Positions 1 to 64,000 of a stretch of 64,000 nt of DNA are shown piece after piece. The first letter of the stretch is position 1, and each line of letters opens with the position of its first letter. The DNA is from Sphingopyxis sp. DBS4 (GTDB taxonomy: Bacteria; Pseudomonadota; Alphaproteobacteria; Sphingomonadales; Sphingomonadaceae). The DNA is taken from the NCBI RefSeq assembly GCF_024628865.1, contig NZ_CP102386.1, positions 62,001 through 126,000 of the forward strand, written 5' to 3'. The notes under the pieces are model-generated. The model had not been told where the DNA came from, ran no database searches, and was given only the letters and a program-made list of their open reading frames with translations. A program made the translations under genes and the position numbers.

Positions 1-1233
1 GTCAGGGAGGAAGCGCAAGGCCTGGGCGTTGGTGTTGAAGACCGCGCGGATCGATTCCGCCATGCGCGCAGCTTCCGGCGCGGTCAGCGGGTCTGCGATG
101 GTATTGGCGAGGAAGCGGTGAACGCGCTTCAGGTCGGCGGTCATCAGGTTCTCGGACAGCGCGAGATTGGTAGTCTGTCCGCGCTCCATCAAGCGGATGC
201 ACATCTCGATGAAGAGGGTGCGCGCGGCGAGCGCCCAGAAGGGCTCGGACGAACCACCATCCGACGGTATCAGGGCAGCCGCCGCCGCGGTGAACTCGCT
301 GTGCGTGCGGCAGTCGTTGAAGATCGACCAGGCCGGGCAGCGCGCGTCCATGGGATTGAGGATCGTGTCGCGCGCGGGATCGTAGAAGGCTTCGACATAG
401 GCGCCGGTGAGGTCGAAGATGACGGCGGTGTCCTGGCGCTCGCGCATCTGCGTCACGAGGCTCCTGAGCTCGGTGGTCTTGCCCGAGCCGGTGGTGCCGA
501 TGAGCATGACGTGGGACTGCTCGGTCCGATGCGGAAAGGGCACGCCGGCAAGCGTGTAAGGATGATGGATTCCCGCCCCCTTCCGCTTGCCGAAAGGAAG
601 GCGGAGGACCTGGGCAGGGGACATGCCGGGGAAGAGATCGCGCGCCTCCTCCTCGAACTTCTCGAGATTGTGCTGGCTGATCTCGGCCTGAAGGATGTCG
701 CGGGCCACGAGCATCGCCCCGCGTTCGTGCCGTTCCTGAAGGATCGAACGCCCCCGCCGATGCGACAGATCGACGAACCAGATGGCCACCGGAATGGTCA
801 CGAAGATCGAGATGAGAAAGGCTCCCAGGAGACCGCGCATCGCGGTGCTCCAAGCCTTGATGACTTCGGGGATATAAGGGACTGCCTGCATCACCGTTCG
901 CATGATGTCGCCGCTCGGCAGCGTGACGTTGACGCGTTTGTTTGGATCGAGGTCGATCCAGTTCCAGAGCGTCGCGTAGACCTTCATGCAGACGAGCTGG
1001 AAACCGTGCTCGTCGAGCTTGATCGACATGATGATGAACCAGGCACCGAGGAAGGCGAAGAACCAGAGGATGAAAGGCAGTTTCGCACCCGAGAACCACA
1101 TGAGCATCTCATGGGTGATGAGCTGGCTGCCGCGGGTGAAATTGCCTGAGTTGCGCTGCACTTTGCCACGCGCGCTGTGATGGGTCAGCGGGATGGCTCT
1201 GCCATCGGTGCGGATGTCGTCCTTACGCGCCAT
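1..1233 (-). CDS. traD: TraD-like type IV coupling protein, 3' end beyond the window
   Basis: Coupling ATPase that brings the relaxase-DNA complex to the conjugative type IV secretion channel in the inner membrane. About 411 N-terminal residues are present and the frame stays open to the window edge. Hydrophobic segments near residues 50-67 and 120-140 fit the two-helix membrane anchor of this family. A Walker A motif GTTGSGKTT lies near residues 246-254, with the lysine codon at 478-480. The ATG at 1231-1233 overlaps the end of the upstream small gene by 11 nt, so the two are probably translated together. The N-terminal layout suggests the F/SXT-type TraD group. The relaxase gene, normally nearby, would have to lie outside the window. 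Confidence 0.88.
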   Translation of the reverse strand, partial: MARKDDIRTDGRAIPLTHHSARGKVQRNSGNFTRGSQLITHEMLMWFSGAKLPFILWFFAFLGAWFIIMSIKLDEHGFQLVCMKVYATLWNWIDLDPNKRVNVTLPSGDIMRTVMQAVPYIPEVIKAWSTAMRGLLGAFLISIFVTIPVAIWFVDLSHRRGRSILQERHERGAMLVARDILQAEISQHNLEKFEEEARDLFPGMSPAQVLRLPFGKRKGAGIHHPYTLAGVPFPHRTEQSHVMLIGTTGSGKTTELRSLVTQMRERQDTAVIFDLTGAYVEAFYDPARDTILNPMDARCPAWSIFNDCRTHSEFTAAAAALIPSDGGSSEPFWALAARTLFIEMCIRLMERGQTTNLALSENLMTADLKRVHRFLANTIADPLTAPEAARMAESIRAVFNTNAQALRFLPD

Positions 1234-1513
1234 GGTAGAGCTCCAGGCGCTTGTCGGTTTCCGCGATGATACGGTCGCGATATTCGGGAAATTGTTCGCG
1301 GATGATGATGTCGAGCGCGAGGTGCTGGAACTCGCCGATCCGTGCGATACGGCGCTGACTGGAGGTCAGCAGCTGGCCGGATGACAGGAAGTTGTCGACG
1401 GCCGCGCGGAGCAGGTCGGTCAGCGTGCAACCACGTTCGGTAGCAAGCTCGACGAGGCGATCATATTTGCTCCGGTCGAGGCGGACCGTGCAATGCTTGT
1501 TGGGGGTCGTCAA
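1223..1513 (-). CDS. Small ribbon-helix-helix-like protein upstream of traD
   Basis: A 96-residue protein. Its N-terminus (HCTVRLDRSKYDRLVELA, then a helix with TLTDLLRAAVDNFL) matches the beta strand plus two-helix pattern of ribbon-helix-helix DNA-binding proteins; the C-terminal half is helical and charged. I chose the TTG start at 1511-1513 because AGGAGG sits six bases upstream. It overlaps traD by 11 nt, so it is probably an accessory conjugation or auxiliary relaxosome protein, or a local repressor. The fold is read from sequence pattern; the role is inferred from context. Confidence 0.75.
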   Translation of the reverse strand: MTTPNKHCTVRLDRSKYDRLVELATERGCTLTDLLRAAVDNFLSSGQLLTSSQRRIARIGEFQHLALDIIIREQFPEYRDRIIAETDKRLELYHGA

Positions 1514-2065
1514 ACCAGGCCTCCTAGCAGGGAGGCTGGTGGGGTCTCAGAAACCGATCCGTCTTATAGCGCAGCCGCGCCAGGAGGGCAAGGAAGTCGC
1601 GAGCGACGGGCGCGCTGTGTTCTGACGTAACACGCTGAAATGGCGGATTTTAGCGGTGCTTTCCGCCTCTCGGATGCTGTCCCACAGCAGCACACAGACC
1701 TGGGTGCCACTAACCTATTGGGATCGCTGTCAAAGTCCATGCACCCTGGTGCGTTCGGTGTGCTGCTCTGTACCAGGGCAGATCTCCACCCTCGGGTCGT
1801 CATGTGACACAGATGGTCTGGGATGAAAAATGCCTTCGGTGGGGCGCCTCGCCGTCCTTTGGACGGAACGGCGTGCAAGGCGTGATTACGCGAAGCGAGA
1901 CTGCCAGTCTGCGCGTCTTAGCGTTGTGAACGACGCTGATGGAATTTGTTTGCACGAGGAAAAATGCACCGAAAAACATCGGCGACGTTCCGCTTTCGAG
2001 GCCGGTCGCGAGAGGCTATAGTGTCGCGGTTCATAGCCCGATCAGCGTGAACCAAGAGGCCCTTC
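1514..2065. other. 552-bp intergenic region between divergent transfer genes; candidate oriT or promoter region
   Basis: No convincing gene is seen here. The region separates the traD unit (minus strand) from a small plus-strand gene, so it must hold both promoters. It contains an inverted repeat CCCTGGT (1744-1750) / ACCAGGG (1772-1778) with a 21-nt spacer, and a GCCTCC/GGAGGC hairpin at 1519-1536 that covers the ribosome binding site of the minus-strand gene. Position next to a coupling-protein gene and inverted repeats would suit an origin of transfer, but I recognise no nic consensus. Confidence 0.35.
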
Positions 2066-2284
2066 ATGGCACGTACATTGGAACAGGAAAGAGCCGCGAT
2101 CGAAAAGGATGTCCGCAAGCTCGAAGAGCGGCGGCAAAGACTGGAAGAGAAGGAACGCGAGGCGGCCATTCAGGCCATCGAGAAGACCGGTCTTCTCAAG
2201 CTCGAGACAAAACGGTTGGGGAACCTGCTCGGCCGAATTCGGAGCCTCGGGATAGACGAAGTGGAAAAGCGCCTGACCGCGTGA
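2066..2284 (+). CDS. Small coiled-coil protein, TraC/DUF6437-like
   Basis: A 72-residue, highly charged protein. Residues 5-35 are a continuous E/K/R-rich helix with coiled-coil character, followed by a hydrophobic helix and an ending GIDEVEKRLTA. Size and layout resemble small proteins next to coupling-protein or relaxase genes on alphaproteobacterial plasmids (TraC/TraD of Ti plasmids, DUF6437), which act as accessory DNA-processing proteins. It is one of the few plus-strand backbone genes, divergent from traD, and ends just before two strong hairpins. The family match is from memory of sequence style. Confidence 0.6.
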   Translation: MARTLEQERAAIEKDVRKLEERRQRLEEKEREAAIQAIEKTGLLKLETKRLGNLLGRIRSLGIDEVEKRLTA

Positions 2285-2294
2285 ACAGCCCCCG

Positions 2295-2348
2295 CCGCGA
2301 GCATGCTCGCGGCACGGACATGGAGGGCTCGATGCCCTCCATGTCCGT
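2295..2348. terminator. Double hairpin, likely bidirectional terminator
   Basis: Two adjacent perfect inverted repeats lie between convergent genes. The first is an 18-bp palindrome CCGCGAGCATGCTCGCGG (2295-2312). The second has 15-bp arms (2314-2328 and 2334-2348) around the loop TCGAT. A run of six A follows at about 2364-2369. This suits termination of the plus-strand small gene and of the minus-strand gene ending at 2402. Confidence 0.7.
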
Positions 2349-2401
2349 TCTGACCCCACAGCAAAAAAGGGGAGAGGCGTTGCCGCCCCTCCCCGTCTGT
2401 C

Positions 2402-2626
2402 TCAGAATTCGTCAAGCCGTCCGCCCGGCACGCTGTGGACGATCCGGTCTATGATCATCATCGGCAGCGCGCCGTAATCGCCCTCGTCAATGGTGATGTA
2501 GCCGGCCTCCTCGTCCGCCACGACATGCTGGTCGAAGTAGCTGTGAAGCGCGCGGCGTTCGGCATTCGCGATGGCGGCGAAGAAGGCGGCGTTGTCGGCG
2601 GCGGCGCTGGTCGAGATGATCTGCAT
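2402..2626 (-). CDS. Hypothetical protein, 74 aa
   Basis: The start ATG (2624-2626) has AGGAG seven bases upstream. The protein is short and acidic. Its middle (VVADEEAGYITIDEGDYGALPMMIID) reads as regular coding sequence, and it ends with RLDEF. I do not recognise a domain. It is the first of four backbone genes preceded by the repeated inverted-repeat leader element and probably belongs to the same co-regulated set as ssb. Confidence 0.65.
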   Translation of the reverse strand: MQIISTSAAADNAAFFAAIANAERRALHSYFDQHVVADEEAGYITIDEGDYGALPMMIIDRIVHSVPGGRLDEF

Positions 2627-2631
2627 GATAG

Positions 2632-2800
2632 GCTCCTGTCGGTCTTGAATGACAGGAGCGGCGCGTCGGGCGGCCGAGGCCGGGTCAAGGATCGCGAAGC
2701 GACCGCGTGAGCGGCGGTGGGGGTCACGATTTTCTTCGGCGGCCGCCGACGCCGAAGGACAAGCGCCGCGCTCGATCCGCCGAAGAAAATGGTGGGGCCC
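2632..2800 (-). promoter_or_regulatory. Leader element A, inverted repeats upstream of the 74-aa gene
   Basis: Nearest the gene is a hairpin with 9-bp arms GCTCCTGTC (2632-2640) / GACAGGAGC (2651-2659); the second arm strand carries the gene's ribosome binding site complement. About 100 nt upstream of the start is a perfect 14-bp inverted repeat ATTTTCTTCGGCGG (2729-2742) / CCGCCGAAGAAAAT (2777-2790), flanked by G-runs. Its ATTTT...AAAAT core and flanking GGGG match elements B, C and D. It is probably a regulatory leader. The remaining stretch to 2994 holds no gene that I can see. Confidence 0.5.
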
Positions 2801-2994
2801 CGCCGTCCTTGAGGCGGGCTCGGGCGTCCGACATAATGGGAAGTCTGTGAGAGATGTTTCCTCTCGTCGGGAGACCCCGGCAAGGCGTAGCTGCGTGCGG
2901 ACCGACGGGTCCGCGCGGCACGCGAGCGAGCCGGGACGCGAAGCCTGCGGCAGAAAGAAAAGGGACCGAGCGCGAGGCCCGGTCCCCAATGCCG

Positions 2995-3486
2995 TCAGGG
3001 ATGCCGGCCGCAATGGCAATAGTGCTCATCGATACCGCTGATCGAGCATAGGCCTGGACCGAAGCCGGCCGCCATGACCTCGGGATCGTCGATATAGCCA
3101 AGCTCGGTGGCGATCACGATTGCCTGTGTCCGGAGCGCCGGATCGAGCTTGTCGACGGTCGGCTCCAGCGCTTCCGTGAACCAGCGCTCATACATCTCAT
3201 AGCTGCCGCCGGCGGTCTGGCGCATCATCGCTTTCGAGACTCGATCCGCCTCCTCCCGAAACTGCGCCAGACTATCTGATTGGGTGGCTGCGGACAGCGG
3301 GTCATCTTGCGGAATGTCCGGCTGTGGTGGGCGGTGTTCGGCCGCGACCAGGTATGCCCTGCAGCAGTTCGAACAGCGGGCGCATTCATCGACCTCGTCA
3401 TATTGCTCAGGATCGTAGAGCGTCGCGCAGTACGGGCAGATCGGAGCGTTGAACAGCGCCCGGAGATTGTCGGAAAGATTGTCCAT
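2995..3486 (-). CDS. Hypothetical zinc-ribbon-like protein, 163 aa
   Basis: The chosen start is MDNLSDN (ATG at 3484-3486), because GGAGG lies just upstream; longer starts have no ribosome binding site. Residues about 19-43 contain CPYC followed by CARCSNCC, which looks like a treble-clef or zinc-ribbon metal site. The C-terminus also carries a cysteine/histidine cluster (HYCHCGRHP). The middle is helical and acidic. I do not recognise the family. Leader element B precedes it, placing it with the ssb/DUF2493 group. Confidence 0.7.
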   Translation of the reverse strand: MDNLSDNLRALFNAPICPYCATLYDPEQYDEVDECARCSNCCRAYLVAAEHRPPQPDIPQDDPLSAATQSDSLAQFREEADRVSKAMMRQTAGGSYEMYERWFTEALEPTVDKLDPALRTQAIVIATELGYIDDPEVMAAGFGPGLCSISGIDEHYCHCGRHP

Positions 3487-3523
3487 AAGAGCCTCCATCA
3501 GGATGATGCCGTGCTCCCCATCT

Positions 3524-3657
3524 CTCATCGATGAGGATGGGCTCAGCGGGACGCGGTGTTGAGGCGGTCAGGGACGGCATGGTCGCCGCGTAGCGGGCAG
3601 CGGGGGAACCGATTTTGTTGCCGGGTAGCGGAGCGGAGCGGCGGCAAAATTGGGGGG
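3524..3657 (-). promoter_or_regulatory. Leader element B upstream of the zinc-ribbon gene
   Basis: From the gene outwards it contains the palindrome CTCATCGATGAG (3524-3535), the block GGTCAGGGACGG, then GGGGGAACCGATTTTG (3602-3617) paired imperfectly with CGGCAAAATTGGGGG (3642-3656). The block order and much of the sequence recur in element C (6209-6395) and, more loosely, in element D. The distance from the inverted repeat to the start codon is about 115 nt. Confidence 0.6.
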
Positions 3658-4084
3658 GCCGCTGATCCTTGACGGCCGAGGAACACCCAGCGTCATGCTT
3701 TGGCGATGAAGCCCCGTCTGATGCCGAGATGTGAGAGTGCGCATGCTTGCCTCTTGCCCGGCAAGTCGAACGGGTAACGTCGCAGTAAATCCACCGGCGC
3801 TACGCCTGCGAACAGGGTGCCGCTTGGTTGGTCCTCGGCGCTGTGCTAGGCGCTTCGGTGTGCTGCGAAAACGGCAGCGCCGGGGCTTAAGAACCCTGTC
3901 GAGAACGGCACTCGGTGTGATTTCACGCCGGGGTGCCTGCGCATATGTCCAGGAGCCTCGGCTCTAAAAGCGTAGGCGCATGTCTCGACGTGTTCTTAAG
4001 CCCCGGCTCCCGCGCCTTCGCGCGGGAGCGTTGGGCGGGAATGGCTCTCTCGTTTCCGCCGCGGCGGAGGCAAGGGGAAGTCGG
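3658..4084. other. Non-coding stretch carrying a long inverted repeat
   Basis: I see no gene between element B and the small plus-strand gene at 4085. The notable content is the inverted repeat 3879-4007, listed separately. The rest is ordinary high-GC sequence. Confidence 0.5.
3879..4007. repeat. 129-bp segment bounded by a long inverted repeat (MITE-like or recombination site)
   Basis: GCCGGGGCTTAAGAAC (3879-3894) is repeated in perfect inverted form at 3992-4007. After a short mismatch, a further GTCGAGA matches, giving about 25 paired bases per arm around an interior of roughly 80 bp. The interior has no coding potential. It could be a miniature inverted-repeat element, a recombinase site, or a cruciform/structured RNA. 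No target-site duplication is obvious. Confidence 0.55.
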
Positions 4085-4348
4085 ATGATCAAGCCGGAAG
4101 ATTTGGAGGCATCGGATCGACATTTCGTGGAGCAGGTCATGCTATCGATCCGAATGCTGCGCGGCGAAATTGGGCAAGGCGATGGTGGCGATGCGAGGAT
4201 GCAGCGCGCTTATGCGCTGGTCTTGATGCGCGAGGCTCTGGGCGTGCTCGATTCGATCCGGGACACCGATTGCACCCCGCATTTGCAAATGGCGATCGAC
4301 CGGTTGCTGGGCGCCCCTCGCAATGATCTGTCGCGGGAAATTCATTAA
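4085..4348 (+). CDS. Hypothetical protein, 87 aa
   Basis: The start ATG at 4085 follows a purine-rich AAGGGGAAG stretch. The protein begins MIKPEDLEAS and is helical with regular amphipathic spacing (VEQVMLSIRMLRGEIGQ, then ALVLMREALGVLDSIRDT). I find no recognisable domain. It is convergent with the gene ending at 4351 and only two bases from it. Upstream in-frame codons exist, but they run into the inverted repeat and look non-coding. Confidence 0.55.
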   Translation: MIKPEDLEASDRHFVEQVMLSIRMLRGEIGQGDGGDARMQRAYALVLMREALGVLDSIRDTDCTPHLQMAIDRLLGAPRNDLSREIH

Positions 4349-4350
4349 GA

Positions 4351-4917
4351 TCAGGCCCAGGCGAGGCGGGCATCGTCCGTTCCATCGGCGCTTTCTGCCA
4401 GGCGCTTCAGCCGGGGCAGATACTGTTCGACGCCAAACCGCATCGCGCGCCGTGATGTAGCCGGGTCGGCAATGCGCTCCCTGAGCCGTGAAAGGGCGAT
4501 TTCTCCTACGCTCTCGGGGTCCATGCCCAAGGCTTCGAGAAGCGCATAGGCGTTGCCATAGGCAAGATCGAGTTCAAGCCCGCTATCGGATGTAAGCGCG
4601 ACCCTCATGGTTATTTCGACCGCGCTGGAGTTGTGGTGGACGCAGACCCGGCGGCCACGAAACTGCGCTTCCTCGACCACGCTAATCACCGCCGGATCAT
4701 GGTCGAAGATGGCCGTCACGGCCGCCAGCGCGAGCGGGCAGACCCAGACCTCGAAACTGTCGCCGATGATGTCGTCGGGTTCGATGAGCGCGATGCCGAT
4801 CCGGTCGCCTTCAGCACGAAGAACGCGGCGCAGCGAGGCGAGTTGGCGGGCAGTGATGACGGCAAGCGGTGCGAGGGTATCGTCGGCAGGAACGGCGATG
4901 CGAAAGAGGATGGACAT
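4351..4917 (-). CDS. Hypothetical protein, 188 aa
   Basis: The start ATG at 4915-4917 has AGGAGA six bases upstream. The sequence opens MSILFRIAVPADDTLAPL and looks like a globular alpha/beta protein, with a predicted beta hairpin at FEVWVCPLALAAVTAIFD and a C-terminal helical region rich in R and L. I do not recognise the family. It lies downstream of the DUF2493 gene, is separated from it by terminators, and has its own G/A-rich leader motif, so it is probably transcribed separately. Confidence 0.7.
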   Translation of the reverse strand: MSILFRIAVPADDTLAPLAVITARQLASLRRVLRAEGDRIGIALIEPDDIIGDSFEVWVCPLALAAVTAIFDHDPAVISVVEEAQFRGRRVCVHHNSSAVEITMRVALTSDSGLELDLAYGNAYALLEALGMDPESVGEIALSRLRERIADPATSRRAMRFGVEQYLPRLKRLAESADGTDDARLAWA

Positions 4918-4942
4918 GACTTTGTCTCCTTGGGCAAACCAC

Positions 4943-4969
4943 CTCTCTTTCATCCCCCTTCCCTTTGGA
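4943..4969 (-). promoter_or_regulatory. G/A-rich leader motif (copy 1)
   Basis: On the minus strand this reads AAAGGGAAGGGGGATGAAAG, about 30-50 nt upstream of the 188-aa gene. It is one of ten similar motifs in the same position and orientation relative to minus-strand backbone genes. Confidence 0.5.
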
Positions 4970-5010
4970 GCCCCAGGGTTCGGTGGCATGGACGGGCATG
5001 TGCTTGTCGG

Positions 5011-5094
5011 CGCCGCGCGGGGGTTCGATGCCCCCGTGCGGCGCGTGGAGCCAAGAGAAGGGAAGAGAGGCCCCGGCGTCCGCCGGGGCCTCTC
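5011..5094 (-). terminator. Two strong hairpins after the DUF2493 gene
   Basis: The first hairpin downstream of the stop has 14-bp arms GAGAGGCCCCGGCG / CGCCGGGGCCTCTC (5065-5094). The second has 13-bp arms with one mismatch at 5011-5023 / 5031-5043 around a TTCGATG loop. Position directly after the stop codon at 5104 supports transcription termination. Confidence 0.7.
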
Positions 5095-5103
5095 CAAGGC
5101 GCG

Positions 5104-6183
5104 TCACCGACGACGCTGGCCACCGCCATTCACCATCGCGGCGTAGTAATCGTCCTGCGTCCAGGAATCGTATTCGTCGCGGGACTTGGAAGCATTCGCC
5201 TTGGACTGGACTTGCCGCGTCTTCGAACTCTGATCGAGCTTCACGACGTGAAGCGGGACGCCGGCCTGCCGCAGCTTCTGCGCGAGGTTCATCTGGATGC
5301 CCGACCCTTCGCAGATGACTGCTTCGACCGGCTTGAGTGCCAGCAGGCGATCGTTGCGGACGAAGGCGGCCTTGGCGCCGAGGCGGCGATCCAGCCGGAA
5401 CAGGATGACCTTCACGCCGCGCGCTGCCGCCCAGGCCTGGGCGATCGCGTCGCAGCCTTTGGTCTGCGCGGTGGTCGCGAGGATCATTTCCGGCACGCGG
5501 GCCTTGATCGAGTCGAGACCGCGCCAGAGCATCTCGTGGTCGTCCCAGACCTGACCGCCGGAGAAGGCGACGACGGGACCTTCGGGCGCGAACTGCTCGC
5601 GGCGCTCGCGAATTCGGGAAGCGAGATAGTCGCGGGCATCGATCATCGAGGCGGTGACCCCTCGGGAAACCCGGCTGCCGCGGGTCGGCGAGTAGGGGCG
5701 GCCAGTCTCGACGCGATAGACTTCGGCGGCATGGTCGCGCATGCATTCCATCGCATCGCGGCATCCCTGCAGCGACTGACACAGCAGCTGCGCCTCTTCG
5801 AGCTGCGAGGCGTAAATCTCGCTCGGATCGAAGCTGCGGGCGAGATCTCCAAGCTCCTTGGCTGCGTCGTCCTCGCGGTCGTTGATGCGCTTGGCGACGA
5901 CATGGAAGCTGTTGACGAAGCCCCAGGCGAGATCGCTCGCGAAAGGCTCGAGCCGCGTGTCGCGAAACACGTCGAACAGCGTCGCCATCACCATTTCCAC
6001 CGCTGCGCGGGCTTGCTCGGGATCGGGCATCTCGCGTTGCTCGGTCTCGTCGACGGGCGACAGCTTGGCGCGTTCGTCGTGCTCGATGAAAGCACCCTCG
6101 TAGATTGAACTCCGGCCGTGATGGCCGGTTTCGCCGGCGATGAAGCTGGCGAGGTCGGCGAAGTTCGTGAAAGACTTGGTCAT
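5104..6183 (-). CDS. DUF2493 (SLOG/YAcAr-like) domain protein, 359 aa
   Basis: The start MTKSF (ATG 6181-6183) has GGAGG five bases upstream. The N-terminal 190 residues are mostly helical. From residue about 203, VVAFSGGQVWDD begins a Rossmann-like domain of the DUF2493/SLOG type, including ILATTAQTKGCDAIAQ and an acidic VICEGSGIQ segment. SLOG-fold proteins bind nucleotides or nucleotide-derived ligands. This family is common on alphaproteobacterial conjugative plasmids, but its role there is not established. Leader element C lies upstream and terminators lie downstream, so it is a single-gene unit. Confidence 0.82.
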   Translation of the reverse strand: MTKSFTNFADLASFIAGETGHHGRSSIYEGAFIEHDERAKLSPVDETEQREMPDPEQARAAVEMVMATLFDVFRDTRLEPFASDLAWGFVNSFHVVAKRINDREDDAAKELGDLARSFDPSEIYASQLEEAQLLCQSLQGCRDAMECMRDHAAEVYRVETGRPYSPTRGSRVSRGVTASMIDARDYLASRIRERREQFAPEGPVVAFSGGQVWDDHEMLWRGLDSIKARVPEMILATTAQTKGCDAIAQAWAAARGVKVILFRLDRRLGAKAAFVRNDRLLALKPVEAVICEGSGIQMNLAQKLRQAGVPLHVVKLDQSSKTRQVQSKANASKSRDEYDSWTQDDYYAAMVNGGGQRRR

Positions 6184-6208
6184 GTGAGCCTCCATGGCGT
6201 TTTTGCTG

Positions 6209-6395
6209 TCTCATCCCCTCGGATGAGACCTGGCTCAGGGCATGCGGTGGTCAGGGAGGTCAGGCACGTTAACCGGGAAGCCGGCCGCAGGGCCGGACCC
6301 CGGTTAACGCCGCGCCAACGGGGAGTGGGGGAACCGATTTTGTCGGGGTTGCCGGGACGCGTCAGCGGCGCGGCGGCGCCGTCAAAATTGGGGGG
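6209..6395 (-). promoter_or_regulatory. Leader element C upstream of the DUF2493 gene
   Basis: It contains the hairpin TCTCATC...GATGAGA (6209-6228), the block GGTCAGGGAGG, a very strong nested hairpin with arms GTTAACCGGG (6268-6277) / CCCGGTTAAC (6299-6308), then GGGGGAACCGATTTTGTCG (6328-6346) opposite GTCAAAATTGGGGGG (6381-6395). Order and sequence closely parallel element B, and the inverted repeat again sits about 145 nt from the start codon. Confidence 0.6.
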
Positions 6396-6853
6396 ACCGC
6401 TCATGCTCGACGGACCGCCAACCCCGCATGCCACACTAGGCAGACACAAGAGAGGAATAGGGGTGTAAAACCTCACCGGCGAGGACAACCGCAAGCGGGA
6501 TCGTGACCCGGACGGGCGGAGACGAGGCGCAGGCCTCGGCTCCGTGAGGTTAGCCGGGGACCGCGCGCATGCGCGGGCGGCGGCTTAGCGAATAGAGCCC
6601 CGGTCCCGTCCTTCTGCCTTGGCGAAGGACGGGATGCGCCAACCATCCGTGCCGCCGCCCCATCCCCATGCTGCGCCATGCCGCAACCGGGAGCGTAGCG
6701 CCCCGAGATCAGACATATGGGCAATATCCTGCGAGCCAATCCGCTCGTGCCGGCAGGGCCTTCGGCATCGCGGCTTCCGCCGTGCGAGGGGTGGTCACGC
6801 CGGCGCCCGGGACATGACTGGCGCCCGTCCCGGGCATTCGACGTCGGCAGCGA
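6396..6853. other. Non-coding stretch with a terminator-like hairpin
   Basis: No convincing gene is present. A perfect 10-bp hairpin CCCGTCCTTC (6605-6614) / GAAGGACGGG (6624-6633) may end transcription of the minus-strand gene that stops at 6854. The rest is high-GC sequence without further recognisable structure. Confidence 0.45.
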
Positions 6854-7456
6854 TCAGACGGGGCCGATCCAGTCCGCAGCCTCACGCCACCCAAGGATGT
6901 CGCTGCCACTGTCGGAGACGGCGTCGTTCGAAATGTCGCGCCACGGCGAGCGCGGCCGATAGGTCGGCATGTATCGAGCGGTCATCAGCTCGAAGGTCGC
7001 GCAGCTATAGCCGCTGAGGCGAATGGCAAGCACCGGCTGATTCTCCGAAGGAAGATCGAAGAAGACCGAGGTGAAGCCGGACGGAAGCGGCCGGATCGTC
7101 GCATCGATCATCGTGCGCGCCAACCGAAGCTCGAGTTCGCCGGCATCGCTGCTCCAGGGATGCGCGTCGATATCATACAGATCGTCGCTGCCGGCGGCGC
7201 GCACACAGGAGAATTCCCCCGACCAGCAACGGCTGTCCGGGTGCAGGGCCGTGACCTCTGCGGGAAGACTGGCATCGCCGGTCTCCGAGCGGAGCCAGTC
7301 GGCAAGGGCCGGCGTGAGCCGGCCCGAGAGCTTGCGCGCGCGAACCGGCGCCGCGTCGAGTTCGGGAAACTCGACGAGCCACCAGGCGAGGCGGTGATGG
7401 AGAAGGACGCCGTAGCAATGCTCTACGGCGTGTCTGGGGGCGGGCTGTGTGGCCAT
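6854..7456 (-). CDS. Hypothetical protein, 200 aa
   Basis: The start ATG at 7454-7456 has AAGGA upstream. The protein looks like a compact alpha/beta domain with aromatic, acidic segments (CYGVLLHHRLAWWLVEFPELDA near the N-terminus; DDLYDIDAHPWSSDAGELELRLA in the middle) and ends in LGWREAADWIGPV. I recognise no catalytic motif or family. It lies 32 nt downstream of the 109-aa gene, which is downstream of ssb, so the three probably form one operon. Confidence 0.7.
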   Translation of the reverse strand: MATQPAPRHAVEHCYGVLLHHRLAWWLVEFPELDAAPVRARKLSGRLTPALADWLRSETGDASLPAEVTALHPDSRCWSGEFSCVRAAGSDDLYDIDAHPWSSDAGELELRLARTMIDATIRPLPSGFTSVFFDLPSENQPVLAIRLSGYSCATFELMTARYMPTYRPRSPWRDISNDAVSDSGSDILGWREAADWIGPV

Positions 7457-7488
7457 GAGCGGAATCCTTGCTTGAGCGGAAGGACGGG

Positions 7489-7818
7489 TCAGTGAACTGA
7501 CCCGTCATGCGCGAAGATGGCATCGGGGCTGATCAGCTGGTGCTCGCCGGCGACCAGCGACCAGGCCGCGGCGAGGTCGTCGTAATATTCGCTATCGACG
7601 ATCGCATCGGCACTGGCTTCGCCGAACTGGGCTTCTTCGAACGCGCGGACGTGGGCCGCGTCGGCGGCTTCGGCAATCGCCTGGGCGAGGCGTGCGGCGA
7701 TCTCGTAGCGGTTGAGGCGGTCTGCCGCACGCCGGATGCGGTCGACCATGGCGGGGTTCGTGGTCTCGATGCCGTGGGCAATGCCGGCGATCTCATCGAA
7801 GGTGGCGAGATGGAACAT
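7489..7818 (-). CDS. Hypothetical protein, 109 aa
   Basis: An almost wholly helical, acidic protein (MFHLATFDEIAGIAHGIETT at the N-terminus, then alanine-rich helices). It has no recognisable motif. It lies 53 nt downstream of ssb and 32 nt upstream of the 200-aa gene in the same direction. A GC-rich hairpin between it and ssb may weaken read-through. Confidence 0.68.
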   Translation of the reverse strand: MFHLATFDEIAGIAHGIETTNPAMVDRIRRAADRLNRYEIAARLAQAIAEAADAAHVRAFEEAQFGEASADAIVDSEYYDDLAAAWSLVAGEHQLISPDAIFAHDGSVH

Positions 7819-7871
7819 TGTGCTCTCCGTGGAAATGAGGAGGGCGGTCGCTGACGGCCGCCCGTCAGGGA

Positions 7872-8201
7872 TCAGAGGAACTCGATTTCCTCGGCGACGA
7901 TGTCGGTGTTGTAGTAGGTGCGCCCATCGCGCTCGTTGCGGCTGTAGCGGATCTCGCCGACGACCATCAGCTTGTCGCCTTTCTTCTTGTGGTTGGCGAC
8001 CGACTTGCCGAGGCCGTTGAAGGCCTTCACCGTGTGAAACTCGTCGTAGGTCTCGGTGTAGCCGTTGTCGTCCTTCTGTACCTGGCCGTCCTTGATCACC
8101 GGCTTGGAGGTGACGAGGCTGAAGCTGACGCCGCCCTTGCTGTCGGTGCCGAAGCGGCTGATGTCGGAGGTGATGCGGCCTGAGAGAAAAACCTTGTTCA
8201 T
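7872..8201 (-). CDS. ssb: Short single-stranded DNA-binding protein
   Basis: A 109-residue OB-fold protein. MNKVFLSGRITSDISRFG opens the first strand, and VKAFNGLGKSVANHKKKGDKLMVVGEI follows the usual SSB core. It is much shorter than a chromosomal SSB and lacks the long glycine-rich linker and acidic DDxPF tip, ending EEIEFL. Plasmid leading regions often carry an SSB gene that protects incoming single-stranded DNA and supports early establishment. Start ATG is at 8199-8201 with AAGG upstream. Leader element D precedes it. Confidence 0.88.
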   Translation of the reverse strand: MNKVFLSGRITSDISRFGTDSKGGVSFSLVTSKPVIKDGQVQKDDNGYTETYDEFHTVKAFNGLGKSVANHKKKGDKLMVVGEIRYSRNERDGRTYYNTDIVAEEIEFL

Positions 8202-8211
8202 GGTCGTGTGC

Positions 8212-8374
8212 CTTTCGCGTTCTCGCCAGCGGGCCGACCCCGCTGGGATGAACAGTCGCGAAAGCCCGTGAACGAGGGGGCGCCGCACCGGAGCGTCAGC
8301 GACGGGGAACCTGCGATTTTTCGGGTGGTGCGGGCAGAGGCCGCCAGGCCTCAACACGGCCGCAAAATCGGGGG
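8212..8374 (-). promoter_or_regulatory. Leader element D upstream of ssb
   Basis: A nested hairpin next to the start combines outer arms CTTTCGCG (8212-8219) / CGCGAAAG (8257-8264) and inner arms CCAGCGGG (8226-8233) / CCCGCTGG (8239-8246). Upstream is GACGGGGAACCTGCGATTTT (8301-8320) opposite CGCAAAATCGGGGG (8361-8374). The GGGGAACC and ATTTT/AAAAT core and the spacing of about 105 nt to the start match elements A-C. Confidence 0.6.
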
Positions 8375-8816
8375 TTGCGGCGGTCCCGCACGGGCGTAGC
8401 GTTCATCCCGACAAGCGGGTGGCCGGATGGCGGACAGGAGACGGGGACGCACCGACTGTGGAAGGCTCGATCCAGGCCGCTTGCCCTCAACCAGCGCGGC
8501 CGATGGCCCGGCGATGGGCGTCCTGCGTTGCCCGGCCGCGGGCTCCGATCGAGGCGGCCGCCAGTGGGCGCGGTGCGCGCCGATCGCTTCGACGATCCCG
8601 CGGGCGGCCTGCAGCCGGAGGCCGGGCCACATCCCGGAGACGACGAGATTGGCCGGCGGGTCCGTCCCGGGCGAGCGCGCCGGATCGCGCGCTTCGGCAG
8701 GAAGGGCGCCGCTGATCACGGCCGTCACGGCGGCAGGTGATCACCGGTGCTGCGGTGGGGACTGTCGCGGCCGCCGGATGGGAACCGGGCCCGGCCCCTG
8801 ACTTGCGCGCCAGGCC
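8375..8816. other. Stretch without a supported gene
   Basis: A minus-strand frame from a GTG at 8728 down to about 8351 has codon-position GC rising at position three, as in real genes here. However, it has no ribosome binding site, runs into element D, and its protein resembles nothing I know. It may be a remnant of a gene between ssb and the decayed toxin. I do not call it. Confidence 0.3.
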
Positions 8817-9204
8817 TTAGTCGCGATCGACGGCCTTGGCTTTGCCGATGATAGCCGAGAGGATGCCACCCAGGAATCCAGGCGGCATCCGTCCGGCGAC
8901 ATAGGAAGGTTCGGCTGTAACGGGACGGATATCAAAGCCGAGCCAGGTGAAATGATTATACTGGTCGATGACCGCTGACGTGCCGCCGCGAGTCCGGCGC
9001 GATCGGCAACGGCGTCGGGAATGGCCAGCGTCTGGCCCGCCTTGTCGCTCTTCGTGGCGATCGCGGCCGTGAAAGCGCGCTGACCCTGCACACGATCACA
9101 ACGACTGGATGTGTCTTGATGCCCTCGTCCCGACCGGCCTACTGGTCACGGGTGAAGAGATAGACATAGTGGAGGATGTCGCCGACCTTAAGGAGCGGCG
9201 TCAT
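8817..9204 (-). pseudogene. Decayed PemK/MazF-like toxin gene
   Basis: The ATG at 9202-9204 begins MTPLLKVGDILHYVYLF and overlaps the upstream antitoxin gene, as in toxin-antitoxin operons. A TAG at 9139-9141 interrupts the frame, which continues AGRDEGIKTHPVVVIV. The similarity then jumps frame to KAGQTLAIPDAVADRAGL and again to VIDQYNHFTWLGFDIRPV and the stop at 8817. Put together, the pieces give about 128 residues, the normal length, in the order of PemK/MazF-like toxins of alphaproteobacteria. One stop and at least two frameshifts make it inactive. Confidence 0.7.
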
Positions 9205-9502
9205 CGTTCCAAACGTCCTGTCCGATTTCTTCGGCGGAGGGCTTCGCGGCCTCGAAAAGATCCCGATGCGCGTCGGGCATTTGATCGGCATCGGCGGCGT
9301 TGAGATCGAGCACCGCAAGAATCTGTCCAGCGGCGAGCCGTTCGAAATAGGCGGCCTCGACAATAGTGATGTCCGGACGCCCATGTTTTGTGGCGGTGAT
9401 CGGTTCTCGCCGGCTGATATCCGGATATTGACCGGTATGATTGTGGAAGGCCGTCCGCGGAACTTTCTTCTGCGTTGTCGACCCCAAGGTTTCCGCATTC
9501 AT
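9188..9502 (-). CDS. Phd/YefM-like antitoxin (orphan)
   Basis: 104 residues starting at ATG 9500-9502. The N-terminal half has the Phd/YefM-type pattern (RTAFHNHTGQYPDISRREPI, then ITATKHGRPDITIVEAAYFERL), which folds as a DNA-binding dimer; the acidic C-terminus normally wraps the toxin. The gene is intact, but the overlapping toxin gene downstream is decayed, so the antitoxin is probably an orphan that still represses its own promoter. A palindromic operator lies about 22 nt upstream. Confidence 0.8.
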   Translation of the reverse strand: MNAETLGSTTQKKVPRTAFHNHTGQYPDISRREPITATKHGRPDITIVEAAYFERLAAGQILAVLDLNAADADQMPDAHRDLFEAAKPSAEEIGQDVWNDDAAP

Positions 9503-9523
9503 GGCACGCTCCAGGCGGAATAG

Positions 9524-9546
9524 TTGGCATATGCCAAATATGGCAA
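9524..9546 (-). promoter_or_regulatory. Operator of the orphan antitoxin
   Basis: The perfect palindrome TTGGCATATGCCAA (9524-9537) is followed by a further half-site TATGGCAA. It lies immediately upstream of the antitoxin start, where Phd-type antitoxins bind to autoregulate. Confidence 0.6.
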
Positions 9547-9584
9547 TTTTAGTAGGTTCGAGAAATACCGCCGCCAAACAAGAA

Positions 9585-9660
9585 CAGGGTCCGCTTCGCG
9601 TGAAACGAAGCGGACCCTGCGGGGATCGTGCCCGGCCTGGAGGCGCGGGACCGGGCACGA
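9585..9660 (-). terminator. Two hairpins downstream of the first DUF736 gene
   Basis: A perfect hairpin with 10-bp arms TCGTGCCCGG / CCGGGCACGA (9626-9635, 9651-9660) is followed by one with 14-bp arms CAGGGTCCGCTTCG / CGAAGCGGACCCTG (9585-9598, 9606-9619). They lie directly after the DUF736 stop and before the antitoxin promoter. Confidence 0.7.
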
Positions 9661-9670
9661 CGGGGGGATT

Positions 9671-10210
9671 TCAGCTGACGGCTTCGGGCTCCTCCACCTG
9701 TTCGGCCGCACGCTGACGACGCTGACGCCGGCCGCCTTCAGGCTGTTCGCCACCGAAGGCGTGCTCTGCCGACGACTGGCCGAGGCCGGCCTCGGCGCCC
9801 TGCGCCGGCGCGCCGGCAGTCTCGCCTTCGCCGGGCAGCGGCGGCAGCGCGTCATCGGCCTTGCGCGCCATCTCCGAGGCGAGGTCGCGCCGCCGCGTCG
9901 GACGCGACCAGACCAGGTTGTAGCTGCCGTCCTCCTGGCGGAACGCCGAGATGTAAAGCGGCGCCGCCAGGCTCGGATCCTCGATCTTCCCGTTGAGAAA
10001 CGCCTCGCCCGTGCCGTTCGAGAACAACTCGAACAACGCACCCACCTGCACCCACGCCCGCGATGCCGACAGCGCCAGCACCTCGAACTTCGGCGCCTTC
10101 GGATTGGCCGAGTGCACCTCGCGCAGCGCGATCGTCATCGCAATCGTCAGCGTCTCGATCTTGCCGACGAAAATACCGCCTTCATTCTGCTTGATCGAAC
10201 CAATATTCAT
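9671..10210 (-). CDS. DUF736 protein, copy 1 (full length)
   Basis: 179 residues from ATG 10208-10210, with AGGAG eight bases upstream. The conserved DUF736 core occupies residues 1-105 (MNIGSIKQNEGGIFVGKIET, later NPKAPKFEVLA and SRAWVQVGALFE). A low-complexity G/E/Q/R-rich tail follows. DUF736 proteins are almost universal on alphaproteobacterial conjugative elements, but their function is unknown. A nearly identical second copy lies at 16351-16815; this copy has the longer C-terminus. Confidence 0.85.
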   Translation of the reverse strand: MNIGSIKQNEGGIFVGKIETLTIAMTIALREVHSANPKAPKFEVLALSASRAWVQVGALFELFSNGTGEAFLNGKIEDPSLAAPLYISAFRQEDGSYNLVWSRPTRRRDLASEMARKADDALPPLPGEGETAGAPAQGAEAGLGQSSAEHAFGGEQPEGGRRQRRQRAAEQVEEPEAVS

Positions 10211-10439
10211 GGAAAGTCTCCTGGATGATGGTCTCGAACACTGTGTCCGGGACACCGTCCTTCCTCCCCCTCCTCTCCTCGGCCGTTCGGCCGAGCCAGC
10301 GCGCAAGCGCCATATCCGAGGCCCGCGTCCGCGGCCTCGGGACGATCCGGTCGATCCATGGATCGATCCGAACAGCCCCCGCCTGGTCCCGGCCTGATCA
10401 ACCCCACCTCCCGACGCCAATCGTCGGGCAGCAGATCAG
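9754..10439. repeat. 686-bp direct repeat, copy 1
   Basis: Positions 9754-10439 match 16359-17044 base for base, with only a few differences (for example GGCAGTCTCGCC versus GGCGGTCTCGCC, and CACCTCCCGAC versus CACCCCCCGAC). It includes most of the DUF736 coding region plus its whole leader and the motif-bearing upstream region. The offset is constant at 6605, so no indel separates the copies. The right end is TCAG, beyond which the sequences differ completely. Confidence 0.9.
10211..10439 (-). promoter_or_regulatory. Long structured leader of DUF736 copy 1 with G/A-rich motif (copy 2)
   Basis: The motif CCGAGGAGAGGAGGGGGAGG (minus strand, 10261-10280) lies about 50-70 nt before the start. 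Further upstream come hairpins CTCGGCC/GGCCGAG (near 10278-10295) and CCGAGGCC/GGCCTCGG, and the palindrome TCGATCCATGGATCGA (10351-10366). The same leader was copied with the gene at 16816-17044. The stretch 10440-10601 holds no gene that I can support. Confidence 0.5.
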
Positions 10440-10601
10440 ACGCAGGAGATGATCGGCCATCGCGAAACGCTCGCGCGTCAGGCCGCTGGCTTTGGCGAGT
10501 TGGCTCCAGGATGCCGGAATTCGACTGGGCTTCTTCCGTGCACAGCTATTCCGCAGGGCCGCAACCTGGGATGGTGGCCCGTCAACGGCGGACAGTCGCG
10601 T

Positions 10602-10886
10602 TCAGGCGTAGTGCGGCCGGGCCTCGGGAAAGGCCGGGGGCGCCGTCCATTCGAAGACGATGGCAGTATAACGGCCGCCATCATAAAGGACGGAATCGAC
10701 GCGGCGACGATGACGCTGTAGCCGTTCGAGCAGGCGGTTGGCGCGATCAGCCAACTGGATGGCCCGTGCTTCGGTCGGCGCCAGCGCGAGAAGGCGGGCC
10801 AACTCGCCGGTGTCGTACCACCAGCCACCCTCTTCTGCTCCACCATAGGCGCGGTCGATCTCATAAAGAGCGATGATGTAGCGCAT
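10602..10886 (-). CDS. Hypothetical protein, 94 aa
   Basis: The start MRYIIALYEIDRAYGG (ATG 10884-10886) has AAGGAG six bases upstream; longer frames are not supported. The protein reads as a small alpha/beta domain ending in a beta strand (VDSVLYDGGRYTAIVFEW). No family is recognised. It begins 12 nt after the stop of the upstream 231-aa gene, so the two form an operon. Confidence 0.68.
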   Translation of the reverse strand: MRYIIALYEIDRAYGGAEEGGWWYDTGELARLLALAPTEARAIQLADRANRLLERLQRHRRRVDSVLYDGGRYTAIVFEWTAPPAFPEARPHYA

Positions 10887-10897
10887 GTGCGGCTCCT

Positions 10898-11593
10898 TCA
10901 GTTGAGTGGGGCCGGGAGCGCCAGCCATTCGGGCTGGTCGTCGGCAATGGGCGGATCGAAGTTCGCGGCCTCGGCCTCGGAAAACACCGTGGCGCCAGCA
11001 AGCGAGCCGAAGCCCGAATGGCTGTTCCAGAAGAGCAGGCCGGCCTCGGCGTCGCGCGTGACAAGGACGTATCCGTCGACACCTTCGTGGTGACCGCGCG
11101 CGATAGCGCGATCGAGGAGCCGGGACGAACCTGCGAACTCGAGCCCGTCTTCGCGGATGACGACATAGCCGCCGCCGAACTCACCAGGACGCAGGCGATC
11201 GCAATCGAGCGCATATTCGAAGCCAAACGGCAGAGCCGACCTCGCGGCGGCCTGGATCAGCAGCGCGGCGGTTTCGACATCGACCTGGTCGCCGTAGAAC
11301 CAGGCCTTGCAACGGCCTGACCCGTCGGACGGATCGACCTGCAGCGAAAAGCCGAGGCGTGGATAATCGGGATCGCTGAAGATCGCGCGAAATCCACCGA
11401 AGGGATCGGCCTCGATCGACGGGAAGCACGACGTGAAGGATTCGCCGAGCGCGGCATAAGCTGCGGCAAGTTCATCCTGCTCGAAACCAGAATCATCGAG
11501 AATTCCTGTAGCATCTTCGATCTTGCGCAGGACTTCGGCCTCGGCCTCGGTAACGGTGAGAACAAAGCTCGCTTTGACGAAATGGTTGGCCAT
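10898..11593 (-). CDS. Hypothetical protein, 231 aa
   Basis: Begins MANHFVKASFVLTVTEAEAEV. The protein alternates hydrophobic strands and acidic loops (for example RLGFSLQVDPSDGSGRCKAWFYGDQVDVETAA) and looks globular and cytoplasmic. It contains no catalytic signature that I recognise. It is the first gene of a two-gene operon and has an unusually long G-rich leader. Confidence 0.7.
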   Translation of the reverse strand: MANHFVKASFVLTVTEAEAEVLRKIEDATGILDDSGFEQDELAAAYAALGESFTSCFPSIEADPFGGFRAIFSDPDYPRLGFSLQVDPSDGSGRCKAWFYGDQVDVETAALLIQAAARSALPFGFEYALDCDRLRPGEFGGGYVVIREDGLEFAGSSRLLDRAIARGHHEGVDGYVLVTRDAEAGLLFWNSHSGFGSLAGATVFSEAEAANFDPPIADDQPEWLALPAPLN

Positions 11594-11657
11594 GTTCGCT
11601 CCTCACGAAAAAATAGGTTCGGGACGGCCAGGTCTCCGGCCTTGGAGACATGTCCTG

Positions 11658-11690
11658 CCCCTTCCCCCTTCCCCCTTCCCTGCTCCTCTT
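11658..11690 (-). promoter_or_regulatory. G/A-rich leader motif (copy 3), G-quadruplex type
   Basis: The minus strand holds four G-runs separated by AA: GGGAAGGGGGAAGGGGGAAG and a final GGGG. This meets the classical G-quadruplex pattern and is an extended version of the G/A-rich motif. It lies about 65-90 nt before the 231-aa gene. The rest of 11594-11913 should also contain the abiEi promoter on the plus strand. Confidence 0.55.
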
Positions 11691-11913
11691 TGCGTGCGCG
11701 AAGCGCAGATGCGGCGAGGCGCGCGGAGGAGAGCCTCGGTCTCGGTCAGTGGCTTACAGAAGGCGTGGGCACCGTCAGCGAGTCTAAGCGTATCGCCGAC
11801 ACCAGCACGTCGGGAGACAAGGCCTGCGGCGCGCCGGGGAAGGTTTTGCTCATTCTGGCCGCTCATCCAATAATTTCTGGAAACTTTCACAATTTGGAAG
11901 TATGAGGAAATTC

Positions 11914-12585
11914 ATGTCATCCTTGGCACAGCAGATCACGGCAGCAGGGCTGGCCGACCATATCTTGAGCGAACGCCAGCTTGGGCGGTTGCTGGGCGGC
12001 GGGGATGCGCGGCGCTACGGCCTCGTAAACCGTGCCCTCAAGGATGGCTCCCTGCTTCGGGTGAAGCGCGGCACATATCTTCTGGGGCGAGACTATCGCA
12101 GCCAAACTGTACATCCCTTCGCCATTGCCCAGAGTCTCGTACCAGGCAGCTATATCTCGCTCGAAAGCGCGCTGACCTGGCATGGCTGGATTCCCGAAGC
12201 GGTTTTCACCACCGCCAGCGTGACACCGGGACGCAAAACGCTGCACTTCGACACGCCGGACTTCGGGGCGTTCAGCTTCCACCCTCTCGCCATTGCCGAT
12301 TATCGGTTCCTGATCGGCGTTGATCGGGTCCAGATGGGCAAACTCACCGCCTTCGTCGCCCAGCCTTTGCGGGCGCTGATGGACCTGGTTGCCCTGCGCA
12401 AGGAACAATGGAGCGGGATCGAATGGCTGACCCATGGCATGCGGATCGACCCGGACAGGCTCGTCTCGCTTCGACGAAAGGATTTCGCCAAGCTCAGATC
12501 CACCTACAAGCACAAGGCCGTGAACGCCTTTCTCGCCGCGCTCGAATACGCCGTCATGGCCCGAAAGGCTTCCAATCATGATTGA
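11914..12585 (+). CDS. abiEi: AbiEi-like type IV antitoxin
   Basis: 223 residues from the ATG at 11914, chosen over an ATG at 11902 because GAGGAAA lies at the right distance upstream. An N-terminal winged helix (GRLLGGGDARRYGLVNRALKDG, then LLRVKRGTYLL) would bind DNA for autorepression. The middle (SYISLESALTWHGWIPEAV, TPGRKTLHFDTP) and helical C-terminus match AbiEi family antitoxins. In AbiE systems the antitoxin represses the operon and counteracts the nucleotidyltransferase toxin without binding it. Overlaps abiEii by 8 nt. Confidence 0.85.
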   Translation: MSSLAQQITAAGLADHILSERQLGRLLGGGDARRYGLVNRALKDGSLLRVKRGTYLLGRDYRSQTVHPFAIAQSLVPGSYISLESALTWHGWIPEAVFTTASVTPGRKTLHFDTPDFGAFSFHPLAIADYRFLIGVDRVQMGKLTAFVAQPLRALMDLVALRKEQWSGIEWLTHGMRIDPDRLVSLRRKDFAKLRSTYKHKAVNAFLAALEYAVMARKASNHD

Positions 12586-13450
12586 CATCATCCAGGAAAA
12601 GCTGCGCAGCTACGATGCGGCCAACGCCCTCGAAGAGGAAAATGCCGTCAAGGAAATCCTCCAGGAGATCGCGCTTTACGCCCTGTGGCGCGGCGATTTC
12701 TTCGATGTCGCCCTGTTTCAGGGAGGCACCTCGCTGCGTATCCTTCATGGCCTGCCGCGTTTTTCAGAAGACCTCGATTTCCTCCTCCGCGCACCCGATC
12801 CGGATTTCGATTGGTCGCCTTATCTCACGGTTCTGGTCGACGTGTTCGGCCAGTTCGGCCTGAAGCTCGACGCGCGGCCCAAGGCGAAAATGGACAGCGC
12901 GATCCGCCAGGCGCTCCTCAAGAATGATTCGATCGCCAGCCAGCTCGACCTTATCTTTGCCGGGACAGGCAAGCCCCGGACGATCCGCATCAAGTTGGAA
13001 ATCGACGTCAATCCCCCCGCCGGCTCCGGCGAAGATGCGACCTATCTCGATTTTCCGGCCGACTATGAAGTGCGGCATCAGGATCTGCCGTCCAACTTCG
13101 CGCTCAAGATCCATGCGCTGCTCTGCCGGGGCTTCCTCAAAGGCAGGGACTGGTACGATTTCTCCTGGTATGTCGCAAAGGGAACTGCCCCCAATCTGCC
13201 GCTCCTGCGCGCGGCGCTGATTCAAGCCGGACCGTGGGCCGGTGACGAGAGCATTGCCGTCAATATGCCCTGGCTGAAGGACGCGCTGGGCAGCACGATC
13301 GCCGGTCTCGACTGGAAAGCGGCGGCCGAAGATGTGCGCCGCTTCCTGCGTCCGGCTGAACTCAAATCGATCGACCTGTGGAGCGAGCGCTTCTTCATGG
13401 CGAAGCTGGACCGGCTGGTTCCGCCTCCCGGACTGAATGCCAATGCATAA
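12578..13450 (+). CDS. abiEii: AbiEii-like nucleotidyltransferase toxin
   Basis: 290 residues. FQGGTSLRILHGLPRFSEDLDF near residues 48-69 carries the GG(T/S)-x(n)-R and SEDLDF signature of the AbiEii/MenT nucleotidyltransferase superfamily; the two aspartates would bind the metal. KLEIDVNPP follows as the third strand. Family members transfer nucleotides to tRNA or other targets and stop growth, often as phage defence by abortive infection. ATG overlaps the antitoxin stop. The pair probably stabilises the element and protects its host. Confidence 0.86.
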   Translation: MIDIIQEKLRSYDAANALEEENAVKEILQEIALYALWRGDFFDVALFQGGTSLRILHGLPRFSEDLDFLLRAPDPDFDWSPYLTVLVDVFGQFGLKLDARPKAKMDSAIRQALLKNDSIASQLDLIFAGTGKPRTIRIKLEIDVNPPAGSGEDATYLDFPADYEVRHQDLPSNFALKIHALLCRGFLKGRDWYDFSWYVAKGTAPNLPLLRAALIQAGPWAGDESIAVNMPWLKDALGSTIAGLDWKAAAEDVRRFLRPAELKSIDLWSERFFMAKLDRLVPPPGLNANA

Positions 13451-13589
13451 TTGCCCCCCACCAGGGCAAGCGCTCGACGCCTGACCTAAGGCCTATGGAA
13501 CCGTGCGCGATGGCAACTCGGGTCATCTCCTGCCCGAGCTACAGCAGGAGATCGATAACGAGCGGGTTGCCCTGCATGTTGGAGAGCTT

Positions 13590-13895
13590 CTAGGCGCCGA
13601 AATCCCGCCAGCGGCCAACCAGTTCGATCATCTCGGCCTTGCGGCCGAAGGCATCTGGATAAATCGCGCCTTCATGCTGGCCGAGGAAACCGACGATCGT
13701 CGTGATGTGGGTCGCGATCGTCGCGTCGACGCCGAACAGATCGGCGATAGGGAAGTGCCCGCAATCCTCGCCGTTCCACCAAGCCAGAAGGAAGTTTGCG
13801 ACCCGGCGTGATTGGCCGGTGTCGGATAGGGCAATTGCGATGAGACGATTGAGGGCGTTGTCTGCGGCGGCCTTGCTGAAGGGTCCCTGATCCAT
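13590..13895 (-). CDS. DUF7673-like small protein
   Basis: 101 residues. SRRVANFLLAWWNGEDCGHFPIADLFGVD and HITTIVGFLGQHEGAIYPD resemble the DUF7673 family as I remember it; members are short, of unknown function, and found on conjugative plasmids of alpha- and gammaproteobacteria. It is the last gene of a four-gene minus-strand operon, separated by only four bases from the DUF6915-like gene upstream. Confidence 0.65.
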   Translation of the reverse strand: MDQGPFSKAAADNALNRLIAIALSDTGQSRRVANFLLAWWNGEDCGHFPIADLFGVDATIATHITTIVGFLGQHEGAIYPDAFGRKAEMIELVGRWRDFGA

Positions 13896-13899
13896 GAGA

Positions 13900-14289
13900 T
13901 CAGACTACAGCAGCGTTGGGCGCGGGTGAACCGGAAATAGCAGGATCGAGGCCCGGCGAACCGGCGGGATTGCCGCGCAACATCCAGGGCATCGGCTGGA
14001 TGAGCCGTGCCCAGTCGGCGAAAGACGGAATGCGCCCCAGATCTTCGGTGACGTGCGCCTCCCCGATCAGACGCACCGGCACCTGACGTCCGTCGCTGTT
14101 GCGAACGGTCACGCCAAAAATCGTCTCGAGCAGGAAAATCCCCTCGGCATGGTGCCTGAGCGCCCGGTGGCGCGGATCAGCGATGATCTTCTTGGATTCA
14201 TCGAACCATTGATGAAGGGCGATATAGTCACCCGGCACGCCGCCCCAGCGGCGCGCCGAGCTGAGCGCATGAAAATAGCAGTGAGACAT
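13900..14289 (-). CDS. DUF6915-like protein
   Basis: 129 residues from ATG 14287-14289. The start MSHCYFHALSSARRWGG, the block FDESKKIIADPRHRALRHHAEGIF, and GRQVPVRLIGEAHVTEDLG are the typical DUF6915 sequence as I remember it. The histidine-rich centre (HRALRHHAEG) suggests metal binding or catalysis, but the function is unknown. It sits between the DUF6878-like and DUF7673-like genes. Confidence 0.72.
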   Translation of the reverse strand: MSHCYFHALSSARRWGGVPGDYIALHQWFDESKKIIADPRHRALRHHAEGIFLLETIFGVTVRNSDGRQVPVRLIGEAHVTEDLGRIPSFADWARLIQPMPWMLRGNPAGSPGLDPAISGSPAPNAAVV

Positions 14290-14293
14290 GAGA

Positions 14294-14767
14294 TCACAGC
14301 TCCGTCTCGGTGGTGTCGTAGTCGATGAACCGGGCATTATGCGTGATGGTCACGCCTCCCGAGTCGACATCGATGACGATCTCTCCGTAGGCGCCCTCGC
14401 CATTTTCCCAGCCGCCATGATGGTCGCAGACGGCATTTTCAGCAAAAGCCGACAGGGCGTCCTCCAGTTGCAATGCGGAACTCCGAACGTTTCCGCCATA
14501 GTCGACGGCGTAATGGTCGCACAGCACCGAAGGCAATTCCCGGACAGACTGGCCGCCATAGGCGGTGACATCGTCCATCATGCCTTCATCACCGCCACCA
14601 TCATAGCTGATGTCGACGCGTGTGATGCCATGATCCCGCAGGATAGGCAGGAACGCGCTCTTGCAGCGCGCTTCGACACGGCGGACGGCGGCGGCATGCT
14701 CTGCGATCTCGGCCTCGATACGAGCCTGAATGGCGGCCTGGTCGGAGGTAAGTTGCGTCGGTATCAT
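14294..14767 (-). CDS. DUF6878-like protein
   Basis: 157 residues. A helical N-terminus leads into ITRVDISYDGGGDEGMMDD and VCDHHGGWENGEGAYGEIVIDV, which match the DUF6878 family from memory. The conserved acidic and histidine residues hint at a metal-dependent activity that has not been shown. ATG overlaps the stop of the upstream 172-aa gene by four bases, so translation is coupled. Confidence 0.72.
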   Translation of the reverse strand: MIPTQLTSDQAAIQARIEAEIAEHAAAVRRVEARCKSAFLPILRDHGITRVDISYDGGGDEGMMDDVTAYGGQSVRELPSVLCDHYAVDYGGNVRSSALQLEDALSAFAENAVCDHHGGWENGEGAYGEIVIDVDSGGVTITHNARFIDYDTTETEL

Positions 14768-15282
14768 ACTGGTGTCTCCTCAAGCGAGCGGTTCGCGGCC
14801 TCGGCGCAGCGGGGGTAGGCGGCGGCGAGATTGCGATGAAGGATCTCGAAGTCGGGAATGGGGAACCGTCCCAGCGGGTCGGGCCGCGTCGCGAGCAGCG
14901 CACCCATGACGATGTCGTCGATACGGTCCCGGTCGACCGCGGGGGCACGGCCGTCGTCGTAGCGGACCGGGGGCGCGAAACCGGCTTCGACCCAGCTGGC
15001 GAGACCGTCCTGGGCGGCCTCGACATAGGCCGCGACCGAGGGATCGCGACGATAAGCGCCCGCATCGACCTTGAGACCGAGCGTGCGATAGATGCCGAAG
15101 TCGTGCCGGTTGGTGATAAAGACGAGGGCACACCCGTCCGGGGGCGGGCCGAAGCGGGCGATGACGGCGGCCCGATAGGCGGCGACCTCAAGCCGGTTAA
15201 GGCGCTCGAAGTCGGGGGTGTGACCGAGCTGCGCGCAATCCTCGTGTCCGGGCGCGCCGCCGAGGTCGATGATGTCGGACAT
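14764..15282 (-). CDS. Hypothetical protein, 172 aa, first gene of the DUF6878 operon
   Basis: The start MSDIIDLGGAPGHEDC (ATG 15280-15282) lies shortly after AGGAGA-like sequence. The body holds strands such as ALVFITNRHDFGIYRTLGLKV and an acidic C-terminal helical region. I do not recognise the family. It heads the operon 15282-13590 and has the G/A-rich leader motif about 35-50 nt upstream. Confidence 0.7.
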   Translation of the reverse strand: MSDIIDLGGAPGHEDCAQLGHTPDFERLNRLEVAAYRAAVIARFGPPPDGCALVFITNRHDFGIYRTLGLKVDAGAYRRDPSVAAYVEAAQDGLASWVEAGFAPPVRYDDGRAPAVDRDRIDDIVMGALLATRPDPLGRFPIPDFEILHRNLAAAYPRCAEAANRSLEETPV

Positions 15283-15315
15283 GGCCTTCTCCTGTTGCGT
15301 GAACACAAAGGCACA

Positions 15316-15330
15316 CCCCCTCCTCTCTCC
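15316..15330 (-). promoter_or_regulatory. G/A-rich leader motif (copy 4)
   Basis: Minus strand GGAGAGAGGAGGGGG, preceded by a GGCC-TCAT-GGCC hairpin, in front of the DUF6878 operon. The rest of 15283-15489 shows no gene. Confidence 0.5.
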
Positions 15331-15489
15331 GGCCATGAGGCCAGTGGACGGCAAAGGATCCCCGATCCGCTATGGAGCCGAAGGTCATCTCAAGGGTTAG
15401 GGTCGATCGCGAAGCGTGTGGCGGCGGCCCGCCACTGGAGCAAACCGATGCGCTAGACGAAAGCCATGCGGTGATTGCCCGGCATCCGG

Positions 15490-15903
15490 TCAATGAAGGT
15501 CGGTGATCCAGTTCTCGACTTTGAGTGCGCGTATCCGCGAGAAGTCTGTGATATTCGCGGTCACCAGCACCGCTTCCAGGGCATAGGCATGGGCAGCGAT
15601 GAACCAGTCATTTGGCCCGATAGGCTTGCCGGCTGCTTCCAGCTCTGCGCGAATACCGGCATATTCAGTGTCCGCGGGGACATCGAGGGCAAGGATCTGG
15701 AGGCTATCCAGAATGGCCTCGATCTGCGCCAGCAGCCGCGGCGAACCCGCTCTGGCGCAGCCGTAGCGGAGTTCCGCCGCGGTGATGATGCTGACACAGA
15801 TCGCATCCGGGCCCACTTCGGCGACGCGTGCGGCAACCGATCCTTGCGGATTGCGGGCAAGCTCGGAGACGGTATTGGTGTCGAGCATATAGAGCCCGCT
15901 CAC
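15490..15903 (-). CDS. vapC: VapC-like PIN-domain toxin
   Basis: 137 residues. MLDTNTVSEL gives the first PIN aspartate, AAELRYG the glutamate, and NDWFIAAHAYALEAVLVTANITDF the remaining acidic residues of the metal-dependent RNase site. VapC toxins cleave tRNA or rRNA and are neutralised by VapB. Its ATG overlaps the vapB stop by four bases. A likely plasmid-stability module. Confidence 0.88.
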   Translation of the reverse strand: MSGLYMLDTNTVSELARNPQGSVAARVAEVGPDAICVSIITAAELRYGCARAGSPRLLAQIEAILDSLQILALDVPADTEYAGIRAELEAAGKPIGPNDWFIAAHAYALEAVLVTANITDFSRIRALKVENWITDLH

Positions 15904-16166
15904 AGGTCGATGGCCTTTATCGGGAGCAATGTGCCCTCGACATCGGGAAACTGATCATCGGGCCCGAGCGGCTGCAGGGATGCGAGGACTTCCAGAAGAT
16001 TCTTGCGGCGTACCGGTTCGATAATGAGGCGTTCGCCATCGCGATGGATCATCACGCGGTCACCCGGAAGCTCGAAATCGGCAGGGATGCGCAGAGCCTG
16101 ACTCTTGTTGTTCCGGAACAGTTTGGCTTCTCGTGGAGGGACGGAAACTGCTTTTTTCCGGGCCAT
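15900..16166 (-). CDS. vapB: VapB-like antitoxin
   Basis: 88 residues from ATG 16164-16166, with AGGAGG upstream. The N-terminus (AKLFRNNKSQALRIPADFEL, then RVMIHRDGERLIIEP) is the AbrB/MazE-like DNA-binding fold typical of VapB. The C-terminus should bind and inhibit VapC. A perfect inverted repeat lies just upstream for autoregulation. Confidence 0.87.
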   Translation of the reverse strand: MARKKAVSVPPREAKLFRNNKSQALRIPADFELPGDRVMIHRDGERLIIEPVRRKNLLEVLASLQPLGPDDQFPDVEGTLLPIKAIDL

Positions 16167-16178
16167 ATCGACCTCCTT

Positions 16179-16200
16179 TGCATATGCATGACCATATGCA
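16179..16200 (-). promoter_or_regulatory. vapBC operator
   Basis: Perfect 8-bp arms TGCATATG (16179-16186) / CATATGCA (16193-16200) with a 6-nt spacer lie 12 bases before vapB, overlapping the ribosome binding region. This is the usual place for VapBC binding. Confidence 0.7.
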
Positions 16201-16294
16201 TTGTACTGGGGAAATGTCAAGATTGTAGCCCATGCCGGGTGTTGCCGCGCCGGAGCCGAGCGTGATGCGGCCCTCTGTCATGGAGAAATGCAAA

Positions 16295-16327
16295 AGGCCC
16301 CCGCTCCGAGATGGAAGCGAGGGCCTC
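16295..16327 (-). terminator. Terminator of DUF736 copy 2
   Basis: Arms AGGCCCCCGCTCC and GGAAGCGAGGGCCT pair around GAGAT with few mismatches, directly after the DUF736 copy 2 stop and before vapBC. On the minus strand a T-rich sequence follows. Confidence 0.65.
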
Positions 16328-16350
16328 TTGAAGCAACGACTGGACGGTGC

Positions 16351-16815
16351 TCAGCTTGCGAAGGCGTGCTCTGCCGACGACTGGCCGAGGCCGGCCTCGG
16401 CGCCCTGCGCCGGCGCGCCGGCGGTCTCGCCTTCGCCGGGCAGCGGCGGCAGCGCGTCATCGGCCTTGCGCGCCATCTCCGAGGCGAGGTCGCGCCGCCG
16501 CGTCGGACGCGACCAGACCAGGTTGTAGCTGCCGTCCTCCTGGCGGAACGCCGAGATGTAAAGCGGCGCCGCCAGGCTCGGATCCTCGATCTTCCCGTTG
16601 AGAAACGCCTCGCCCGTGCCGTTCGAGAACAACTCGAACAACGCACCCACCTGCACCCACGCCCGCGATGCCGACAGCGCCAGCACCTCGAACTTCGGCG
16701 CCTTCGGATTGGCCGAGTGCACCTCGCGCAGCGCGATCGTCATCGCAATCGTCAGCGTCTCGATCTTGCCGACGAAAATACCGCCTTCATTCTGCTTGAT
16801 CGAACCAATATTCAT
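16351..16815 (-). CDS. DUF736 protein, copy 2 (shorter C-terminus)
   Basis: 154 residues from ATG 16813-16815. It is identical to copy 1 over the DUF736 core and most of the tail, but after EHAF the repeat ends and the frame stops two codons later (AS), so the Q/R-rich end is missing. Both copies keep the same ribosome binding site and leader. Retention of the full core suggests it is functional; a dosage effect is possible. Confidence 0.83.
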   Translation of the reverse strand: MNIGSIKQNEGGIFVGKIETLTIAMTIALREVHSANPKAPKFEVLALSASRAWVQVGALFELFSNGTGEAFLNGKIEDPSLAAPLYISAFRQEDGSYNLVWSRPTRRRDLASEMARKADDALPPLPGEGETAGAPAQGAEAGLGQSSAEHAFAS

Positions 16816-17044
16816 GGAAAGTCTCCTGGATGATGGTCTCGAACACTGTGTCCGGGACACCGTCCTTCCTCCCCCTCCTCTCCTCGGCCGTTCGGCCGAG
16901 CCAGCGCGCAAGCGCCATATCCGAGGCCCGCGTCCGCGGCCTCGGGACGATCCGGTCGATCCATGGATCGATCCGAACAGCCCCCGCCTGGTCCCGGCCT
17001 GATCAACCCCACCCCCCGACGCCAATCGTCGGGCAGCAGATCAG
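16359..17044. repeat. 686-bp direct repeat, copy 2
   Basis: Second copy of the segment at 9754-10439. Its right edge (17041-17044) supplies the stop codon of the neighbouring GHKL ATPase gene, so that gene ends exactly at the duplication border. No insertion sequence or target duplication is visible at either end. Confidence 0.9.
16866..16885 (-). promoter_or_regulatory. G/A-rich leader motif (copy 5)
   Basis: Identical to copy 2 because it is part of the duplicated leader of DUF736. Minus strand CCGAGGAGAGGAGGGGGAGG. Confidence 0.5.
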
Positions 17045-18696
17045 CTGCTCGCCGGAACCCGCTCAATCCGTAGATCGATGGCCTCGCGTCCGATAACGGC
17101 GACGAACCGGGAGCCTTCCGGAACGAACCATTGGGTCCGGTAGGCGAGGACGGCGCGCAGGCGCTCGAGCAGGGCCGCTTCATCGCCCAGAAGGAGACGG
17201 GTCGCCATTTCCTGCGCATCGAGCAGGAAACGATCGTGCTGCGTGTCCCAGCTATCAGCCTCGCGATCGTCGCTGGCGCAAAAGCAGGCGGCGTCGAGCA
17301 GATCGACCAGTTCGGCAGGCGTGACGGCCGTGGGTGCCGCCAGGAGAATATTGGCCTCCTCGAAGCTCCAGAAGAGGCCCTCGTCATATTCGATGGCGAC
17401 AGGCGCCGGTACATGAAGCGTTTCCGGGGCGGAGCCGGAAATCGTCAGCACGAGATCCAGTCGCTCGACCGTGCCGCTGTCGATACCGGGAAGGTCCGAC
17501 CCACCGAGCACAAGCGTCTCGCCCCCCTTGTCGATCTCGAAGCGGAGATCAGTGATCCGGGGAAGCCGGTCATACCAGCCATAGCCCACCATCGCCTCGT
17601 CGGATTCGGCGAGCCGTCCCTCATAGCGGCCGTCCTTCGAGAGCGCGAATGCAGCGCACTGCTCGAGCGGCGGCCCGAAATCATCGATCAGGACGAGATC
17701 GTCCGTCGAGGTCAGGTGCTGGTGCCCGGACCCGCTGTTGTAGTCGGCGACCGCCGGCGTCCATGAGAAAAGCTCACCCCGTGCCTCGGGAAGCTGAACA
17801 TCGAGATCGGCCGCCTCTCGCCAGTCCGCGAAGGCCAGACGATGACTGCCGAGCGCCTGGATATGCCGGTAGATGGCGAGGCGGATCGCCGCGCGCAGGC
17901 TCTGCAGCGCGCCATTCTCGACCATCTCCTTGCGGGCCGGGAGTACGAGCTGCAATTCCGGAGCATCGACGATGTCGATCTTGGCCGCCCAGTGGCGATC
18001 CTTTTCCGCGACCGTCGGAAGGAGCGAAGCGACAGTCACGCCATGGAAGTTGATGCTCGGACTGAAATGCCGGTGAAGATAGTTGCGATAGATGCCGATG
18101 CGGACGCCGTCCTGCTGGATGATCGTCTCTGCGCCCTTCAGCCAGTCCTCGCGGAGCAGGTCCTGGCCGTCGAGCCGAACCGGAAGCGGGCAATAACGCG
18201 CGGCGCTTTGTGCAATGGTCTCGAGTGACTTGGACCAGTGCGCGTCAATCGGCACCCGGATCTCGGTTCCGAACGGGTGGGTGCAGGGCGCAACGGCGAT
18301 GGGCGCGCCGGACTCCCAATCGCCTGAAGCGATGCGGATCGACCAGCCCTCGCCAGTCGAGCGCGGGCAGGAGCGAACCTCGACATCGCGACCGGCAAGG
18401 CTGAACACGCCCATGCCGGCAGGATCCTCCCGCCGCGCGATCTCGTCACCCCAACCCGACCGACCGAGGGCGAGAATGACCGATGGATCCTCGATCCCGG
18501 CGCCATCGTCGGCAATGGCGAGAAACGCAGTCCCATCGGCGTCGATGACCTTGAGGTCGACCGCGCTCGCACCCGCCCGGCGTGCGTTCTGGATAAGCTC
18601 GGAGAGAATATCGCCAAGCGTGTTATTGAAGAGGCGGGTGACTCTGGTGACGGCGGCAGGATCGACCTGGCTGTTGATCGTGGCGGGAAGGGACAT
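17041..18696 (-). CDS. GHKL-type ATPase, 551 aa
   Basis: The N-terminal 200 residues form a GHKL ATP-binding domain: ILSELIQNARRAGA (residues 30-43) is the N-box, FLAIADDGAGIED (58-70) the G1 box, and GMGVFSLAG (94-102) the G2 region, as in Hsp90/MutL/MORC-like proteins. The remaining 350 residues are not recognised and contain beta-rich acidic segments. Possible roles are chaperone, clamp-type DNA ATPase, or defence/anti-defence factor; nothing in the sequence decides. Last codons lie on the border of the 686-bp repeat. The G/A-rich motif lies 40-55 nt upstream. Confidence 0.78.
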   Translation of the reverse strand: MSLPATINSQVDPAAVTRVTRLFNNTLGDILSELIQNARRAGASAVDLKVIDADGTAFLAIADDGAGIEDPSVILALGRSGWGDEIARREDPAGMGVFSLAGRDVEVRSCPRSTGEGWSIRIASGDWESGAPIAVAPCTHPFGTEIRVPIDAHWSKSLETIAQSAARYCPLPVRLDGQDLLREDWLKGAETIIQQDGVRIGIYRNYLHRHFSPSINFHGVTVASLLPTVAEKDRHWAAKIDIVDAPELQLVLPARKEMVENGALQSLRAAIRLAIYRHIQALGSHRLAFADWREAADLDVQLPEARGELFSWTPAVADYNSGSGHQHLTSTDDLVLIDDFGPPLEQCAAFALSKDGRYEGRLAESDEAMVGYGWYDRLPRITDLRFEIDKGGETLVLGGSDLPGIDSGTVERLDLVLTISGSAPETLHVPAPVAIEYDEGLFWSFEEANILLAAPTAVTPAELVDLLDAACFCASDDREADSWDTQHDRFLLDAQEMATRLLLGDEAALLERLRAVLAYRTQWFVPEGSRFVAVIGREAIDLRIERVPASS

Positions 18697-18733
18697 CTGG
18701 GGCTCCTCGACAAGTGGAAATTCTCCGCCTGCA

Positions 18734-18753
18734 GTCCCCCTCCCCTTTTCCCG
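18734..18753 (-). promoter_or_regulatory. G/A-rich leader motif (copy 6)
   Basis: Minus strand GGGAAAAGGGGAGGGGGACT, about 40-55 nt before the GHKL ATPase start, filling most of the short gap to the upstream DUF3768 gene. Confidence 0.5.
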
Positions 18754-18780
18754 GACCGCCGAAGGGCGCGATCGAAGCCC

Positions 18781-19134
18781 TCAATAATCCTCGGCGAGCA
18801 TGATCGTGAGCACGCGCCGCGTGAGCGATGCGTCCGCTGGATCTTCCGATCCGAATTCGAGGGCGGGATCATAATAGTCGATCTTGAAGAAGATGCGTTC
18901 GCCCCGAAGATCAAAGGCGCCGAAGTCTCGTTCCGGGCCGTCGTCGGAGCCAAAGTCATACCGGCGGACGGCGGCGAGGAGTTCAGCCTGGGCAATGATT
19001 TCACGAACCGCGTCTTCTTCGCCTGCGAGACGAGCGAGGCAGGCGCGGGTCACGACAAGGCGAGCGGTCGGATCGAAACCCTGGCGGCAACGGTCGTTCA
19101 AACGGGCGATCTGTTCTGTAACGGAGATGGTCAT
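18781..19134 (-). CDS. DUF3768 protein
   Basis: 117 residues from ATG 19132-19134. The pattern IARLNDRCRQGF, then FGAFDLRGERIFFKIDYYD and the C-terminal RRVLTIMLAEDY is that of DUF3768, a short family found widely on alphaproteobacterial plasmids with unknown function. Its ATG overlaps the stop of the PP-loop gene by four bases, so the two were built as one operon. Confidence 0.82.
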   Translation of the reverse strand: MTISVTEQIARLNDRCRQGFDPTARLVVTRACLARLAGEEDAVREIIAQAELLAAVRRYDFGSDDGPERDFGAFDLRGERIFFKIDYYDPALEFGSEDPADASLTRRVLTIMLAEDY

Positions 19135-20109
19135 GCTGCCTCCTTCAGGCCGGCGTTGAACTGCTCGAGCCACTCCGCCATGGCCGGACGGTCGGGGAGC
19201 GGGACATGGGCCGCCACATCCTGGAACCGGATGAGGTCGGCAGGCGCGTCGTGGATGATCGCGTCGATGTCGGCGGCCGGCAGCAACTCTTCGGCGCGGA
19301 TGAAATCGGTCATGCGCCCGGGCCGCGTGCGCGTCGAGCGGCGCCACAGGCCTTCGACGGTCCTGAGACGCGGGGCCGCTCTCGCCTCGACCAGCACGAT
19401 GAGGCGCAGACACCAGGGCGGAAGGGCGCGAACTTCGTCCGGCTTCATCGCCCCGCAGATGAAGCAGCTCGATTTTGGCGGGATGGGAAGCTGAGCGGCT
19501 TCGATCCGGGCAATGCAGGCCGCGCGATCCCAGCCCCAATCGCGCAGAGGGTAGCGGCATTCGAAAAGATCGCTCGTGATGGTCGAGGCATGGGTATAAC
19601 GCCGCGTGTCAGCCGGCGATGCGTCGTAGCCGATAAGGCGAACGACCTTCTGGCCGCGCGCCCAGGCCTCCTTGGCCGGTTCCCACTGCTTGAGAAAGGC
19701 GTCCTGCGGGGCGACCTTCCATTTGAGCGAACACGAATGGCGCCCCAGCGAAATGCTCGGCAAGGTGGCGTTCGTCAGAACGTTGGACAGCAGATCGAAA
19801 TAGGGCGGCCAATGCTTGAAGCGGCGCGGTGTGTAGCGCACCGTCACATAGGGAATTCCTCGCGCCGCCATCCAGGCGGCGATCATCTTCTGATAAGGCG
19901 TAGGTTTCCGGCTTCTCGACGCCGGGGTCCCCGGTGATCACGAGGTCGGGCAGCGTGCCCCGGCTTTCAAGTTCGAGAAGAAGCGCGGTGCTGTCGACAC
20001 CGATGCCATAGGCCAGGACGACGGGTTGCGGCGCATCGACGCGAATATAATCGAGCAGGCGCGCGGGACCGGGGCCGGCCTCGGCCGGGATTGAGGTGAG
20101 ATCGCGCAT
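19131..20109 (-). pseudogene. Frameshifted PP-loop / PAPS-reductase-like protein
   Basis: The N-terminal part from ATG 20107-20109 reads MRDLTSIPAEAG, then VVLAYGIGVDSTALLLEL (an ATP-pyrophosphatase PP-loop) and ITGDPGVEKPETYA. At 19893-19897 one extra T (GCC-T-TATCAG) shifts the frame; the second frame continues YQKMIAAWMAARGIPY and carries a CSLKWK segment and SSCFICGAMKPDEV. Together they form one protein of about 325 residues of the adenine nucleotide alpha-hydrolase/PAPS-reductase type. The single indel could be a real mutation or a sequencing error. Family members on phages and plasmids act in nucleotide or tRNA/DNA modification; the substrate is unknown here. Confidence 0.7.
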
Positions 20110-20150
20110 GGGGATATCCAAATGGGCTTGAGCAGAGCTTTGGCTCGATC

Positions 20151-20177
20151 ACTCCTTCCCACTCCCCTCTCACCTGG
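20151..20177 (-). promoter_or_regulatory. G/A-rich leader motif (copy 7)
   Basis: Minus strand GTGAGAGGGGAGTGGGAAGG, about 40-65 nt before the start of the PP-loop gene. It marks the last backbone operon before the cargo island. Confidence 0.5.
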
Positions 20178-20246
20178 ACGGCTCCGGCATCGATCCACGT
20201 CCATGAGATACTGTTGCGCGCCATCAGTCGCGGCAGCCTGATTTCG

Positions 20247-20525
20247 CTATTGGCACCGCCGGCGCACAACAGGCGTCATCGGCGGCGTTTTGCGGAAAAG
20301 TGCGCTCAGCCTCGAACCAATCCCGTAATCCGTCGCATCGCCGCTGATGTAGAAAGCCGCCCACGCCCCATCCTGGGCACCGGCGATCCAGCTCCTTTCG
20401 GACTCGGCATAGCAGCAAGCCGTCACGCCCTCGTCCAGACCCGGTCAGTCGAAGGCACTCAAACGGCCATAAATGTCCGCCAGTTCGTTCTGGATACCGA
20501 GACGCGCGGGGCCATTGGGCATCAT
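20247..20525 (-). pseudogene. Small gene downstream of arsH interrupted by one TGA
   Basis: An ATG at 20523-20525 overlaps the arsH stop codon (GCATGATGCC). The frame reads [20 protein letters not shown] to an in-frame TGA at 20445-20447, then continues in the same frame as GVTACCYAESERSWIAGAQD and TDYGIGSRLSALFRKTPP to a TAG at 20247-20249. The downstream part reads as natural protein, so this is probably a gene of about 90 codons broken by one nonsense mutation, or two short overlapping genes. I know no homolog. Confidence 0.4.
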
Positions 20526-21304
20526 GCCTTCTGTCGTGGCGGAACCAGAGTCCCATCGATCGAGGCGAGGATTTCCGCCGGAGCAATGACCGGTCGATCC
20601 GTTTCGACCCGCTCCGAATAGCGATCGACCAGTTGATCGACATGCGGGCGGAGCAGGACAGTGAAACGCACCAGTTCCTCCATCACGTCGACGATCCGGT
20701 CGTAATAGCTCGACGGCTTCATCCGCCCGGCCTCGTCGAACTCGGTGAAGGCTTTGGCGACGCTCGACTGGTTGGGGATGGTGAACATCCGCATCCAGCG
20801 GCCGAGGACGCGCAAGCTGTTCACGCTGTTGAACGATTGTGAACCTGCGGAGACCTGCATGACGGCAAGGGCGCGACCCTGCGTCGGGCGCATGCCCTTC
20901 AAAGCCAGCGGCAGGTGATCGATCTGCGATTTCATGATCCCGGTGATCTGGCCGTGCCGTTCCGGGCTGCACCAGACCTGGCCCTCGGACCAGAGCGAAT
21001 GTGCACGCAGTTCGTGAACCGCCGGATGATCGTCATCCTGGACCTGATCGGGCATCGGCAAATCGGAGGGATCGAAGATCCGCGTTTCGCAGCCGAAGAA
21101 CTGGAGCAGACGCGCCGCCTCTTCCACCACAAGCCGCGAATAGGACCGTTCGCGCAAGGATCCGTAGAGCAGCAGGATGCGCGGCGGCGGATTGCTATCC
21201 CCCAGGCCCAGGGCTGGACGCCGATGAACATAGTCAGGCTTGAGCGCTGGAAGATGGCCGGGATCGGCGAGCGTCCGCAATCGGGTGTGGCCAGTCTCGT
21301 TCAT
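20522..21304 (-). CDS. arsH: ArsH organoarsenical oxidoreductase
   Basis: 260 residues. [20 protein letters not shown] (about residues 42-62) is the flavodoxin-like FMN-binding loop of Ars[18 protein letters not shown] and [18 protein letters not shown] are typical family blocks. ArsH is an NADPH-dependent flavoprotein that oxidises trivalent organoarsenicals. Last full-length gene of the minus-strand ars operon; its ATG overlaps the acr3 stop by four bases. Confidence 0.93.
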
Positions 21305-22374
21305 GCCCGGACCTCCGCCGGCACGCTATCGGGGAACCAGCGCCGCCCGAACCAGAAGGCGGCGTTGACCAACAGGATCAGCACCGGAACCTCGACCAGC
21401 GGCCCGATCACCGCAGCGAAGGCGACCGGCGAGGCCAGTCCAAAGGCGGCGATGGCGACCGCAATCGCCAGCTCGAAATTGTTGCCGGCGGCCGTGAACG
21501 CCACCGCCGTCGTGCGCGGATAGTCGCTCTCGATCAGTTTGCCCATGAAGAAGCTGATGCTGAATTGAACCACGAAGTAGATGGTGAGCGGGATGGCGAT
21601 CCGCAGTATGTCACCCGGCAGTGTCACGATCTCATTGCCCTTGAGGCTGAACATGGCGACGATGGTGAACAGCAGCGCGACGAGCGTGATCGGGCCGATC
21701 CTGGGCAGAAAGCGGGTTTCATACCATTCATTGCCCCTGGCTTGAACGAGCCATTTGCGGGTGAGAAATCCTGCCAGAAAGGGAATGCCGAGATAGATCA
21801 GCACCGCCTCGGCGATGGTCCAGAAGCTGACATGGATGACGCTGCCCTCCAACCCGAACAGCGGCGGCAAAAAGTCGAGGAAGAACCAGGCGTAAACGCT
21901 GAAAAACAGGATCTGGAAGATTGAATTGAACGCGACCAGCGCAGCCACATACTGGTTGTCGCCCTTGGCGAGATGGTTCCAGACGATGACCATGGCGATG
22001 CAGCGGGCGAGGCCGATGAGGATCAGGCCTGTCATATATTCCGGCTTGTCGCTGAGGAAGATGACGGCGAGCGCAAACATCAGCACCGGGCCGATGATCC
22101 AGTTCTGGATCAGCGAGATCGCCAGCACCCGCTTGTCTTCGAACACACGCGGCAGTTCCTCATAGCGCACCCGCGCGAGCGGCGGATACATCATCAGGAT
22201 CAGGCCGATGGCGATGGGCAGGTTGGTGGTCCGCCAGGACAGGCTGTCGATCGCCCTTGGCAATCCTTCGAAGGTCGATCCCAGACCCACGCCGAGCGCC
22301 ATGGCGAGGAAAATCCACAAGGTGAGATACCGATCGAGAAACGACAGGCGTTCACGTCTGGGCTGAGCTTTCAT
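21301..22374 (-). CDS. acr3: ACR3-family arsenite exporter
   Basis: 357 residues with about ten membrane segments. [22 protein letters not shown] (near residues 121-142) contains the conserved cysteine (C125) of ACR3 permeases that is needed for arsenite transport, and [20 protein letters not shown] is the second signature. It exports As(III) across the inner membrane. It follows arsC by 12 nt and is coupled to arsH. Confidence 0.94.
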
Positions 22375-22386
22375 CTTGATCCTCGT

Positions 22387-22833
22387 TCAACCGGTGACGC
22401 GCCTGCCGGCGGCATCGAGCACCTGTTCGCCGTCTTCCTTGACGAAGGCGCCGCGCTGGTCCGCCGGTATGAGGTCGAGCACCTCCTCGGACGGACGGCA
22501 AAGCTTCACGCCCAGCGGCGAGACGACCAGCGGCCGATTGATGAGGATCGGATGCGCCATCATCGCATCGATCAACTGGGCGTCGGTAAGATCAGGATTG
22601 TCGAGCCCCAGTTCGGCAAAGGGCGTGCCCTTCTCGCGCAGCAGGGCGCGCGGGGCGACGCCGGCGCGGACGATGAGGCTTTCCAGCAAGGCACGCGCAG
22701 GCGGAGTCTTGAGGTACTCGATGACATGCGGTTCAATGCCGGCATTGCGGATCATGGCCAGCGCATTGCGCGAGGTTCCGCATTCGGGATTGTGGTAGAT
22801 GACGATGTCGCCGCAACTTTTCTGCCGAGTCAT
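22387..22833 (-). CDS. arsC: Glutaredoxin-dependent arsenate reductase ArsC
   Basis: 148 residues from ATG 22831-22833, with AGGAG upstream. IVIYHNPECGTSRNAL holds the catalytic cysteine (C18), and the block HPILINRPLVVSPLGVKLCRPSEEV has the arginines that bind arsenate, as in the Spx/ArsC (R773) family. It reduces arsenate to arsenite. Its ATG overlaps the stop of the second, unrelated reductase. Confidence 0.93.
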   Translation of the reverse strand: MTRQKSCGDIVIYHNPECGTSRNALAMIRNAGIEPHVIEYLKTPPARALLESLIVRAGVAPRALLREKGTPFAELGLDNPDLTDAQLIDAMMAHPILINRPLVVSPLGVKLCRPSEEVLDLIPADQRGAFVKEDGEQVLDAAGRRVTG

Positions 22834-23366
22834 TGATTTGCTCCTGCCCTGGCGCTGGCGCCCTCGCTCTGGCCGATTTCCCTGAGTTTGCGCCGCATCG
22901 CCATCTCGTCGAGGCTGGCGAGCGGGAGCGCGAGGAACAGCGAAATACGGTTCTGCAAATACCGCAGGGCCTGCATGAAAGCCTCGCGCTGACCATCGCC
23001 TTCGACGGCGGCCGGATCCTCGATGCCCCAGTGCGCCGTCATCGGATGGCCGATCCACACGGGACATGTTTCGCCCGCAGCATTATCGCAGACGGTGAAG
23101 ATGAAATCGAATTGCGGCGCGTCCGGCACGGCGAATTCGTCCCAGCTTTTCGAGCGCATGCCCGCTGTGTCGAACCCAAGCCCGTTCAAAACCGAGAGCG
23201 CCATCGGATGGACTTCGCCCCTGGGCTGACTGCCGGCGCTCCAGGCGTGGACGCGCCCTTCCCCCAGCTTGTTCATGATGGCTTCGCCCAGGATCGAGCG
23301 GGCGCTGTTACCGGTGCACAGGAAGAGCACGTTGTAGGTCTTGCCGAGGCCGATCGTGTCGGACAT
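22830..23366 (-). CDS. Low-molecular-weight phosphatase-type arsenate reductase
   Basis: 178 residues. NVLFLCTGNSARSILGEA carries the CX5R loop (C17, R24-like) of the LMW protein-tyrosine-phosphatase fold, followed by FTVCDNAAGETCPVW, which supplies further redox cysteines. This is the thioredoxin-type ArsC class or a close relative. An operon with both ArsC folds is common in alphaproteobacteria. The C-terminal 35 residues are a charged helical extension. Confidence 0.88.
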   Translation of the reverse strand: MSDTIGLGKTYNVLFLCTGNSARSILGEAIMNKLGEGRVHAWSAGSQPRGEVHPMALSVLNGLGFDTAGMRSKSWDEFAVPDAPQFDFIFTVCDNAAGETCPVWIGHPMTAHWGIEDPAAVEGDGQREAFMQALRYLQNRISLFLALPLASLDEMAMRRKLREIGQSEGASARAGANQ

Positions 23367-23376
23367 GGGAGTAACC

Positions 23377-23721
23377 TCAGGCCTTGCAGTCGAGCTCGCC
23401 GAACAGATCGGCGCACATTTCAGGGACGCCCTGGCAGCAGTCCTGCATCAGGAAAGCGAGCAGCCGGCGCATCCCCTCATAATCGGCGCGATAGTGGATG
23501 AGCCGGCTTTCCCGCTCGGACTCCACGAGTCCCGCCCGTTCAAGAATAGCCAGATGATGCGACATGGTGGACGGAGGCACATTGGCGGCCTGCGCGATGG
23601 CGCCGGCAATCAGTCCATCGGGCCCTGCCTTCACCAACATACGAAAGACAGACAGGCGCGTGTCATGCGCCAGCGCGCCAAGCGCCTCGACGGCCGAGTC
23701 CTGCCGATTGAACTCCTTCAT
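23377..23721 (-). CDS. arsR: ArsR-type arsenite-responsive repressor
   Basis: 114 residues from MKEFNRQDS; an upstream ATG at 23733 is possible, but its ribosome binding site would touch the start codon. A winged helix (LIAGAIAQAANVPPSTMSHHLAIL) binds DNA. The metal site is not the classical helix-3 CVC; instead cysteines cluster at the C-terminus (DCCQGVPEMC, residues about 95-103), like the Acidithiobacillus-type ArsR. Heads the ars operon and faces the operator at 23778-23797. Confidence 0.9.
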   Translation of the reverse strand: MKEFNRQDSAVEALGALAHDTRLSVFRMLVKAGPDGLIAGAIAQAANVPPSTMSHHLAILERAGLVESERESRLIHYRADYEGMRRLLAFLMQDCCQGVPEMCADLFGELDCKA

Positions 23722-23777
23722 GATCGATTCCATCCTTCCAGGTCCATCGAATAATGGTAGGCGCCTGCACGGTCAAT

Positions 23778-23797
23778 CTATATTTTGAGAAATATAG
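23778..23797. promoter_or_regulatory. Likely ArsR operator
   Basis: Perfect inverted repeat CTATATTT-TGAG-AAATATAG in the short AT-rich gap upstream of arsR, where repressor binding would block the ars promoter. Confidence 0.7.
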
Positions 23798-23910
23798 AAT
23801 CATATACCTCTATGGAATGGCCGATGGTCTGAGTGACCATGGTCGATGCACTCATGCGGATGGGCCGACAGCCTCAATCCAGGCGAAACTCTCTTGCGCC
23901 CGACATGCAT

Positions 23911-23946
23911 CAAAGGTAGATAGTAATAGATTACTATCTACCTTTG
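23911..23946. promoter_or_regulatory. Likely operator of the TetR repressor
   Basis: Perfect 17-bp arms CAAAGGTAGATAGTAAT (23911-23927) and their reverse complement (23930-23946) around AG, ending 12 bases before the tetR start. It is an almost ideal TetR-family operator covering the expected promoter. Confidence 0.8.
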
Positions 23947-23958
23947 AAGGCGCAAGCT

Positions 23959-24567
23959 ATGAACGGGCGGTCCAAACATCTTCCCGCTGACGAGCGACGG
24001 GCGGCGACCGTGGAGGCGGTGGTCGACCTGGCTGCGGAACAGAACCCGAACGACATCACAACGACGGCCATCGCCCAACGGATGGGTCTGACCCAGGGCG
24101 CTCTCTTCCGCCACTTCCCGACCAAGGACGCCATCCTGCAGGCGGTCATGTCCTGGGTGACCGAGCGGTTGCTCGCCCGCGTGGACAAGGCGATCGAAGA
24201 AGCCGCCTCTCCGGCTGCCGCGCTTGAGGCGGTTTTCATGACGCATATCGATTTCGTGTCTGACCACCCCGGTGTGCCGCGAATGCTGTTCGGGGAGTTG
24301 CAGCGACCGGGCGAGACGCTTCCCAAACGCATGGCCCAGACCCTGATCCGCCATTATGGCGAACGGCTGCATACCCTGCTCGACGCCGGAAAGGCACGGG
24401 GCGAACTGCATGCGGACCTCGATCCGGAAGCCGCGGCCACCCTGTTCATCGGCACGGTCCAGGGCCTGGTCATGCAATCCATGCTGGCGGGCGATGTGAC
24501 CCGCATCCGCAGCGATGCGCCCGGCGTGTTCGCCATCTATCTGCGCGGCGTCGGAGCATCATCATGA
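23959..24567 (+). CDS. TetR-family repressor of the exporter operon
   Basis: 202 residues from ATG 23959 with AAGG upstream; earlier start codons lie within the operator. The HTH is ITTTAIAQRMGLTQGALFRH (residues about 37-56), with a helical ligand-binding C-terminus. Its stop overlaps the membrane-fusion gene by four bases. The order TetR, HlyD, two-NBD ABC protein, two permeases is that of E. coli cecR-ybhGFSR, whose regulator responds to drugs. A similar role is likely. Confidence 0.9.
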   Translation: MNGRSKHLPADERRAATVEAVVDLAAEQNPNDITTTAIAQRMGLTQGALFRHFPTKDAILQAVMSWVTERLLARVDKAIEEAASPAAALEAVFMTHIDFVSDHPGVPRMLFGELQRPGETLPKRMAQTLIRHYGERLHTLLDAGKARGELHADLDPEAAATLFIGTVQGLVMQSMLAGDVTRIRSDAPGVFAIYLRGVGASS

Positions 24568-25595
24568 AGAACATCCGCCTGTCCGGCACGACAAAGCGGA
24601 TCCTGATCATTGCGGCCGTCATCGTGATCATCGGTGCTGGATGGCTGTGGATGCAGCGGGGCAGCCGCGACGGCGACGCCCTCAATCTATACGGCAATGT
24701 CGATATTCGGGAGGTGCAATTGGCCTTCCGCCAGTCCGGCCGCGTCGCGCAGATGCTGTTCGATGAAGGCGATCATGTCGAGCCGGGCGCACATATGGCG
24801 ACTCTCGACGCGCAACCGTTCGAGGAAGCGCTCGCGGCGGCCGACGCCGCCGTAGCGGTCGCACAGGCAGACCTCGACAAATTGCGCCGCGGGCTGCGGC
24901 CGCAAGAGATTACGCAGACGCAGGAGACCCTCAATCAGGCCCTCGCCGTCGCCAGGGAAGCGGGGCGCAATTTCGACCGGCAGAGCCAGTTGCTCGCGTC
25001 GGGAGCCGCCAGTCAAAAGACGGTCGATGCCGCGCGCACTGCGCGCGATCAGGCCGCTGCCAGTGTCAAGGCGGCCCGGGCCGCGCATTCGCAAGCCACC
25101 GAAGGCTTCCGCAAGGAAGACATCGCGGCCGGGCAAGCCCGCCTCGCCGCCGCACAGGCAGCACGGGCCCAAGCCGCAACTGCGCTGGCCGATACAGTGC
25201 TGCTTACGCCCAGTACCGGCACAATCATCGCACGGGTGCGCGAACCCGGCAGCATGGTTGTCAGCCAAAGCCCGGTCTATAGCCTCAGCCTTGATGCACC
25301 GGTTTATGTCCGCGCCTATGTCGGCGAACCGGATCTGGGGCGCATCGCGCCCGGAATGCGGGTGCGCGTTCGCAGCGACTCGTCCGACAAGACCTATCAA
25401 GGCCAGATCGGGTTCATATCACCGCGGGCGGAGTTCACACCCAAAACGGTAGAAACCACCGATCTGCGCACGGATCTGGTCTATCGCCTGCGGATCGTGG
25501 TCACCAATGCCGATGCTGCGCTGCGCCAGGGCATGCCGGTGACCATCGCGGTCGATGCCAGGCAAGCTTCAAGCGCGCGTACCAAGGGCCGCTGA
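24564..25595 (+). CDS. HlyD-family membrane-fusion protein (YbhG-like)
   Basis: 343 residues: an N-terminal membrane anchor (residues 12-30), then a biotinyl-lipoyl half motif (VDIREVQLAFRQSGRVAQML), a long alanine-rich coiled coil (about 85-220) and the second lipoyl half with beta-barrel (VLLTPSTGTIIARVREPGS). It connects the inner-membrane ABC transporter to an outer-membrane channel. Start and stop overlap neighbouring reading units, showing a tight operon. Confidence 0.9.
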   Translation: MKNIRLSGTTKRILIIAAVIVIIGAGWLWMQRGSRDGDALNLYGNVDIREVQLAFRQSGRVAQMLFDEGDHVEPGAHMATLDAQPFEEALAAADAAVAVAQADLDKLRRGLRPQEITQTQETLNQALAVAREAGRNFDRQSQLLASGAASQKTVDAARTARDQAAASVKAARAAHSQATEGFRKEDIAAGQARLAAAQAARAQAATALADTVLLTPSTGTIIARVREPGSMVVSQSPVYSLSLDAPVYVRAYVGEPDLGRIAPGMRVRVRSDSSDKTYQGQIGFISPRAEFTPKTVETTDLRTDLVYRLRIVVTNADAALRQGMPVTIAVDARQASSARTKGR

Positions 25596-25596
25596 T

Positions 25597-27381
25597 ATGC
25601 TGGCCGCCAGCGCGACATCGAGCCCGGCACGAGAAGGAAATGGCGATGTCGCGGTCGTCATCGACAGGTTGAGCAAGCATTTCGGCAGTGCGCCTGCGTT
25701 ACAGGATCTCAGCGCGCAGATACGCTATGGCCGACTGACCGGGCTGGTCGGGCCGGACGGCGCGGGCAAGACCACCCTGATGCGCATCCTGACAGGACTG
25801 CTGGTGCCGACCAGCGGCCACGCCACGGTGGCGGGCTTCGATGTGGCGGACGACAATGACGCCATCCATGTCGCGACAGGCTACATGCCGCAACGCTTCG
25901 GGCTCTATGAAGACCTGTCGGTCATGGAGAATATGCGCCTCTATGCGCAATTGCGCGGCATGGATGCCGATGGGCACGCCGACCTGTTTGCCCAATTGCT
26001 CGACTTCACGCGCCTTGCCCCTTTTACCGGACGCCTGGCGGGCAAGCTCTCCGGCGGCATGAAGCAGAAGCTGGGCCTCGCCTGCGCGTTGATGGCCCGG
26101 CCTGCCGTCCTGCTGCTCGACGAACCGGGCGTCGGCGTCGATCCGGTCAGCCGTCAGGACCTGTGGCGCATGGTGCAGGCGCTGACCGACGAAGGGATGG
26201 CCGTGGTCTGGTCGACTGCCTATCTCGACGAAGCCGAACGCTGCGACAATGTGCTGCTGCTCAACGAAGGGCAGCTCGCTTATGACGGACCGCCCGGAGA
26301 GCTGGCCGCGCGCCTTACAAGCCGGAGCTTTCGGCTGGAACAGGTCGGCGATCAGCGCAGGGCCGTGCTCGCCGAAGTGCTCAGCCTGGACAGTGTCGGC
26401 GACGGGGTGATCCAGGGCGCCGGCGTCCGCGTGGTGCTGCGCGCCGATGCGGGAACCGAGCAAATTAGCGCGCTCGCCGATCGGGTCGGCGCGCAACTGA
26501 AAGCGGTGCCTGCCCGCTTCGAGGATGCTTTCATTGATCTTCTGGGCGGCGGTCCGGGCGGCACATCGGCGCTTGCCGAAGGGATGCCGCCGGTCGAACT
26601 GGCTTCAGACGTTGCCGTCTCCTGCCGCGATCTGACCAAGCGTTTCGGCGATTTCACCGCCACCGACATGGTGAGCTTCGAGGTCCGCAAGGGCGAGATA
26701 TTCGGTCTGCTCGGGCCGAACGGCGCCGGCAAATCGACCACCTTCAAGATGCTGTGCGGCCTGCTCAAACCCACCAGCGGCGAAGCGCAGGTGGTGGGGC
26801 TGGACCTGCGCCGGGCGACCGGTGCTGCCAAAGGCCAGCTTGGCTATATGGCGCAGAAATTCTCGCTCTATGGCCTGCTGTCCGTGCGGCAGAACCTGGA
26901 GTTCTCCGCGGGCGTCTATGGCCTGAAAGGCGCCGCGCGGCAGGCGCGGATCGACGAGATGATCGACATCTTCGGGCTGCAACCCTGGCTGTCGGCGGCG
27001 CCGGATTCGCTGCCGCTCGGGGTCAGGCAACGTCTGGCGCTGGCCTGCGCGGTGATGCACCGCCCGCCCGTGCTGTTCCTGGATGAACCGACCTCAGGCG
27101 TCGATCCCATCACACGGCGTGAATTCTGGACCCATATCAACGGCCTTGCCCGCAAGGGGGTGACGGTGATGGTCACCACCCATTTCATGGACGAGGCGGA
27201 ATATTGCGACCGGGTGGCGATGCTCTATCGCGCCCGGCTGATCGCGCTCGACACGCCGGACGCCCTCAAACGCAGCGCGATCAGCGATCTCCGGCCGGAC
27301 CCGACCATGGAGGACGCCTTCATTCATCTGGTCGAAGCCGAGGACCGCGCTGACGAAGCCCGCAGCGGAGTTGCCGCATGA
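25597..27381 (+). CDS. ABC transporter ATPase with two nucleotide-binding domains (YbhF-like)
   Basis: 594 residues from ATG 25597, right after the HlyD stop. Domain 1: Walker A GPDGAGKTT, signature LSGGMKQKLG, Walker B LLLDEPGVGVD. Domain 2: Walker A GPNGAGKST, Walker B LFLDEPTSGVD, but the signature is LPLGVRQRLA, so one ATP site is probably degenerate, as in YbhF. It powers export through the two permeases encoded next. Domain linker lies around residues 290-340. Confidence 0.92.
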   Translation: MLAASATSSPAREGNGDVAVVIDRLSKHFGSAPALQDLSAQIRYGRLTGLVGPDGAGKTTLMRILTGLLVPTSGHATVAGFDVADDNDAIHVATGYMPQRFGLYEDLSVMENMRLYAQLRGMDADGHADLFAQLLDFTRLAPFTGRLAGKLSGGMKQKLGLACALMARPAVLLLDEPGVGVDPVSRQDLWRMVQALTDEGMAVVWSTAYLDEAERCDNVLLLNEGQLAYDGPPGELAARLTSRSFRLEQVGDQRRAVLAEVLSLDSVGDGVIQGAGVRVVLRADAGTEQISALADRVGAQLKAVPARFEDAFIDLLGGGPGGTSALAEGMPPVELASDVAVSCRDLTKRFGDFTATDMVSFEVRKGEIFGLLGPNGAGKSTTFKMLCGLLKPTSGEAQVVGLDLRRATGAAKGQLGYMAQKFSLYGLLSVRQNLEFSAGVYGLKGAARQARIDEMIDIFGLQPWLSAAPDSLPLGVRQRLALACAVMHRPPVLFLDEPTSGVDPITRREFWTHINGLARKGVTVMVTTHFMDEAEYCDRVAMLYRARLIALDTPDALKRSAISDLRPDPTMEDAFIHLVEAEDRADEARSGVAA

Positions 27382-28535
27382 ACGGCGCGGGCGGATCGCG
27401 AACGGACTTTCAAGCCATGCGCCGCTTCGATCCGAAGCGCCTTTGCGCGCTGGTGTTAAAGGAAAGCCTGCAGGCGATACGCGATCCGTCCACGCTGCTG
27501 ATCGCCTTCGCCCTTCCGGTCGTGCTGCTGCTGCTGTTTTCCTATGCGGTGTCGCTCGACGTGCGCGCGGTGCGCATCGGTGTCGTGCAGGAATCGCAGT
27601 CTGCTTCGGCGCAATCGCTGGCCGCCGCCTTCGCCGGCACCCGTTATCTGGACGTCACCTTCGCCCATGACCGGCGCGAAGTCGCCGACCAGGTCGTCTC
27701 AGGCGATTTGCGCGGATTTGTGGTGATCCCGCAGGATTTCGAGCAGCGCCTTGCCGATCGCGGTGCGCGTCCTCTGGTGCAGATCATCGCCGACGGTTCG
27801 CAGCCCAATACCGCCAACTATGTCACCAATTATGCGCAGGGCGTGGTGCAGACCTGGCGGGGCGGGCTTGAGGGCGAGACGCCACGCGCGGTCGTCACGA
27901 TGGAGCCGCGCTACTGGTTCAACGCCGAACTGGAAAGCCGCCGCGCGCTGGTGCCCGGCGCCATCGCCATCGTCATGACCATCATCGGCACCATGCTGAC
28001 CGCGCTGGTGGTGGCGCGCGAATGGGAGCGCGGCACGATGGAAGCGGTGCTCTCCACCCCCGCATCGGTCGCGGAGATCCTGATCGGCAAGCTCCTGCCC
28101 TATTTTGCGCTCGGCATGCTGGCCACGCTCGGTGCGACCGCGCTGGCGGTCTTCGTGTTCGGCGTGCCGCTGCGCGGATCGCTGGCGGCGCTCCTGCTGC
28201 TTTCGGCCACGTTCATGGTGCCGGCGCTGGGCCAGGGGCTGCTGATTTCGTCTGTCACCCGCAACCAGTTCCTGGCCGCGCAGATCGCCTTGTTCTCCGG
28301 CTTTCTGCCGGCCTTCATGCTGTCGGGCTTTCTCTATGAGATCGACGCGATGCCCGCGCCGATCCGGGCCATCACCTGGGCGATCCCGGCGCGTTATTTC
28401 GTGTCTTCGCTGAAAACCGTCTTTCTGGCCGGAGACATCTGGGCGGTCTTCGTGCCGAACCTGCTGGCGATGGGCGCCATCGGCGTCCTGTTTTTCCTCC
28501 TGGCCAAGCGCGCCACGCGCAAGAATCTGGAGTGA
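27378..28535 (+). CDS. ABC-2 type permease (YbhS-like)
   Basis: 385 residues. One N-terminal membrane helix (about 32-55), a large periplasmic domain, then five helices from residue 190 onward, the usual ABC-2 exporter layout; REWERGTMEAVLSTPAS is the conserved cytoplasmic coupling helix region. It starts with a four-base overlap with the ATPase gene. Works as heterodimer with the next permease. Confidence 0.9.
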   Translation: MNGAGGSRTDFQAMRRFDPKRLCALVLKESLQAIRDPSTLLIAFALPVVLLLLFSYAVSLDVRAVRIGVVQESQSASAQSLAAAFAGTRYLDVTFAHDRREVADQVVSGDLRGFVVIPQDFEQRLADRGARPLVQIIADGSQPNTANYVTNYAQGVVQTWRGGLEGETPRAVVTMEPRYWFNAELESRRALVPGAIAIVMTIIGTMLTALVVAREWERGTMEAVLSTPASVAEILIGKLLPYFALGMLATLGATALAVFVFGVPLRGSLAALLLLSATFMVPALGQGLLISSVTRNQFLAAQIALFSGFLPAFMLSGFLYEIDAMPAPIRAITWAIPARYFVSSLKTVFLAGDIWAVFVPNLLAMGAIGVLFFLLAKRATRKNLE

Positions 28536-28541
28536 CGAGCC

Positions 28542-29666
28542 ATGACGCGGCACAATGGTTATCTCTCCTTCACCCGGCTGCGGGCGCAGTTCATCAAGGA
28601 AGTGCTGAGCATCCTGCGCGATCCGCGCAGCCGCATGGTGGTGTTCATGCCGCCGCTGCTGCAACTGCTGGTGTTCGCCTTCGCCGCGACGCTCGAAGTG
28701 CGCAACGTCGATATTGCCGTGCACAATCAGGATGCGGGCCGCTGGTCGCATGAACTGATCGCGCGGCTTGATCGGGCCGACTTCATTACGCAGGTCTATC
28801 GCGTGACCAACGGTCAGGAGCTGGGACGCCTGATCGACCAGGGCAAGGTGATCGCGGCGCTCGATATCCAGCCGGACTTTTCGCGCGCAATCGCTGCCGG
28901 AGACAGCGGCCGCGTTCAGATGCTGATCGACGGCCGGCGCAGCAATTCGGGACAGATCACCGCCAGTTATCTCTCCGCCATCGCCGCCGAAGTCGGCGCG
29001 GAGGCCAACCCCGGCACAGGTCCTGCGACGCCGGTGGCGGTGCGCAACTGGTTCAATCCCAATCTGACGTATCGCTGGTTCATCGTGCCCGGCCTCTCCG
29101 GCATCCTGGCGTTCTTCAGCGCGCTGCTCATAACCTCGCTGTCGATCGCCCGTGAGCGCGAACTGGGAACGTTCGACCAGTTGCTGGTGTCGCCAACCTC
29201 CACGCCGGAAATCATCCTGTCCAAATCCTTGCCGGCGCTGGTCATCGGTACCATGCTCGGACTTCTGATGATGGCGGCCGCCGCGGGACCGTTCCGGATT
29301 CCGTTCAACGGGTCGTTCGCGCTGCTGTTTGTCAGCCTGGTCCTGTTCATCCTGTCGGTGGTGGGCATCGGCCTGATGATTTCGGCGATCAGCGCGACCC
29401 AGCAGCAGGCCATCCTCGGCGCCTTCGCCATCGGCGTGCCATCCGTCCTCATGTCGGGCTTTGCCACGCCGGTCGAGAACATGCCCATGCTGCTGCAATG
29501 GCTGGCGCAGGCAATTCCACTCACCCATTTCCTGATCATCGTCGAAGGCAGCTTTCTGAAAGCCATGGCGCCCCACGACATAATTGCCAGCCTCTGGCCA
29601 TTGGCGCTGATCGCCCTGGTGTCGCTCACCATGGCCACCATCTTCGTTCGAGGACGCCTGCAATGA
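28542..29666 (+). CDS. ABC-2 type permease (YbhR-like)
   Basis: 374 residues with the same topology as its neighbour: N-terminal helix (about 30-50), periplasmic domain, C-terminal helices; RERELGTFDQLLVSPTS is the coupling segment. It begins six bases after the first permease and overlaps the outer-membrane factor gene by four. Substrate not predictable from sequence; drugs or lipophilic compounds are likely. Confidence 0.9.
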   Translation: MTRHNGYLSFTRLRAQFIKEVLSILRDPRSRMVVFMPPLLQLLVFAFAATLEVRNVDIAVHNQDAGRWSHELIARLDRADFITQVYRVTNGQELGRLIDQGKVIAALDIQPDFSRAIAAGDSGRVQMLIDGRRSNSGQITASYLSAIAAEVGAEANPGTGPATPVAVRNWFNPNLTYRWFIVPGLSGILAFFSALLITSLSIARERELGTFDQLLVSPTSTPEIILSKSLPALVIGTMLGLLMMAAAAGPFRIPFNGSFALLFVSLVLFILSVVGIGLMISAISATQQQAILGAFAIGVPSVLMSGFATPVENMPMLLQWLAQAIPLTHFLIIVEGSFLKAMAPHDIIASLWPLALIALVSLTMATIFVRGRLQ

Positions 29667-31141
29667 TACGCATCCCCCATCGGTGGCCGCACCTTGCGGC
29701 GGTGATAGTCGGCTGCACCTCGTTGACGGCCTGTGTCGTCGGCCCCGACTATCGCGCGCCACCGTCCGTTGATACCGGCAGCGGCTGGACCCGGCCGGTC
29801 GCGGCAGACTCCGCGCCAACCGGCCTTACCCGCTGGTGGAGGGCCCTGGGCAATCCCGAACTGGAGAGGCTGGTCGATACCGCACTGGCGCAAAATCTGG
29901 ATATCCGTCAAGCCGCCGCGCGGATCGACGAGGCGCGCGCGCTGCGAGACCGCGCCGCTGGCCGGCAACTGCCCACGGTTTCTGCTGGCGCCAGTGTGAA
30001 CCAGCGTCGGCAAAGCGAGAACGGCCCGCTGCCCGTTGGGTCCATTCCCGGCCTCGACGCGTCTCAGACGATCTACGATGCCGGCTTCGACGCGGCCTGG
30101 GAACTTGACCTGTTCGGCGCGAACCGGCGGGCGCTGGAAGGCGCCAACGCCCGCTTGCAGGCGACCGAAGCGGAGGCGCAGGGCGTGCGCATGCGGATCG
30201 CGGCCGAGGTCGCACGCGCATGGTTCGAGGCGACCGGCGCCAGAGATGAATTGCGCGCACAGCGGGCGACGGTCGCGACGCTGCACCAGACGCTGGAACT
30301 CATGCGCGGTCGCGCGGCGCTCGGCGATGTTGCCGGTGCTGACGTGGACGCAGTCCATGAACGCTGGGCCGCCGCCAACGCCCTGCTGCCGGGCATAGAG
30401 GCGCGGCAGCGCGGGGCAGTGCTCGGCCTTGGTGTCCTGCTCGGCTCACCGCCGGAACGTGAACTCAAGCTGCTCGATGCCGCCGCGTCGCCTCTCACGC
30501 TGCCGGCGCTGCCCGTGGGGGAACGGGCCGACATCTTGCGTCGCCGTCCCGATGTTCTGGCTGCCGAACGGCGCCTCGCCGCCAGCACCGCCGATATCGG
30601 CGTGGCGACCGCCGAACTGTTTCCCAAGCTCTCTATCGCAGCGGGCGGCGGATTTCAGGCGCTTAGCACGGGCGACTGGTTCGACGCCTCCAGCACCCGC
30701 TACTCGATCCTGCCGCTAATTTCCTGGCGCTTGTTCGACGGCGGCCGCGTGCGCGCGGAGATACGCGCGCGGGAGGCCGTTCAGCGGCAGGCCGCGCTGG
30801 GCTATGAACAGGCCGTCCTGGCCGCATTGGGCGACGCGGAGCGCGCCTTGAGCGACTATGACGCAGGACGCGATGCGCTCGCGCGTCGTCAAACGGCGCT
30901 CGAGGCTTCACGCCGGAGTTTCAGCCACGCCGAGGCTCGTTTTGCGACCGGCGATATCGCGCGGATTGAACTGCTTGCGGCCGAGCGCCTCCTGCACGAA
31001 GCTGAAACGGCCTGTGCCCGCGCGCATGCCACAACGGCGGTGCAACTGGTGGCGTTGTACAAGGCGATCGGTGGGGGCTGGGACTTGTCCGATACGCCGA
31101 CTCCCAAACCCGTTTCAATTGGTGCCACAGTGGGAGGATAG
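29663..31141 (+). CDS. NodT/OprM-family outer-membrane efflux lipoprotein
   Basis: 492 residues. The N-terminus ends in the lipobox LTAC (C24), followed by VVGPDYRAP, the standard start of NodT-type factors. Two OEP repeats with long helices make the periplasmic tunnel (motifs LDIRQAAARIDEAR and ERADILRRRPDVLAAER). It completes the tripartite exporter; E. coli ybh lacks such a gene, so this operon carries its own channel. ATGA overlap with the permease. Confidence 0.92.
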   Translation: MIRIPHRWPHLAAVIVGCTSLTACVVGPDYRAPPSVDTGSGWTRPVAADSAPTGLTRWWRALGNPELERLVDTALAQNLDIRQAAARIDEARALRDRAAGRQLPTVSAGASVNQRRQSENGPLPVGSIPGLDASQTIYDAGFDAAWELDLFGANRRALEGANARLQATEAEAQGVRMRIAAEVARAWFEATGARDELRAQRATVATLHQTLELMRGRAALGDVAGADVDAVHERWAAANALLPGIEARQRGAVLGLGVLLGSPPERELKLLDAAASPLTLPALPVGERADILRRRPDVLAAERRLAASTADIGVATAELFPKLSIAAGGGFQALSTGDWFDASSTRYSILPLISWRLFDGGRVRAEIRAREAVQRQAALGYEQAVLAALGDAERALSDYDAGRDALARRQTALEASRRSFSHAEARFATGDIARIELLAAERLLHEAETACARAHATTAVQLVALYKAIGGGWDLSDTPTPKPVSIGATVGG

Positions 31142-31143
31142 CG

Positions 31144-32004
31144 ATGAATGACGCTGACGGGAACAGCAAGGAACCGGCCGCGCACGACTGGGCGGGGGAA
31201 GCGGGCACACGCTGGCTTGCCCAGCTCGACCGTTTCGAGAGCATGATCGAACCGATCGGCGAAGCGCTGCTGGCGCGAGCAGCCTATGCCGCTGGGGAGA
31301 AGGTGGTCGATATCGGCTGCGGCGGCGGCTGGACGACGAGGCGGATCGCCGAAAGGACGGGCAACACAGGATTGGCGCTCGGCCTCGACATATCGCCCGA
31401 ACTGGTAGCGGCCGCCAGCGAGCGGGCACGGCACGCCGGTCTTGCCAACATCCGCTTCGAACAAGGCGACGCCGCAACGGCCATGCCTGAAGAAGCGCCG
31501 TTCGACCGGCTCCACTCCCGCTTCGGCACGATGTTCTTTCCCGATCCCTATGCCGCATTCGCCAATCTGCGCCGAATGCTACGTGCCAGTGGACGGCTCG
31601 ACATCGCGGTGTGGGCGCCGATCGCCGACAATCCGTGGCAGCGCAATGTCATGGCCGCAATCCGTCGGCATATCGACCTGCCCACGCCGCAGCCGCGCGA
31701 GCCTGGTCCGTTCGCGCTGGGCGAGCAGGACTATGTGACCGATCTTCTGCAAAGCGCCGGCTTCTGTGACATATCGTTCGCCGCCTGGACGGGCGAGCAG
31801 CGCGTCGGCGGACCCGGCAGCGATCCCGAAAGCGCCTCCCGCTTCGTGCTCGACGGCATGCAGGTCGGCGATCTCGTCCGGGCGAGCGGGAACGACACGC
31901 GCGTGGCCGTTCACCGCAGCCTCGTCCAACTGTTCGAGCGCAATTGCGATGATGAAGGTGTTCGCATGGGCGCGAAAGCCTGGCTGGTGAGCGCCCGCGC
32001 GTGA
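31144..32004 (+). CDS. SAM-dependent class I methyltransferase
   Basis: 286 residues. Motif I VVDIGCGGGWTTRRIAE (about 51-67), acidic loop ALGLDIS, and motif IV-like FDRLHSRFGTMFF fit small-molecule methyltransferases of the UbiE/Coq5-like group. It starts two bases after the outer-membrane gene, so it belongs to the exporter operon and may modify the exported compound or a toxic metalloid. It lacks the three-cysteine pattern of ArsM, so arsenite methylation is unlikely. Confidence 0.85.
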   Translation: MNDADGNSKEPAAHDWAGEAGTRWLAQLDRFESMIEPIGEALLARAAYAAGEKVVDIGCGGGWTTRRIAERTGNTGLALGLDISPELVAAASERARHAGLANIRFEQGDAATAMPEEAPFDRLHSRFGTMFFPDPYAAFANLRRMLRASGRLDIAVWAPIADNPWQRNVMAAIRRHIDLPTPQPREPGPFALGEQDYVTDLLQSAGFCDISFAAWTGEQRVGGPGSDPESASRFVLDGMQVGDLVRASGNDTRVAVHRSLVQLFERNCDDEGVRMGAKAWLVSARA

Positions 32005-32011
32005 CCTGGCG

Positions 32012-33259
32012 TCAACCGCCATCCTCATCGTGAACCATCCACAGGCTATGCGAATCGATCTCCAGCTTGAGCAGGGCGCGGGCCGCTTCCGATCGCGCCA
32101 TGATCTCGGACCGGCGCGCTTCACCCGCCTGACGGCGGGCATAGAGCAGGTCGGCGAGGTCGATCTGGCCGAGCTGGTAGCCACGTTCGGTTCGGGCCAG
32201 CGCACTAGCGGCGCTTTGCGCTGACAGATCCGTGTTTTTCCACGCCTCCAGCCGCAATGTGGCGCTGGACAGATCGGCATCCGCGATGGCCCTCACGGTC
32301 CGCTGGACGGACATATGCTCAAGCTGCGCGGCATTGCCTTCCGCGGAAGCCCGGTCCGCCGCCGCGCGCCTGTGGCCGCCGCCCAGTGGCATCGACATGA
32401 CCACCCCCGCGCCCTGCTCCATGCCGCTCCGCTCACTGAACAGCCGGACGCCGAAGGACGGATCGGCAATCCGGTCCGCGCGAACACGCCGTGCGACAAC
32501 CGCCAGCCGCTGCGCCTCGCGCTCGGCGGCGCGGATTTCATGGCTGCGTTCGATCACCAGATCCCGCATCGCCGCAAGTTTCTGGGCCGGCACCATCGCG
32601 ACGGAGGTTTCCGGCGGCTCGGTGGGTAGCGGTATTTCTGGAAAATTCGCGGCCAGCGTCACGCGCGCCTGTTCGCGCGCAGCGAGCGAACTCGCCACCT
32701 GCGCCTGGGCCTGGGCCAGCGCCGCCATGGCCTGATCGACATCGAGCGCCGCCGCATCGCGCAGCGCCACGCGCCGGCGCAGCGCGGACAGCTCCTTTTC
32801 CAGCCAGCGCACTGTATCGAGGTCGTTGCGATAGAGCGCGCCGGCGACCAGCCAGTCGTTCCAATAGCCCGACAGCAGCAAAGCCGTCTGATGCCGGGCA
32901 TCCTCCATCCGGTTTTCCGCGACCTCTATGCCCAAGGCGCCGGCCTCACGGTCAAGCGCCGCCTTGCCCGGTAGACGGAACGGTCGGGCGATCGTGGCGT
33001 CGAACTCGTCATAACCGCCTTCCCTGTCCACGCTACGGCGAACATAGCTGCCGGTAACGGCAATCTCATGGATCCCCTTCGCCAGCATGTCGCGGTCGGC
33101 GCGGGCGGCGTCCACTCGCGCCCGCGCGGCCGCCACAGCCGGATGATTGTCCAGCGCTTCGGCAACCTTTTCGCTCGGCGGCAAATCGGCGCGCTGGGCA
33201 AGAGCGCCAGCGGGCGTGAGCAATGCGACAAGCACCCCCAGGAAAAGCGGCGATCTCAT
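32012..33259 (-). CDS. czcC: CzcC-like outer-membrane factor
   Basis: 415 residues with a signal peptide (MRSPLFLGVLVALLTPAGALA) and two TolC-type helical repeats. It lies at the 3' end of a metal RND operon, in which the gene order is adaptor, pump, DUF3240, outer-membrane factor. Its start overlaps the DUF3240 stop by four bases. It provides the exit duct for metal ions. Convergent with the methyltransferase, with only seven bases between stops. Confidence 0.85.
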   Translation of the reverse strand: MRSPLFLGVLVALLTPAGALAQRADLPPSEKVAEALDNHPAVAAARARVDAARADRDMLAKGIHEIAVTGSYVRRSVDREGGYDEFDATIARPFRLPGKAALDREAGALGIEVAENRMEDARHQTALLLSGYWNDWLVAGALYRNDLDTVRWLEKELSALRRRVALRDAAALDVDQAMAALAQAQAQVASSLAAREQARVTLAANFPEIPLPTEPPETSVAMVPAQKLAAMRDLVIERSHEIRAAEREAQRLAVVARRVRADRIADPSFGVRLFSERSGMEQGAGVVMSMPLGGGHRRAAADRASAEGNAAQLEHMSVQRTVRAIADADLSSATLRLEAWKNTDLSAQSAASALARTERGYQLGQIDLADLLYARRQAGEARRSEIMARSEAARALLKLEIDSHSLWMVHDEDGG

Positions 33260-33555
33260 GCGATCCTCCCCCGGGCTGAAACCGGGACGGCATGCCAGCG
33301 CACCGGCAGCGACCGCTTCGATTGCGTGACCGCGTCAACCAGCGTCCCAAGGGCGTCCTCATCGACAATCAGTTCCAGCGCGCTGCGGCGTAACAGGCCC
33401 GACACCCGTTCCGCCGTGCTGGCATCGCCAAAGTCCCAGCCGCGCACCGCCTGCTCCGCGATATGAATCGGTGCGTCGCAGGCGGCGCGGAGGGCGTCGG
33501 TCACGCTATCGGCGTCATGCGAGGCGCAATGGACGGTCAGCAGGATGTCAGCCAT
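33256..33555 (-). CDS. DUF3240 protein of the metal efflux operon
   Basis: 99 residues from MADILLTVHCASHD (ATG 33553-33555). A PII-like ferredoxin fold is suggested by the alternation ILLTVHCASHDADSVTDAL and ALELIVDEDALGTLVDAV. Small DUF3240 proteins accompany heavy-metal RND pumps and probably sense or modulate them. Overlaps the pump gene by eight bases and czcC by four. Confidence 0.82.
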   Translation of the reverse strand: MADILLTVHCASHDADSVTDALRAACDAPIHIAEQAVRGWDFGDASTAERVSGLLRRSALELIVDEDALGTLVDAVTQSKRSLPVRWHAVPVSARGRIA

Positions 33556-36500
33556 TGTCGGTTTCTCCCGCGCTTTCACCGAAACGCTCGAACAGGATCG
33601 GCAGCAGAATGAGCGTCAGCAGGGTGGAGGTGATGAGGCCGCCGATCACGACGATGGCGAGGGGCTGCTGAATCTCCGATCCTGGGCCGGTCGCGAATAG
33701 CAGCGGCACAAGGCCGAAGGCCGTGATGCTGGCGGTCATCAAAACGGGGCGCAGGCGGCGCTCGGCGCCGAGGCGCACCGTCTCGGCCATGCTCCGCCCA
33801 TCGTCGCGGAGCTGGCGGAAATAGGTGACCATGACCAGCCCGTTGAGCACCGCGATACCGAGCAGCGCGATAAATCCCACCGACGCCGGAACCGACAGAT
33901 ATTCTCCCGAAGCCCAGAGCGAGACGATCCCGCCGACCATGGCGAAGGGGATATTGACAAGGATGAGCACCGAGGCGCGCATCGAGCGCAGCGTCGCCAG
34001 CAGAACGAAGAAGATCAGCAGCAGCGCGATCGGGATCACGACCGCCAGCCGGGCCGAGGCGCGCTGCTGGTTCTCGAACTGCCCGCCCCAGACGATGCTG
34101 TAGCCGGCGGGCAGTTTGACCTTCGCGCCGACCTCGGCGCGCGCTTCGTCGACATAGCCGACCAGATCGCGCCCGGAAACGAACGCCTGCACCAGCGCGA
34201 AGCGCGACCCGTTCTCATGGTCGAGCTTGACCGGCCCTGCTGTCCGCTCGATCCGCGCCATGTCGCTGACCCGCGCGACTATGCCGGTCGGCGTATGCAA
34301 TTGCAGATCGGCAAAACGGGCGGGATCGGCGCGCAGCGCCTCGTCGCCGCGAATGACGATCGGCACGCGCTTCTGGCCATCGGCGACGATGCCGACATGG
34401 GCACCTTCGACCTGCGCGCGCAGCGCATCCTGTATGCGGTCGACCGGCATGCCGAAGCGCCCGGCGGCGGCGCGGTCGATGTCGAGCTGGAGATAATCGA
34501 CGCGATCATTGGCGACGGTCAGCACTTCGGAGGCGCCATCGACGTTCGATAATATCTGCTGCACCTGATCCGCCAGTTCGCCCAGCGTCGCCAGATCCGG
34601 CCCGAAGATCTTGACGGCAAGATCGCCGCGCGCGCCGGTCAGCATTTCGGAAACGCGCATCTCGATCGGCTGAGTGAAGCTCGGCTCGATGCCGGGCAGG
34701 CCCGCCATCGCCTTGCGCATGTCCTCGACGATGAGATCCTTGTCGCCGCGCCATTCGGAGCGCGGCTTCAGACGAACGAAGCTGTCGGTTTCATTGGGGC
34801 TCATCGGATCGAGGCCGATTTCGTCCGATCCGACGCGCGCAATCACGTCCTGCACTTCCGGCACGCGCATCAATGCGCGTTGCGCGGCCATGTCGCCCTT
34901 GATCGACTGGTCGAGATCGATGGAGGGCAGCTTGGTGAGCTGGACGATGATCGACCCTTCATCCATCGTCGGCATGAAGGTCTTGCCGACCGCGCCATAG
35001 GCGATGCCGGCGATGACGAGCCCCGCCGCCGACAGCCCGTAGACCAGCCGCTTGCGTGCGAAGGCGCCGTCGAGAAGCCCCCGGTAGCGAGGGCCGAGCT
35101 GGCGCATCAGCCACGGCTCGCCATGATGGCCGCTTTTAAGGCCAAAGGATGCAAGCACGGGGACCAGAGTGAGCGCGAGCAGCAGCGAACCGGCGAGCGC
35201 GAAGACGATGGTGAGCGCAACCGGCGCGAACAATTTGCCTTCAAGCCCCTGCAATGACAGCAGCGGCAGGAAGACCAGCGCAATGATCGCGATCCCGGCC
35301 GAGACCGGCACGATGACTTCGCTTGCCGCCTGATAGACGAGGTTGAGGCGCGGGGTTCCCTCCTCATGCGCCCGGCCGAGCCGTTCGACGATATTTTCCA
35401 CCACCACGATCGACCCGTCGACCAGCAGGCCGATGGCGATAGCCAGGCCCCCAAGGCTCATGAGATTGGCGGACAGGCCCATGCCCTGCATGAAAAGGAA
35501 AGTGATGAGCGCCGCCATCGGGAGGGTAGCAGCGACAATCGCCGCCGCCCGCCAGTCACCCAGGAACAGGATGAGCAGCACGACGACAAGCACGGCGGCT
35601 TCGAGCAGGGCTTTCTCGACCGTGCCGACGGCGCGCGCGATCAGGTCGGACCGATCGTAGAAAACATCGACATGGGTGCCGGCGGGCAATGTGCTTTCGA
35701 TTTCCGCGAGGCGGGCGCGGACACCATCGACCACCTGCCGCGCATCGGCACCGCGCAAGGCGATCACCAGTCCTTGAACAGCCTCCGCCTGGCCATTCTT
35801 GCTGACCGCGCCATAACGTGTGAGGCTGCCGATGCCGACCGTCGCCAGCTCGCCCAGCCGAACGATGCGGTCACCGCGGCTCACAATGACCAGTTGCTGG
35901 ATATCCTCGACCGACCGGATCGCCCCCACCGCACGCACGATCAGGGCTTCCTCCCCGCTTTTCAGGCGCCCGGCGCCATCGTTGCGATTGCCGCTTTCGA
36001 TCGCCGCCTGGATATCGGCGATGGAGAGCCCTGCCGCCGCAAGCGCAACGGGATCGGGCCTGACCTCGAAGGTCCGCACAAAGCCGCCCAGCGCGTTCAC
36101 GTCAGCGACGCCGGGAACGGTGCGCAGCGCCGGACGGATGGTCCAGTCGAGCAGTTCGCGCTTCTCCTGCAGCGAGAGCGGCCCCTCGATCGTGAACATG
36201 TAGATGTCCGAAAGCGGTGTGGAGATCGGCGCAAGGCCGCCGCTGACCGACGCGGGCAGATCGGGCATCACGTTCGACAGCCGCTCCGCCACCTGCTGGC
36301 GCGCCCAATAGATGTCGGTGCCGTCGACAAAATCGATGGTGATGTCGGCGATGGCGTATTTGGCGGTGGAGCGCAGGATCGCCTGATCGGGAATGCCGAG
36401 CATTTCCATCTCGATCGGTGTGATGACGCGGCTTTCCACCTCCTCGGGCGTCATGCCCGGAGCCTTGAGGATGATCTTCACCTGCGTCTGGGCGATGTTC

Positions 36501-36619
36501 GGATAGGCATCGACGGGAAGCGTCATGAAGGCCCAGGTGCCCAGCCCGGCAACGGCCAGCGCCAGCGCGATGACGAGCAGGCGCCAGGAGAGGGAGGCGG
36601 CGACCAGCGAACGCAACAT
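33548..36619 (-). CDS. czcA: Heavy-metal RND efflux pump (CzcA/CusA type)
   Basis: 1023 residues, twelve membrane helices and two periplasmic loops. Start MLRSLVAASLSWRLLVI and the block FMTLPVDAYPNIAQTQV are HME-RND features. Helix 4 reads GLAIAIGLLVDGSIVVVEN: the central Asp and Glu of the proton relay are kept, but the first Asp of the CzcA DFG motif is AIG here, as in some Cu/Ag or Ni types, so the metal cannot be named safely. It exports divalent or monovalent metals from periplasm or cytoplasm. Confidence 0.92.
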   Translation of the reverse strand: MLRSLVAASLSWRLLVIALALAVAGLGTWAFMTLPVDAYPNIAQTQVKIILKAPGMTPEEVESRVITPIEMEMLGIPDQAILRSTAKYAIADITIDFVDGTDIYWARQQVAERLSNVMPDLPASVSGGLAPISTPLSDIYMFTIEGPLSLQEKRELLDWTIRPALRTVPGVADVNALGGFVRTFEVRPDPVALAAAGLSIADIQAAIESGNRNDGAGRLKSGEEALIVRAVGAIRSVEDIQQLVIVSRGDRIVRLGELATVGIGSLTRYGAVSKNGQAEAVQGLVIALRGADARQVVDGVRARLAEIESTLPAGTHVDVFYDRSDLIARAVGTVEKALLEAAVLVVVLLILFLGDWRAAAIVAATLPMAALITFLFMQGMGLSANLMSLGGLAIAIGLLVDGSIVVVENIVERLGRAHEEGTPRLNLVYQAASEVIVPVSAGIAIIALVFLPLLSLQGLEGKLFAPVALTIVFALAGSLLLALTLVPVLASFGLKSGHHGEPWLMRQLGPRYRGLLDGAFARKRLVYGLSAAGLVIAGIAYGAVGKTFMPTMDEGSIIVQLTKLPSIDLDQSIKGDMAAQRALMRVPEVQDVIARVGSDEIGLDPMSPNETDSFVRLKPRSEWRGDKDLIVEDMRKAMAGLPGIEPSFTQPIEMRVSEMLTGARGDLAVKIFGPDLATLGELADQVQQILSNVDGASEVLTVANDRVDYLQLDIDRAAAGRFGMPVDRIQDALRAQVEGAHVGIVADGQKRVPIVIRGDEALRADPARFADLQLHTPTGIVARVSDMARIERTAGPVKLDHENGSRFALVQAFVSGRDLVGYVDEARAEVGAKVKLPAGYSIVWGGQFENQQRASARLAVVIPIALLLIFFVLLATLRSMRASVLILVNIPFAMVGGIVSLWASGEYLSVPASVGFIALLGIAVLNGLVMVTYFRQLRDDGRSMAETVRLGAERRLRPVLMTASITAFGLVPLLFATGPGSEIQQPLAIVVIGGLITSTLLTLILLPILFERFGESAGETDNG

Positions 36620-36628
36620 GGCCCGGAC

Positions 36629-37741
36629 CTATCGCGACAAAGCGAGCGCCTTGAGCGCGCTCGTGCCGGAAATGACCACCTGCTCACCCGGCCTGACGCC
36701 CGAAAGCAGCACGGTCTGTCCCCCAACGGAACCGCCCTTCTTCACGTCGCGGATCGCGTATCCGTCACCAGTCGAAATGAAGACGATAGTCTTGTCCCCG
36801 ATCATGGCTATCGCCTCGCCGGGCACGCTGACGGCGCCGGCCGGAGCCGGCCCGGACAGCGACAGGCTGGTCGCGCGCCCCGCGATGATGCCCGGCCCGG
36901 CGGGAATCTCGGCCTTGAGCATGGCGGAACGGGTGGCGGGGTCTATCGTCGAGCCAACGGCGGTGACGCGCCCGGCGATGTCGGGTTCGATCAATATGCT
37001 CATGCCCGGCCGGACCGTACCGACGAGCCGTTCAGGCAACTGGCCGACAACCTCATAGCGGTTGGCGGCGTCGATCACATAAGGCGCGGTGGTTCCGTCC
37101 ACGGGATTGCCCGTCTGGATGCTGGCGGTCGTGACGCGCCCGGCGATCGGCGCGGTCAGCGTATAGGTGCCGCCCCTCCCCTCGCCATTGACCATTTTGA
37201 GGATGCGCGCCTTTTCGGCGACATCGGCGCCTGCTTCGGCCGCCAGTGCATGGGCTTCATCGGCGCGCGCGCCGGCGATGATGCCTTCGCGGGCAAGCTG
37301 CGAGAGCCGGGCAGCGTTCGACCGCGCGACCCCTGCCCGCGCATTGGCCCGCGTCAGGTCGGCCCCCATCGTCAGCACGTCGCGGCTGGAAATAACCGCG
37401 AGCGGCTGGCCCTGCCGGACGGTATCGCCTTCAACCACCAGCGTCCGCATGACCACGCCGGGAAAGGTCGCGGCCACGGCCACGCGCGCATTGGCGGGCG
37501 GCTGGATCACCGCCGGAATGACGGCGATGGGGGCTTCGCTCGCGGTGACGGCGGGCGCCAGGCGGATACCAAGCTGCGCGGCCTGCGTGCGGTCAACGGG
37601 CAGAACGCCCGGTGCCGCTTTCCCGGCTTCGGGGGATGAAGGGGCGGGTTCAGGCGCCGTGCCGGACCCGGCAAGCCACCAGACACCCAGCGCCAGCGCG
37701 ATGACGGCAAGGCCGGCAACGATATAGTTCCGCTTCGACAT
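36629..37741 (-). CDS. czcB: Periplasmic adaptor of the metal RND pump (CzcB type)
   Basis: 370 residues: N-terminal anchor (about 5-22), a proline/alanine-rich linker, lipoyl half-motifs (ATFPGVVMRTLVVEGDTVRQ and YTLTAPIAGRVTT), a short hairpin, and C-terminal beta domains. First gene of the operon, nine bases before the pump gene. The upstream 313-bp gap separates it from the divergent MarR gene. Confidence 0.9.
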   Translation of the reverse strand: MSKRNYIVAGLAVIALALGVWWLAGSGTAPEPAPSSPEAGKAAPGVLPVDRTQAAQLGIRLAPAVTASEAPIAVIPAVIQPPANARVAVAATFPGVVMRTLVVEGDTVRQGQPLAVISSRDVLTMGADLTRANARAGVARSNAARLSQLAREGIIAGARADEAHALAAEAGADVAEKARILKMVNGEGRGGTYTLTAPIAGRVTTASIQTGNPVDGTTAPYVIDAANRYEVVGQLPERLVGTVRPGMSILIEPDIAGRVTAVGSTIDPATRSAMLKAEIPAGPGIIAGRATSLSLSGPAPAGAVSVPGEAIAMIGDKTIVFISTGDGYAIRDVKKGGSVGGQTVLLSGVRPGEQVVISGTSALKALALSR

Positions 37742-38054
37742 GGGCTTCGCCTAATGTGCGAAACTGACGAAACCCTGACGGGGCCATCCGTCGCGCCGAA
37801 CTGATCGACCTTGCCACCATTGGTGTTTCCTTAAGATGGCGCGGCTTGGCGCGATCGTCGATGCCCGCATGGTCGAAGACTGCGCGGTGTCGGCCCTGCG
37901 GCGGCTCTTGACGCTGGTCGGCGGATTGATCCTTGCTCGGTCGACAGAGGGCTGACGAGGTTCACCTGACCATTCAAAGCTGCCGATTTTGTAGGGATAT
38001 TTCAGAATTTCGCGACATTGACTTATAATTAGGCGGCATATTATATGCTGCCAT
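37742..38054. other. Divergent promoter region between czcB and marR
   Basis: No gene seen. The right part is AT-rich and contains the operator/promoter listed below. The left part (37780-37960) is GC-rich and faintly resembles a gene remnant on either strand, but I could not identify it. Confidence 0.45.
38024..38052 (+). promoter_or_regulatory. Likely marR promoter with operator
   Basis: A good -10 box TATAAT (38024-38029) is followed by GGCGGCATA (38032-38040) and its inverted partner TATGCTGCC (38044-38052) with one mismatch. The repeat ends two bases before the marR start, suggesting autorepression. Confidence 0.6.
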
Positions 38055-38585
38055 ATGCCGTTACTGGAACAGAAGCACCTTGCCTTGCTCGATGAAATGC
38101 AACGCCGTGGACAACCGGACACGGAGAATATGCGGCTCTGTTTCGAGGTCCTGGCGCTGGCCTCGGCCATCGACCGGGCTTGCGCTGCACGCCTTGCGCC
38201 GCATCGCCTCTCGGAAGGGAAATTCGTTCTGCTGTTCCTGCTGCGCGATCTGCCGGAAGGACTTGCACCGCATGAGCTGGCCGAACGGGCCGGGGTCACG
38301 CGCGCCACGATTACCGGCCTTCTCGATGGATTGGAGCGGGACGGCTTCCTTGCCCGACATCGTGACAAGGAAGATCGCCGCAAGGTGTCGGTGCGTCTGA
38401 CGACCAAGGGACAGGCCGTGGCGTTCGATCTGTTCAATGAGCATAGCCAATGGATTGGCTCGCTATTCGCGGGCTTCGACCAGCGCCAGCGCGAAGCTCT
38501 TAGCAGCCTGCTGCTGCGGGTCTGGCGTAATGTGGAGATTCCGGCGAAGGACAGCACGGCCGTTGCTGCTGGCGATCCCCGGTGA
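38055..38585 (+). CDS. MarR-family regulator
   Basis: 176 residues. The winged helix is at about residues 70-125 (HELAERAGVTRATITGLLDG and RHRDKEDRRKVSVRLT), with the conserved wing DRRK. Divergent from the metal efflux operon, so it may control both that operon and its own. Its stop overlaps the GTG of the next gene, forming an operon with a DNA-repair-like gene. Confidence 0.9.
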   Translation: MPLLEQKHLALLDEMQRRGQPDTENMRLCFEVLALASAIDRACAARLAPHRLSEGKFVLLFLLRDLPEGLAPHELAERAGVTRATITGLLDGLERDGFLARHRDKEDRRKVSVRLTTKGQAVAFDLFNEHSQWIGSLFAGFDQRQREALSSLLLRVWRNVEIPAKDSTAVAAGDPR

Positions 38586-39358
38586 GTGCTGGCCGGTCGG
38601 GAAAACGTGTCGCGGATATTGAGCCAGCCCGGCTCGTCCTGCTCAACGCTGGCGCTGTCGAGGCCACCACGCTGACCGAGTGCCTGGCCGTGGACTTCGC
38701 CGCCCTTATGCGCGCCGTTCTCCCCGAAATCGGGGAAGATGCTATAGCGACGATGCAGCAAGCGGCGGGCGAGGGCATTTCGCGGCGCATGGCGTTGGCT
38801 GCACGCCTGATCCATGAATGGCACGGCCTCGCCACCGTGGACGAGTTGCGCAACCATGTATCCGATACGGCGCGCGGTTGGGCCTGTTTCATGATCGGTG
38901 CGACCGACAGCATGCCTCTTGCCGCCCGGCTCGACGCAATCCGGCCTTTTGCCGACGATCATCATTTCGGGGTGCGGGAATGGTCATGGATGGCCGTTCG
39001 GCCGCATATCGCCGCCGATCTCGACAGTGCCATTGCGCTGCTCGCCACTTGGACAGCCGAACCGTCCGAACGCCTGCGGCGCTTCGCCAGCGAAGCAACC
39101 CGGCCGCGCGGCGTGTGGTGCGCCCATCTCGGAACGCTGCGGCAACAGCCGGAAAGGGCGTTGCCGATCCTCGAACCACTCCGGGCCGATCCCGCCCCTT
39201 ATGTGCAGGACTCCGTTGGCAACTGGCTGAACGACGCCAGCAAGGACCGGCCCGATTGGGTGCGGTCGCTCTGCGGCCGATGGTCGGACGAAAACGCCAC
39301 GCCTGCAACCACCCGAATCTGCAAGCGTGCCCTGCGCACCATCGACCGCAAGAGCTGA
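38582..39358 (+). CDS. DNA alkylation repair (AlkD/HEAT-like) protein
   Basis: 258 residues from a GTG overlapping the marR stop (GTGA). It is all-helical with HEAT-like repeats; typical blocks are RMALAARLIHEWHG, DDHHFGVREWSWMAVRPHI and LRRFASEATRPRGVWCAHL, as in COG4335-type DNA alkylation repair enzymes. AlkD relatives flip out and remove alkylated bases. Location in a MarR operon suggests a stress-response role. Confidence 0.82.
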   Translation: MSAGRSGKRVADIEPARLVLLNAGAVEATTLTECLAVDFAALMRAVLPEIGEDAIATMQQAAGEGISRRMALAARLIHEWHGLATVDELRNHVSDTARGWACFMIGATDSMPLAARLDAIRPFADDHHFGVREWSWMAVRPHIAADLDSAIALLATWTAEPSERLRRFASEATRPRGVWCAHLGTLRQQPERALPILEPLRADPAPYVQDSVGNWLNDASKDRPDWVRSLCGRWSDENATPATTRICKRALRTIDRKS

Positions 39359-39378
39359 CATACGAAAGGACCGCTCAC

Positions 39379-39717
39379 ATGGCGCACTATCTGGCCGAAC
39401 TCTATTCCCCGAAACCCGCTTGGCTGACGCTCGACCAGAACGGCCGCCGCCAGTTTTTCGAGGCCATCGGCTCCGGCATGGCCGCGCTGTCGGCCCTTGG
39501 CGTGGAAGCAATCGCCTTGGGTGAAACAGATGCGGCGACCCTCCATGCTCCATCGCAAAAATTCTTCGCAATCTGGCGCGCGCCCGACGCGGCGGCAATA
39601 GCCGCCCTTGCGTCAGGCATCGCTGCTTCCGGGTGGCATGACTATTTCGAAACGATCAACGCGGTTGGCCCCGGCGTCGATCTGAACAGCCATCTTGCGC
39701 AACTCGCAGCGATATAG
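39379..39717 (+). CDS. DUF6616-like small protein
   Basis: 112 residues from ATG 39379, with AAAGGA eight bases upstream. The start MAHYLAELYSPKPAWLTLD and FFAIWRAPDAAAIAAL suggest a dimeric alpha/beta-barrel-like fold; I believe the DUF6616 label fits, but that is from memory. Third gene of the MarR operon, 20 bases after the repair gene. Confidence 0.65.
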   Translation: MAHYLAELYSPKPAWLTLDQNGRRQFFEAIGSGMAALSALGVEAIALGETDAATLHAPSQKFFAIWRAPDAAAIAALASGIAASGWHDYFETINAVGPGVDLNSHLAQLAAI

Positions 39718-39850
39718 CCGTTCGCGAAAGTCCCGAAACACGCCAGGCGCGGATGTGCGCGCATCGAACTGCGAGGGACCGGACAGGAAAGCGGTTGGGT
39801 CGATGGTGCGACTTCGCGCTAAATGTACCCTGACGGCGATGGGGAGAGGC

Positions 39851-39864
39851 ATATATATATATAT
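39851..39864. repeat. Short (AT)7 dinucleotide repeat
   Basis: Seven AT units in the gap between the DUF6616-like gene and the histidine kinase gene, an odd AT-rich patch in a GC-rich region. The flanking gap (39718-39908) holds no gene. Confidence 0.7.
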
Positions 39865-39908
39865 GTCGTTGAAACGCATCTCTTTATAGGCAGGGAGCGC
39901 GTGCGAGA

Positions 39909-40925
39909 TCAGGCACCTGGGAAATGCAGGGACAATTCCCGCGCGGCGGGATCGGTGGTCAGCCGTCCGCCGTGCGCCGCCATGATCCGGTCGACGATCG
40001 CCAGGCCAAGCCCGGCGCCGTTGGTGCTGGCATGGTCCGCCCGGCTGTGCCGCCGCACGAGTTCGCAAAGCCGATCGGGTGAGAGGCCCTCTCCGCCATC
40101 GCCCACCGCGATCACCGGATCCGGGCCAACTCGTATGGTCACCGTGCCTCCCGATGGCGTCACCCGGACAGCATTCTCGATGAGGTTCCGCAAGGCGGCG
40201 GCGATCGCTTCGCGCCGGCCCCGCGCCACTGGATGCGCGCTGCCTGCATCGAGCATGATGGCTTTCCCTTCCGCGATGATGCCCGGGGCCAGGAAGCTGA
40301 CGACATCGCGCGCGATCTCGACAAGGGACACGGATTCCAGCGGAAATTGCGCGGCGGCGGCGGCATCGACCTGGGCGAGCAGCATGAGCTGGTCGACCAG
40401 GCGGCGCATCGCGGCAACGTCATGCTTGAGGCGCGCGGCGTCGTCATGATCGAGCCGGTCGAATTCGAGCGACAGCACCGCGAGGGGCGTGCGCAGTTCA
40501 TGCGCGACATCGGCGGCAAAGGCTTCCTGGCGCATGGCGGCATCGTCAAGCCGGCCGAGCAGATCATTGACGGCATCCGTGAACGGCAGGGCTTCGGCCG
40601 GCAGATGGGACGTGTCTATGCGAAAGCCGCGTTCGTGCCCACGCGCGGCCTCGATCGCGGTTGCGGCTTCCTCAAGGGAGCCAAAAGCCTGTCGGATCAC
40701 GCGCCGCACGACGAAGGCGACGGGCACCATCAGCACGACCAGTGGAAGCGCGACATGCTCCAGCATCTCGCGCACGGCCTTGATCAGCGCGTCCTGCGCC
40801 GTCAGATCGTCGAATGTCAGGCTGTAGAAAAAGACGACCGCTGCAAGCAACAAGATGGTGCCGACAAGGCCGACGAGAGCAAGCCCTCGCGCAAGTTTGC
40901 GCGACACGGAGCGCCGATAGGTCAC
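39909..40925 (-). CDS. Membrane sensor histidine kinase
   Basis: 338 residues. Two membrane helices (about 15-35 and 57-77) flank a very short periplasmic loop, followed by HAMP-like region, H-box AADVAHELRTPLAVL (H142), N-box NLIENAVRVTP, and G-boxes GDGGEGL and GAGLGLAIV. It partners the response regulator encoded just upstream with a four-base overlap. The tiny sensor loop suggests sensing in or near the membrane, possibly metal or envelope stress. Confidence 0.92.
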   Translation of the reverse strand: MTYRRSVSRKLARGLALVGLVGTILLLAAVVFFYSLTFDDLTAQDALIKAVREMLEHVALPLVVLMVPVAFVVRRVIRQAFGSLEEAATAIEAARGHERGFRIDTSHLPAEALPFTDAVNDLLGRLDDAAMRQEAFAADVAHELRTPLAVLSLEFDRLDHDDAARLKHDVAAMRRLVDQLMLLAQVDAAAAAQFPLESVSLVEIARDVVSFLAPGIIAEGKAIMLDAGSAHPVARGRREAIAAALRNLIENAVRVTPSGGTVTIRVGPDPVIAVGDGGEGLSPDRLCELVRRHSRADHASTNGAGLGLAIVDRIMAAHGGRLTTDPAARELSLHFPGA

Positions 40926-41599
40926 GCCGCGACATCCTTCAGCATATAGCCGACGCCGCGGATGGTGTGGAGCGCGCCAGTGGCGCCGGCCTCGTCCAGC
41001 TTCCGGCGCAAGCGGGAGACCGCCGCTTCCACGGCATTGGGCGTCACCGGCTCGTTGAAATTGTAGAGCGCGTCCTCGATCGTCTCGCGGCGGACGACGG
41101 TTCCCGCCCGCCGCAGCAGCAGTTCCAAGAGGTCGGCCTCCCTGCGGGACAGATCGATGGCGCGGTCCCCGCAGTGCGCCGTGCGCGCCGCCGTGTCGAA
41201 CCGCAGGCAGCCCGCTTCCAGCACAGGTTGCACGCGCGGGCCGGGGCGGCGGAGCAACGCGCGAATGCGCGCAGCCAGTTCATCGATCTCGACGGGCTTG
41301 ACGACATAATCGTCGGCGCCGGCGTCAAGCCCCGTGACCCGGTCCTCCAGCGCGCCGCGCGCGGTCTGGATGATCGCGGGCGGCATTTGCCGATACTGGC
41401 GGCGGTTCGCCAGCCAGGCGACGCCATCGCCGTCCGGCAGGCCGAGATCGAGCACGATCGCATCATAGACCGCCCCGCCCAGTGCGCTGTCGGCATCGGA
41501 GAGGGAAGTGGCGATGTCGCACGAAAAGCCCCGGCGCTGAAGGCCGTCCGCAACCAGCTTCGCCAGCCGGTCATTATCCTCTATGACAAGAACGCGCAT
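40922..41599 (-). CDS. OmpR-family response regulator
   Basis: 225 residues. Receiver domain with D51 (IVLDLGLPDGDG) and lysine in YVVKPVE; C-terminal winged helix with RREADLLELLLRRAGTVV and VSRLRRKLDEAG. It should regulate nearby copper/iron-related genes, though no binding site was identified. Confidence 0.93.
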   Translation of the reverse strand: MRVLVIEDNDRLAKLVADGLQRRGFSCDIATSLSDADSALGGAVYDAIVLDLGLPDGDGVAWLANRRQYRQMPPAIIQTARGALEDRVTGLDAGADDYVVKPVEIDELAARIRALLRRPGPRVQPVLEAGCLRFDTAARTAHCGDRAIDLSRREADLLELLLRRAGTVVRRETIEDALYNFNEPVTPNAVEAAVSRLRRKLDEAGATGALHTIRGVGYMLKDVAA

Positions 41600-41684
41600 C
41601 TATGCCGGCTTTCCTAGCACGATCCCTGCTCAACTCCCGCCCTGCGATCTGACCAGCCCCGCGCGGGGATCGAAAGAGGCCGTC

Positions 41685-42416
41685 TCAATCCCGGTCATTA
41701 TCCTCGTCTTGAACAGCTGTTCCACCTTCGATTTCATGCCCTTCCTTTGTCTCACCGTGCGACTGCGCACTGAACGCCGCGGAATCGTAGCGCAGGATGC
41801 CAAACACCGTCATCCCGACCACCAGGACGGCCAGCAGCACCGCGACGACGGCCGGCCGATGGGCATCGTGGGCGCCAGGGTGCAGAGCGATGCTCTTGCG
41901 ACCGGTGACCATGGCGCGCGCGAGATTTTCGCGGGTGAAGACGGACATCAGGACCACTGCTGCGACATGAACGCCGATGAGCGCGAGCAGGCCATAGGCA
42001 ATCGCCTCGTGAAGATCCTCGTCGGCCTGCCCCGCGTCGACCTGGATGCCGGTCCACAGCACCGCGCCGGTTGCAATGAGCATGGCCAGAACAGCGAGCG
42101 CGCCCAGCGGATTATGCCCGATCGTGCGTTGTGGATGACCCGTCACAAGTTCCCGGACGTGGGACAGAAGGCGTGACGGTCGCACGAAATTGGCAAAGCG
42201 CGCATGCTCGCCGCCGATAAACCCCCAGGCAAGACGAAAGACGAGCAGGACAGCGGCGGTCCAGCCTGCCGCCATGTGCCAGTCCGCGATGGGGCTGTCT
42301 CCTTCCGAGGACAGAAAGGCAATCGTGATGGCTGCGACCAGCAGCCAGTGGAAAAGCCTGAGCGGCACATCCCAGACCCTGAAACTATCACTGTAGCTCG
42401 TTTTTGCCATGAGCAT
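41685..42416 (-). CDS. Cytochrome b561-like membrane protein
   Basis: 243 residues; the start at ATG 42414-42416 is preferred because AGGAG is seven bases upstream, but adjacent ATGs are possible. Four to five membrane helices contain heme-ligand histidines (PLRLFHWLLV, DWHMAAGW, LHEAIAYGLLALIGVHVAAV), as in bacterial di-heme cytochrome b561 or hydrogenase-type cytochrome b. It ends in a long acidic hydrophilic tail (HGETKEGHEIEGG). Likely transfers electrons across the membrane, perhaps with the nearby ferric-reductase-like protein. Confidence 0.85.
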   Translation of the reverse strand: MLMAKTSYSDSFRVWDVPLRLFHWLLVAAITIAFLSSEGDSPIADWHMAAGWTAAVLLVFRLAWGFIGGEHARFANFVRPSRLLSHVRELVTGHPQRTIGHNPLGALAVLAMLIATGAVLWTGIQVDAGQADEDLHEAIAYGLLALIGVHVAAVVLMSVFTRENLARAMVTGRKSIALHPGAHDAHRPAVVAVLLAVLVVGMTVFGILRYDSAAFSAQSHGETKEGHEIEGGTAVQDEDNDRD

Positions 42417-42489
42417 CATTTGTCTCCTTGACCTTTGCCATAAGAGCGATTGCTGACGGCGCGCTGACGAACGCGGGGCAGCGATCACG

Positions 42490-43191
42490 TCAGACAGCCG
42501 CTCCGAACAGGCCGCCCACGCCTGCCGTCAGCGCCATCGCCAGGGCGCCCCAGAACGTGACGCGGACGATCGACCGCATGACAGGGGCCCCGCCCGCCTT
42601 CGCGCCAAGCGCCCCGAGCAGCACGAGGCACAGAAGCGAAACGGCGACGACGAGCGGTATCAATTGCTGTCCCGGCGCGGCGGCAACCACCGCCAGCGGC
42701 ATGATCGCCCCGGCGCTGAACGTCGCGGCGGATGTGAATGCCGCCTGCAACGGCCGCGCCGTGGATATGTCGGAAATTCCCAGCTCATCGCGGGCATGCG
42801 CCCCAAGCGCATCGTCCGCCATGAGCTGGTCGGCAACCTTGAACGCAAGATCGGGGTCCAGGCCGCGCGCCATATAGATGTCCGCCAGTTCCTGCCGCTC
42901 GAGCCCGGGCTGCGTGGTCAGTTCCGCCGTTTCGCGGGCGAGGTCCGCCTTCTCGGTATCGGCCTGCGAGCTGACCGAGACATATTCGCCAGCCGCCATC
43001 GACATGGCGCCGGCGACAAGCGCCGCGATGCCGGCAACGAGGATGCCTGATCGGTCCGTTCCCGAAGCGGCGACGCCGACGATGAGGCTTCCTGTGGAAA
43101 CGATACCGTCATTGGCGCCAAGGACCGCCGCGCGGAGCCAGCCGATACGCGATACTGCATGTCGTTCGGGGTGAGCGTGCAAGCGGGTCAT
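42490..43191 (-). CDS. VIT1/CCC1-family metal transporter
   Basis: 233 residues from ATG 43189-43191 with GGAGG upstream. N-terminal WLRAAVLGANDGIVSTGSL is the first helix signature; the family transports Fe2+ or Mn2+ out of the cytoplasm. MSMAAGEYVSVSSQADTEKADL is the second signature, followed by a cytosolic acidic helical domain and three C-terminal helices. Fits the metal-handling theme of the island. Confidence 0.9.
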   Translation of the reverse strand: MTRLHAHPERHAVSRIGWLRAAVLGANDGIVSTGSLIVGVAASGTDRSGILVAGIAALVAGAMSMAAGEYVSVSSQADTEKADLARETAELTTQPGLERQELADIYMARGLDPDLAFKVADQLMADDALGAHARDELGISDISTARPLQAAFTSAATFSAGAIMPLAVVAAAPGQQLIPLVVAVSLLCLVLLGALGAKAGGAPVMRSIVRVTFWGALAMALTAGVGGLFGAAV

Positions 43192-43269
43192 GGGTCCTCC
43201 AGCCAAGGGTCGGCACAAGACCATGACCGCATTTGCTGACCAGCCCCTGACGCAATGTGATTTCCGGCG

Positions 43270-43971
43270 CTAATTGAAATGGAAAGGCAGGACGCAATCG
43301 AGCGTTCCCACGCCGAGACTTTCAGGCGGGCGCGGAAAGGGCGCCGCCAGGCGAACCGTGCGAAGGGCGAGCCGGTCAAGCTGCGCATTGCCGCTGGATT
43401 GCGCGAGCGAGATCTCGCGCAAGGCGCCGTCAGCACCGATGGAAAAATTAATCAGCGCCTCACCCTCAAGATGGAGACCCGCCGGGCGTCTCGCGGCAAT
43501 CCATTCCCACAACCGCCGAAGATAGGCCGCACGCGCAGTGCTGAGCGTTGATGACGCAGCCTGCGGCGAAGCAGGTTGGGGATGCGGCATGTCGACGTTC
43601 ATGCGGGCAGGCAAGGGCGACGGTGCGACAGGTAGCGTCAAGGCAGCCTGATCGGAGGCAGACCGGTCGGGCGACGCCTGCGGCCCTTGCCGCGCGCGTG
43701 TCGCTGGCGTTGTACTGGGGGGCGTCAACTGATTTGCCGGCCTGGGGGCGGCTTTCGGCCGGCGGGCAGACGGCTGTTCGGTTTCGAGCGAAGGCAGCGT
43801 CATGATCGTGACTGTGCGGGGCTCCTCCCGCCTTTCGGGGATTAGGCGCGGACTGTGGCTCCACAGGCCATAGGCCGCAAGAACACCCGCATGCAGGGCA
43901 AGCGACACGAGGAACCCGAAAGCCCTCGTATCGCTCGCCTGGGCCAGCCGGTATGCTGGACTGGCGGCCAT
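43270..43971 (-). CDS. tonB: TonB-family energy transducer
   Basis: 233 residues. An N-terminal membrane helix (about 18-38), a proline/alanine/arginine-rich middle, and the TonB C-terminal domain (LHLEGEALINFSIGADGALR, LDRLALRTVRLAAPFPRPP). Located three bases after the copper-type receptor gene, it is probably dedicated to that receptor. Confidence 0.88.
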   Translation of the reverse strand: MAASPAYRLAQASDTRAFGFLVSLALHAGVLAAYGLWSHSPRLIPERREEPRTVTIMTLPSLETEQPSARRPKAAPRPANQLTPPSTTPATRARQGPQASPDRSASDQAALTLPVAPSPLPARMNVDMPHPQPASPQAASSTLSTARAAYLRRLWEWIAARRPAGLHLEGEALINFSIGADGALREISLAQSSGNAQLDRLALRTVRLAAPFPRPPESLGVGTLDCVLPFHFN

Positions 43972-43974
43972 GCC

Positions 43975-46119
43975 TCAGAATTTCGCAGTCAGGCCGATGT
44001 TGAAGGAGCGGCCACGACCAGGCACCGGCCGCAAGTCGCCAGTCGCCTTGTAATCGCCGAGCGACATGCCGCCCAGCGGCAGATCATAGCCCTTGTCGAA
44101 CAGGTTCTGGACATCCAGGCCCAGCCGGTAATTGCCCCAGGCATAGCCGGTCCGAAGATTGACGAGCGCATAGTCGTCCGTTCGGGGTTCGTTGCGCGTG
44201 GCGTCGACCCGGTTCTTGTCCGCCACGACCGCCAGTTCGACCGCGCTCTCCCAGCCCCCGAGCCGATGCTCCAGCGCAAACGTCGCGTTGAACGGCATCT
44301 GATGATAGAGCGACCCGCCGTCGTCCAGATTGCGCCCGCGCAACCAGCTTGCCGTTGCGGTCAGTTTCGCCGTGCCGGCCGATGACGACTGCCACAGCGC
44401 AAGCGAACCCGAGACATCGACGCCATATAGCTCGGCTTCGCGATTGGCGAACCGAAGCTGCACGAACCCCGTCGGCATGCCCATCATATTGGTGAAATCG
44501 GCCAGTTTCACGACATCGATATAATCATGGACGCGTGTGTAATAGGGTGCGATCCTGAGCGTCCAGCCATTGGCGCCGGCGCCTTTCAGACTGACCGCGG
44601 CACTTATCGTATCAGTCCTTTCGGGCTTCAGGGCGGGATCGCCGACATAGCCGTTGCCATCGCCGAACCAGCCGATCATCCGGCTCGACATCGAACCGCG
44701 TCCCCAGCTGTAGCGCTCATAGACGCCCGGTGAACGGCTCTTGCGCGCATAGCCCAGTTCGAGCGTCGCCTGATCGCTCGGCGCATAGCGGACAAGGGCC
44801 GTGGCGCTCCAGTTGCTGTCATGCCGTTTGCGATCCGCGGCGTTGAACGCGGTGGCCGCCATCGCGTCGGCCATATTCATCATCGAGGTGGAATAGGGCT
44901 GGACCTCGCCGGTGTTCATCCAGACCTGATCGTTGCGCACGCCGACCAGCGTGGTGAGCTGCGGCGTCCACTTCGCCTCCCATTCGGCAAAGGTGCCAAG
45001 CCGGTCGCGCTTCGCGCCGTTCACATTGATGTAAGTGTTGGGCCCCATCATCATGTGGCCCGCGACCGCCGGCCAGTAATCATTGAGCCATTGGTGGTGG
45101 AATTCGCTCCCGAGACGCAGCGTGTCGCGATTGGACAGCATAATGTCGCCCTTGAGCGTATAGCCGGCGCTATGAACCTCGGTGTTCATGGGCATACCGC
45201 CGGTCGCGGTGCCGCCCTTGTCCGCCAGGAAGTTCATCCGATGGTCGGTGTCGCGATAGAAGGCGCGCAGGTCCAGATCGCCCCAGTCGAAGGCGCCCTT
45301 CCAGTGACCGTTCAGATACCAGCTCTTGTTGGATGTCATGTCCATATACTGGTTGGGAAAGCCCTCGTACGGCGAGAAGTGATAGCCGCCCCTCAGTTCG
45401 AACAGGCCGATATCGGTTTGCGCGGCCAGGCTCAGCGCATGGTCCGTCTTCTTGTATTCAGTCGAACGGACGGTGCCGTCACGGCCGCCGCCCTTGTAAT
45501 TGTCGGACTGGGTGAAGGAACCGGCATAGCTGAGGCTGAGCCGGTCGCTTGCCGCCGTGATCGAAAGTGCGCCGCCGAAGCCGTCGCCGTTACTGCGGTA
45601 GAAAGTGGACAGTTCGCCCGTCAGCAACCGTTCGCCCGCCTTGGCGAAGCGCGGTGTCAGGGTTTCGACGGAAATCGCGCCGCCGATGCTGTCACCGCCC
45701 ATGCTGACCGGCGTCACGCCCGTGATGACGCTGATCGCATCAATCGTCTGCGGATCGGTGTAGGACAAAGGCGGGTTCATCGCATTGGTGCAGGCGATGT
45801 CGATCGGCACGCCGTCGACCAATATGGTCAGCCGCTGGCTTTCGAGGCCCCGGATCACCGGCAGGCTGGAAAAGCCACCGGCGCCGAAGCTGCTGACCCC
45901 CGGCAGGCGGCCGATCAGCGCTGCCGTATCGCTTGTTCCCGATTGCAGGGGGGCGACCTTGTCACGCAAAAGGACCTCGGACGACACGGGACCGGCAGGG
46001 CGATCCTCGGAATCGATCTCGATGGACGGAAGAACCTGCGTATCCTGCGCAAAGGCGCTCGCGGCCGACAGGCCATAGAATATTGCAGCCGCGCTCGCGG
46101 CTTTGGAAATGACAGACAT
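43975..46119 (-). CDS. TonB-dependent receptor, copper type (OprC/NosA-like)
   Basis: 714 residues from ATG 46117-46119: signal peptide (SAASAFAQ), plug domain (VSSFGAGGFSSLPVIRGLES), then a beta barrel ending in F (FNIGLTAKF). Methionine- and histidine-rich loops, together with YERYSWGRGSMSSRMIGWFG and GNGYVGDPALKPE, match the OprC/NosA group that takes up copper. Coupled to tonB downstream. A TonB receptor for uptake beside efflux genes suggests copper homeostasis rather than only resistance. Confidence 0.85.
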   Translation of the reverse strand: MSVISKAASAAAIFYGLSAASAFAQDTQVLPSIEIDSEDRPAGPVSSEVLLRDKVAPLQSGTSDTAALIGRLPGVSSFGAGGFSSLPVIRGLESQRLTILVDGVPIDIACTNAMNPPLSYTDPQTIDAISVITGVTPVSMGGDSIGGAISVETLTPRFAKAGERLLTGELSTFYRSNGDGFGGALSITAASDRLSLSYAGSFTQSDNYKGGGRDGTVRSTEYKKTDHALSLAAQTDIGLFELRGGYHFSPYEGFPNQYMDMTSNKSWYLNGHWKGAFDWGDLDLRAFYRDTDHRMNFLADKGGTATGGMPMNTEVHSAGYTLKGDIMLSNRDTLRLGSEFHHQWLNDYWPAVAGHMMMGPNTYINVNGAKRDRLGTFAEWEAKWTPQLTTLVGVRNDQVWMNTGEVQPYSTSMMNMADAMAATAFNAADRKRHDSNWSATALVRYAPSDQATLELGYARKSRSPGVYERYSWGRGSMSSRMIGWFGDGNGYVGDPALKPERTDTISAAVSLKGAGANGWTLRIAPYYTRVHDYIDVVKLADFTNMMGMPTGFVQLRFANREAELYGVDVSGSLALWQSSSAGTAKLTATASWLRGRNLDDGGSLYHQMPFNATFALEHRLGGWESAVELAVVADKNRVDATRNEPRTDDYALVNLRTGYAWGNYRLGLDVQNLFDKGYDLPLGGMSLGDYKATGDLRPVPGRGRSFNIGLTAKF

Positions 46120-46182
46120 GGATGAATCCTGATCCAGGCGCGCGGCGGTCCGCACGCCGTTGAAAACGAACGGCGAAAGGGA

Positions 46183-46578
46183 TCAGGCGGCTGTTGGCGG
46201 TCCTATTGGCGGAGGCCGCAGAAATGGCGAGGCAGCGGGCAGGGCGAAAGATAGGCCAAGAAAGCCCATCGCCAGGATGAAGGCAATGGCGAGCGCCAGC
46301 AGGATCGGATCGGCGGCGGCGAGCGCCGGCGACGACAGACCCGAGAAAGCGCAAGGCTTGTCGGCCTGCTTGTGATCCGCGGGATCATGATCGCCGGACC
46401 TGCCCGGAAGCTCCATCATGACCGTTTGCGGACCCTGGCCCGAGCAGAGCTGGACCAATATCGCACCCGAAGAGACGGTCGGCATGAACCCGGCCGGCAC
46501 CAGCACCTTCAGCATGAGCGCGGCCCCGGCCAGCCAGATGGCCAGCCAGCGATGCCGGGCAAAGAAGGAGCGGATCAT
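46183..46578 (-). CDS. DUF2946-like membrane protein
   Basis: 131 residues from ATG 46576-46578. One N-terminal helix (about 10-30), a soluble loop with CSGQG and DKPCAFS cysteines and histidines (HDPADHK), and a C-terminal hydrophobic helix. DUF2946 proteins are often located with TonB-copper-receptor genes and may bind copper. It lies 63 bases upstream of the receptor gene and in the same direction. Confidence 0.8.
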   Translation of the reverse strand: MIRSFFARHRWLAIWLAGAALMLKVLVPAGFMPTVSSGAILVQLCSGQGPQTVMMELPGRSGDHDPADHKQADKPCAFSGLSSPALAAADPILLALAIAFILAMGFLGLSFALPAASPFLRPPPIGPPTAA

Positions 46579-46659
46579 GGTCACGGGAGCGGTCTTTAGA
46601 AATCGGTCCTGCTGATGTCGAGGTGACAAGTCGTATTTTTTCGCATACATCGCCTTGAC

Positions 46660-48000
46660 TTAGCGCATCGCGAACAGTTCCTGATGGAAACGTTTCGCTA
46701 CCGGAAAGCCCAGCGCGGCAAAGTCCCGGCGCAGCGTTTCACCAAAGCCAAGGGGGCCGCAAAACCAGAGGCTCGCCTCCCTCCATTCCGGCACGGCGGC
46801 GCGTATTCGCTCGCCATCGAGGCGGCCATCGCGTGCATCGACCAGAACATGCAGGCGAATATGGGCCGCCGCCGCATCCGCTTGCAGCTTGCCCAGAGCC
46901 TCGTCATCCGCTTCGGCCGTGCAGTGGAAGAGATCAATCTCCGGGTGCGATCCACTGGCACTCTGGGCCAGATACTTCATACGGGCGATAAACGGCGTGA
47001 TGCCGATCCCGCCACCGATCCAGATCTGACGGGCGCAATCATCATCGAATGTGAAGCATCCATAGGGGCCCTCGATCCTGACCTCCTGGCCGACGCGCAG
47101 TTTTTCGGGCAGGCGCCGCGTATGATCCCCCAAGCCCTTGGTAATGAAGGTGATCCGCCGCTCATCCTCGCGCCAGGCGGACGCGATGGTATAGGGATGC
47201 GGCCCTTCGGCCGGGTCCGACACGGCAAAGGCGAACTGGCCGGGTCGGTGGCCGGGCCACCCCTCCCCCATGTCGACGATGGTCTCGAGCGCCTGCACGC
47301 CCGGATAATGGTGGATGGCGGCAATCCTGCCGAATACCTGCCGATCCCGGCCTGCGCGGCGCGACAGAATGAGGATCGCCGCCCCGGTGCCGCAGGCAAG
47401 CAGCGCCGCCAGCGTGAGACCGAACGGAGACAGCCAGTAACCGAACGTCGTCAGGATCACGGCATGAAAGACCAGCACGAGATAGGCCAGCGCCAGAAGC
47501 CGATGCGTTCGATAGAAGAAGCGGTAGGGAATGCGCTGGATGAGCGCGACGGCGATCAGCGCAACCACGGCATAAAAGGCCCACTCGCCCAGACCCTCCG
47601 CCGTGTGGCGGAGACTGGCGAACAGGGCCTCGACAGGATTGCTTGCGGGCGGTTGCGGGCCACGCGACGGTCGTTCGAGCCAGCCCCACCCCACGGCCCA
47701 TTTCGGACCCTTCGCCCACAGCCAGTGCGCGATGGCCGTTACCAATGCCGCGATGCCGAGCCATTTGTGGAGACGATACATCTTGTCCAGTCCGCCCAGC
47801 CCATGTTCGGGCCAGCGGGGGCGGATGGCGAGCATCATCGCGACGCTCATGCAGACGATCGCCAGCGCGCCGCTATACTGCACCGCCGCGTTGCGGATCG
47901 CGAAAAAACCGGATGACCGGAATATGGACAGGTCCGCGAGAAGCCACAACATGGTGACCAAGGCGGCCAGGCCCCAGAATGTCAGTCGCAGGTTGCGCAT
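46660..48000 (-). CDS. Ferric-reductase-like flavocytochrome
   Basis: 446 residues. Five to six membrane helices in the first 200 residues with heme-ligand histidines (LHKWLGIAALVTAIAHWLW, FYRTHRLLALAYLVLVFHA), followed by an FAD domain (RPGQFAFAVSDP, HPYTIAS) and an NAD(P) domain (GGIGITPFIARM, LWFCGPLGFGETL). It should transfer electrons from NAD(P)H to a metal or acceptor outside the membrane, for example Cu(II) or Fe(III) reduction before uptake. First gene of the metal-uptake group. Confidence 0.88.
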   Translation of the reverse strand: MRNLRLTFWGLAALVTMLWLLADLSIFRSSGFFAIRNAAVQYSGALAIVCMSVAMMLAIRPRWPEHGLGGLDKMYRLHKWLGIAALVTAIAHWLWAKGPKWAVGWGWLERPSRGPQPPASNPVEALFASLRHTAEGLGEWAFYAVVALIAVALIQRIPYRFFYRTHRLLALAYLVLVFHAVILTTFGYWLSPFGLTLAALLACGTGAAILILSRRAGRDRQVFGRIAAIHHYPGVQALETIVDMGEGWPGHRPGQFAFAVSDPAEGPHPYTIASAWREDERRITFITKGLGDHTRRLPEKLRVGQEVRIEGPYGCFTFDDDCARQIWIGGGIGITPFIARMKYLAQSASGSHPEIDLFHCTAEADDEALGKLQADAAAAHIRLHVLVDARDGRLDGERIRAAVPEWREASLWFCGPLGFGETLRRDFAALGFPVAKRFHQELFAMR

Positions 48001-48192
48001 TTCGATCCTTGTCCGGCCCTTGCGTCAATTGTTCCCTTCGCCCTGTAGCGATCGGGCCAGCTGTGGGATTGATTTCGGACAAGAAGGCATAACCCCTTGC
48101 TCGGCGCATGCGAACATCGCCGACAAGTCTGACGAAAGCCTGACGAGCATTACCCAAATTCGATAGTGTCAGGCCTCGCAGCGTGATATATT

Positions 48193-48459
48193 TCACGAAA
48201 TGGGTGCACCATCGGCAGCATAAGTCCGGCTCCGGTCGTATTCGTGGTCGCCCGCCTCATCGACAAGATAGCCGGACACTTCTTCGGCGTAGTCCGCTTC
48301 AAGCTCTCCTGTAGCACTCGGAATCAGACGAACACCGAAACCGTTGGCAAAGAGAAGGCGATCTGCCTCCTTCATTGCTGCAAGCTGGTCATGTGCGGTC
48401 ACGCCCAGTTTGACGCGCACGGTGGCATAGACGTGAACGAAATGGGTTGGCGCAGACAT
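48193..48459 (-). CDS. Hypothetical protein, 88 aa
   Basis: Starts MSAPTHFVHVYATVRVKLGV (ATG 48457-48459) with GGGAGA upstream. A likely small alpha/beta fold with acidic C-terminus (ATGELEADYAEEVSGYLVDE). No family recognised. Last gene of the backbone operon on this side, just before the cargo island; 98 bases after the 56-aa gene. Confidence 0.62.
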   Translation of the reverse strand: MSAPTHFVHVYATVRVKLGVTAHDQLAAMKEADRLLFANGFGVRLIPSATGELEADYAEEVSGYLVDEAGDHEYDRSRTYAADGAPIS

Positions 48460-48557
48460 GCTGATCTCCCTTTGAGGCATTGGAATGATCGCGGGTGACA
48501 GGCCCAGATGCCTTGGCGCACAGCCGACATCGTCAGCCCCGATCGAGGCCGAAGTCA

Positions 48558-48728
48558 TCAGCGGGGTTCGATGACGTCCCGCAATATAGTGCTGAGGGCA
48601 TCATTGATCGCGTAAAGCACACCGCTATGGGCAGTGTCGCCCATGCCGTCGAGATAGAGATCCGGGATTAGATTGTTGACTGCATGCGTCGCATCATCAA
48701 CGAGTTGATCGAATTCGTCCTCGGTCAT
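48558..48728 (-). CDS. Hypothetical protein, 56 aa
   Basis: A very short acidic helical protein (MTEDEFDQLVDDATHAVNN...) from ATG 48726-48728 with AGGA upstream. Four bases separate it from the preceding gene, supporting translation. Function unknown. Confidence 0.6.
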   Translation of the reverse strand: MTEDEFDQLVDDATHAVNNLIPDLYLDGMGDTAHSGVLYAINDALSTILRDVIEPR

Positions 48729-48732
48729 GGGG

Positions 48733-49008
48733 CTATTCCTGACCAGGAGATGCGGACAGGCTCTCAACCTGTATCCGGAAGGTGGCGCCATCATTGAGCG
48801 TCAACCCGATCTCGACACCGTCTTCATTTTCACAGCTGGAGAGGGTTTCCACGTCAGCACGGGTTCCATGCACGGCCGAGACGATATGATGGTGGTGATC
48901 CCCTGACGGCCGCCCTCCCACGTCGCATGCCTGCATGTGGGTCTCGAGCAACTCGCACAGCACTGCGGCGACTGTGCATGCTTTCGTCATGGACGATCCG
49001 TCAGTCAT
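48733..49008 (-). CDS. Hypothetical protein, 91 aa
   Basis: From ATG 49006-49008 (MTDGSSMTKACTVAAVLCEL). A histidine cluster GDHHHHIVSAVHG in the middle and a beta-rich acidic end (EDGVEIGLTLNDGATFRIQVE). Overlaps the upstream gene by eight bases. No recognised family. Confidence 0.6.
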   Translation of the reverse strand: MTDGSSMTKACTVAAVLCELLETHMQACDVGGRPSGDHHHHIVSAVHGTRADVETLSSCENEDGVEIGLTLNDGATFRIQVESLSASPGQE

Positions 49009-49240
49009 CTGCGTGCTCCATCCTGTCGTCAAAGAAGGTTCCGTCGTTGCCGAGCGCGGTGAGTTCAGCCTGCAGGGCATGGGGTGGGACATTGTCGGCG
49101 GATGTGATGGCGAAGGCGCCAACCATGTCACCGAAGTCCATTTCCTCGCCGATACGGGCGAGGCTCATGGTCGAGAGGCGATCCTCATCGCTGTCATGCA
49201 TCAACAGCGTGACGCCAATAGTCACCTTTCGGATTTTCAT
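49001..49240 (-). CDS. Hypothetical protein, 79 aa
   Basis: MKIRKVTIGVTLLMHDSDED (ATG 49238-49240) with AAGGA upstream. A short acidic alpha/beta protein ending FFDDRMEHADD. It overlaps the next gene and follows the 434-aa gene by 13 bases. Unknown function. Confidence 0.6.
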   Translation of the reverse strand: MKIRKVTIGVTLLMHDSDEDRLSTMSLARIGEEMDFGDMVGAFAITSADNVPPHALQAELTALGNDGTFFDDRMEHADD

Positions 49241-49253
49241 CATCGTTCCTTCC

Positions 49254-50558
49254 CTAGATTGACGTGTTTGCTGGCCTTGGCCATGCCAGCCGCGTTGCAC
49301 CGCCGAATGCCCGCAGGCGCGCTGCCATCGTACTGCGCAGACGGGCGCGATTTGCGATGACAGTTTCCCATGCCAATGGCTCGCCTCGCGCCGTGACGAA
49401 GCCCGCGGCAGGCTTACCGTCGGCGGTTTCGATGACGATGCGGTGGCCGCGCGGGGGAAGCTTGCCGGCATAACGGGCCGTAAATTCTCCAAGCCGGCCC
49501 GTCAGGCCATTGACGGCCTTGCCCCAACGAATGTGGCCTGCCCCGACCGTCTGGCCCGCGAGAAACCCACGATCGAGCCAGATACGAAAGTGCGTCCGTT
49601 GCTGGAGCGCGGTGTTCCGCGTTCGCTCCATTGTCCGGCAAAGCGGAAGCGCTGCAGCATGTGCATCGAGCAAAGCCAGATAATACCCTTGGGCAGCGAC
49701 AAGGATGTCATCAAAGTCGCGGTCACCGAGCAGCGCCCGCAAGCAAGCCTGGAGTGCGCGATCGGACGCGAGTCCCTCCAGTGCTTCGGGGCCACCGAGG
49801 GGCAGCGCCGTATCGGCCCTATCGAGAGGGTGAAAACCGGCTCCGGAAATGACGACGATGGTCGCCTCCCCGCAGCCCGAGCAGGAATCGAGAGCCGGAC
49901 GAAGCAGGGCCGTTTTTGCCGGCGCGGCGACCAGTCCGGCTTCGGGCGCACCGATCAGGAGGAGGCGACGATGCCAGCGTGCCGGCCGCGGCACGTCAGT
50001 CGGCTTGAGCCATTCGCTGGGACGAGGCCGCGCGGGCAAAATGGCTGAAGACGTTGGTGTGCGATCCACCATCAAGGCGCGGCGCGCGGTGTCGAAGAGG
50101 TCATCGCGGTTACCGCCACCATCGCAAAAGCCGTGATCATAGGCTTCGGCGACCGCATCGAGTGGGCCAGGCTTGCGGCATTCGGGATCCCAGCCCGCAT
50201 GCGCGGCATACCAGCCATCGGCATAGCGGACCGATCGATCCCAGTCATGGCCATGGAGATCGCGCGCGCGCAGAATGGCACGATCGCGATCATCCCCCTG
50301 TCCCTCGGCGACTCGTCTTGCGGTGAAGGCGAAATTGCGGGCCTGTCGTTCCGCCTCGGCCATATGCGCCATCGCTTCCATCACCGGCCGCAGTGCCGCG
50401 ACACGCTCGCGCATACGTGCCATGCGCTGATCGAGCGGGGAATCGTTCGCAAGGTCCGGGAAGCGGCGCCAGGCATCAGCGAGCGCCGCCGCTTGTACCG
50501 GGCTTCGACCATGGGCAATCCATGCGTCGGTGTCAGCGGGGTCAAACGGCTCTGACAT
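49254..50558 (-). CDS. Hypothetical protein, 434 aa
   Basis: Start MSEPFDPADTDAWIAHGRSP (ATG 50556-50558) with AGGAG upstream; the same frame is open about 110 bases further and reads like protein, so a longer start is possible. N-terminal helices precede WYAAHAGWDPECRKPGPLDA, and a DSCSGCGEATIVVISG segment near the centre could bind metal. The C-terminus is basic. It resembles nothing I know; typical of large unknown plasmid proteins. Confidence 0.65.
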   Translation of the reverse strand: MSEPFDPADTDAWIAHGRSPVQAAALADAWRRFPDLANDSPLDQRMARMRERVAALRPVMEAMAHMAEAERQARNFAFTARRVAEGQGDDRDRAILRARDLHGHDWDRSVRYADGWYAAHAGWDPECRKPGPLDAVAEAYDHGFCDGGGNRDDLFDTARRALMVDRTPTSSAILPARPRPSEWLKPTDVPRPARWHRRLLLIGAPEAGLVAAPAKTALLRPALDSCSGCGEATIVVISGAGFHPLDRADTALPLGGPEALEGLASDRALQACLRALLGDRDFDDILVAAQGYYLALLDAHAAALPLCRTMERTRNTALQQRTHFRIWLDRGFLAGQTVGAGHIRWGKAVNGLTGRLGEFTARYAGKLPPRGHRIVIETADGKPAAGFVTARGEPLAWETVIANRARLRSTMAARLRAFGGATRLAWPRPANTSI

Positions 50559-50808
50559 CATCGGTCTCCTTCGATGCGAATCCCAGGAGACGTGGCGGCG
50601 ATGGTCGGAGAGGACAGCGTACCGCTCCGACAGTTTCTCGATCACACCCACAACTGGCAGACGCGCGCGCAAGCCCGCGCCTGAAATCGGAATGCACCGA
50701 GATCAACGCTTGCCGTTCGAACGAACTTTCAGTGAAAGGGACATAGAGGCGATAGGAATAGCCCGACTCCTGGACGCAGATCCCGACGCGGACGAAAAGA
50801 ATGTGCAT
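50542..50808 (-). CDS. Hypothetical protein, 88 aa
   Basis: From ATG 50806-50808 with AAGG six bases upstream, 12 bases after the preceding gene. MHILFVRVGICVQESGYSYRL and FERQALISVHSDF read as natural protein; the cysteine/arginine-rich second half is less convincing and overlaps the next gene's start, so a frameshift within it is possible. No family known. Confidence 0.45.
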   Translation of the reverse strand: MHILFVRVGICVQESGYSYRLYVPFTESSFERQALISVHSDFRRGLARASASCGCDRETVGAVRCPLRPSPPRLLGFASKETDDVRAV

Positions 50809-50820
50809 GATGGCCTTCGT

Positions 50821-51465
50821 TCAGGCGACGAGACGGGGAACAACGGGCTGCGACGTGGACAAGCGAAGCTCCCGCCGGATTCGTGCGGCGAAGCGGCCCG
50901 GGTCGACAAGTTCGCGGATTGACGCCCATCGATTACGGTCTCCAAGATGATCGTCGCGGCCCTGCACCTTGCGAAAGCACACTTCCCGATCGGGGCCGGA
51001 GAGGCCGAGCGAGAGTTGCACCCAGAGATCCTCGCCGTGCAGCGTCACTTCACCTGACACGGCGGGACCACCCTTGTTGGACCGGATATCGAAACTGCCC
51101 TCGTCGAGCGCGAGGGCGTCGGCCAGGCGGCGCATGGCGGCACGCCCCTCCGAATGAAACAGGCGCTTGGCGGGCTCGTCATGGGCGACGCCGCGATAGG
51201 CGAGCGTCTTCAGAACCGGCCGGTTTCGCAGCTCGGCGATCCGCGCGATGCAGTCGCGCCGCAGATCCGCATCCGTTGCACGCGTTTCGCACACCGTCCC
51301 CAGATGGCGCGCAAGCAGAATAACCGCCGGATCACGTTCGAGATCGAGGCCGGCGTTGCGGCAATCGGTGATGGCGGCGTGGATCGCATGCAGCGCCGTG
51401 CCGATCGTGATCAGCGCGCTGGGATCGAGAGCCTGACTGTAGCGGAAGGCGAGATCATAATTCAT
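50821..51465 (-). CDS. Hypothetical protein, 214 aa
   Basis: Start MNYDLAFRYSQALDPSALIT (ATG 51463-51465) with GGAGA upstream. Helical N-terminus, then basic and strand-rich regions (GGPAVSGEVTLHGEDLWVQLSL). First gene of the seven-gene operon down to 48193. The G/A-rich leader motif is 40-60 nt upstream. Unknown function. Confidence 0.68.
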   Translation of the reverse strand: MNYDLAFRYSQALDPSALITIGTALHAIHAAITDCRNAGLDLERDPAVILLARHLGTVCETRATDADLRRDCIARIAELRNRPVLKTLAYRGVAHDEPAKRLFHSEGRAAMRRLADALALDEGSFDIRSNKGGPAVSGEVTLHGEDLWVQLSLGLSGPDREVCFRKVQGRDDHLGDRNRWASIRELVDPGRFAARIRRELRLSTSQPVVPRLVA

Positions 51466-51504
51466 GAGAGTCTCCGGGTCTCGAGCGGTTCGGCCGCTCA
51501 CACC

Positions 51505-51527
51505 TCCGTCCCCCCTCTCCTCACCTT
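51505..51527 (-). promoter_or_regulatory. G/A-rich leader motif (copy 8)
   Basis: Minus strand GTGAGGAGAGGGGGGACGGA, next to a GAGCGGCC/CCGCTC hairpin, in front of the seven-gene operon and directly after the stop of the TGT-like gene. Confidence 0.5.
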
Positions 51528-52561
51528 CAGTCCGCTGATGCCGCGCTGTAGATGTCCGCTGCCCATTGCTCGGTCCACAGGGCCGTCGTCTCGTCATGAT
51601 CGAGATCGCCGGTTTCGATGAGATCGCGTATCTCGCGGCGCGCCTGTGCGATCGCCCGCTCCCAGGGGTCTGCCGGTTCGGGAGGTGGCGGCACCTCGGG
51701 TTGCACCGGCAACTGTCGCGAAGGCCGATCAAGGCGAGCCTGCTGTCTGTGCAACCACTGCGTCATATGGTCTGCCACCAGGCAGTCGGTCTTGGCTTGA
51801 CCGCAACGTCGCGCGGCGATGCGCGCGCTGACCCCATAGGCCTGACTGTCGATCGAGGCGATACGATGGGCAAAGGCGGTGAGATAGGAGATGGCGGCGC
51901 CCTTGACACCGAAGAGATGCAGACGGGTCTGCCTTGGCAGCACCTGGTCGAGACGATCAACGACGGCGATCAGTCCATCCGCGCCATGGACGGGGCGCCG
52001 GCACATGCTACCGACACCGACAAGCCTGGCGCGCTCGATCATATGCGCGAGCGCCTCTGCACAGCATTCATAATCACCGGGATGACGTCCCTGGATGACC
52101 GGCATGAAGGTCGCATCGATCCCGGCATCTTCAGCGCGCCGCCGGCATTCGATGTTGGCCCGGATGGTACGGGACATGCGGTCGAGCACCTCGTCGCGCT
52201 CGCCGGCCACTTCCTGCTCGACGCAATAGTCGAGGCTTGCCCACCAGCGGAAAGGATAGGCCGCGGCCAGGCGGACATAATCATCGACCGTCCAGGGGTA
52301 GCGCCCATAAGTGACCATGGCGCTGAACCCCGCGCTGTCGAGGCTGAGGCTGCGAAGACCATGCGCATTCATGAGTGGTCGCATCGTCCAGCCGGTCCAT
52401 TCGCGCCAACCTCGCTTCGTCGACCAGCGCGACAGCGCATTGGCGGAAATCAGGACGGGCTGCTGAAGCTGTCGGGCGCGCCGCAGGAGCGCCCCATCAG
52501 CAAGGTGCGGCAGTCCCACCATGACAGCGATCGAGCGTGGCTTGACCGAGCTTTTGTTCAT
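51527..52561 (-). CDS. TGT/DpdA-like transglycosylase protein
   Basis: 344 residues from ATG 52559-52561. LRSLSLDSAGFSAM (D75), RWWASLDYCVEQEVAG (D109), FMPVIQGRHPGDY, VGVGSMCRR, LHLFGVKG and IASIDSQAYG (D238) follow the order of the (beta/alpha)8 fold of tRNA-guanine transglycosylases and DpdA-like proteins, with two aspartates at the catalytic positions. DpdA inserts 7-deazaguanines into DNA; TGTs act on tRNA. No queuosine pathway genes were seen nearby. The C-terminal 80 residues are a charged, proline-rich helical tail. A modification enzyme that protects incoming DNA is a plausible role. Confidence 0.72.
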   Translation of the reverse strand: MNKSSVKPRSIAVMVGLPHLADGALLRRARQLQQPVLISANALSRWSTKRGWREWTGWTMRPLMNAHGLRSLSLDSAGFSAMVTYGRYPWTVDDYVRLAAAYPFRWWASLDYCVEQEVAGERDEVLDRMSRTIRANIECRRRAEDAGIDATFMPVIQGRHPGDYECCAEALAHMIERARLVGVGSMCRRPVHGADGLIAVVDRLDQVLPRQTRLHLFGVKGAAISYLTAFAHRIASIDSQAYGVSARIAARRCGQAKTDCLVADHMTQWLHRQQARLDRPSRQLPVQPEVPPPPEPADPWERAIAQARREIRDLIETGDLDHDETTALWTEQWAADIYSAASAD

Positions 52562-52589
52562 GTTATGTTCCATTCAAGGGAGATTCTCA

Positions 52590-53084
52590 ATGACCGAGCA
52601 GGCCGCCCGCTATTTTGAACCGTTCGATCTCGATGTGACGCTGCGTGATGCCGCGCTTGACGATCAAAACCGCCCCACTCGCCGCATGCTGGCCAATGCG
52701 GCGATCAGTATGCATGTCGAGGATGCCTATTATTCGGTGCGCGAACTGCGCGGGGCGGTGTCCTGGGTCCATGAGGGTGAGACGGGCGGCAAGCGCAAGC
52801 TCGCGTCCATCCTGAGCAATCCGGCAGGCGACGATTTCCAGCGCTGCATCTATTTCTGCCTCGCTGGCCGCGGCATCGTCGAGATGCTCGACGATCTGAT
52901 GTGGCTCGAAGAGCTGCTCGAAGCGCGCGGCCGCGTCGCGGGTAGCATCCACCGCCGGAAAATCAGGGCACGTCCGCTGGTTTCGCCTTATGTAGCCGAC
53001 GAACCGGATGGCCCTGTCGTCGCCTCAACCGAGAACTTCAGGCAAGGCCGTTCCTGGTGGGCCGATCCCGGCCTCACTGCCTGA
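52590..53084 (+). CDS. Hypothetical protein, 164 aa
   Basis: From ATG 52590 with GGGAG eight bases upstream; divergent from the TGT-like gene, with 28 bp between starts. Helical N-terminus (MTEQAARYFEPFDLDVTLRD), central helices with acidic and aromatic residues (FCLAGRGIVEMLDDLMWLEEL), and a basic C-terminus. No known domain. Divergent arrangement suggests possible coupling with the TGT-like gene. Confidence 0.65.
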   Translation: MTEQAARYFEPFDLDVTLRDAALDDQNRPTRRMLANAAISMHVEDAYYSVRELRGAVSWVHEGETGGKRKLASILSNPAGDDFQRCIYFCLAGRGIVEMLDDLMWLEELLEARGRVAGSIHRRKIRARPLVSPYVADEPDGPVVASTENFRQGRSWWADPGLTA

Positions 53085-53116
53085 CGGGACCGCGCGCGCC
53101 GCTCCAGCCTTGGAGA

Positions 53117-53623
53117 TCACCGCTCACAAGCGAGGCGGTCGCCGCGCCGCCATCGAGCCGGCTCGATCCACTGGCCGGCGAACGCGCCAGCCTTGTTTCG
53201 CTGCGCGGCGGCAAAGGCTTCGGTATATTGCTTCGCACGCGCCGGATCGGTTTTCAGGAATTGGGGTTGGGGAATGGCGAGGCCCGCGCGGATCAGCGTC
53301 TCTCCGAGATCGCGGCCTTTCACGGTCACAGTCGCCACCGGCCGGCCATAGCTCGAACGGTTGGTGAGCCGGATTTGGGCATCGGCTTCGCCCAGAATCC
53401 GCGCGGCATGATCCTGAGCCGCCTTGCCACATTCCCAGCACGACCGCGCCCGTTCACAGAGCTGACGGCGCTCGAACGCATCGACACCAAGGAGACGGAA
53501 ATCGGCTGCAATCGTGTCGCCATCGAGCGCGCGAGCAGATGCGGTAAACCCCGGCTCATTGACGGGAGCACCCCGGACGTCGCATGCGGAGACAAGGAAT
53601 AGGAAACACAGAAAACGATACAT
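53117..53623 (-). CDS. Thermonuclease (SNase)-family lipoprotein-like protein
   Basis: 168 residues. N-terminal MYRFLCFLFLVSACDVRG has a lipobox-like SAC; the following ALDGDTIAADFRLLGVDAFERRQLC and GRPVATVTVKGRDLGETLIRAGLA are thermonuclease-fold blocks with the conserved DGDT. It would act in the periplasm as a nuclease. Start codon lacks a good ribosome binding site, so the N-terminus is uncertain. Confidence 0.78.
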   Translation of the reverse strand: MYRFLCFLFLVSACDVRGAPVNEPGFTASARALDGDTIAADFRLLGVDAFERRQLCERARSCWECGKAAQDHAARILGEADAQIRLTNRSSYGRPVATVTVKGRDLGETLIRAGLAIPQPQFLKTDPARAKQYTEAFAAAQRNKAGAFAGQWIEPARWRRGDRLACER

Positions 53624-53676
53624 TCGATGTCTATGACAAAGGGCGCTGATCTTTTCCATTGCGTCGAACACGAAGT

Positions 53677-54123
53677 TCAGTCCCCAGGAAACCAGTCGAA
53701 CGTCAAGGTGCGCGCGCCGGCCCGGCTTTCGAGTTCAAGGACGTCGGCAATGGTCCAGATCTTGCGGGATTCGCGCGCCAGGTCCGCGTAACCACCGTAG
53801 GTGCGGCCGCCATGCGCGATGAACTGGGCGTGGATGTTCTGGGTCGCCGCTTCGGAGAGAAAGAAGCCCGCAACGCCCTTGATATGTTGTGGCGGGAGAA
53901 CGCTCAGCATAGCGTCGTAGAAACGCTGCGTGATCCGGCTGAGGGGAAATGACGCCAATGTTTCGGCGCGCGTGCGTTCGAAATAGGCGTTGGTGGACTC
54001 GACAACAGCGTCGGGAAAGCGATCACGGTGACGCGCGAGCAGCGCGGCTGCGTCGTCCCTGCTGTGTGCGTAGTCGAGGGGGAATTTCGAAGACCGCGCG
54101 GTGATGTAAAAGTTAGTGTCCAT
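53677..54123 (-). CDS. Hypothetical protein, 148 aa
   Basis: From ATG 54121-54123 (MDTNFYITARSSKFPLDYAH), with AAGGA eight bases upstream. Middle: RFYDAMLSVLPPQHIKGVAG and GGRTYGGYADLARES. A globular mixed fold; unknown function. The G/A-rich leader motif lies about 35-55 nt upstream. Confidence 0.68.
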   Translation of the reverse strand: MDTNFYITARSSKFPLDYAHSRDDAAALLARHRDRFPDAVVESTNAYFERTRAETLASFPLSRITQRFYDAMLSVLPPQHIKGVAGFFLSEAATQNIHAQFIAHGGRTYGGYADLARESRKIWTIADVLELESRAGARTLTFDWFPGD

Positions 54124-54156
54124 GGCGGATCCTTCCAGCTTGGAGAACACCGTCAT

Positions 54157-54178
54157 CCATCCCTCTTCCCTCTTGCCA
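54157..54178 (-). promoter_or_regulatory. G/A-rich leader motif (copy 9)
   Basis: Minus strand CAAGAGGGAAGAGGGATGG, upstream of the 148-aa gene; the same AGGGAAGAGGGA core as the other copies. Confidence 0.48.
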
Positions 54179-54274
54179 TGGGTCGCGACCGGCGGGATCA
54201 TGGGTCTGGCTGCGTTGCAGCGGCGGTCAGCATGCGGATGGGCTTTGCTCGGGAAGACATGAATAGAGAGGGCT

Positions 54275-54481
54275 TCAGGCGACCATCTCGAGGACGATCA
54301 GGCCCGACGACGCAGGGTCGGTAGAGATGCGGAAAGGCTGCAGCGGATCGGTGGTGCGCAGGATGCTTACCTTACCCTGCGAATGATCGAAAATCCGGCC
54401 GGCGACGCGCAGGGCATTCTCGCGGCTGCAGAGCAACTGGCGTTTGGGAGACAGACAACGCCTGTCGATGGCCGTCGTCAT
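54275..54481 (-). CDS. Hypothetical protein, 68 aa
   Basis: MTTAIDRRCLSPKRQLLCSR from ATG 54479-54481 downstream of a purine-rich stretch; an alternative ATG at 54517 overlaps the stop of the upstream gene (GCATGAGC) and would add 12 residues. Short basic N-terminus and a beta-rich end (GKVSILRTTDPLQPFRIS). Part of the DUF6927 operon. Unknown function. Confidence 0.55.
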   Translation of the reverse strand: MTTAIDRRCLSPKRQLLCSRENALRVAGRIFDHSQGKVSILRTTDPLQPFRISTDPASSGLIVLEMVA

Positions 54482-54513
54482 GACCTGATCCCTTTCTCCT
54501 CGAGGATTGACGC

Positions 54514-55125
54514 TCATGCAAACAGCGTCTTGTGGATCTTGGTGACCGGTACGATCACCCAGGCGCGCGTCATGAGGCCACTGATCCGGTAGAAGCAGCC
54601 ATTCTGCGGATCGCGAAGCACGAGCCTCCGGCCGCGCTTGCAGACGACGAACTCCTGCGCGACGTTACCGTCGGTGAAGGTCACCGGATCGGGAAGCCGG
54701 ATGCGATCCCCGTCCGCAAGTTTGCGCGCGCGGTGCGCAAGGTTCGCCCGGCAACGCGCGCGCCAGTCGAGCGCATATTCATGCTCGGTCGGGCTCAGCA
54801 GATCAAGGATCGCTGCGGGGCAGTCGGCCTCGCATGGCCCCATATTTTCGCTCATATCCTTGTACCCGAATTGGTGGCCATCGCGCGAGCGTGGATTCCA
54901 GCGCACCAGGCACACTACTGCGAAAACGTTGCCGGCAATGCCGTCCACGATTTCCTGGGCGGCGGCGTAATAGGTCCGATTTCCCGGGCAGGAGGAGGCG
55001 AGCACCCTGAGGCCGCGCTTGCTGCCGTCCTCGAGTGTGTTTTCGTAGGTAAGCTGCGCGTCGAGATAGGATTTGGCGGTCTTGTGGCCGCCCATCGACG
55101 TAAAGGGCATGAAGAGCCATCCCAT
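54514..55125 (-). CDS. DUF6927-like protein
   Basis: 203 residues from ATG 55123-55125 with AAGGA upstream. The pattern MGWLFMPF, VLASSCPGNRTYYAAAQE, FGYKDMSENMGPCEADCP and DWRARCRANL matches DUF6927 as I remember it, a plasmid protein with conserved cysteines and a GYKDMxExMGP block. Function unknown. It is the first gene of a two-gene operon. Confidence 0.75.
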   Translation of the reverse strand: MGWLFMPFTSMGGHKTAKSYLDAQLTYENTLEDGSKRGLRVLASSCPGNRTYYAAAQEIVDGIAGNVFAVVCLVRWNPRSRDGHQFGYKDMSENMGPCEADCPAAILDLLSPTEHEYALDWRARCRANLAHRARKLADGDRIRLPDPVTFTDGNVAQEFVVCKRGRRLVLRDPQNGCFYRISGLMTRAWVIVPVTKIHKTLFA

Positions 55126-55289
55126 GATGAGTCCTTTCTTGAGGAGGGAAACCGGCCGCTGGCCGTTTCCGGTTTGAGGATCGTCGGGCCGCGAGCGCTG
55201 GTCAGCAGGCGAACGCCCGCGTATCAAAGTCGTGGTATTTTCATGGCGTGCGGATGCGACCTTCCGCACCCGTCATTGTCGGAGCAGTC

Positions 55290-56216
55290 ATGCTCGCCGC
55301 GTCGGCCATTGAGATAATCGGCAGCACGCCTTTGATCGCACTGGATCGCATCTACACGGGTCCTGGGCGCATCATTGCCAAGGCCGAGTTCCTGCTGCCC
55401 GGGGGAAGCGTGAAGGACCGTGCCGCCAAGGCGATCCTGCTTGCCGCAAGAGAGGATGGCCGGCTGAAGCCCGGAATGCCGGTCGTGGAAATGACGAGCG
55501 GAAACATGGGCGCCGGACTGGCGGTGGCATGCGCCGCGCTCGGCCATCCCCTCGTCGTCACGATGTCGGCAGGCAACAGTCCGGCGCGAGCGAAGATGCT
55601 CGAAGGACTGGGCGCCGAAGTGGTGCTCATCGCCCAGGTGGATGGAAGCCCGGGCCAGGTGACGGGTTCCGATGTCGATGCCGCCGCACAGGCGGCTTGC
55701 GCGATCGCCCGGGAGCGGGACGGCTTCTACGTCGATCAGTTCAACGCCGCAGAGGGGATCGCGGCGCACGAGACCACGACAGGCCCGGAGATCCTGGCGC
55801 AGTTCGGTGGTCCGGTCGACGGATGGGTTGCAGCGGTCGGCACGGGCTGCACCTTCATGGGCGTTGCAAAGGCGTTGAAGCGCGCCAATCCCGGCACGGT
55901 CTGCGCCGCGGTCGAACCGCTGAACGCGCGGCCGCTGGCCGGAGAGCCGGTGGCCAACGCCCGGCATAAGCTTCAGGGCATCGGCTATGGCACGGTTCCG
56001 CCGCACTGGGATCCATCGCTGATGGATATGAGTCTCGGCGTCAGCGATGACGAAGCTGAGGAGTGGCGTCGTGCTCTGGCTCATCGCGAGGGCCTGTACG
56101 TCGGCTATTCTGCCGCCGCGAACGTCTGCGCCGCGGCAAAGCTGCTGACATCGGGGCGGTTGACGGCTGATGCCGTCGTGGCGACGGTGCTTTGCGATAC
56201 CGGCCTGAAATACTGA
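55290..56216 (+). CDS. Cysteine synthase-family PLP enzyme
   Basis: 308 residues from ATG 55290 with GGAG six bases upstream. AKAEFLLPGGSVKDRAA carries the PLP lysine, VVEMTSGNMGAGLAV the substrate loop (TSGN), and AAVGTGCTFMGVAKAL a glycine-rich phosphate loop, as in the CysK/CBS family. It is inserted on the plus strand in a minus-strand backbone, and its last 112 bases overlap the 3' end of ardC in opposite orientation. Role could be sulfur metabolism or a dedicated amino-acid synthesis; the specific reaction is uncertain. Confidence 0.85.
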   Translation: MLAASAIEIIGSTPLIALDRIYTGPGRIIAKAEFLLPGGSVKDRAAKAILLAAREDGRLKPGMPVVEMTSGNMGAGLAVACAALGHPLVVTMSAGNSPARAKMLEGLGAEVVLIAQVDGSPGQVTGSDVDAAAQAACAIARERDGFYVDQFNAAEGIAAHETTTGPEILAQFGGPVDGWVAAVGTGCTFMGVAKALKRANPGTVCAAVEPLNARPLAGEPVANARHKLQGIGYGTVPPHWDPSLMDMSLGVSDDEAEEWRRALAHREGLYVGYSAAANVCAAAKLLTSGRLTADAVVATVLCDTGLKY

Positions 56217-57166
56217 ACCCCGGCGGGGGAACGGCCTCGATCGGCGTGCATCCGGCCGGCTGCCGGCGACGCCTTGCTCTCTGCGCCGAAGCTCCTGAGA
56301 TAGGCGAAGGCCTGTTCAGCCTTGGCCGCGGCATGGATGATCGCGGTGGTGTCGCCGCGCAGGATGCCGAGCCAATGCCCGACATAGCTCGCATGACTGT
56401 CATGGAGGACGTTGGGCAGACCAAGGTCAGCACAGCAGAGCCCCGCCCCGATCTCCGCGACCAGTTCTTCGAACGCATAGGCCTTGTCGCCGAAGCGCTT
56501 ACCGAAGGTCCGTGCGAGTCGGCTGGAATGGCCCGACCAGTGAACCGTCTCGTGGCAACGCGTGGACGCATAGTGATCCATGCTGCGGAAGGCCGTTCGG
56601 TTCGGCAGCTGGATGTGATCGAAGGTGGGACTGAAATAGGCTTGGTTTCCGCCATGGCGAACGTCGGCGGGGATTCCCGTGAAGAAGGCGTCGATCGCCG
56701 CCTGCCGCTCGGACGGGATCAGAGGCTGCTCCGGTTCGTCAGAGGGGTAGAAATAGGCTGGAAGACCGTCGATCTGATCGGCGTTGAACACGATGTAATG
56801 GCGCAGGAACCGGATGCTCCGCTCCACTTGCTTGCCGGTTTCGGGGTGCTCCTCACGCTTCTTGAACGAGGAATAATAAACCGAAAGCGCGCCGGTTTGA
56901 CCCTTGCGGACGTGCCCGCCTAGCGTTTCCGCCTGGCGCCAGGTCATCCAGTAGCGCGAACGATAACCCTGGGCATCGCCGAGCGCCCAGAGATAAAGCG
57001 TATTGATGCCCTGATACGGTGTGCCGCAATGACGCAGCGGGCGTCCGCCCGCCCCGTTCAGCCGCCAGGGCCTCGACCAGGGCGGAACACCTTCTTCGAG
57101 CTTGCGGATGATGAGGTCGGTGATTTCGGCGGCAACATCGCGGCTCGTGCGTTTCGCAAGGGACAT
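56105..57166 (-). CDS. ardC: ArdC-type antirestriction protein
   Basis: 353 residues from ATG 57164-57166. The N-terminal single-strand DNA-binding domain (IIRKLEEGVPPWSRPWRL, YQGINTLYLW, YWMTWRQAETLGGHVRKG) is followed by a zincin-like domain with HETVHWSGH (205-213) and the glutamates AFEELVAEIGA. ArdC protects incoming single-stranded DNA and blocks restriction. Residues after about 317 are encoded antisense to the end of the cysteine-synthase-like gene and do not look like ArdC, so the original C-terminus has been replaced. Downstream of the ParB-like gene. Confidence 0.88.
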   Translation of the reverse strand: MSLAKRTSRDVAAEITDLIIRKLEEGVPPWSRPWRLNGAGGRPLRHCGTPYQGINTLYLWALGDAQGYRSRYWMTWRQAETLGGHVRKGQTGALSVYYSSFKKREEHPETGKQVERSIRFLRHYIVFNADQIDGLPAYFYPSDEPEQPLIPSERQAAIDAFFTGIPADVRHGGNQAYFSPTFDHIQLPNRTAFRSMDHYASTRCHETVHWSGHSSRLARTFGKRFGDKAYAFEELVAEIGAGLCCADLGLPNVLHDSHASYVGHWLGILRGDTTAIIHAAAKAEQAFAYLRSFGAESKASPAAGRMHADRGRSPAGVQYFRPVSQSTVATTASAVNRPDVSSFAAAQTFAAAE

Positions 57167-57195
57167 GGCAGCTTCTCCGTGCGGAAGGGGAAAAG

Positions 57196-57225
57196 GCCGC
57201 CGGCGCGGGACCGTGCGCCGGCGGC
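57196..57225 (-). terminator. Hairpin between the ParB-like gene and ardC
   Basis: Perfect 11-bp arms GCCGCCGGCGC / GCGCCGGCGGC around an 8-nt loop, directly downstream of the ParB-like stop. It may terminate or attenuate transcription into ardC. Confidence 0.65.
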
Positions 57226-57248
57226 AAGGCATCCAGGAGAAAGCGGCG

Positions 57249-59363
57249 TCAGGCCGCGAGAGCGTCCTGATCGGGCGATTCCGCTTCGACGTCGCCGATG
57301 CCGGGCGCCATCTCGTCGGCGCCAGCCGCGCCAGCCTCTTCGGCATCCTCGGGCTCGCCGGTCGCCTGCTCTTCAGGATCGCCTTCGGCGGGTTCGAGAT
57401 CGTCCGCCTCGGTCTTGTCGAGGAAGCGCATGGCGTCGGGCACCCAGGCGAGTGCCGCGTCCCGGACCTCGGGCTCGACGATCGCTTCGCCCGCGAAGAG
57501 CTTCGCGCACGATTCCGAGATCTCCGACTTCTTCATCGTCGCGTGGCGCGCGGTCAGCGTCGCGCCGCCGACATCGGCGAGCAGCGTCAGGATCGAGCCC
57601 TTGCTGATGCGGTCGAAGAAGTTTTCCGAGGTCGGCCGCCACCAGCTTGCGACATCGACGTCCATGATCGTCGCCAGCCGGTTGTGGAGCGGGCACTGCT
57701 CGGCACGGTAGCTCACCTTCGCTTCGAGCGACATCGCCACGATATAGGCGAGCCAGGCCGCCTTGCTGTCGTCGTCGAGCGCCCGGAACGCCTCGAACCG
57801 GTCGACCTCGGACTTGTGCTCCAGCCAGGTCGCATCGAGCCCGTCATGGGCTTCGGCGAGATAGCCCCGCGCGCGAGTCGCCGGCTGGTCGCCATTCACC
57901 GGATCCTGCGGCGAGCGAGCGCGAATGGTCGAGCCATAGGCGCTGAACGTGCTGACGCGATCGTCAATCATGACGAAGAGCGCATAATCGAGCGCCAGGG
58001 CCGGATGGCTGAGCAGGGTCGCTGCGAGCACGTCGCGCCGCTGCATCGCCAGCTCATCGTAGAGCCGGGCGCTGAGCGGCTTGCCGCCCGGGGCGATCGC
58101 TTCGGGCGGCGGAGCAGGCGGCGTGTAGCTGCCGCCCGGGCCGGTCGAACCGCCACCGCCGGCACCATCGCCGTGGTCGTCCTCGCCGTTTTCATCAGCG
58201 CCGCCGATGCTGACCGGTTCCTCGCTATAATATTCGGTGTCGAGGACCATCTCGCCTCTGGGCGTCAGCTTGAGAAACGCGCCGACGAGCGGCTTGATCT
58301 CGTCAGGCAGCACCGGCGGGATGTTGTGGAGCGCGTGTTCTTCCTCGGACAGGGCATCATATTCCTGGTCGAGCGCCTTGTACGCCTCCTCGCTGATGGA
58401 CTCGTCATCCATCTCCTCGGCGATGGCTTCCTGCCGCTGTGCAATCGCATCGAGGCGGGCCAGCTGCGCCTCGGTGAAATCAGGCTGCGGCAGGATCACC
58501 CGGTAGAGGCCGGTCGCCGCGCTATGCGTGTAGTTCGACGCGATCGGCCGGATCCAGGCGAGACCGAGTTCCTCGCCGATCCGCTTGGCCTCCGCTTCCA
58601 TGATGTCCGCGGCGAGCCGCTGCGCGATCTCGGGGTTCACCCATTTGTCGCCGCTGTCGCTGAAAAGGTCGCGGTCGATCTTGCCGCCAGCCTCGGCATA
58701 GCGGTCCTCGCCGACCAGGATCGCGACCGGATCGGTCGACTTCATCGTTTCGTTGGCGATGACGCGGCGGATGGTGTCGGCATTGGCATAGCTGGTGCCG
58801 TAGCTGTTCCAGACGAGAAGCTGCTTCTCCTGGTTTTCGGTCGAGGCATAGGCTTTCGCGACGTCGAGGGTAATTGTGCCTTCGCTCAGCGCCTCGAAGA
58901 TGGGCTCGGCCAGTGTGGCGAGACGCAGGCGCCCTTCGACGAACCGACGGGTGAGGCCGAAGCGCTTGGCGACACCGTCGATATCGTTGTTGAGGCCGAT
59001 GAAATATTGGAAGGCCCGGCATTCCTCGGCGGGCGTCATCTTGAGCTGATGGAAGTTGGCCGCGGTCGAGGTCTCGGACAGTGTCGCCTCGTCACCGACG
59101 AGAACCTTGACGGGAACATCGTAGGTTTCAGGGTCGATGGTGCCGCGCTCGGCGAGCATGAGCAGACCGCGCAGACGGCGACCTCCATCGAAGACCTCGA
59201 AAGTGCCGCGCGGCTTTTTCACAGGCGTGACGAGCAGGTTCTGGAGTACGCCGCGAGCTTCGAGATCGGCGGCCATCTGCGGTATTTCCAGCAGGTCGTC
59301 GGGCCGCCTGCGGACATTGATGGGAGAAAGCGTAAGCTTCGAGAGCTTAACGGTCGTGGTCAT
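57249..59363 (-). CDS. Large ParB-like protein (leading-region type)
   Basis: 704 residues from ATG 59361-59363 with GGAG upstream. The N-terminal ParB/Srx domain includes INVRRRPDDLLEIPQM, DLEARGVLQNLLVT and EVFDGGRRLRGLLML, followed by an HTH region (TPAEECRAFQYFIG, VAKRFGLTRRFVEGRLRL). A flexible G/P-rich linker is at about 405-440. The remaining 260 residues form an unknown C-terminal domain ending in an acidic E/D/A-rich tail. Such long ParB-like proteins sit in conjugative leading regions and are not true partition proteins; no parA is adjacent. Function probably in DNA protection or early regulation. Confidence 0.85.
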   Translation of the reverse strand: MTTTVKLSKLTLSPINVRRRPDDLLEIPQMAADLEARGVLQNLLVTPVKKPRGTFEVFDGGRRLRGLLMLAERGTIDPETYDVPVKVLVGDEATLSETSTAANFHQLKMTPAEECRAFQYFIGLNNDIDGVAKRFGLTRRFVEGRLRLATLAEPIFEALSEGTITLDVAKAYASTENQEKQLLVWNSYGTSYANADTIRRVIANETMKSTDPVAILVGEDRYAEAGGKIDRDLFSDSGDKWVNPEIAQRLAADIMEAEAKRIGEELGLAWIRPIASNYTHSAATGLYRVILPQPDFTEAQLARLDAIAQRQEAIAEEMDDESISEEAYKALDQEYDALSEEEHALHNIPPVLPDEIKPLVGAFLKLTPRGEMVLDTEYYSEEPVSIGGADENGEDDHGDGAGGGGSTGPGGSYTPPAPPPEAIAPGGKPLSARLYDELAMQRRDVLAATLLSHPALALDYALFVMIDDRVSTFSAYGSTIRARSPQDPVNGDQPATRARGYLAEAHDGLDATWLEHKSEVDRFEAFRALDDDSKAAWLAYIVAMSLEAKVSYRAEQCPLHNRLATIMDVDVASWWRPTSENFFDRISKGSILTLLADVGGATLTARHATMKKSEISESCAKLFAGEAIVEPEVRDAALAWVPDAMRFLDKTEADDLEPAEGDPEEQATGEPEDAEEAGAAGADEMAPGIGDVEAESPDQDALAA

Positions 59364-59408
59364 CGGAGGAACTCCTTCTGGCATCCGGATCAGCCCGGAC
59401 ACCAGCAT

Positions 59409-59428
59409 CACTCCCCCTTCCCTCTCGA
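59409..59428 (-). promoter_or_regulatory. G/A-rich leader motif (copy 10)
   Basis: Minus strand TCGAGAGGGAAGGGGGAGTG, about 45-65 nt before the ParB-like start. One of the clearest copies. Confidence 0.52.
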
Positions 59429-59515
59429 ACCCCGGGACGCTCCGTGGGTGTGGCTTTTTTCCGCCGGACAACCTACATTGTCTTCTCTTCCGGCCTCGAA
59501 AGAATATGATCTGCG

Positions 59516-60382
59516 GTGACCTCCACGACGCTCCGTTTGAACATGCCGCAATGGCAGGGTGGCGATGAACCCGCCTATCGCTTTGGTTCCGAATTGTTGC
59601 GCTGGCTTGCCCCGCCGCATGACGGCCCCGAGGAAACCGTGGCGGTTCCGGAACCGGACGGAAGCTCCCCGCCGGTTAGCCGTGGCATCAAGTGGTGCGC
59701 CGCCCTCTTGTCTCAAGCAAGAGCGGCGCGCGAAGCCATCGAGCGGCATGCACCCGATCGGATCGTAACGCTTGGCGGCGACTGCCTGGTCGATCTTGCG
59801 CCGATGGCGTATCTAAACCGCAGATATGGTGAAAAGCTGGGCGTTCTCTGGCTCGATGCCCATCCCGACGTGATGAGCGCTGCCGAGTTTTCGCACGCCC
59901 ATGCCCATGTGCTTGCCCTGCTGCTTGGCCGGGGCGACGAGGCTTTCACGGCGGAAGTGCCCCGCAAGCTGGACGCCCGGCGTGTGATGATCGCCGGCAT
60001 GCAGGGGTGGAACGCGGATGAAGACCTGATCCTGAAGGAACTGGGCATCCGGCATATCCCGCCAGCCGTCCTTGCTGACAGCAGCCGGCCGATCCTCGAC
60101 TGGATCGAAACCGAGGGAATCACGCATCTTGCGGTACATTTCGACCTCGATGTCCTCGATCCGGCACATTTTTCGCCGCTGCTGTTCAACAGGCCCGGCA
60201 TGCCCGAGAGGGCCTTCGATGGAATAGAGCAAGGCCGTATGCAGCTGGACCAGGTGGTGCGCCTGTTGAAAGAGATCGGCGCGGCAGTGGATATGGTTGG
60301 CCTTGCCATCGCCGAACATCTGCCATGGGACATGCTGCGCCTGAGAAACAGCCTTGCCGAGTTACCCATCATAAAAGCATGA
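59516..60382 (+). CDS. Arginase/agmatinase-family protein
   Basis: 288 residues from GTG 59516, with weak ribosome binding; an ATG at 59543 is an alternative. The metal-binding blocks are VTLGGDCLVDLAP, LWLDAHPDVMSA (with HAHAH following) and VHFDLDVLDP, which supply the histidines and aspartates of the dimanganese site. Family members hydrolyse guanidino compounds; the substrate is not clear. Located at the edge of the backbone, plus strand, probably acquired cargo. Confidence 0.83.
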   Translation: MTSTTLRLNMPQWQGGDEPAYRFGSELLRWLAPPHDGPEETVAVPEPDGSSPPVSRGIKWCAALLSQARAAREAIERHAPDRIVTLGGDCLVDLAPMAYLNRRYGEKLGVLWLDAHPDVMSAAEFSHAHAHVLALLLGRGDEAFTAEVPRKLDARRVMIAGMQGWNADEDLILKELGIRHIPPAVLADSSRPILDWIETEGITHLAVHFDLDVLDPAHFSPLLFNRPGMPERAFDGIEQGRMQLDQVVRLLKEIGAAVDMVGLAIAEHLPWDMLRLRNSLAELPIIKA

Positions 60383-60586
60383 AACGCGCTGTAGGCTGAA
60401 ACCGCTCCCGAGTTTCGGAATACCAATGGCGCACCACTCGCGAAGCTATCCTCGCCGCTTTGGACACGCCCTCCCCCGATCTCGAGGTAAACGTCGTCAC
60501 CGCTACGCGATGCTTCACAATCTGAATGTGACGGACTTCTCCTGTGAGAGCGGCGCTGACCGCCGACGAGACGTCATTAGAGGGTG

Positions 60587-61198
60587 TCAGTGACCAGCGA
60601 AACCCGCAGTGCCGACTGTTTCGGTGACATCTCGTGCCTGATGCAGAATGCACACCAGCTGCGCTTCGTCATTCAGGATCGGAACGGACACCGTCTGCCA
60701 ATAGCGCTCGAGAAACCGGCCATCGGAACCCCGCAAGTCATAGCGCTGTGCTTTCATGGCATGCCGGCGCCGTCCCTGTGCCGCGATGCGGATGGAATCA
60801 AACAAGCCTGCGACGCCGGTTGCATCCTCAAGATCCGGATTATCCGGAAAGACGTCAAAGAGCCTTTCTCCGGCCACTTTGCTGCGCTCGGTATAGGTGA
60901 TGGCAGTATGCGCATCGTTGACGTCGAGGATTCGCATACCAGCCCTCGGATCGATGATCATCGTAGGCTGGATAGAGGTCTCCGTCAGGCGTTGAAAAAG
61001 GCTCCGATCACATGATGATAACACGCCAAATTCAATAGGATATCTCTGCACGCCTAGTGCGGCGGCGTTGAGCAATGCAAGCTCGCGTTGAATTGAACGG
61101 ATCTGCTGCAGCAGATAGCTGCGCTCGGTGTCGGCAACGTCTGCGTCCAGGCAAGCCCTGAATTTCTTCAAGTTTTCGTGCAGGATGAAGCGTTGCAC
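60587..61198 (-). CDS. PAS-domain protein, 203 aa
   Basis: N-terminal coiled helix (ACLDADVADTERSYLLQQIR), then a PAS fold (PTMIIDPRAGMRILDVNDAH, RLFDVFPDNPD, YWQTVSVPILNDEAQLVCIL) at residues about 75-195. No output domain follows, so it is a free-standing sensor or a truncated kinase. Chromophore or ligand unknown. Confidence 0.82.
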   Translation of the reverse strand: MQRFILHENLKKFRACLDADVADTERSYLLQQIRSIQRELALLNAAALGVQRYPIEFGVLSSCDRSLFQRLTETSIQPTMIIDPRAGMRILDVNDAHTAITYTERSKVAGERLFDVFPDNPDLEDATGVAGLFDSIRIAAQGRRRHAMKAQRYDLRGSDGRFLERYWQTVSVPILNDEAQLVCILHQARDVTETVGTAGFAGH

Positions 61199-61329
61199 AT
61201 TACCCCCTAAGGTTCCAATTGTGCCTCGGATCTATGAACTTCTCCGGTCCCGAGAAGTTTCCCCGACTCGCTGGCATCTGCAACGCAATAAATACACTGA
61301 ATGACCTCTGAGCACACGACACGCACCTT

Positions 61330-61690
61330 AAGGTGCCATCCAACAGCTTCGCGGGCGCTGGTGACGATCGCCAGATGATAACGCGCAATCGCCGCTCGCC
61401 GACCCGCTTTAATGCGCTCAGTTCGACCAGCCCTGCCAGATCGCGCGTGGCGGTCGCCGAGGCGGCATCCGCGATCGTGCCGATAGTCGCGCGCGCTCAG
61501 CCCCCCAGCGAAGCCGTCCGGCCATTAGGCCGTCATGCGGATCAACGTCTTCTCGATCAAGAAACGGATACTCTCGATCGTTCGCCCATGCGCCTCCAGC
61601 ACGATACCGGCGAACCAACCCAGCCGGTCATCGATCCGGTTGCTCTGGCTGGCCCGTTGCAGCTCGGCGTAATAAGCCTTGCTTATGCCG
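61330..61690 (-). pseudogene. Remnant of a Fic-family protein
   Basis: On the minus strand the pieces AYYAELQRASQSNRIDD, WFAGIVLEAHGRTIESIRFL, GGLSARDYR and ASATATRDLAGLVELSALKR appear in the order of the C-terminal region of Fic/DUF4172-type proteins, in at least two frames with an internal TAA (near 61529) and a deletion between the segments. The catalytic HPFxxGNGR part is absent. A broken gene. Confidence 0.6.
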
Positions 61691-61768
61691 ATTAATCATC
61701 GCCGAGAATATCGACTCCTTCTGAGCGCGCCGGGCGGCGCCTGCGCGCGGCCCTTCAGTCGTTGAGGG

Positions 61769-62935
61769 TTACTGTTCCGGTATGTTCAGCAGCTCGACTG
61801 CCGGCGCGAAGACCCAGCCTTCGGAGAGCTGGTCGGTGAGCGGATCGCGATAGACCACGAGCCGCCACTTACCGCGGCTATCCTTCACGGCAAGCAAGGT
61901 GCCGGCATCGCCGCGCATCAGTATCTGCGCCTTGCCCTGCGGCTCGCGACGGATCGGCGCGTCACGCTTCAGCTCTGCGCGGGGGAGGTTCGCGACATAG
62001 GCTTCGTCTGCCTTCTGATTGGCGGCGATGATCTTGTCGATCTTCTCCTGCAGGGTCTCGACTTGGACTTTCATCTCGGCATGGACCTTCTGCTCTGCTG
62101 GCGTCAGGTCTGCAGGGACGACCTCCTTGTAGATGCCATAGACGGTCATGATGAAGCCGATGAGCGCGATCGCACCGACATTGCGGAGCTCCTTCAGTGT
62201 GTTATCGCCGAACGTCGAGAAGATCACGCCTATCAGCTGCATGAATGCCGCCAGCAGGTCGACACTCTGTGCCGGATCTTCAGCGTGGCCGATCGCTTCG
62301 ATCAGGCGGTGGGCCTCGATCACCTGCTCGGCCATGACGACCGCGCTGCTCGTCACCACAGCCTCGGCCGTGGCGCGCAAGGTCATCATGTCGATCGTGC
62401 GCGCTCGCTCCGCCGCGACCTTCAGGATGCCAAGGCTGGGCGCCATGCGCTCGCTCAGCGCCTTGATCTGATCGCCGACCTGCGCGCCAGCCATCAGCTT
62501 TCCGATTATCGACCTGTTCGCCTCGAACATGCTGCCAAGCTCCACCATGTCCGCGATCGTCGAGCCAATCAGCAGCTTTTGTGCCGCCAGAATGCCGGTG
62601 GGATCACGGTTAATCCCCATGGCGGTCCTCTGGATCTGCAACAACCAGCTCGTGGAGGCGAAGTCCTTCAGCACGGGGACGCGACTCATGCGCAGCGCCT
62701 CGGCTGCCGCTATCGTGTCGCTAACGCGCGTACCCTTCAGCATCGCCGCGGTCTTGAGGATACCGGACTTCTCGACTGCGTCCAGCGCCGTGAAGACGCT
62801 CGGCAACGGCTTGATCGCGCTCGGCAGGGCAAAGCTCGGGCCCATCGCCCGCTTGATAAGGTCCGACTGCTCGCGCTGCAGCTTCATGGCTTCATACAAC
62901 GGGCTGTCAGGCCCGAATGGGAATTTGTTGCTCAT
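61769..62935 (-). CDS. Membrane protein with C-terminal SH3-like domain, 388 aa
   Basis: From ATG 62933-62935 (MSNKFPFGPDSPLYEAMKLQ). A long helical N-terminal half without known domain, two hydrophobic helices around residues 240-280 (LLAAFMQLIGVIFSTFG, AIALIGFIMTVYGIYKEVV), a coiled coil (VQVETLQEKIDKIIAANQK) and an SH3-like domain (ILMRGDAGTLLAVKDSRGKWRLVVY, GWVFAPAVELL). The build recalls membrane-linked effectors of defence systems, but I cannot assign it to one. Confidence 0.68.
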   Translation of the reverse strand: MSNKFPFGPDSPLYEAMKLQREQSDLIKRAMGPSFALPSAIKPLPSVFTALDAVEKSGILKTAAMLKGTRVSDTIAAAEALRMSRVPVLKDFASTSWLLQIQRTAMGINRDPTGILAAQKLLIGSTIADMVELGSMFEANRSIIGKLMAGAQVGDQIKALSERMAPSLGILKVAAERARTIDMMTLRATAEAVVTSSAVVMAEQVIEAHRLIEAIGHAEDPAQSVDLLAAFMQLIGVIFSTFGDNTLKELRNVGAIALIGFIMTVYGIYKEVVPADLTPAEQKVHAEMKVQVETLQEKIDKIIAANQKADEAYVANLPRAELKRDAPIRREPQGKAQILMRGDAGTLLAVKDSRGKWRLVVYRDPLTDQLSEGWVFAPAVELLNIPEQ

Positions 62936-63251
62936 GGAGATTCCATCGCAGAATCGAGTCCCCGGTTCGACCAACTTTTGGGCAACCACAGTGAACCGCG
63001 CACATTTTTTCAGCGCACCGAGCGATCACAACATGGGACGGGGCGCGCGGCACTGTATGGACATCGAACCCCTTCACGCCGGCGGGGCCTGACCTTCGGT
63101 CGTTTCATTCATGAACCTACTTTTCAACTCTCTGCACGACAGTCAGAAAGGAGGGATGTTGTTCACTGTCAAACCCGGAAGAACTCAAAGACTTTGATGG
63201 TCTGCAATTGGGAGCTTTTTTGACCCAATTTCCGTCTGTAAAGTTGGCGAT
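62936..63251. other. 316-bp gap without a gene
   Basis: Somewhat less GC-rich than the surroundings. No gene, repeat or clear terminator is seen between the membrane-protein gene and parE. Confidence 0.5.
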
Positions 63252-63548
63252 TCACGAAGGAAAGAGGATGGCGTTATAATTCTGGGCGCCGTGCAGAATG
63301 TGAATGATGAACACTTTTTCCGCCTCGACCCGATAGAAGATCAGATAATCGCCATGACCACGCCGCCGTACGCCGGTTGCCTCATAGCGCGCAACGAGAG
63401 GAAAACGTTCCGACATATCGGCTAGGCCCAGGCATTTCGAACGTAGCTCCTGCAAGAAGCTTAAGGCCCGTGCCGGATTATCGCGTGCGATATAATCGCT
63501 GATCGTCTCAAGGTCATATTCGGCCTCGGCCGTCAGATGAACGATCAT
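63252..63548 (-). CDS. parE: ParE/RelE-family toxin
   Basis: 98 residues. EAEYDLETISDYIARDNPARALSF and DYLIFYRVEAEKVFIIHILHGAQNY are the typical ParE pattern with conserved helix and C-terminal strands. ParE toxins inhibit gyrase. ATG overlaps the parD stop by four bases. Confidence 0.9.
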   Translation of the reverse strand: MIVHLTAEAEYDLETISDYIARDNPARALSFLQELRSKCLGLADMSERFPLVARYEATGVRRRGHGDYLIFYRVEAEKVFIIHILHGAQNYNAILFPS

Positions 63549-63802
63549 TCGTCGCCCGCACTCATGGCGCGATATTTGGCGGCAAGGCGATCGAACACCT
63601 GATCGGCCGGCGTTGTGCGCCCTGCGTCCACATCTGCAAGGCCGCGTGCTATCGAGGCATCGAGGGCGGCGAGGCGAGTTTCCCGGTCCTGTATCAACCG
63701 TACACCTTCGCGCAGAACCTCGCTCTTCGAATTATAGCGCCCCGTCGCGACGAGGCTGGTGATGAAATTCTCAAGCTGCTTTCCAAGATCCGCGCTAATC
63801 AT
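63545..63802 (-). CDS. parD: ParD-family antitoxin
   Basis: 85 residues from ATG 63800-63802 with AGGAGG upstream. The N-terminal ribbon-helix-helix (ISADLGKQLENFITSLVATGRYNSKSEVLREGVRLI) binds DNA; the helical C-terminus should bind ParE. A stability module of the element. Confidence 0.9.
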   Translation of the reverse strand: MISADLGKQLENFITSLVATGRYNSKSEVLREGVRLIQDRETRLAALDASIARGLADVDAGRTTPADQVFDRLAAKYRAMSAGDE

Positions 63803-63836
63803 GGTCTGGCCTCCTATCCTGTCAGACGATAGCGGG

Positions 63837-63853
63837 TTATCAACAGTTGATAA
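63837..63853 (-). promoter_or_regulatory. parDE operator
   Basis: Inverted repeat TTATCAA-CAG-TTGATAA, 35-50 bases upstream of parD, suitable for autorepression. The remaining bases to 64000 contain no gene that can be supported. Confidence 0.6.
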
Positions 63854-64000
63854 AGTGAAATTGATGGGCATGCCAGTCATATGGGGGGACATCCAGAACC
63901 ATGGCCTGACCTCGCTCTTCACGAATGGCCTGTGTTGGGTGGGCCGCCAAAAGCAGTACCAGTCGCTTCACGTTCGCACTATCAACCCGCCTGGCGTTCG

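Follow-up and report, generated by a model that had tools for sequence, protein, structure and literature searches.

A conserved purine-rich box in gene leaders of a sphingomonad plasmid regulon: a candidate mRNA element

Several genes on a plasmid of Sphingopyxis sp. DBS4 and on related large, transmissible plasmids of sphingomonads are preceded, in the sense orientation and at short spacing, by a conserved 14-nt purine box with the family-weighted consensus RRAGRGRAGRGGGA. In three gene families the box is followed by a hairpin with compensatory changes. The reading towards which we lean, with modest confidence, is that the box is a cis-acting mRNA leader element common to the genes of one plasmid regulon, and that it would act in the transcript.

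Purine boxes in the window and on the plasmid

The window, that is, the whole stretch of DNA analysed, comprises 64,000 nt of the forward strand of NZ_CP102386.1 (assembly GCF_024628865.1, positions 62,001-126,000). A first-pass annotation listed ten copies of a G/A-rich motif in the leaders of minus-strand genes. All ten are present where it placed them and are read on the minus strand, although two of them belong to one duplicated leader. The box AAAGGGAAGGGGGA (4953..4966, 21.2 bits) lies 35 nt before a 188-aa gene (4351-4917). Two DUF736 paralogues (9671-10210 and 16351-16815) have identical leaders with the box GGAGAGGAGGGGGA 54 nt before the gene, at 10265..10278 (19.1 bits) and, as a duplicate, at 16870..16883; there are thus nine independent sites and not ten. 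The first DUF736 box is followed by the short hairpin GTGTC-CCG-GACAC (10243..10255; fold z -0.8, weak by itself), and the second by the like short hairpin at 16848..16860. The box AGGGGGAAGGGGGA (11663..11676, 18.6 bits), embedded in a longer G/A run (11658-11690), lies 69 nt before a 231-aa gene (10898-11593) and is followed by the hairpin GTCTCC-aaggcc-GGAGAC (11632..11649; leader fold z -1.6). The box AGAGAGGAGGGGGT (15315..15328, 18.8 bits) lies 32 nt upstream of ATG 15282, a start picked by comparison with related proteins, at which the DUF6878 operon opens with its first gene (ending at 14764). Here the sequence allows a stem GCCTT/AAGGC around the Shine-Dalgarno box (15284..15312; z 0.8, thus lacking energetic support), and stems around the Shine-Dalgarno box were seen in two relatives (G080 and G121).

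The box AAAGGGGAGGGGGA (18735..18748, 21.0 bits) lies 38 nt before the gene of a 551-aa GHKL-like ATPase (17041-18696; Pfam HATPase_c_3 match below the cut-off), and AGAGGGGAGTGGGA (20157..20170, 20.2 bits) lies 47 nt upstream of ATG 20109, the start of a frameshifted gene whose two pieces are 19609-20109 and 19131-19847. The degenerate box AGAGGGGGGACGGA (51505..51518, 14.2 bits) lies 39 nt before a 214-aa gene (50821-51465) and 8 nt after the end of the upstream gene; it is followed by the hairpin GAGCGG-ccgaa-CCGCTC (51483..51499; z -1.3), which shows covariation in relatives. The box AGAGGGAAGAGGGA (54160..54173, 21.2 bits) lies 36 nt upstream of ATG 54123, where a 148-aa gene (53677-54123) begins; the product of this gene has a weak DUF1419 match. 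Finally, the box AGAGGGAAGGGGGA (59412..59425, 22.2 bits) lies 48 nt before the gene of a 704-aa ParB-like protein (57249-59363), with the hairpin CTGGTGTCCGG-gctgat-CCGGATGCCAG, containing U.G and G.U pairs, at 59378..59405 (z -2.6). The distance from box to start, initially given as 30-65 nt, is 32-69 nt in the window, the gene behind the box at 20157 being frameshifted.

A matrix built from the ten sites was scanned over both strands of the whole 227-kb plasmid. Its 11 top matches are the ten known sites (14.2-22.2 bits) and one more at window coordinate 68953 (15.3 bits), in the leader of a 1406-aa gene, which ranks among the ten; all are sense-strand leaders. The next best match (13.8 bits) lies on the plus strand and 80 nt upstream of a gene of that strand. 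Since the matrix had been trained on the same ten sites, they were also scored with each left out in turn. For seven of the ten, no unlisted position equals their score, and for the duplicated pair 10265/16870 one unlisted position is as high. The site 51505 is weak by sequence alone (score 9.1, with 19 other positions equally good), and relatives of its gene have better boxes. Dinucleotide-shuffled versions of the plasmid had 0-4 matches of at least 14 bits each (ten shuffles, mean 1.9) versus 11 observed.

For the genes called between -6 and 72 kb, the best score in the 130 nt upstream was taken. It separates the box genes (14.2-22.2 bits) from all others (at most 7.4 bits), with the exception of ORF 4085-4348. 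This plus-strand ORF has a weak coding score, and its 12.8-bit match overlaps its own start. The cargo island at 20.5-48 kb is devoid of boxes, as had been noticed initially: the best leader there has 3.5 bits, and matches above 8 bits sit inside genes.

The box in related plasmids and genomes

In 80 related sphingomonad ParB loci we found 226 box matches, 218 of them on the ParB strand. A start follows within 135 nt in 199 cases, all of them in the sense orientation. The first-pass annotation had named orthologous leaders lacking the box, or an equal frequency inside genes, as evidence against a shared element; neither was found, only 20 of the 226 matches being inside genes. The 137 distinct box leaders of these loci include 78 that precede genes other than ParB. 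On plasmids that have diverged, the box stands before genes that are related and before others that are not, which supports the idea of a regulatory element common to a core regulon.

The box is not a generic signal of DUF736 genes. Among 58 DUF736 loci sampled across the genomes of the order and the class, it was found before the gene, at 13 bits or more, in one (L056); DUF736 leaders of other mobile elements mostly lack it. A host-wide signal was rejected as well. The strict consensus has 12 matches, in six of the 119 genomes of the family, versus nine for the reversed control, so that the strict pattern is not enriched genome-wide; nine of the 12 matches, as we read them, are leaders of ParB, helicase-like or PRTRC ParB genes, that is, leaders of this plasmid group. 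A search of the class for the PRTRC ParB family yielded no matches above the cut-off in 289 genomes and just ordinary ParB-like matches, and was set aside. In seven 20-kb chromosome pieces there were three matches of at least 12 bits, one of which (14.2 bits) lies 39 nt before a gene; single chance leader matches therefore occur. The window had no matches in Rfam release 15 at gathering score, and the best match of the ParB leader at E<=5 was malK-III (18.5 bits, gathering score 50). A literature search yielded no published description of this purine box.

This distribution bears on two alternatives. Chance purine-rich stretches, or Shine-Dalgarno boxes of short upstream reading frames, have a negligible probability in our view. 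The leaders are indeed purine-rich, and 30 of 49 ParB leaders have an in-frame start codon after the box, but the enrichment, orientation and conservation of the box argue against this explanation, and outside ParB in-frame starts (12 of 68) are near the level of shuffles (12%). As a general account, upstream reading frames were therefore rejected. It is also improbable that the box is a polypurine mRNA stabiliser or ribosome standby site, at which the 30S subunit would bind the Shine-Dalgarno-like box and protect or load the mRNA without a special factor. A polypurine leader stabilises the katG mRNA of mycobacteria, according to the part of PMC2358910 cited here, and AGGGGGA can pair with the anti-Shine-Dalgarno sequence with one G.U pair. 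However, the predicted duplex (-14.6 kcal/mol) is just slightly stronger than that of shuffles (-12.9 kcal/mol), a third of which pair more strongly, and GGAGG occurs in 93 of 176 leaders versus 90.0 expected; there is no clear selection for this complementarity. Moreover, a generic stabiliser should not be confined to one plasmid group, and hardly any other gene in the 119 genomes has the strict box.

The box genes lie to one side of the transfer genes and on the TraD/relaxase strand (41 of 42 sites, nine replicons), whereas the type IV secretion operon has no boxes, which narrows the core regulon to the probable leading region. The box genes thus probably span what would be the leading (first-entering) region, a position suggesting that they serve establishment.

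Hairpins, conservation borders and the level of action

A hairpin of family-specific sequence, with stems of 5-11 bp, follows the box in the three best-sampled families: ParB, helicase and the 214-aa family. In 43 ParB leaders it is 95.3% paired, and one U.G pair is kept in 40 of the 43; in 22 helicase leaders seven pairs have changes on both sides; the hairpin of the 214-aa family (15 leaders) is 94.4% paired, with three pairs changed on both sides. Such compensatory changes mark a conserved RNA secondary structure in these families. The mean folding z of box leaders is -2.12 (n=117, of which 43 come from relatives too close to be independent events, with ParB dominating) versus -0.38 for 300 of the 378 control leaders (p 3e-22). 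Taken singly, the window leaders fold weakly, with z below -1.5 in two of ten. The 201-aa and 281-aa families (20 leaders) have the box but neither a clear hairpin (mean z -0.69 and -0.60) nor a CCC stretch before the start. Under symmetric scoring, G.T and A.C pairs in 176 leaders number 159:47, versus 507:612 in shuffles, and hence the sense strand is the folding one; the ratio is just 73:41 when ParB is set aside.

CCC occurs in the 9 nt directly upstream of the start in 63 of 117 box leaders versus 128 of 850 control genes, and this tract could pair with the box. The evidence for such pairing is purely energetic; because the box barely varies, covariation cannot test it. A constant effective distance between box and start, with hairpins removed, was not distinguishable from that in shuffled leaders.

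In the best-sampled families conservation sets in abruptly at the box. In 48 ParB leaders it is close to zero across the 100 nt upstream of the box, except for the final 3-4 nt, and the conserved part consists of the box and about 48 nt downstream; the DUF736 leaders share sequence upstream of the box too. Our promoter search, which covered sigma-70 promoters near the box and the start, revealed neither AT-rich nor -35/-10-like signals, the best -35/-10 pairs having 6-8 of 12 matches.

The sharp 5' border and the lack of a sigma-70-like promoter nearby also fit the main alternative, action at the DNA level. The box would then be a promoter core or an activator or repressor site, read by a plasmid or host DNA-binding factor or by a non-standard RNA polymerase or sigma factor, and the hairpin a separate stabiliser of the 5' end. 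On the DBS4 plasmid the ParB leader has about 90 nt of room to the divergent gene and the helicase leader, as called, about 21 nt, so transcription must begin very near. On the other hand, across families the 14-mer is the sole conserved block, and neither side of it has a further block at constant spacing; in the 281-aa family the box lies 24-28 nt (interquartile range) from the start, too short a distance for a -35-type box; and 39 of 134 leaders have 40 nt or less to the end of the upstream gene on the same strand. The strict sense orientation and the sense-strand wobble pairs point to RNA. On balance we consider DNA-level action rather unlikely.

Much less likely still is a single-strand entry signal on the incoming T-strand, either an Frpo/ssi-type promoter or a priming site. 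If the incoming strand serves as template (given our inferred oriT), the box genes are on the strand one would predict, and Frpo promoters serve leading-region genes, as the cited part of PMC11541004 describes. However, wobble pairs should then favour the template strand, if that is the T-strand, and they favour the other one; the stems are too short to hold both -35 and -10, and the search revealed no hexamers of this kind.

Of the functions proposed in the first-pass annotation (promoter, antitermination or RNA-protein binding site), the data thus favour an RNA-level leader element, given the compensatory hairpin with sense-strand wobble pairs and the lack of a conserved promoter.

Proposed mechanism and comparison with known systems

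In the proposed mechanism, the leader would present a 14-nt single-stranded purine box, followed in many genes by a family-specific hairpin, then by the Shine-Dalgarno box and the start codon. One putative trans-acting factor (a plasmid protein, a host protein or a small RNA) would read the common box and set the translation or decay of all box mRNAs together. In hairpin-bearing families the ribosome site might be kept closed by pairing between the box and the CCC-rich stretch just upstream of the start, and binding of the box might open it. A comparison of 29 window proteins with Pfam revealed no RNA-binding family. If the regulon is the leading region, its purpose may be timed expression on entry into the recipient. 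Tentatively, we suggest a post-transcriptional entry regulon, in which leading-region mRNAs would be marked by the purine box and switched on for translation on plasmid arrival by one dedicated RNA-binding protein or small RNA, with no shared promoter.

To our knowledge, few systems that turn on the first plasmid genes in a new host have been described (single-stranded DNA promoters, DNA repressors). With a compact leader that precedes many genes of unknown function, a regulon can be defined by sequence, those of the genes that act in establishment can be predicted, and an RNA-level mechanism becomes open to direct tests. Many genes for the degradation of pollutants reside on sphingomonad plasmids, and control of the transfer of these plasmids is therefore of practical interest.

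The lambda nut sites consist of boxA and the boxB hairpin. Our leaders resemble them in having a linear conserved box and then a hairpin of variable sequence, but the box sequence is unrelated, the purine box also precedes short single genes, and antitermination has no support here.

The Frpo/ssi single-strand promoters of F and ColIb-P9 plasmids, as covered in the cited parts of PMC11541004 and PMC8708921, are likewise structured, singly oriented and upstream of leading-region genes, whereas the box hairpins lack -35/-10 and, given the inferred oriT, the folding strand is the opposite one. The katG stabiliser, in the cited part of PMC2358910, is also a purine tract near the start, and ours too could act on mRNA stability; however, it lies 4 bp from the start, whereas here a 14-nt regulon consensus with a hairpin lies 25-50 nt before it. 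A parallel in arrangement is with the establishment gene regulatory sequences EGeRS1 and EGeRS2 of the conjugative pLS20-family plasmids, as far as they are described in the cited part of PMC8708921: there one sequence is repeated before several operons of establishment genes, as it is here (11 boxes; nine replicons) before putative ones. According to the same part, EGeRS2 is controlled by a DNA-binding repressor, while EGeRS1 of Bacillus plasmids comprises 400-600 bp with multiple inverted repeats, and no strong promoter was found in it. Unlike EGeRS1, the element described here is a 14-nt box with a short hairpin, no more than about 60 nt from the start, on Gram-negative plasmids, and conservation in the ParB leaders covers the box and its 48 or so downstream nucleotides instead of a 400-600 bp region.

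The box in C3 and in related replicons

All ten sites claimed in the first-pass annotation are present in the sequence (window positions 4953, 10265, 11663, 15315, 16870, 18735, 20157, 51505, 54160 and 59412, minus strand). A 14-nt purine matrix built by aligning them was used to scan both strands of the complete element C3, a 227,036-bp contig of a sphingomonad genome (the window is its bases 62001-126000). The top eleven matches are the ten sites and a new box at window coordinate 68953, ahead of a 1406-aa gene. The placement before genes also holds, as all eleven are intergenic and on the sense strand of the next gene. Leave-one-out scans and shuffles were run as well; of the ten sites, 51505 is the weak one. 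At 20157 the gene following the box is frameshifted, so that the gene finder calls no start nearer than 309 nt; an ATG is present at 47 nt.

This PP-loop gene (19131-20109, minus strand) is split over two frames, and its relatives in pSCLO_2, p-B-Sy and the replicons G146, G119 and G080 align in a single frame over most of the gene; the split is either a real frameshift or a sequencing error. The leaders of the DUF736 paralogues (10265 and 16870) are identical from at least 130 nt upstream of the box into the coding region, which reflects either gene conversion or a recent duplication. The genome has 13 DUF736 genes over C1, C2 and C3, mostly chromosomal, which suggests that several elements of related kinds are integrated.

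The proposed sharing of the motif extends to the diverged plasmids pLA4, p-B-Sy and pSCLO_2, where the box stands ahead of related genes, and to parts of replicons G080, G125, G121, G146, G059 and G119. PRTRC ParB genes are also preceded by it in pLA4 and pSCLO_2. The best 80 of 161 ParB relatives from genome contigs provide 55 distinct ParB leaders; in 54 of them the box scores 13.7 bits or more, and in the remaining one, locus L155, a G/A tract scores 10.2. At a threshold of 13 bits these loci contain 226 matches. Of these, 218 are on the ParB strand and 20 within genes; 199 are at most 135 nt from a start, all in the sense orientation. Among the 137 distinct box leaders, which precede genes of several unrelated families, 59 belong to ParB, 25 to helicase-like genes and 18 to the 214-aa family; two further families contribute 11 and 10, and smaller groups the rest. 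Since the loci were picked by ParB, the ParB leaders are a non-independent sample, and the 78 non-ParB leaders are the better test. As the box is shared among genes, we infer a trans-acting factor.

Among 119 genomes of the family, six contain the strict consensus AGAGGGRAGGGGGA, 12 times in all; the reversed control has 9 matches. By their surroundings, nine of the 12 are in ParB, helicase or PRTRC ParB leaders, and therefore the signal belongs to the plasmid group, not to hosts at large. No published description of the box leader was found in the open-access library searched, outside which most subscription papers lie.

Borders of the box and the hairpins behind it

In 48 ParB leaders, information stays at or below 0.3 bits per position from -100 to -4, does not climb until the three bases adjoining the box, and reaches 0.9-2.3 bits per position inside it. 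The border is similar in the helicase and 214-aa families; the samples of the 201-aa and 281-aa families are small. The exception is the DUF736 leaders, with a common GGCC...GGCC repeat directly upstream of the box. In the family-weighted set (22 families, 183 leaders) the 14-mer stands alone as a strong block, with mildly G/A-rich sequence after it. The weighted consensus RRAGRGRAGRGGGA, with A3 and A8 almost invariant, reads as AGRGR repeated with 5-nt spacing.

Around the eleven boxes, the best -35/-10 candidates agree at 6-8 of 12 positions, and there is no AT enrichment upstream of the box (0.33-0.40 vs 0.39-0.42 before control genes). The upstream neighbour, considered for 134 leaders, is on the same strand in 90, ending at most 40 nt away in 39 of these, and divergent in 44.

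The hairpins between the box and the Shine-Dalgarno sequence differ from family to family. The mean folding z is -2.12 for 117 box leaders (ParB -2.71, helicase -2.08, 214-aa -2.38, 201-aa -0.69, 281-aa -0.60). Control leaders were taken from the same loci, and the 300 used of 378 average -0.38. Single window leaders fold unevenly: z is -2.6 at 59412, -1.6 at 11663, -1.3 at 51505, -1.0 at 4953, -0.8 at 10265 and 16870, and about zero or positive at 54160, 18735 and 15315 (fold set without 20157).

The ParB hairpin (43 sequences, 9 pairs) is 95.3% paired, with changes on both sides in three pairs and a U.G pair kept in 40 of 43 sequences. The helicase hairpin (22 sequences, 11 pairs) is 79.5% paired, with both-side changes in seven pairs and 22 cells, the count of further pair types being reached in 66 of 500 shuffles. 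The 214-aa hairpin (15 sequences, 6 pairs) is 94.4% paired, with both-side changes in three pairs. Slid structures pair far fewer cells in all three families. Under a score treating G.T and A.C equally, their ratio is 159:47 in 176 leaders vs 507:612 in shuffles (86:6 in ParB alone, 73:41 in the remaining leaders). Chiefly on account of the compensatory changes in the hairpins, their wobble pairs on the sense strand, the fixed orientation and the lack of a second conserved block, we lean towards box and hairpin being an element of the mRNA leader. A promoter or operator acting at the level of DNA is the less likely alternative.

The median distance from box end to start is 48 nt in the ParB and helicase families, 46 nt in the 214-aa family, and 29 and 25.5 nt in the two hairpinless families. 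A common effective distance after hairpin removal performed no better than in shuffled leaders and was rejected. The nine bases preceding the start contain CCC in 63 of the 117 box leaders vs 128 of 850 control genes, and in none of 20 leaders of the hairpinless families. Predicted pairing of the box with this stretch is 0.19-0.25 in the three large families vs 0.02-0.12 in shuffled leaders.

Orientation towards the transfer genes

In nine replicons or replicon parts, 42 sites scoring 13 bits or more and no further than 135 nt from a start were mapped against marker genes. Of these, 41 share a strand with TraD and the MobF relaxase; the other is C3:39882 (plus strand, 13.8 bits). In the four replicons with type IV secretion markers (C3, G059, G146 and G000:C2), the secretion genes are on the strand opposite to the box genes and have no box.

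Window positions 1500-4400 are 72-93% conserved between plasmids, contain few clear genes and adjoin the TraD/relaxase operon; this is a candidate oriT region. Beside the putative oriT the plus strand encodes a charged, probably coiled 72-aa protein (2066-2284), conserved in five replicons and without a Pfam match. A second repeated element (3561-3700 and about 6308-6413, plus strand) flanks the DUF2493 gene 5104-6183. It is an imperfect hairpin of 70-140 nt, GCGGGGG(A/T)R-CCGATTTT...AAAATTGGGGGGAC-CGC..ATCCTTGACGG. A pattern search recovered it 15 times, in 8 of the 12 replicons covered, always on the strand opposite to that of box genes or TraD. Its predicted stem has 41 G.T against one A.C, a count biased by predicting the structure for that strand; possibly it is an entering-strand fold near oriT, or an RNA.

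A 96-aa protein precedes TraD and the relaxase; its ribbon-helix-helix match is weak and does not reach the cut-off (E 0.017). We take this gene order to resemble trwABC of R388, where oriT adjoins trwA. Given a putative oriT at about 1513-2066, the box genes would form the leading region, and their transcription would run towards oriT and use the first-entering strand as template; alternatively, oriT may lie near the type IV secretion operon. Among the box genes is an SSB gene (7872-8201), itself without a box. Leading-region genes of other plasmids are, according to PMC11541004, expressed early and encoded on one strand.
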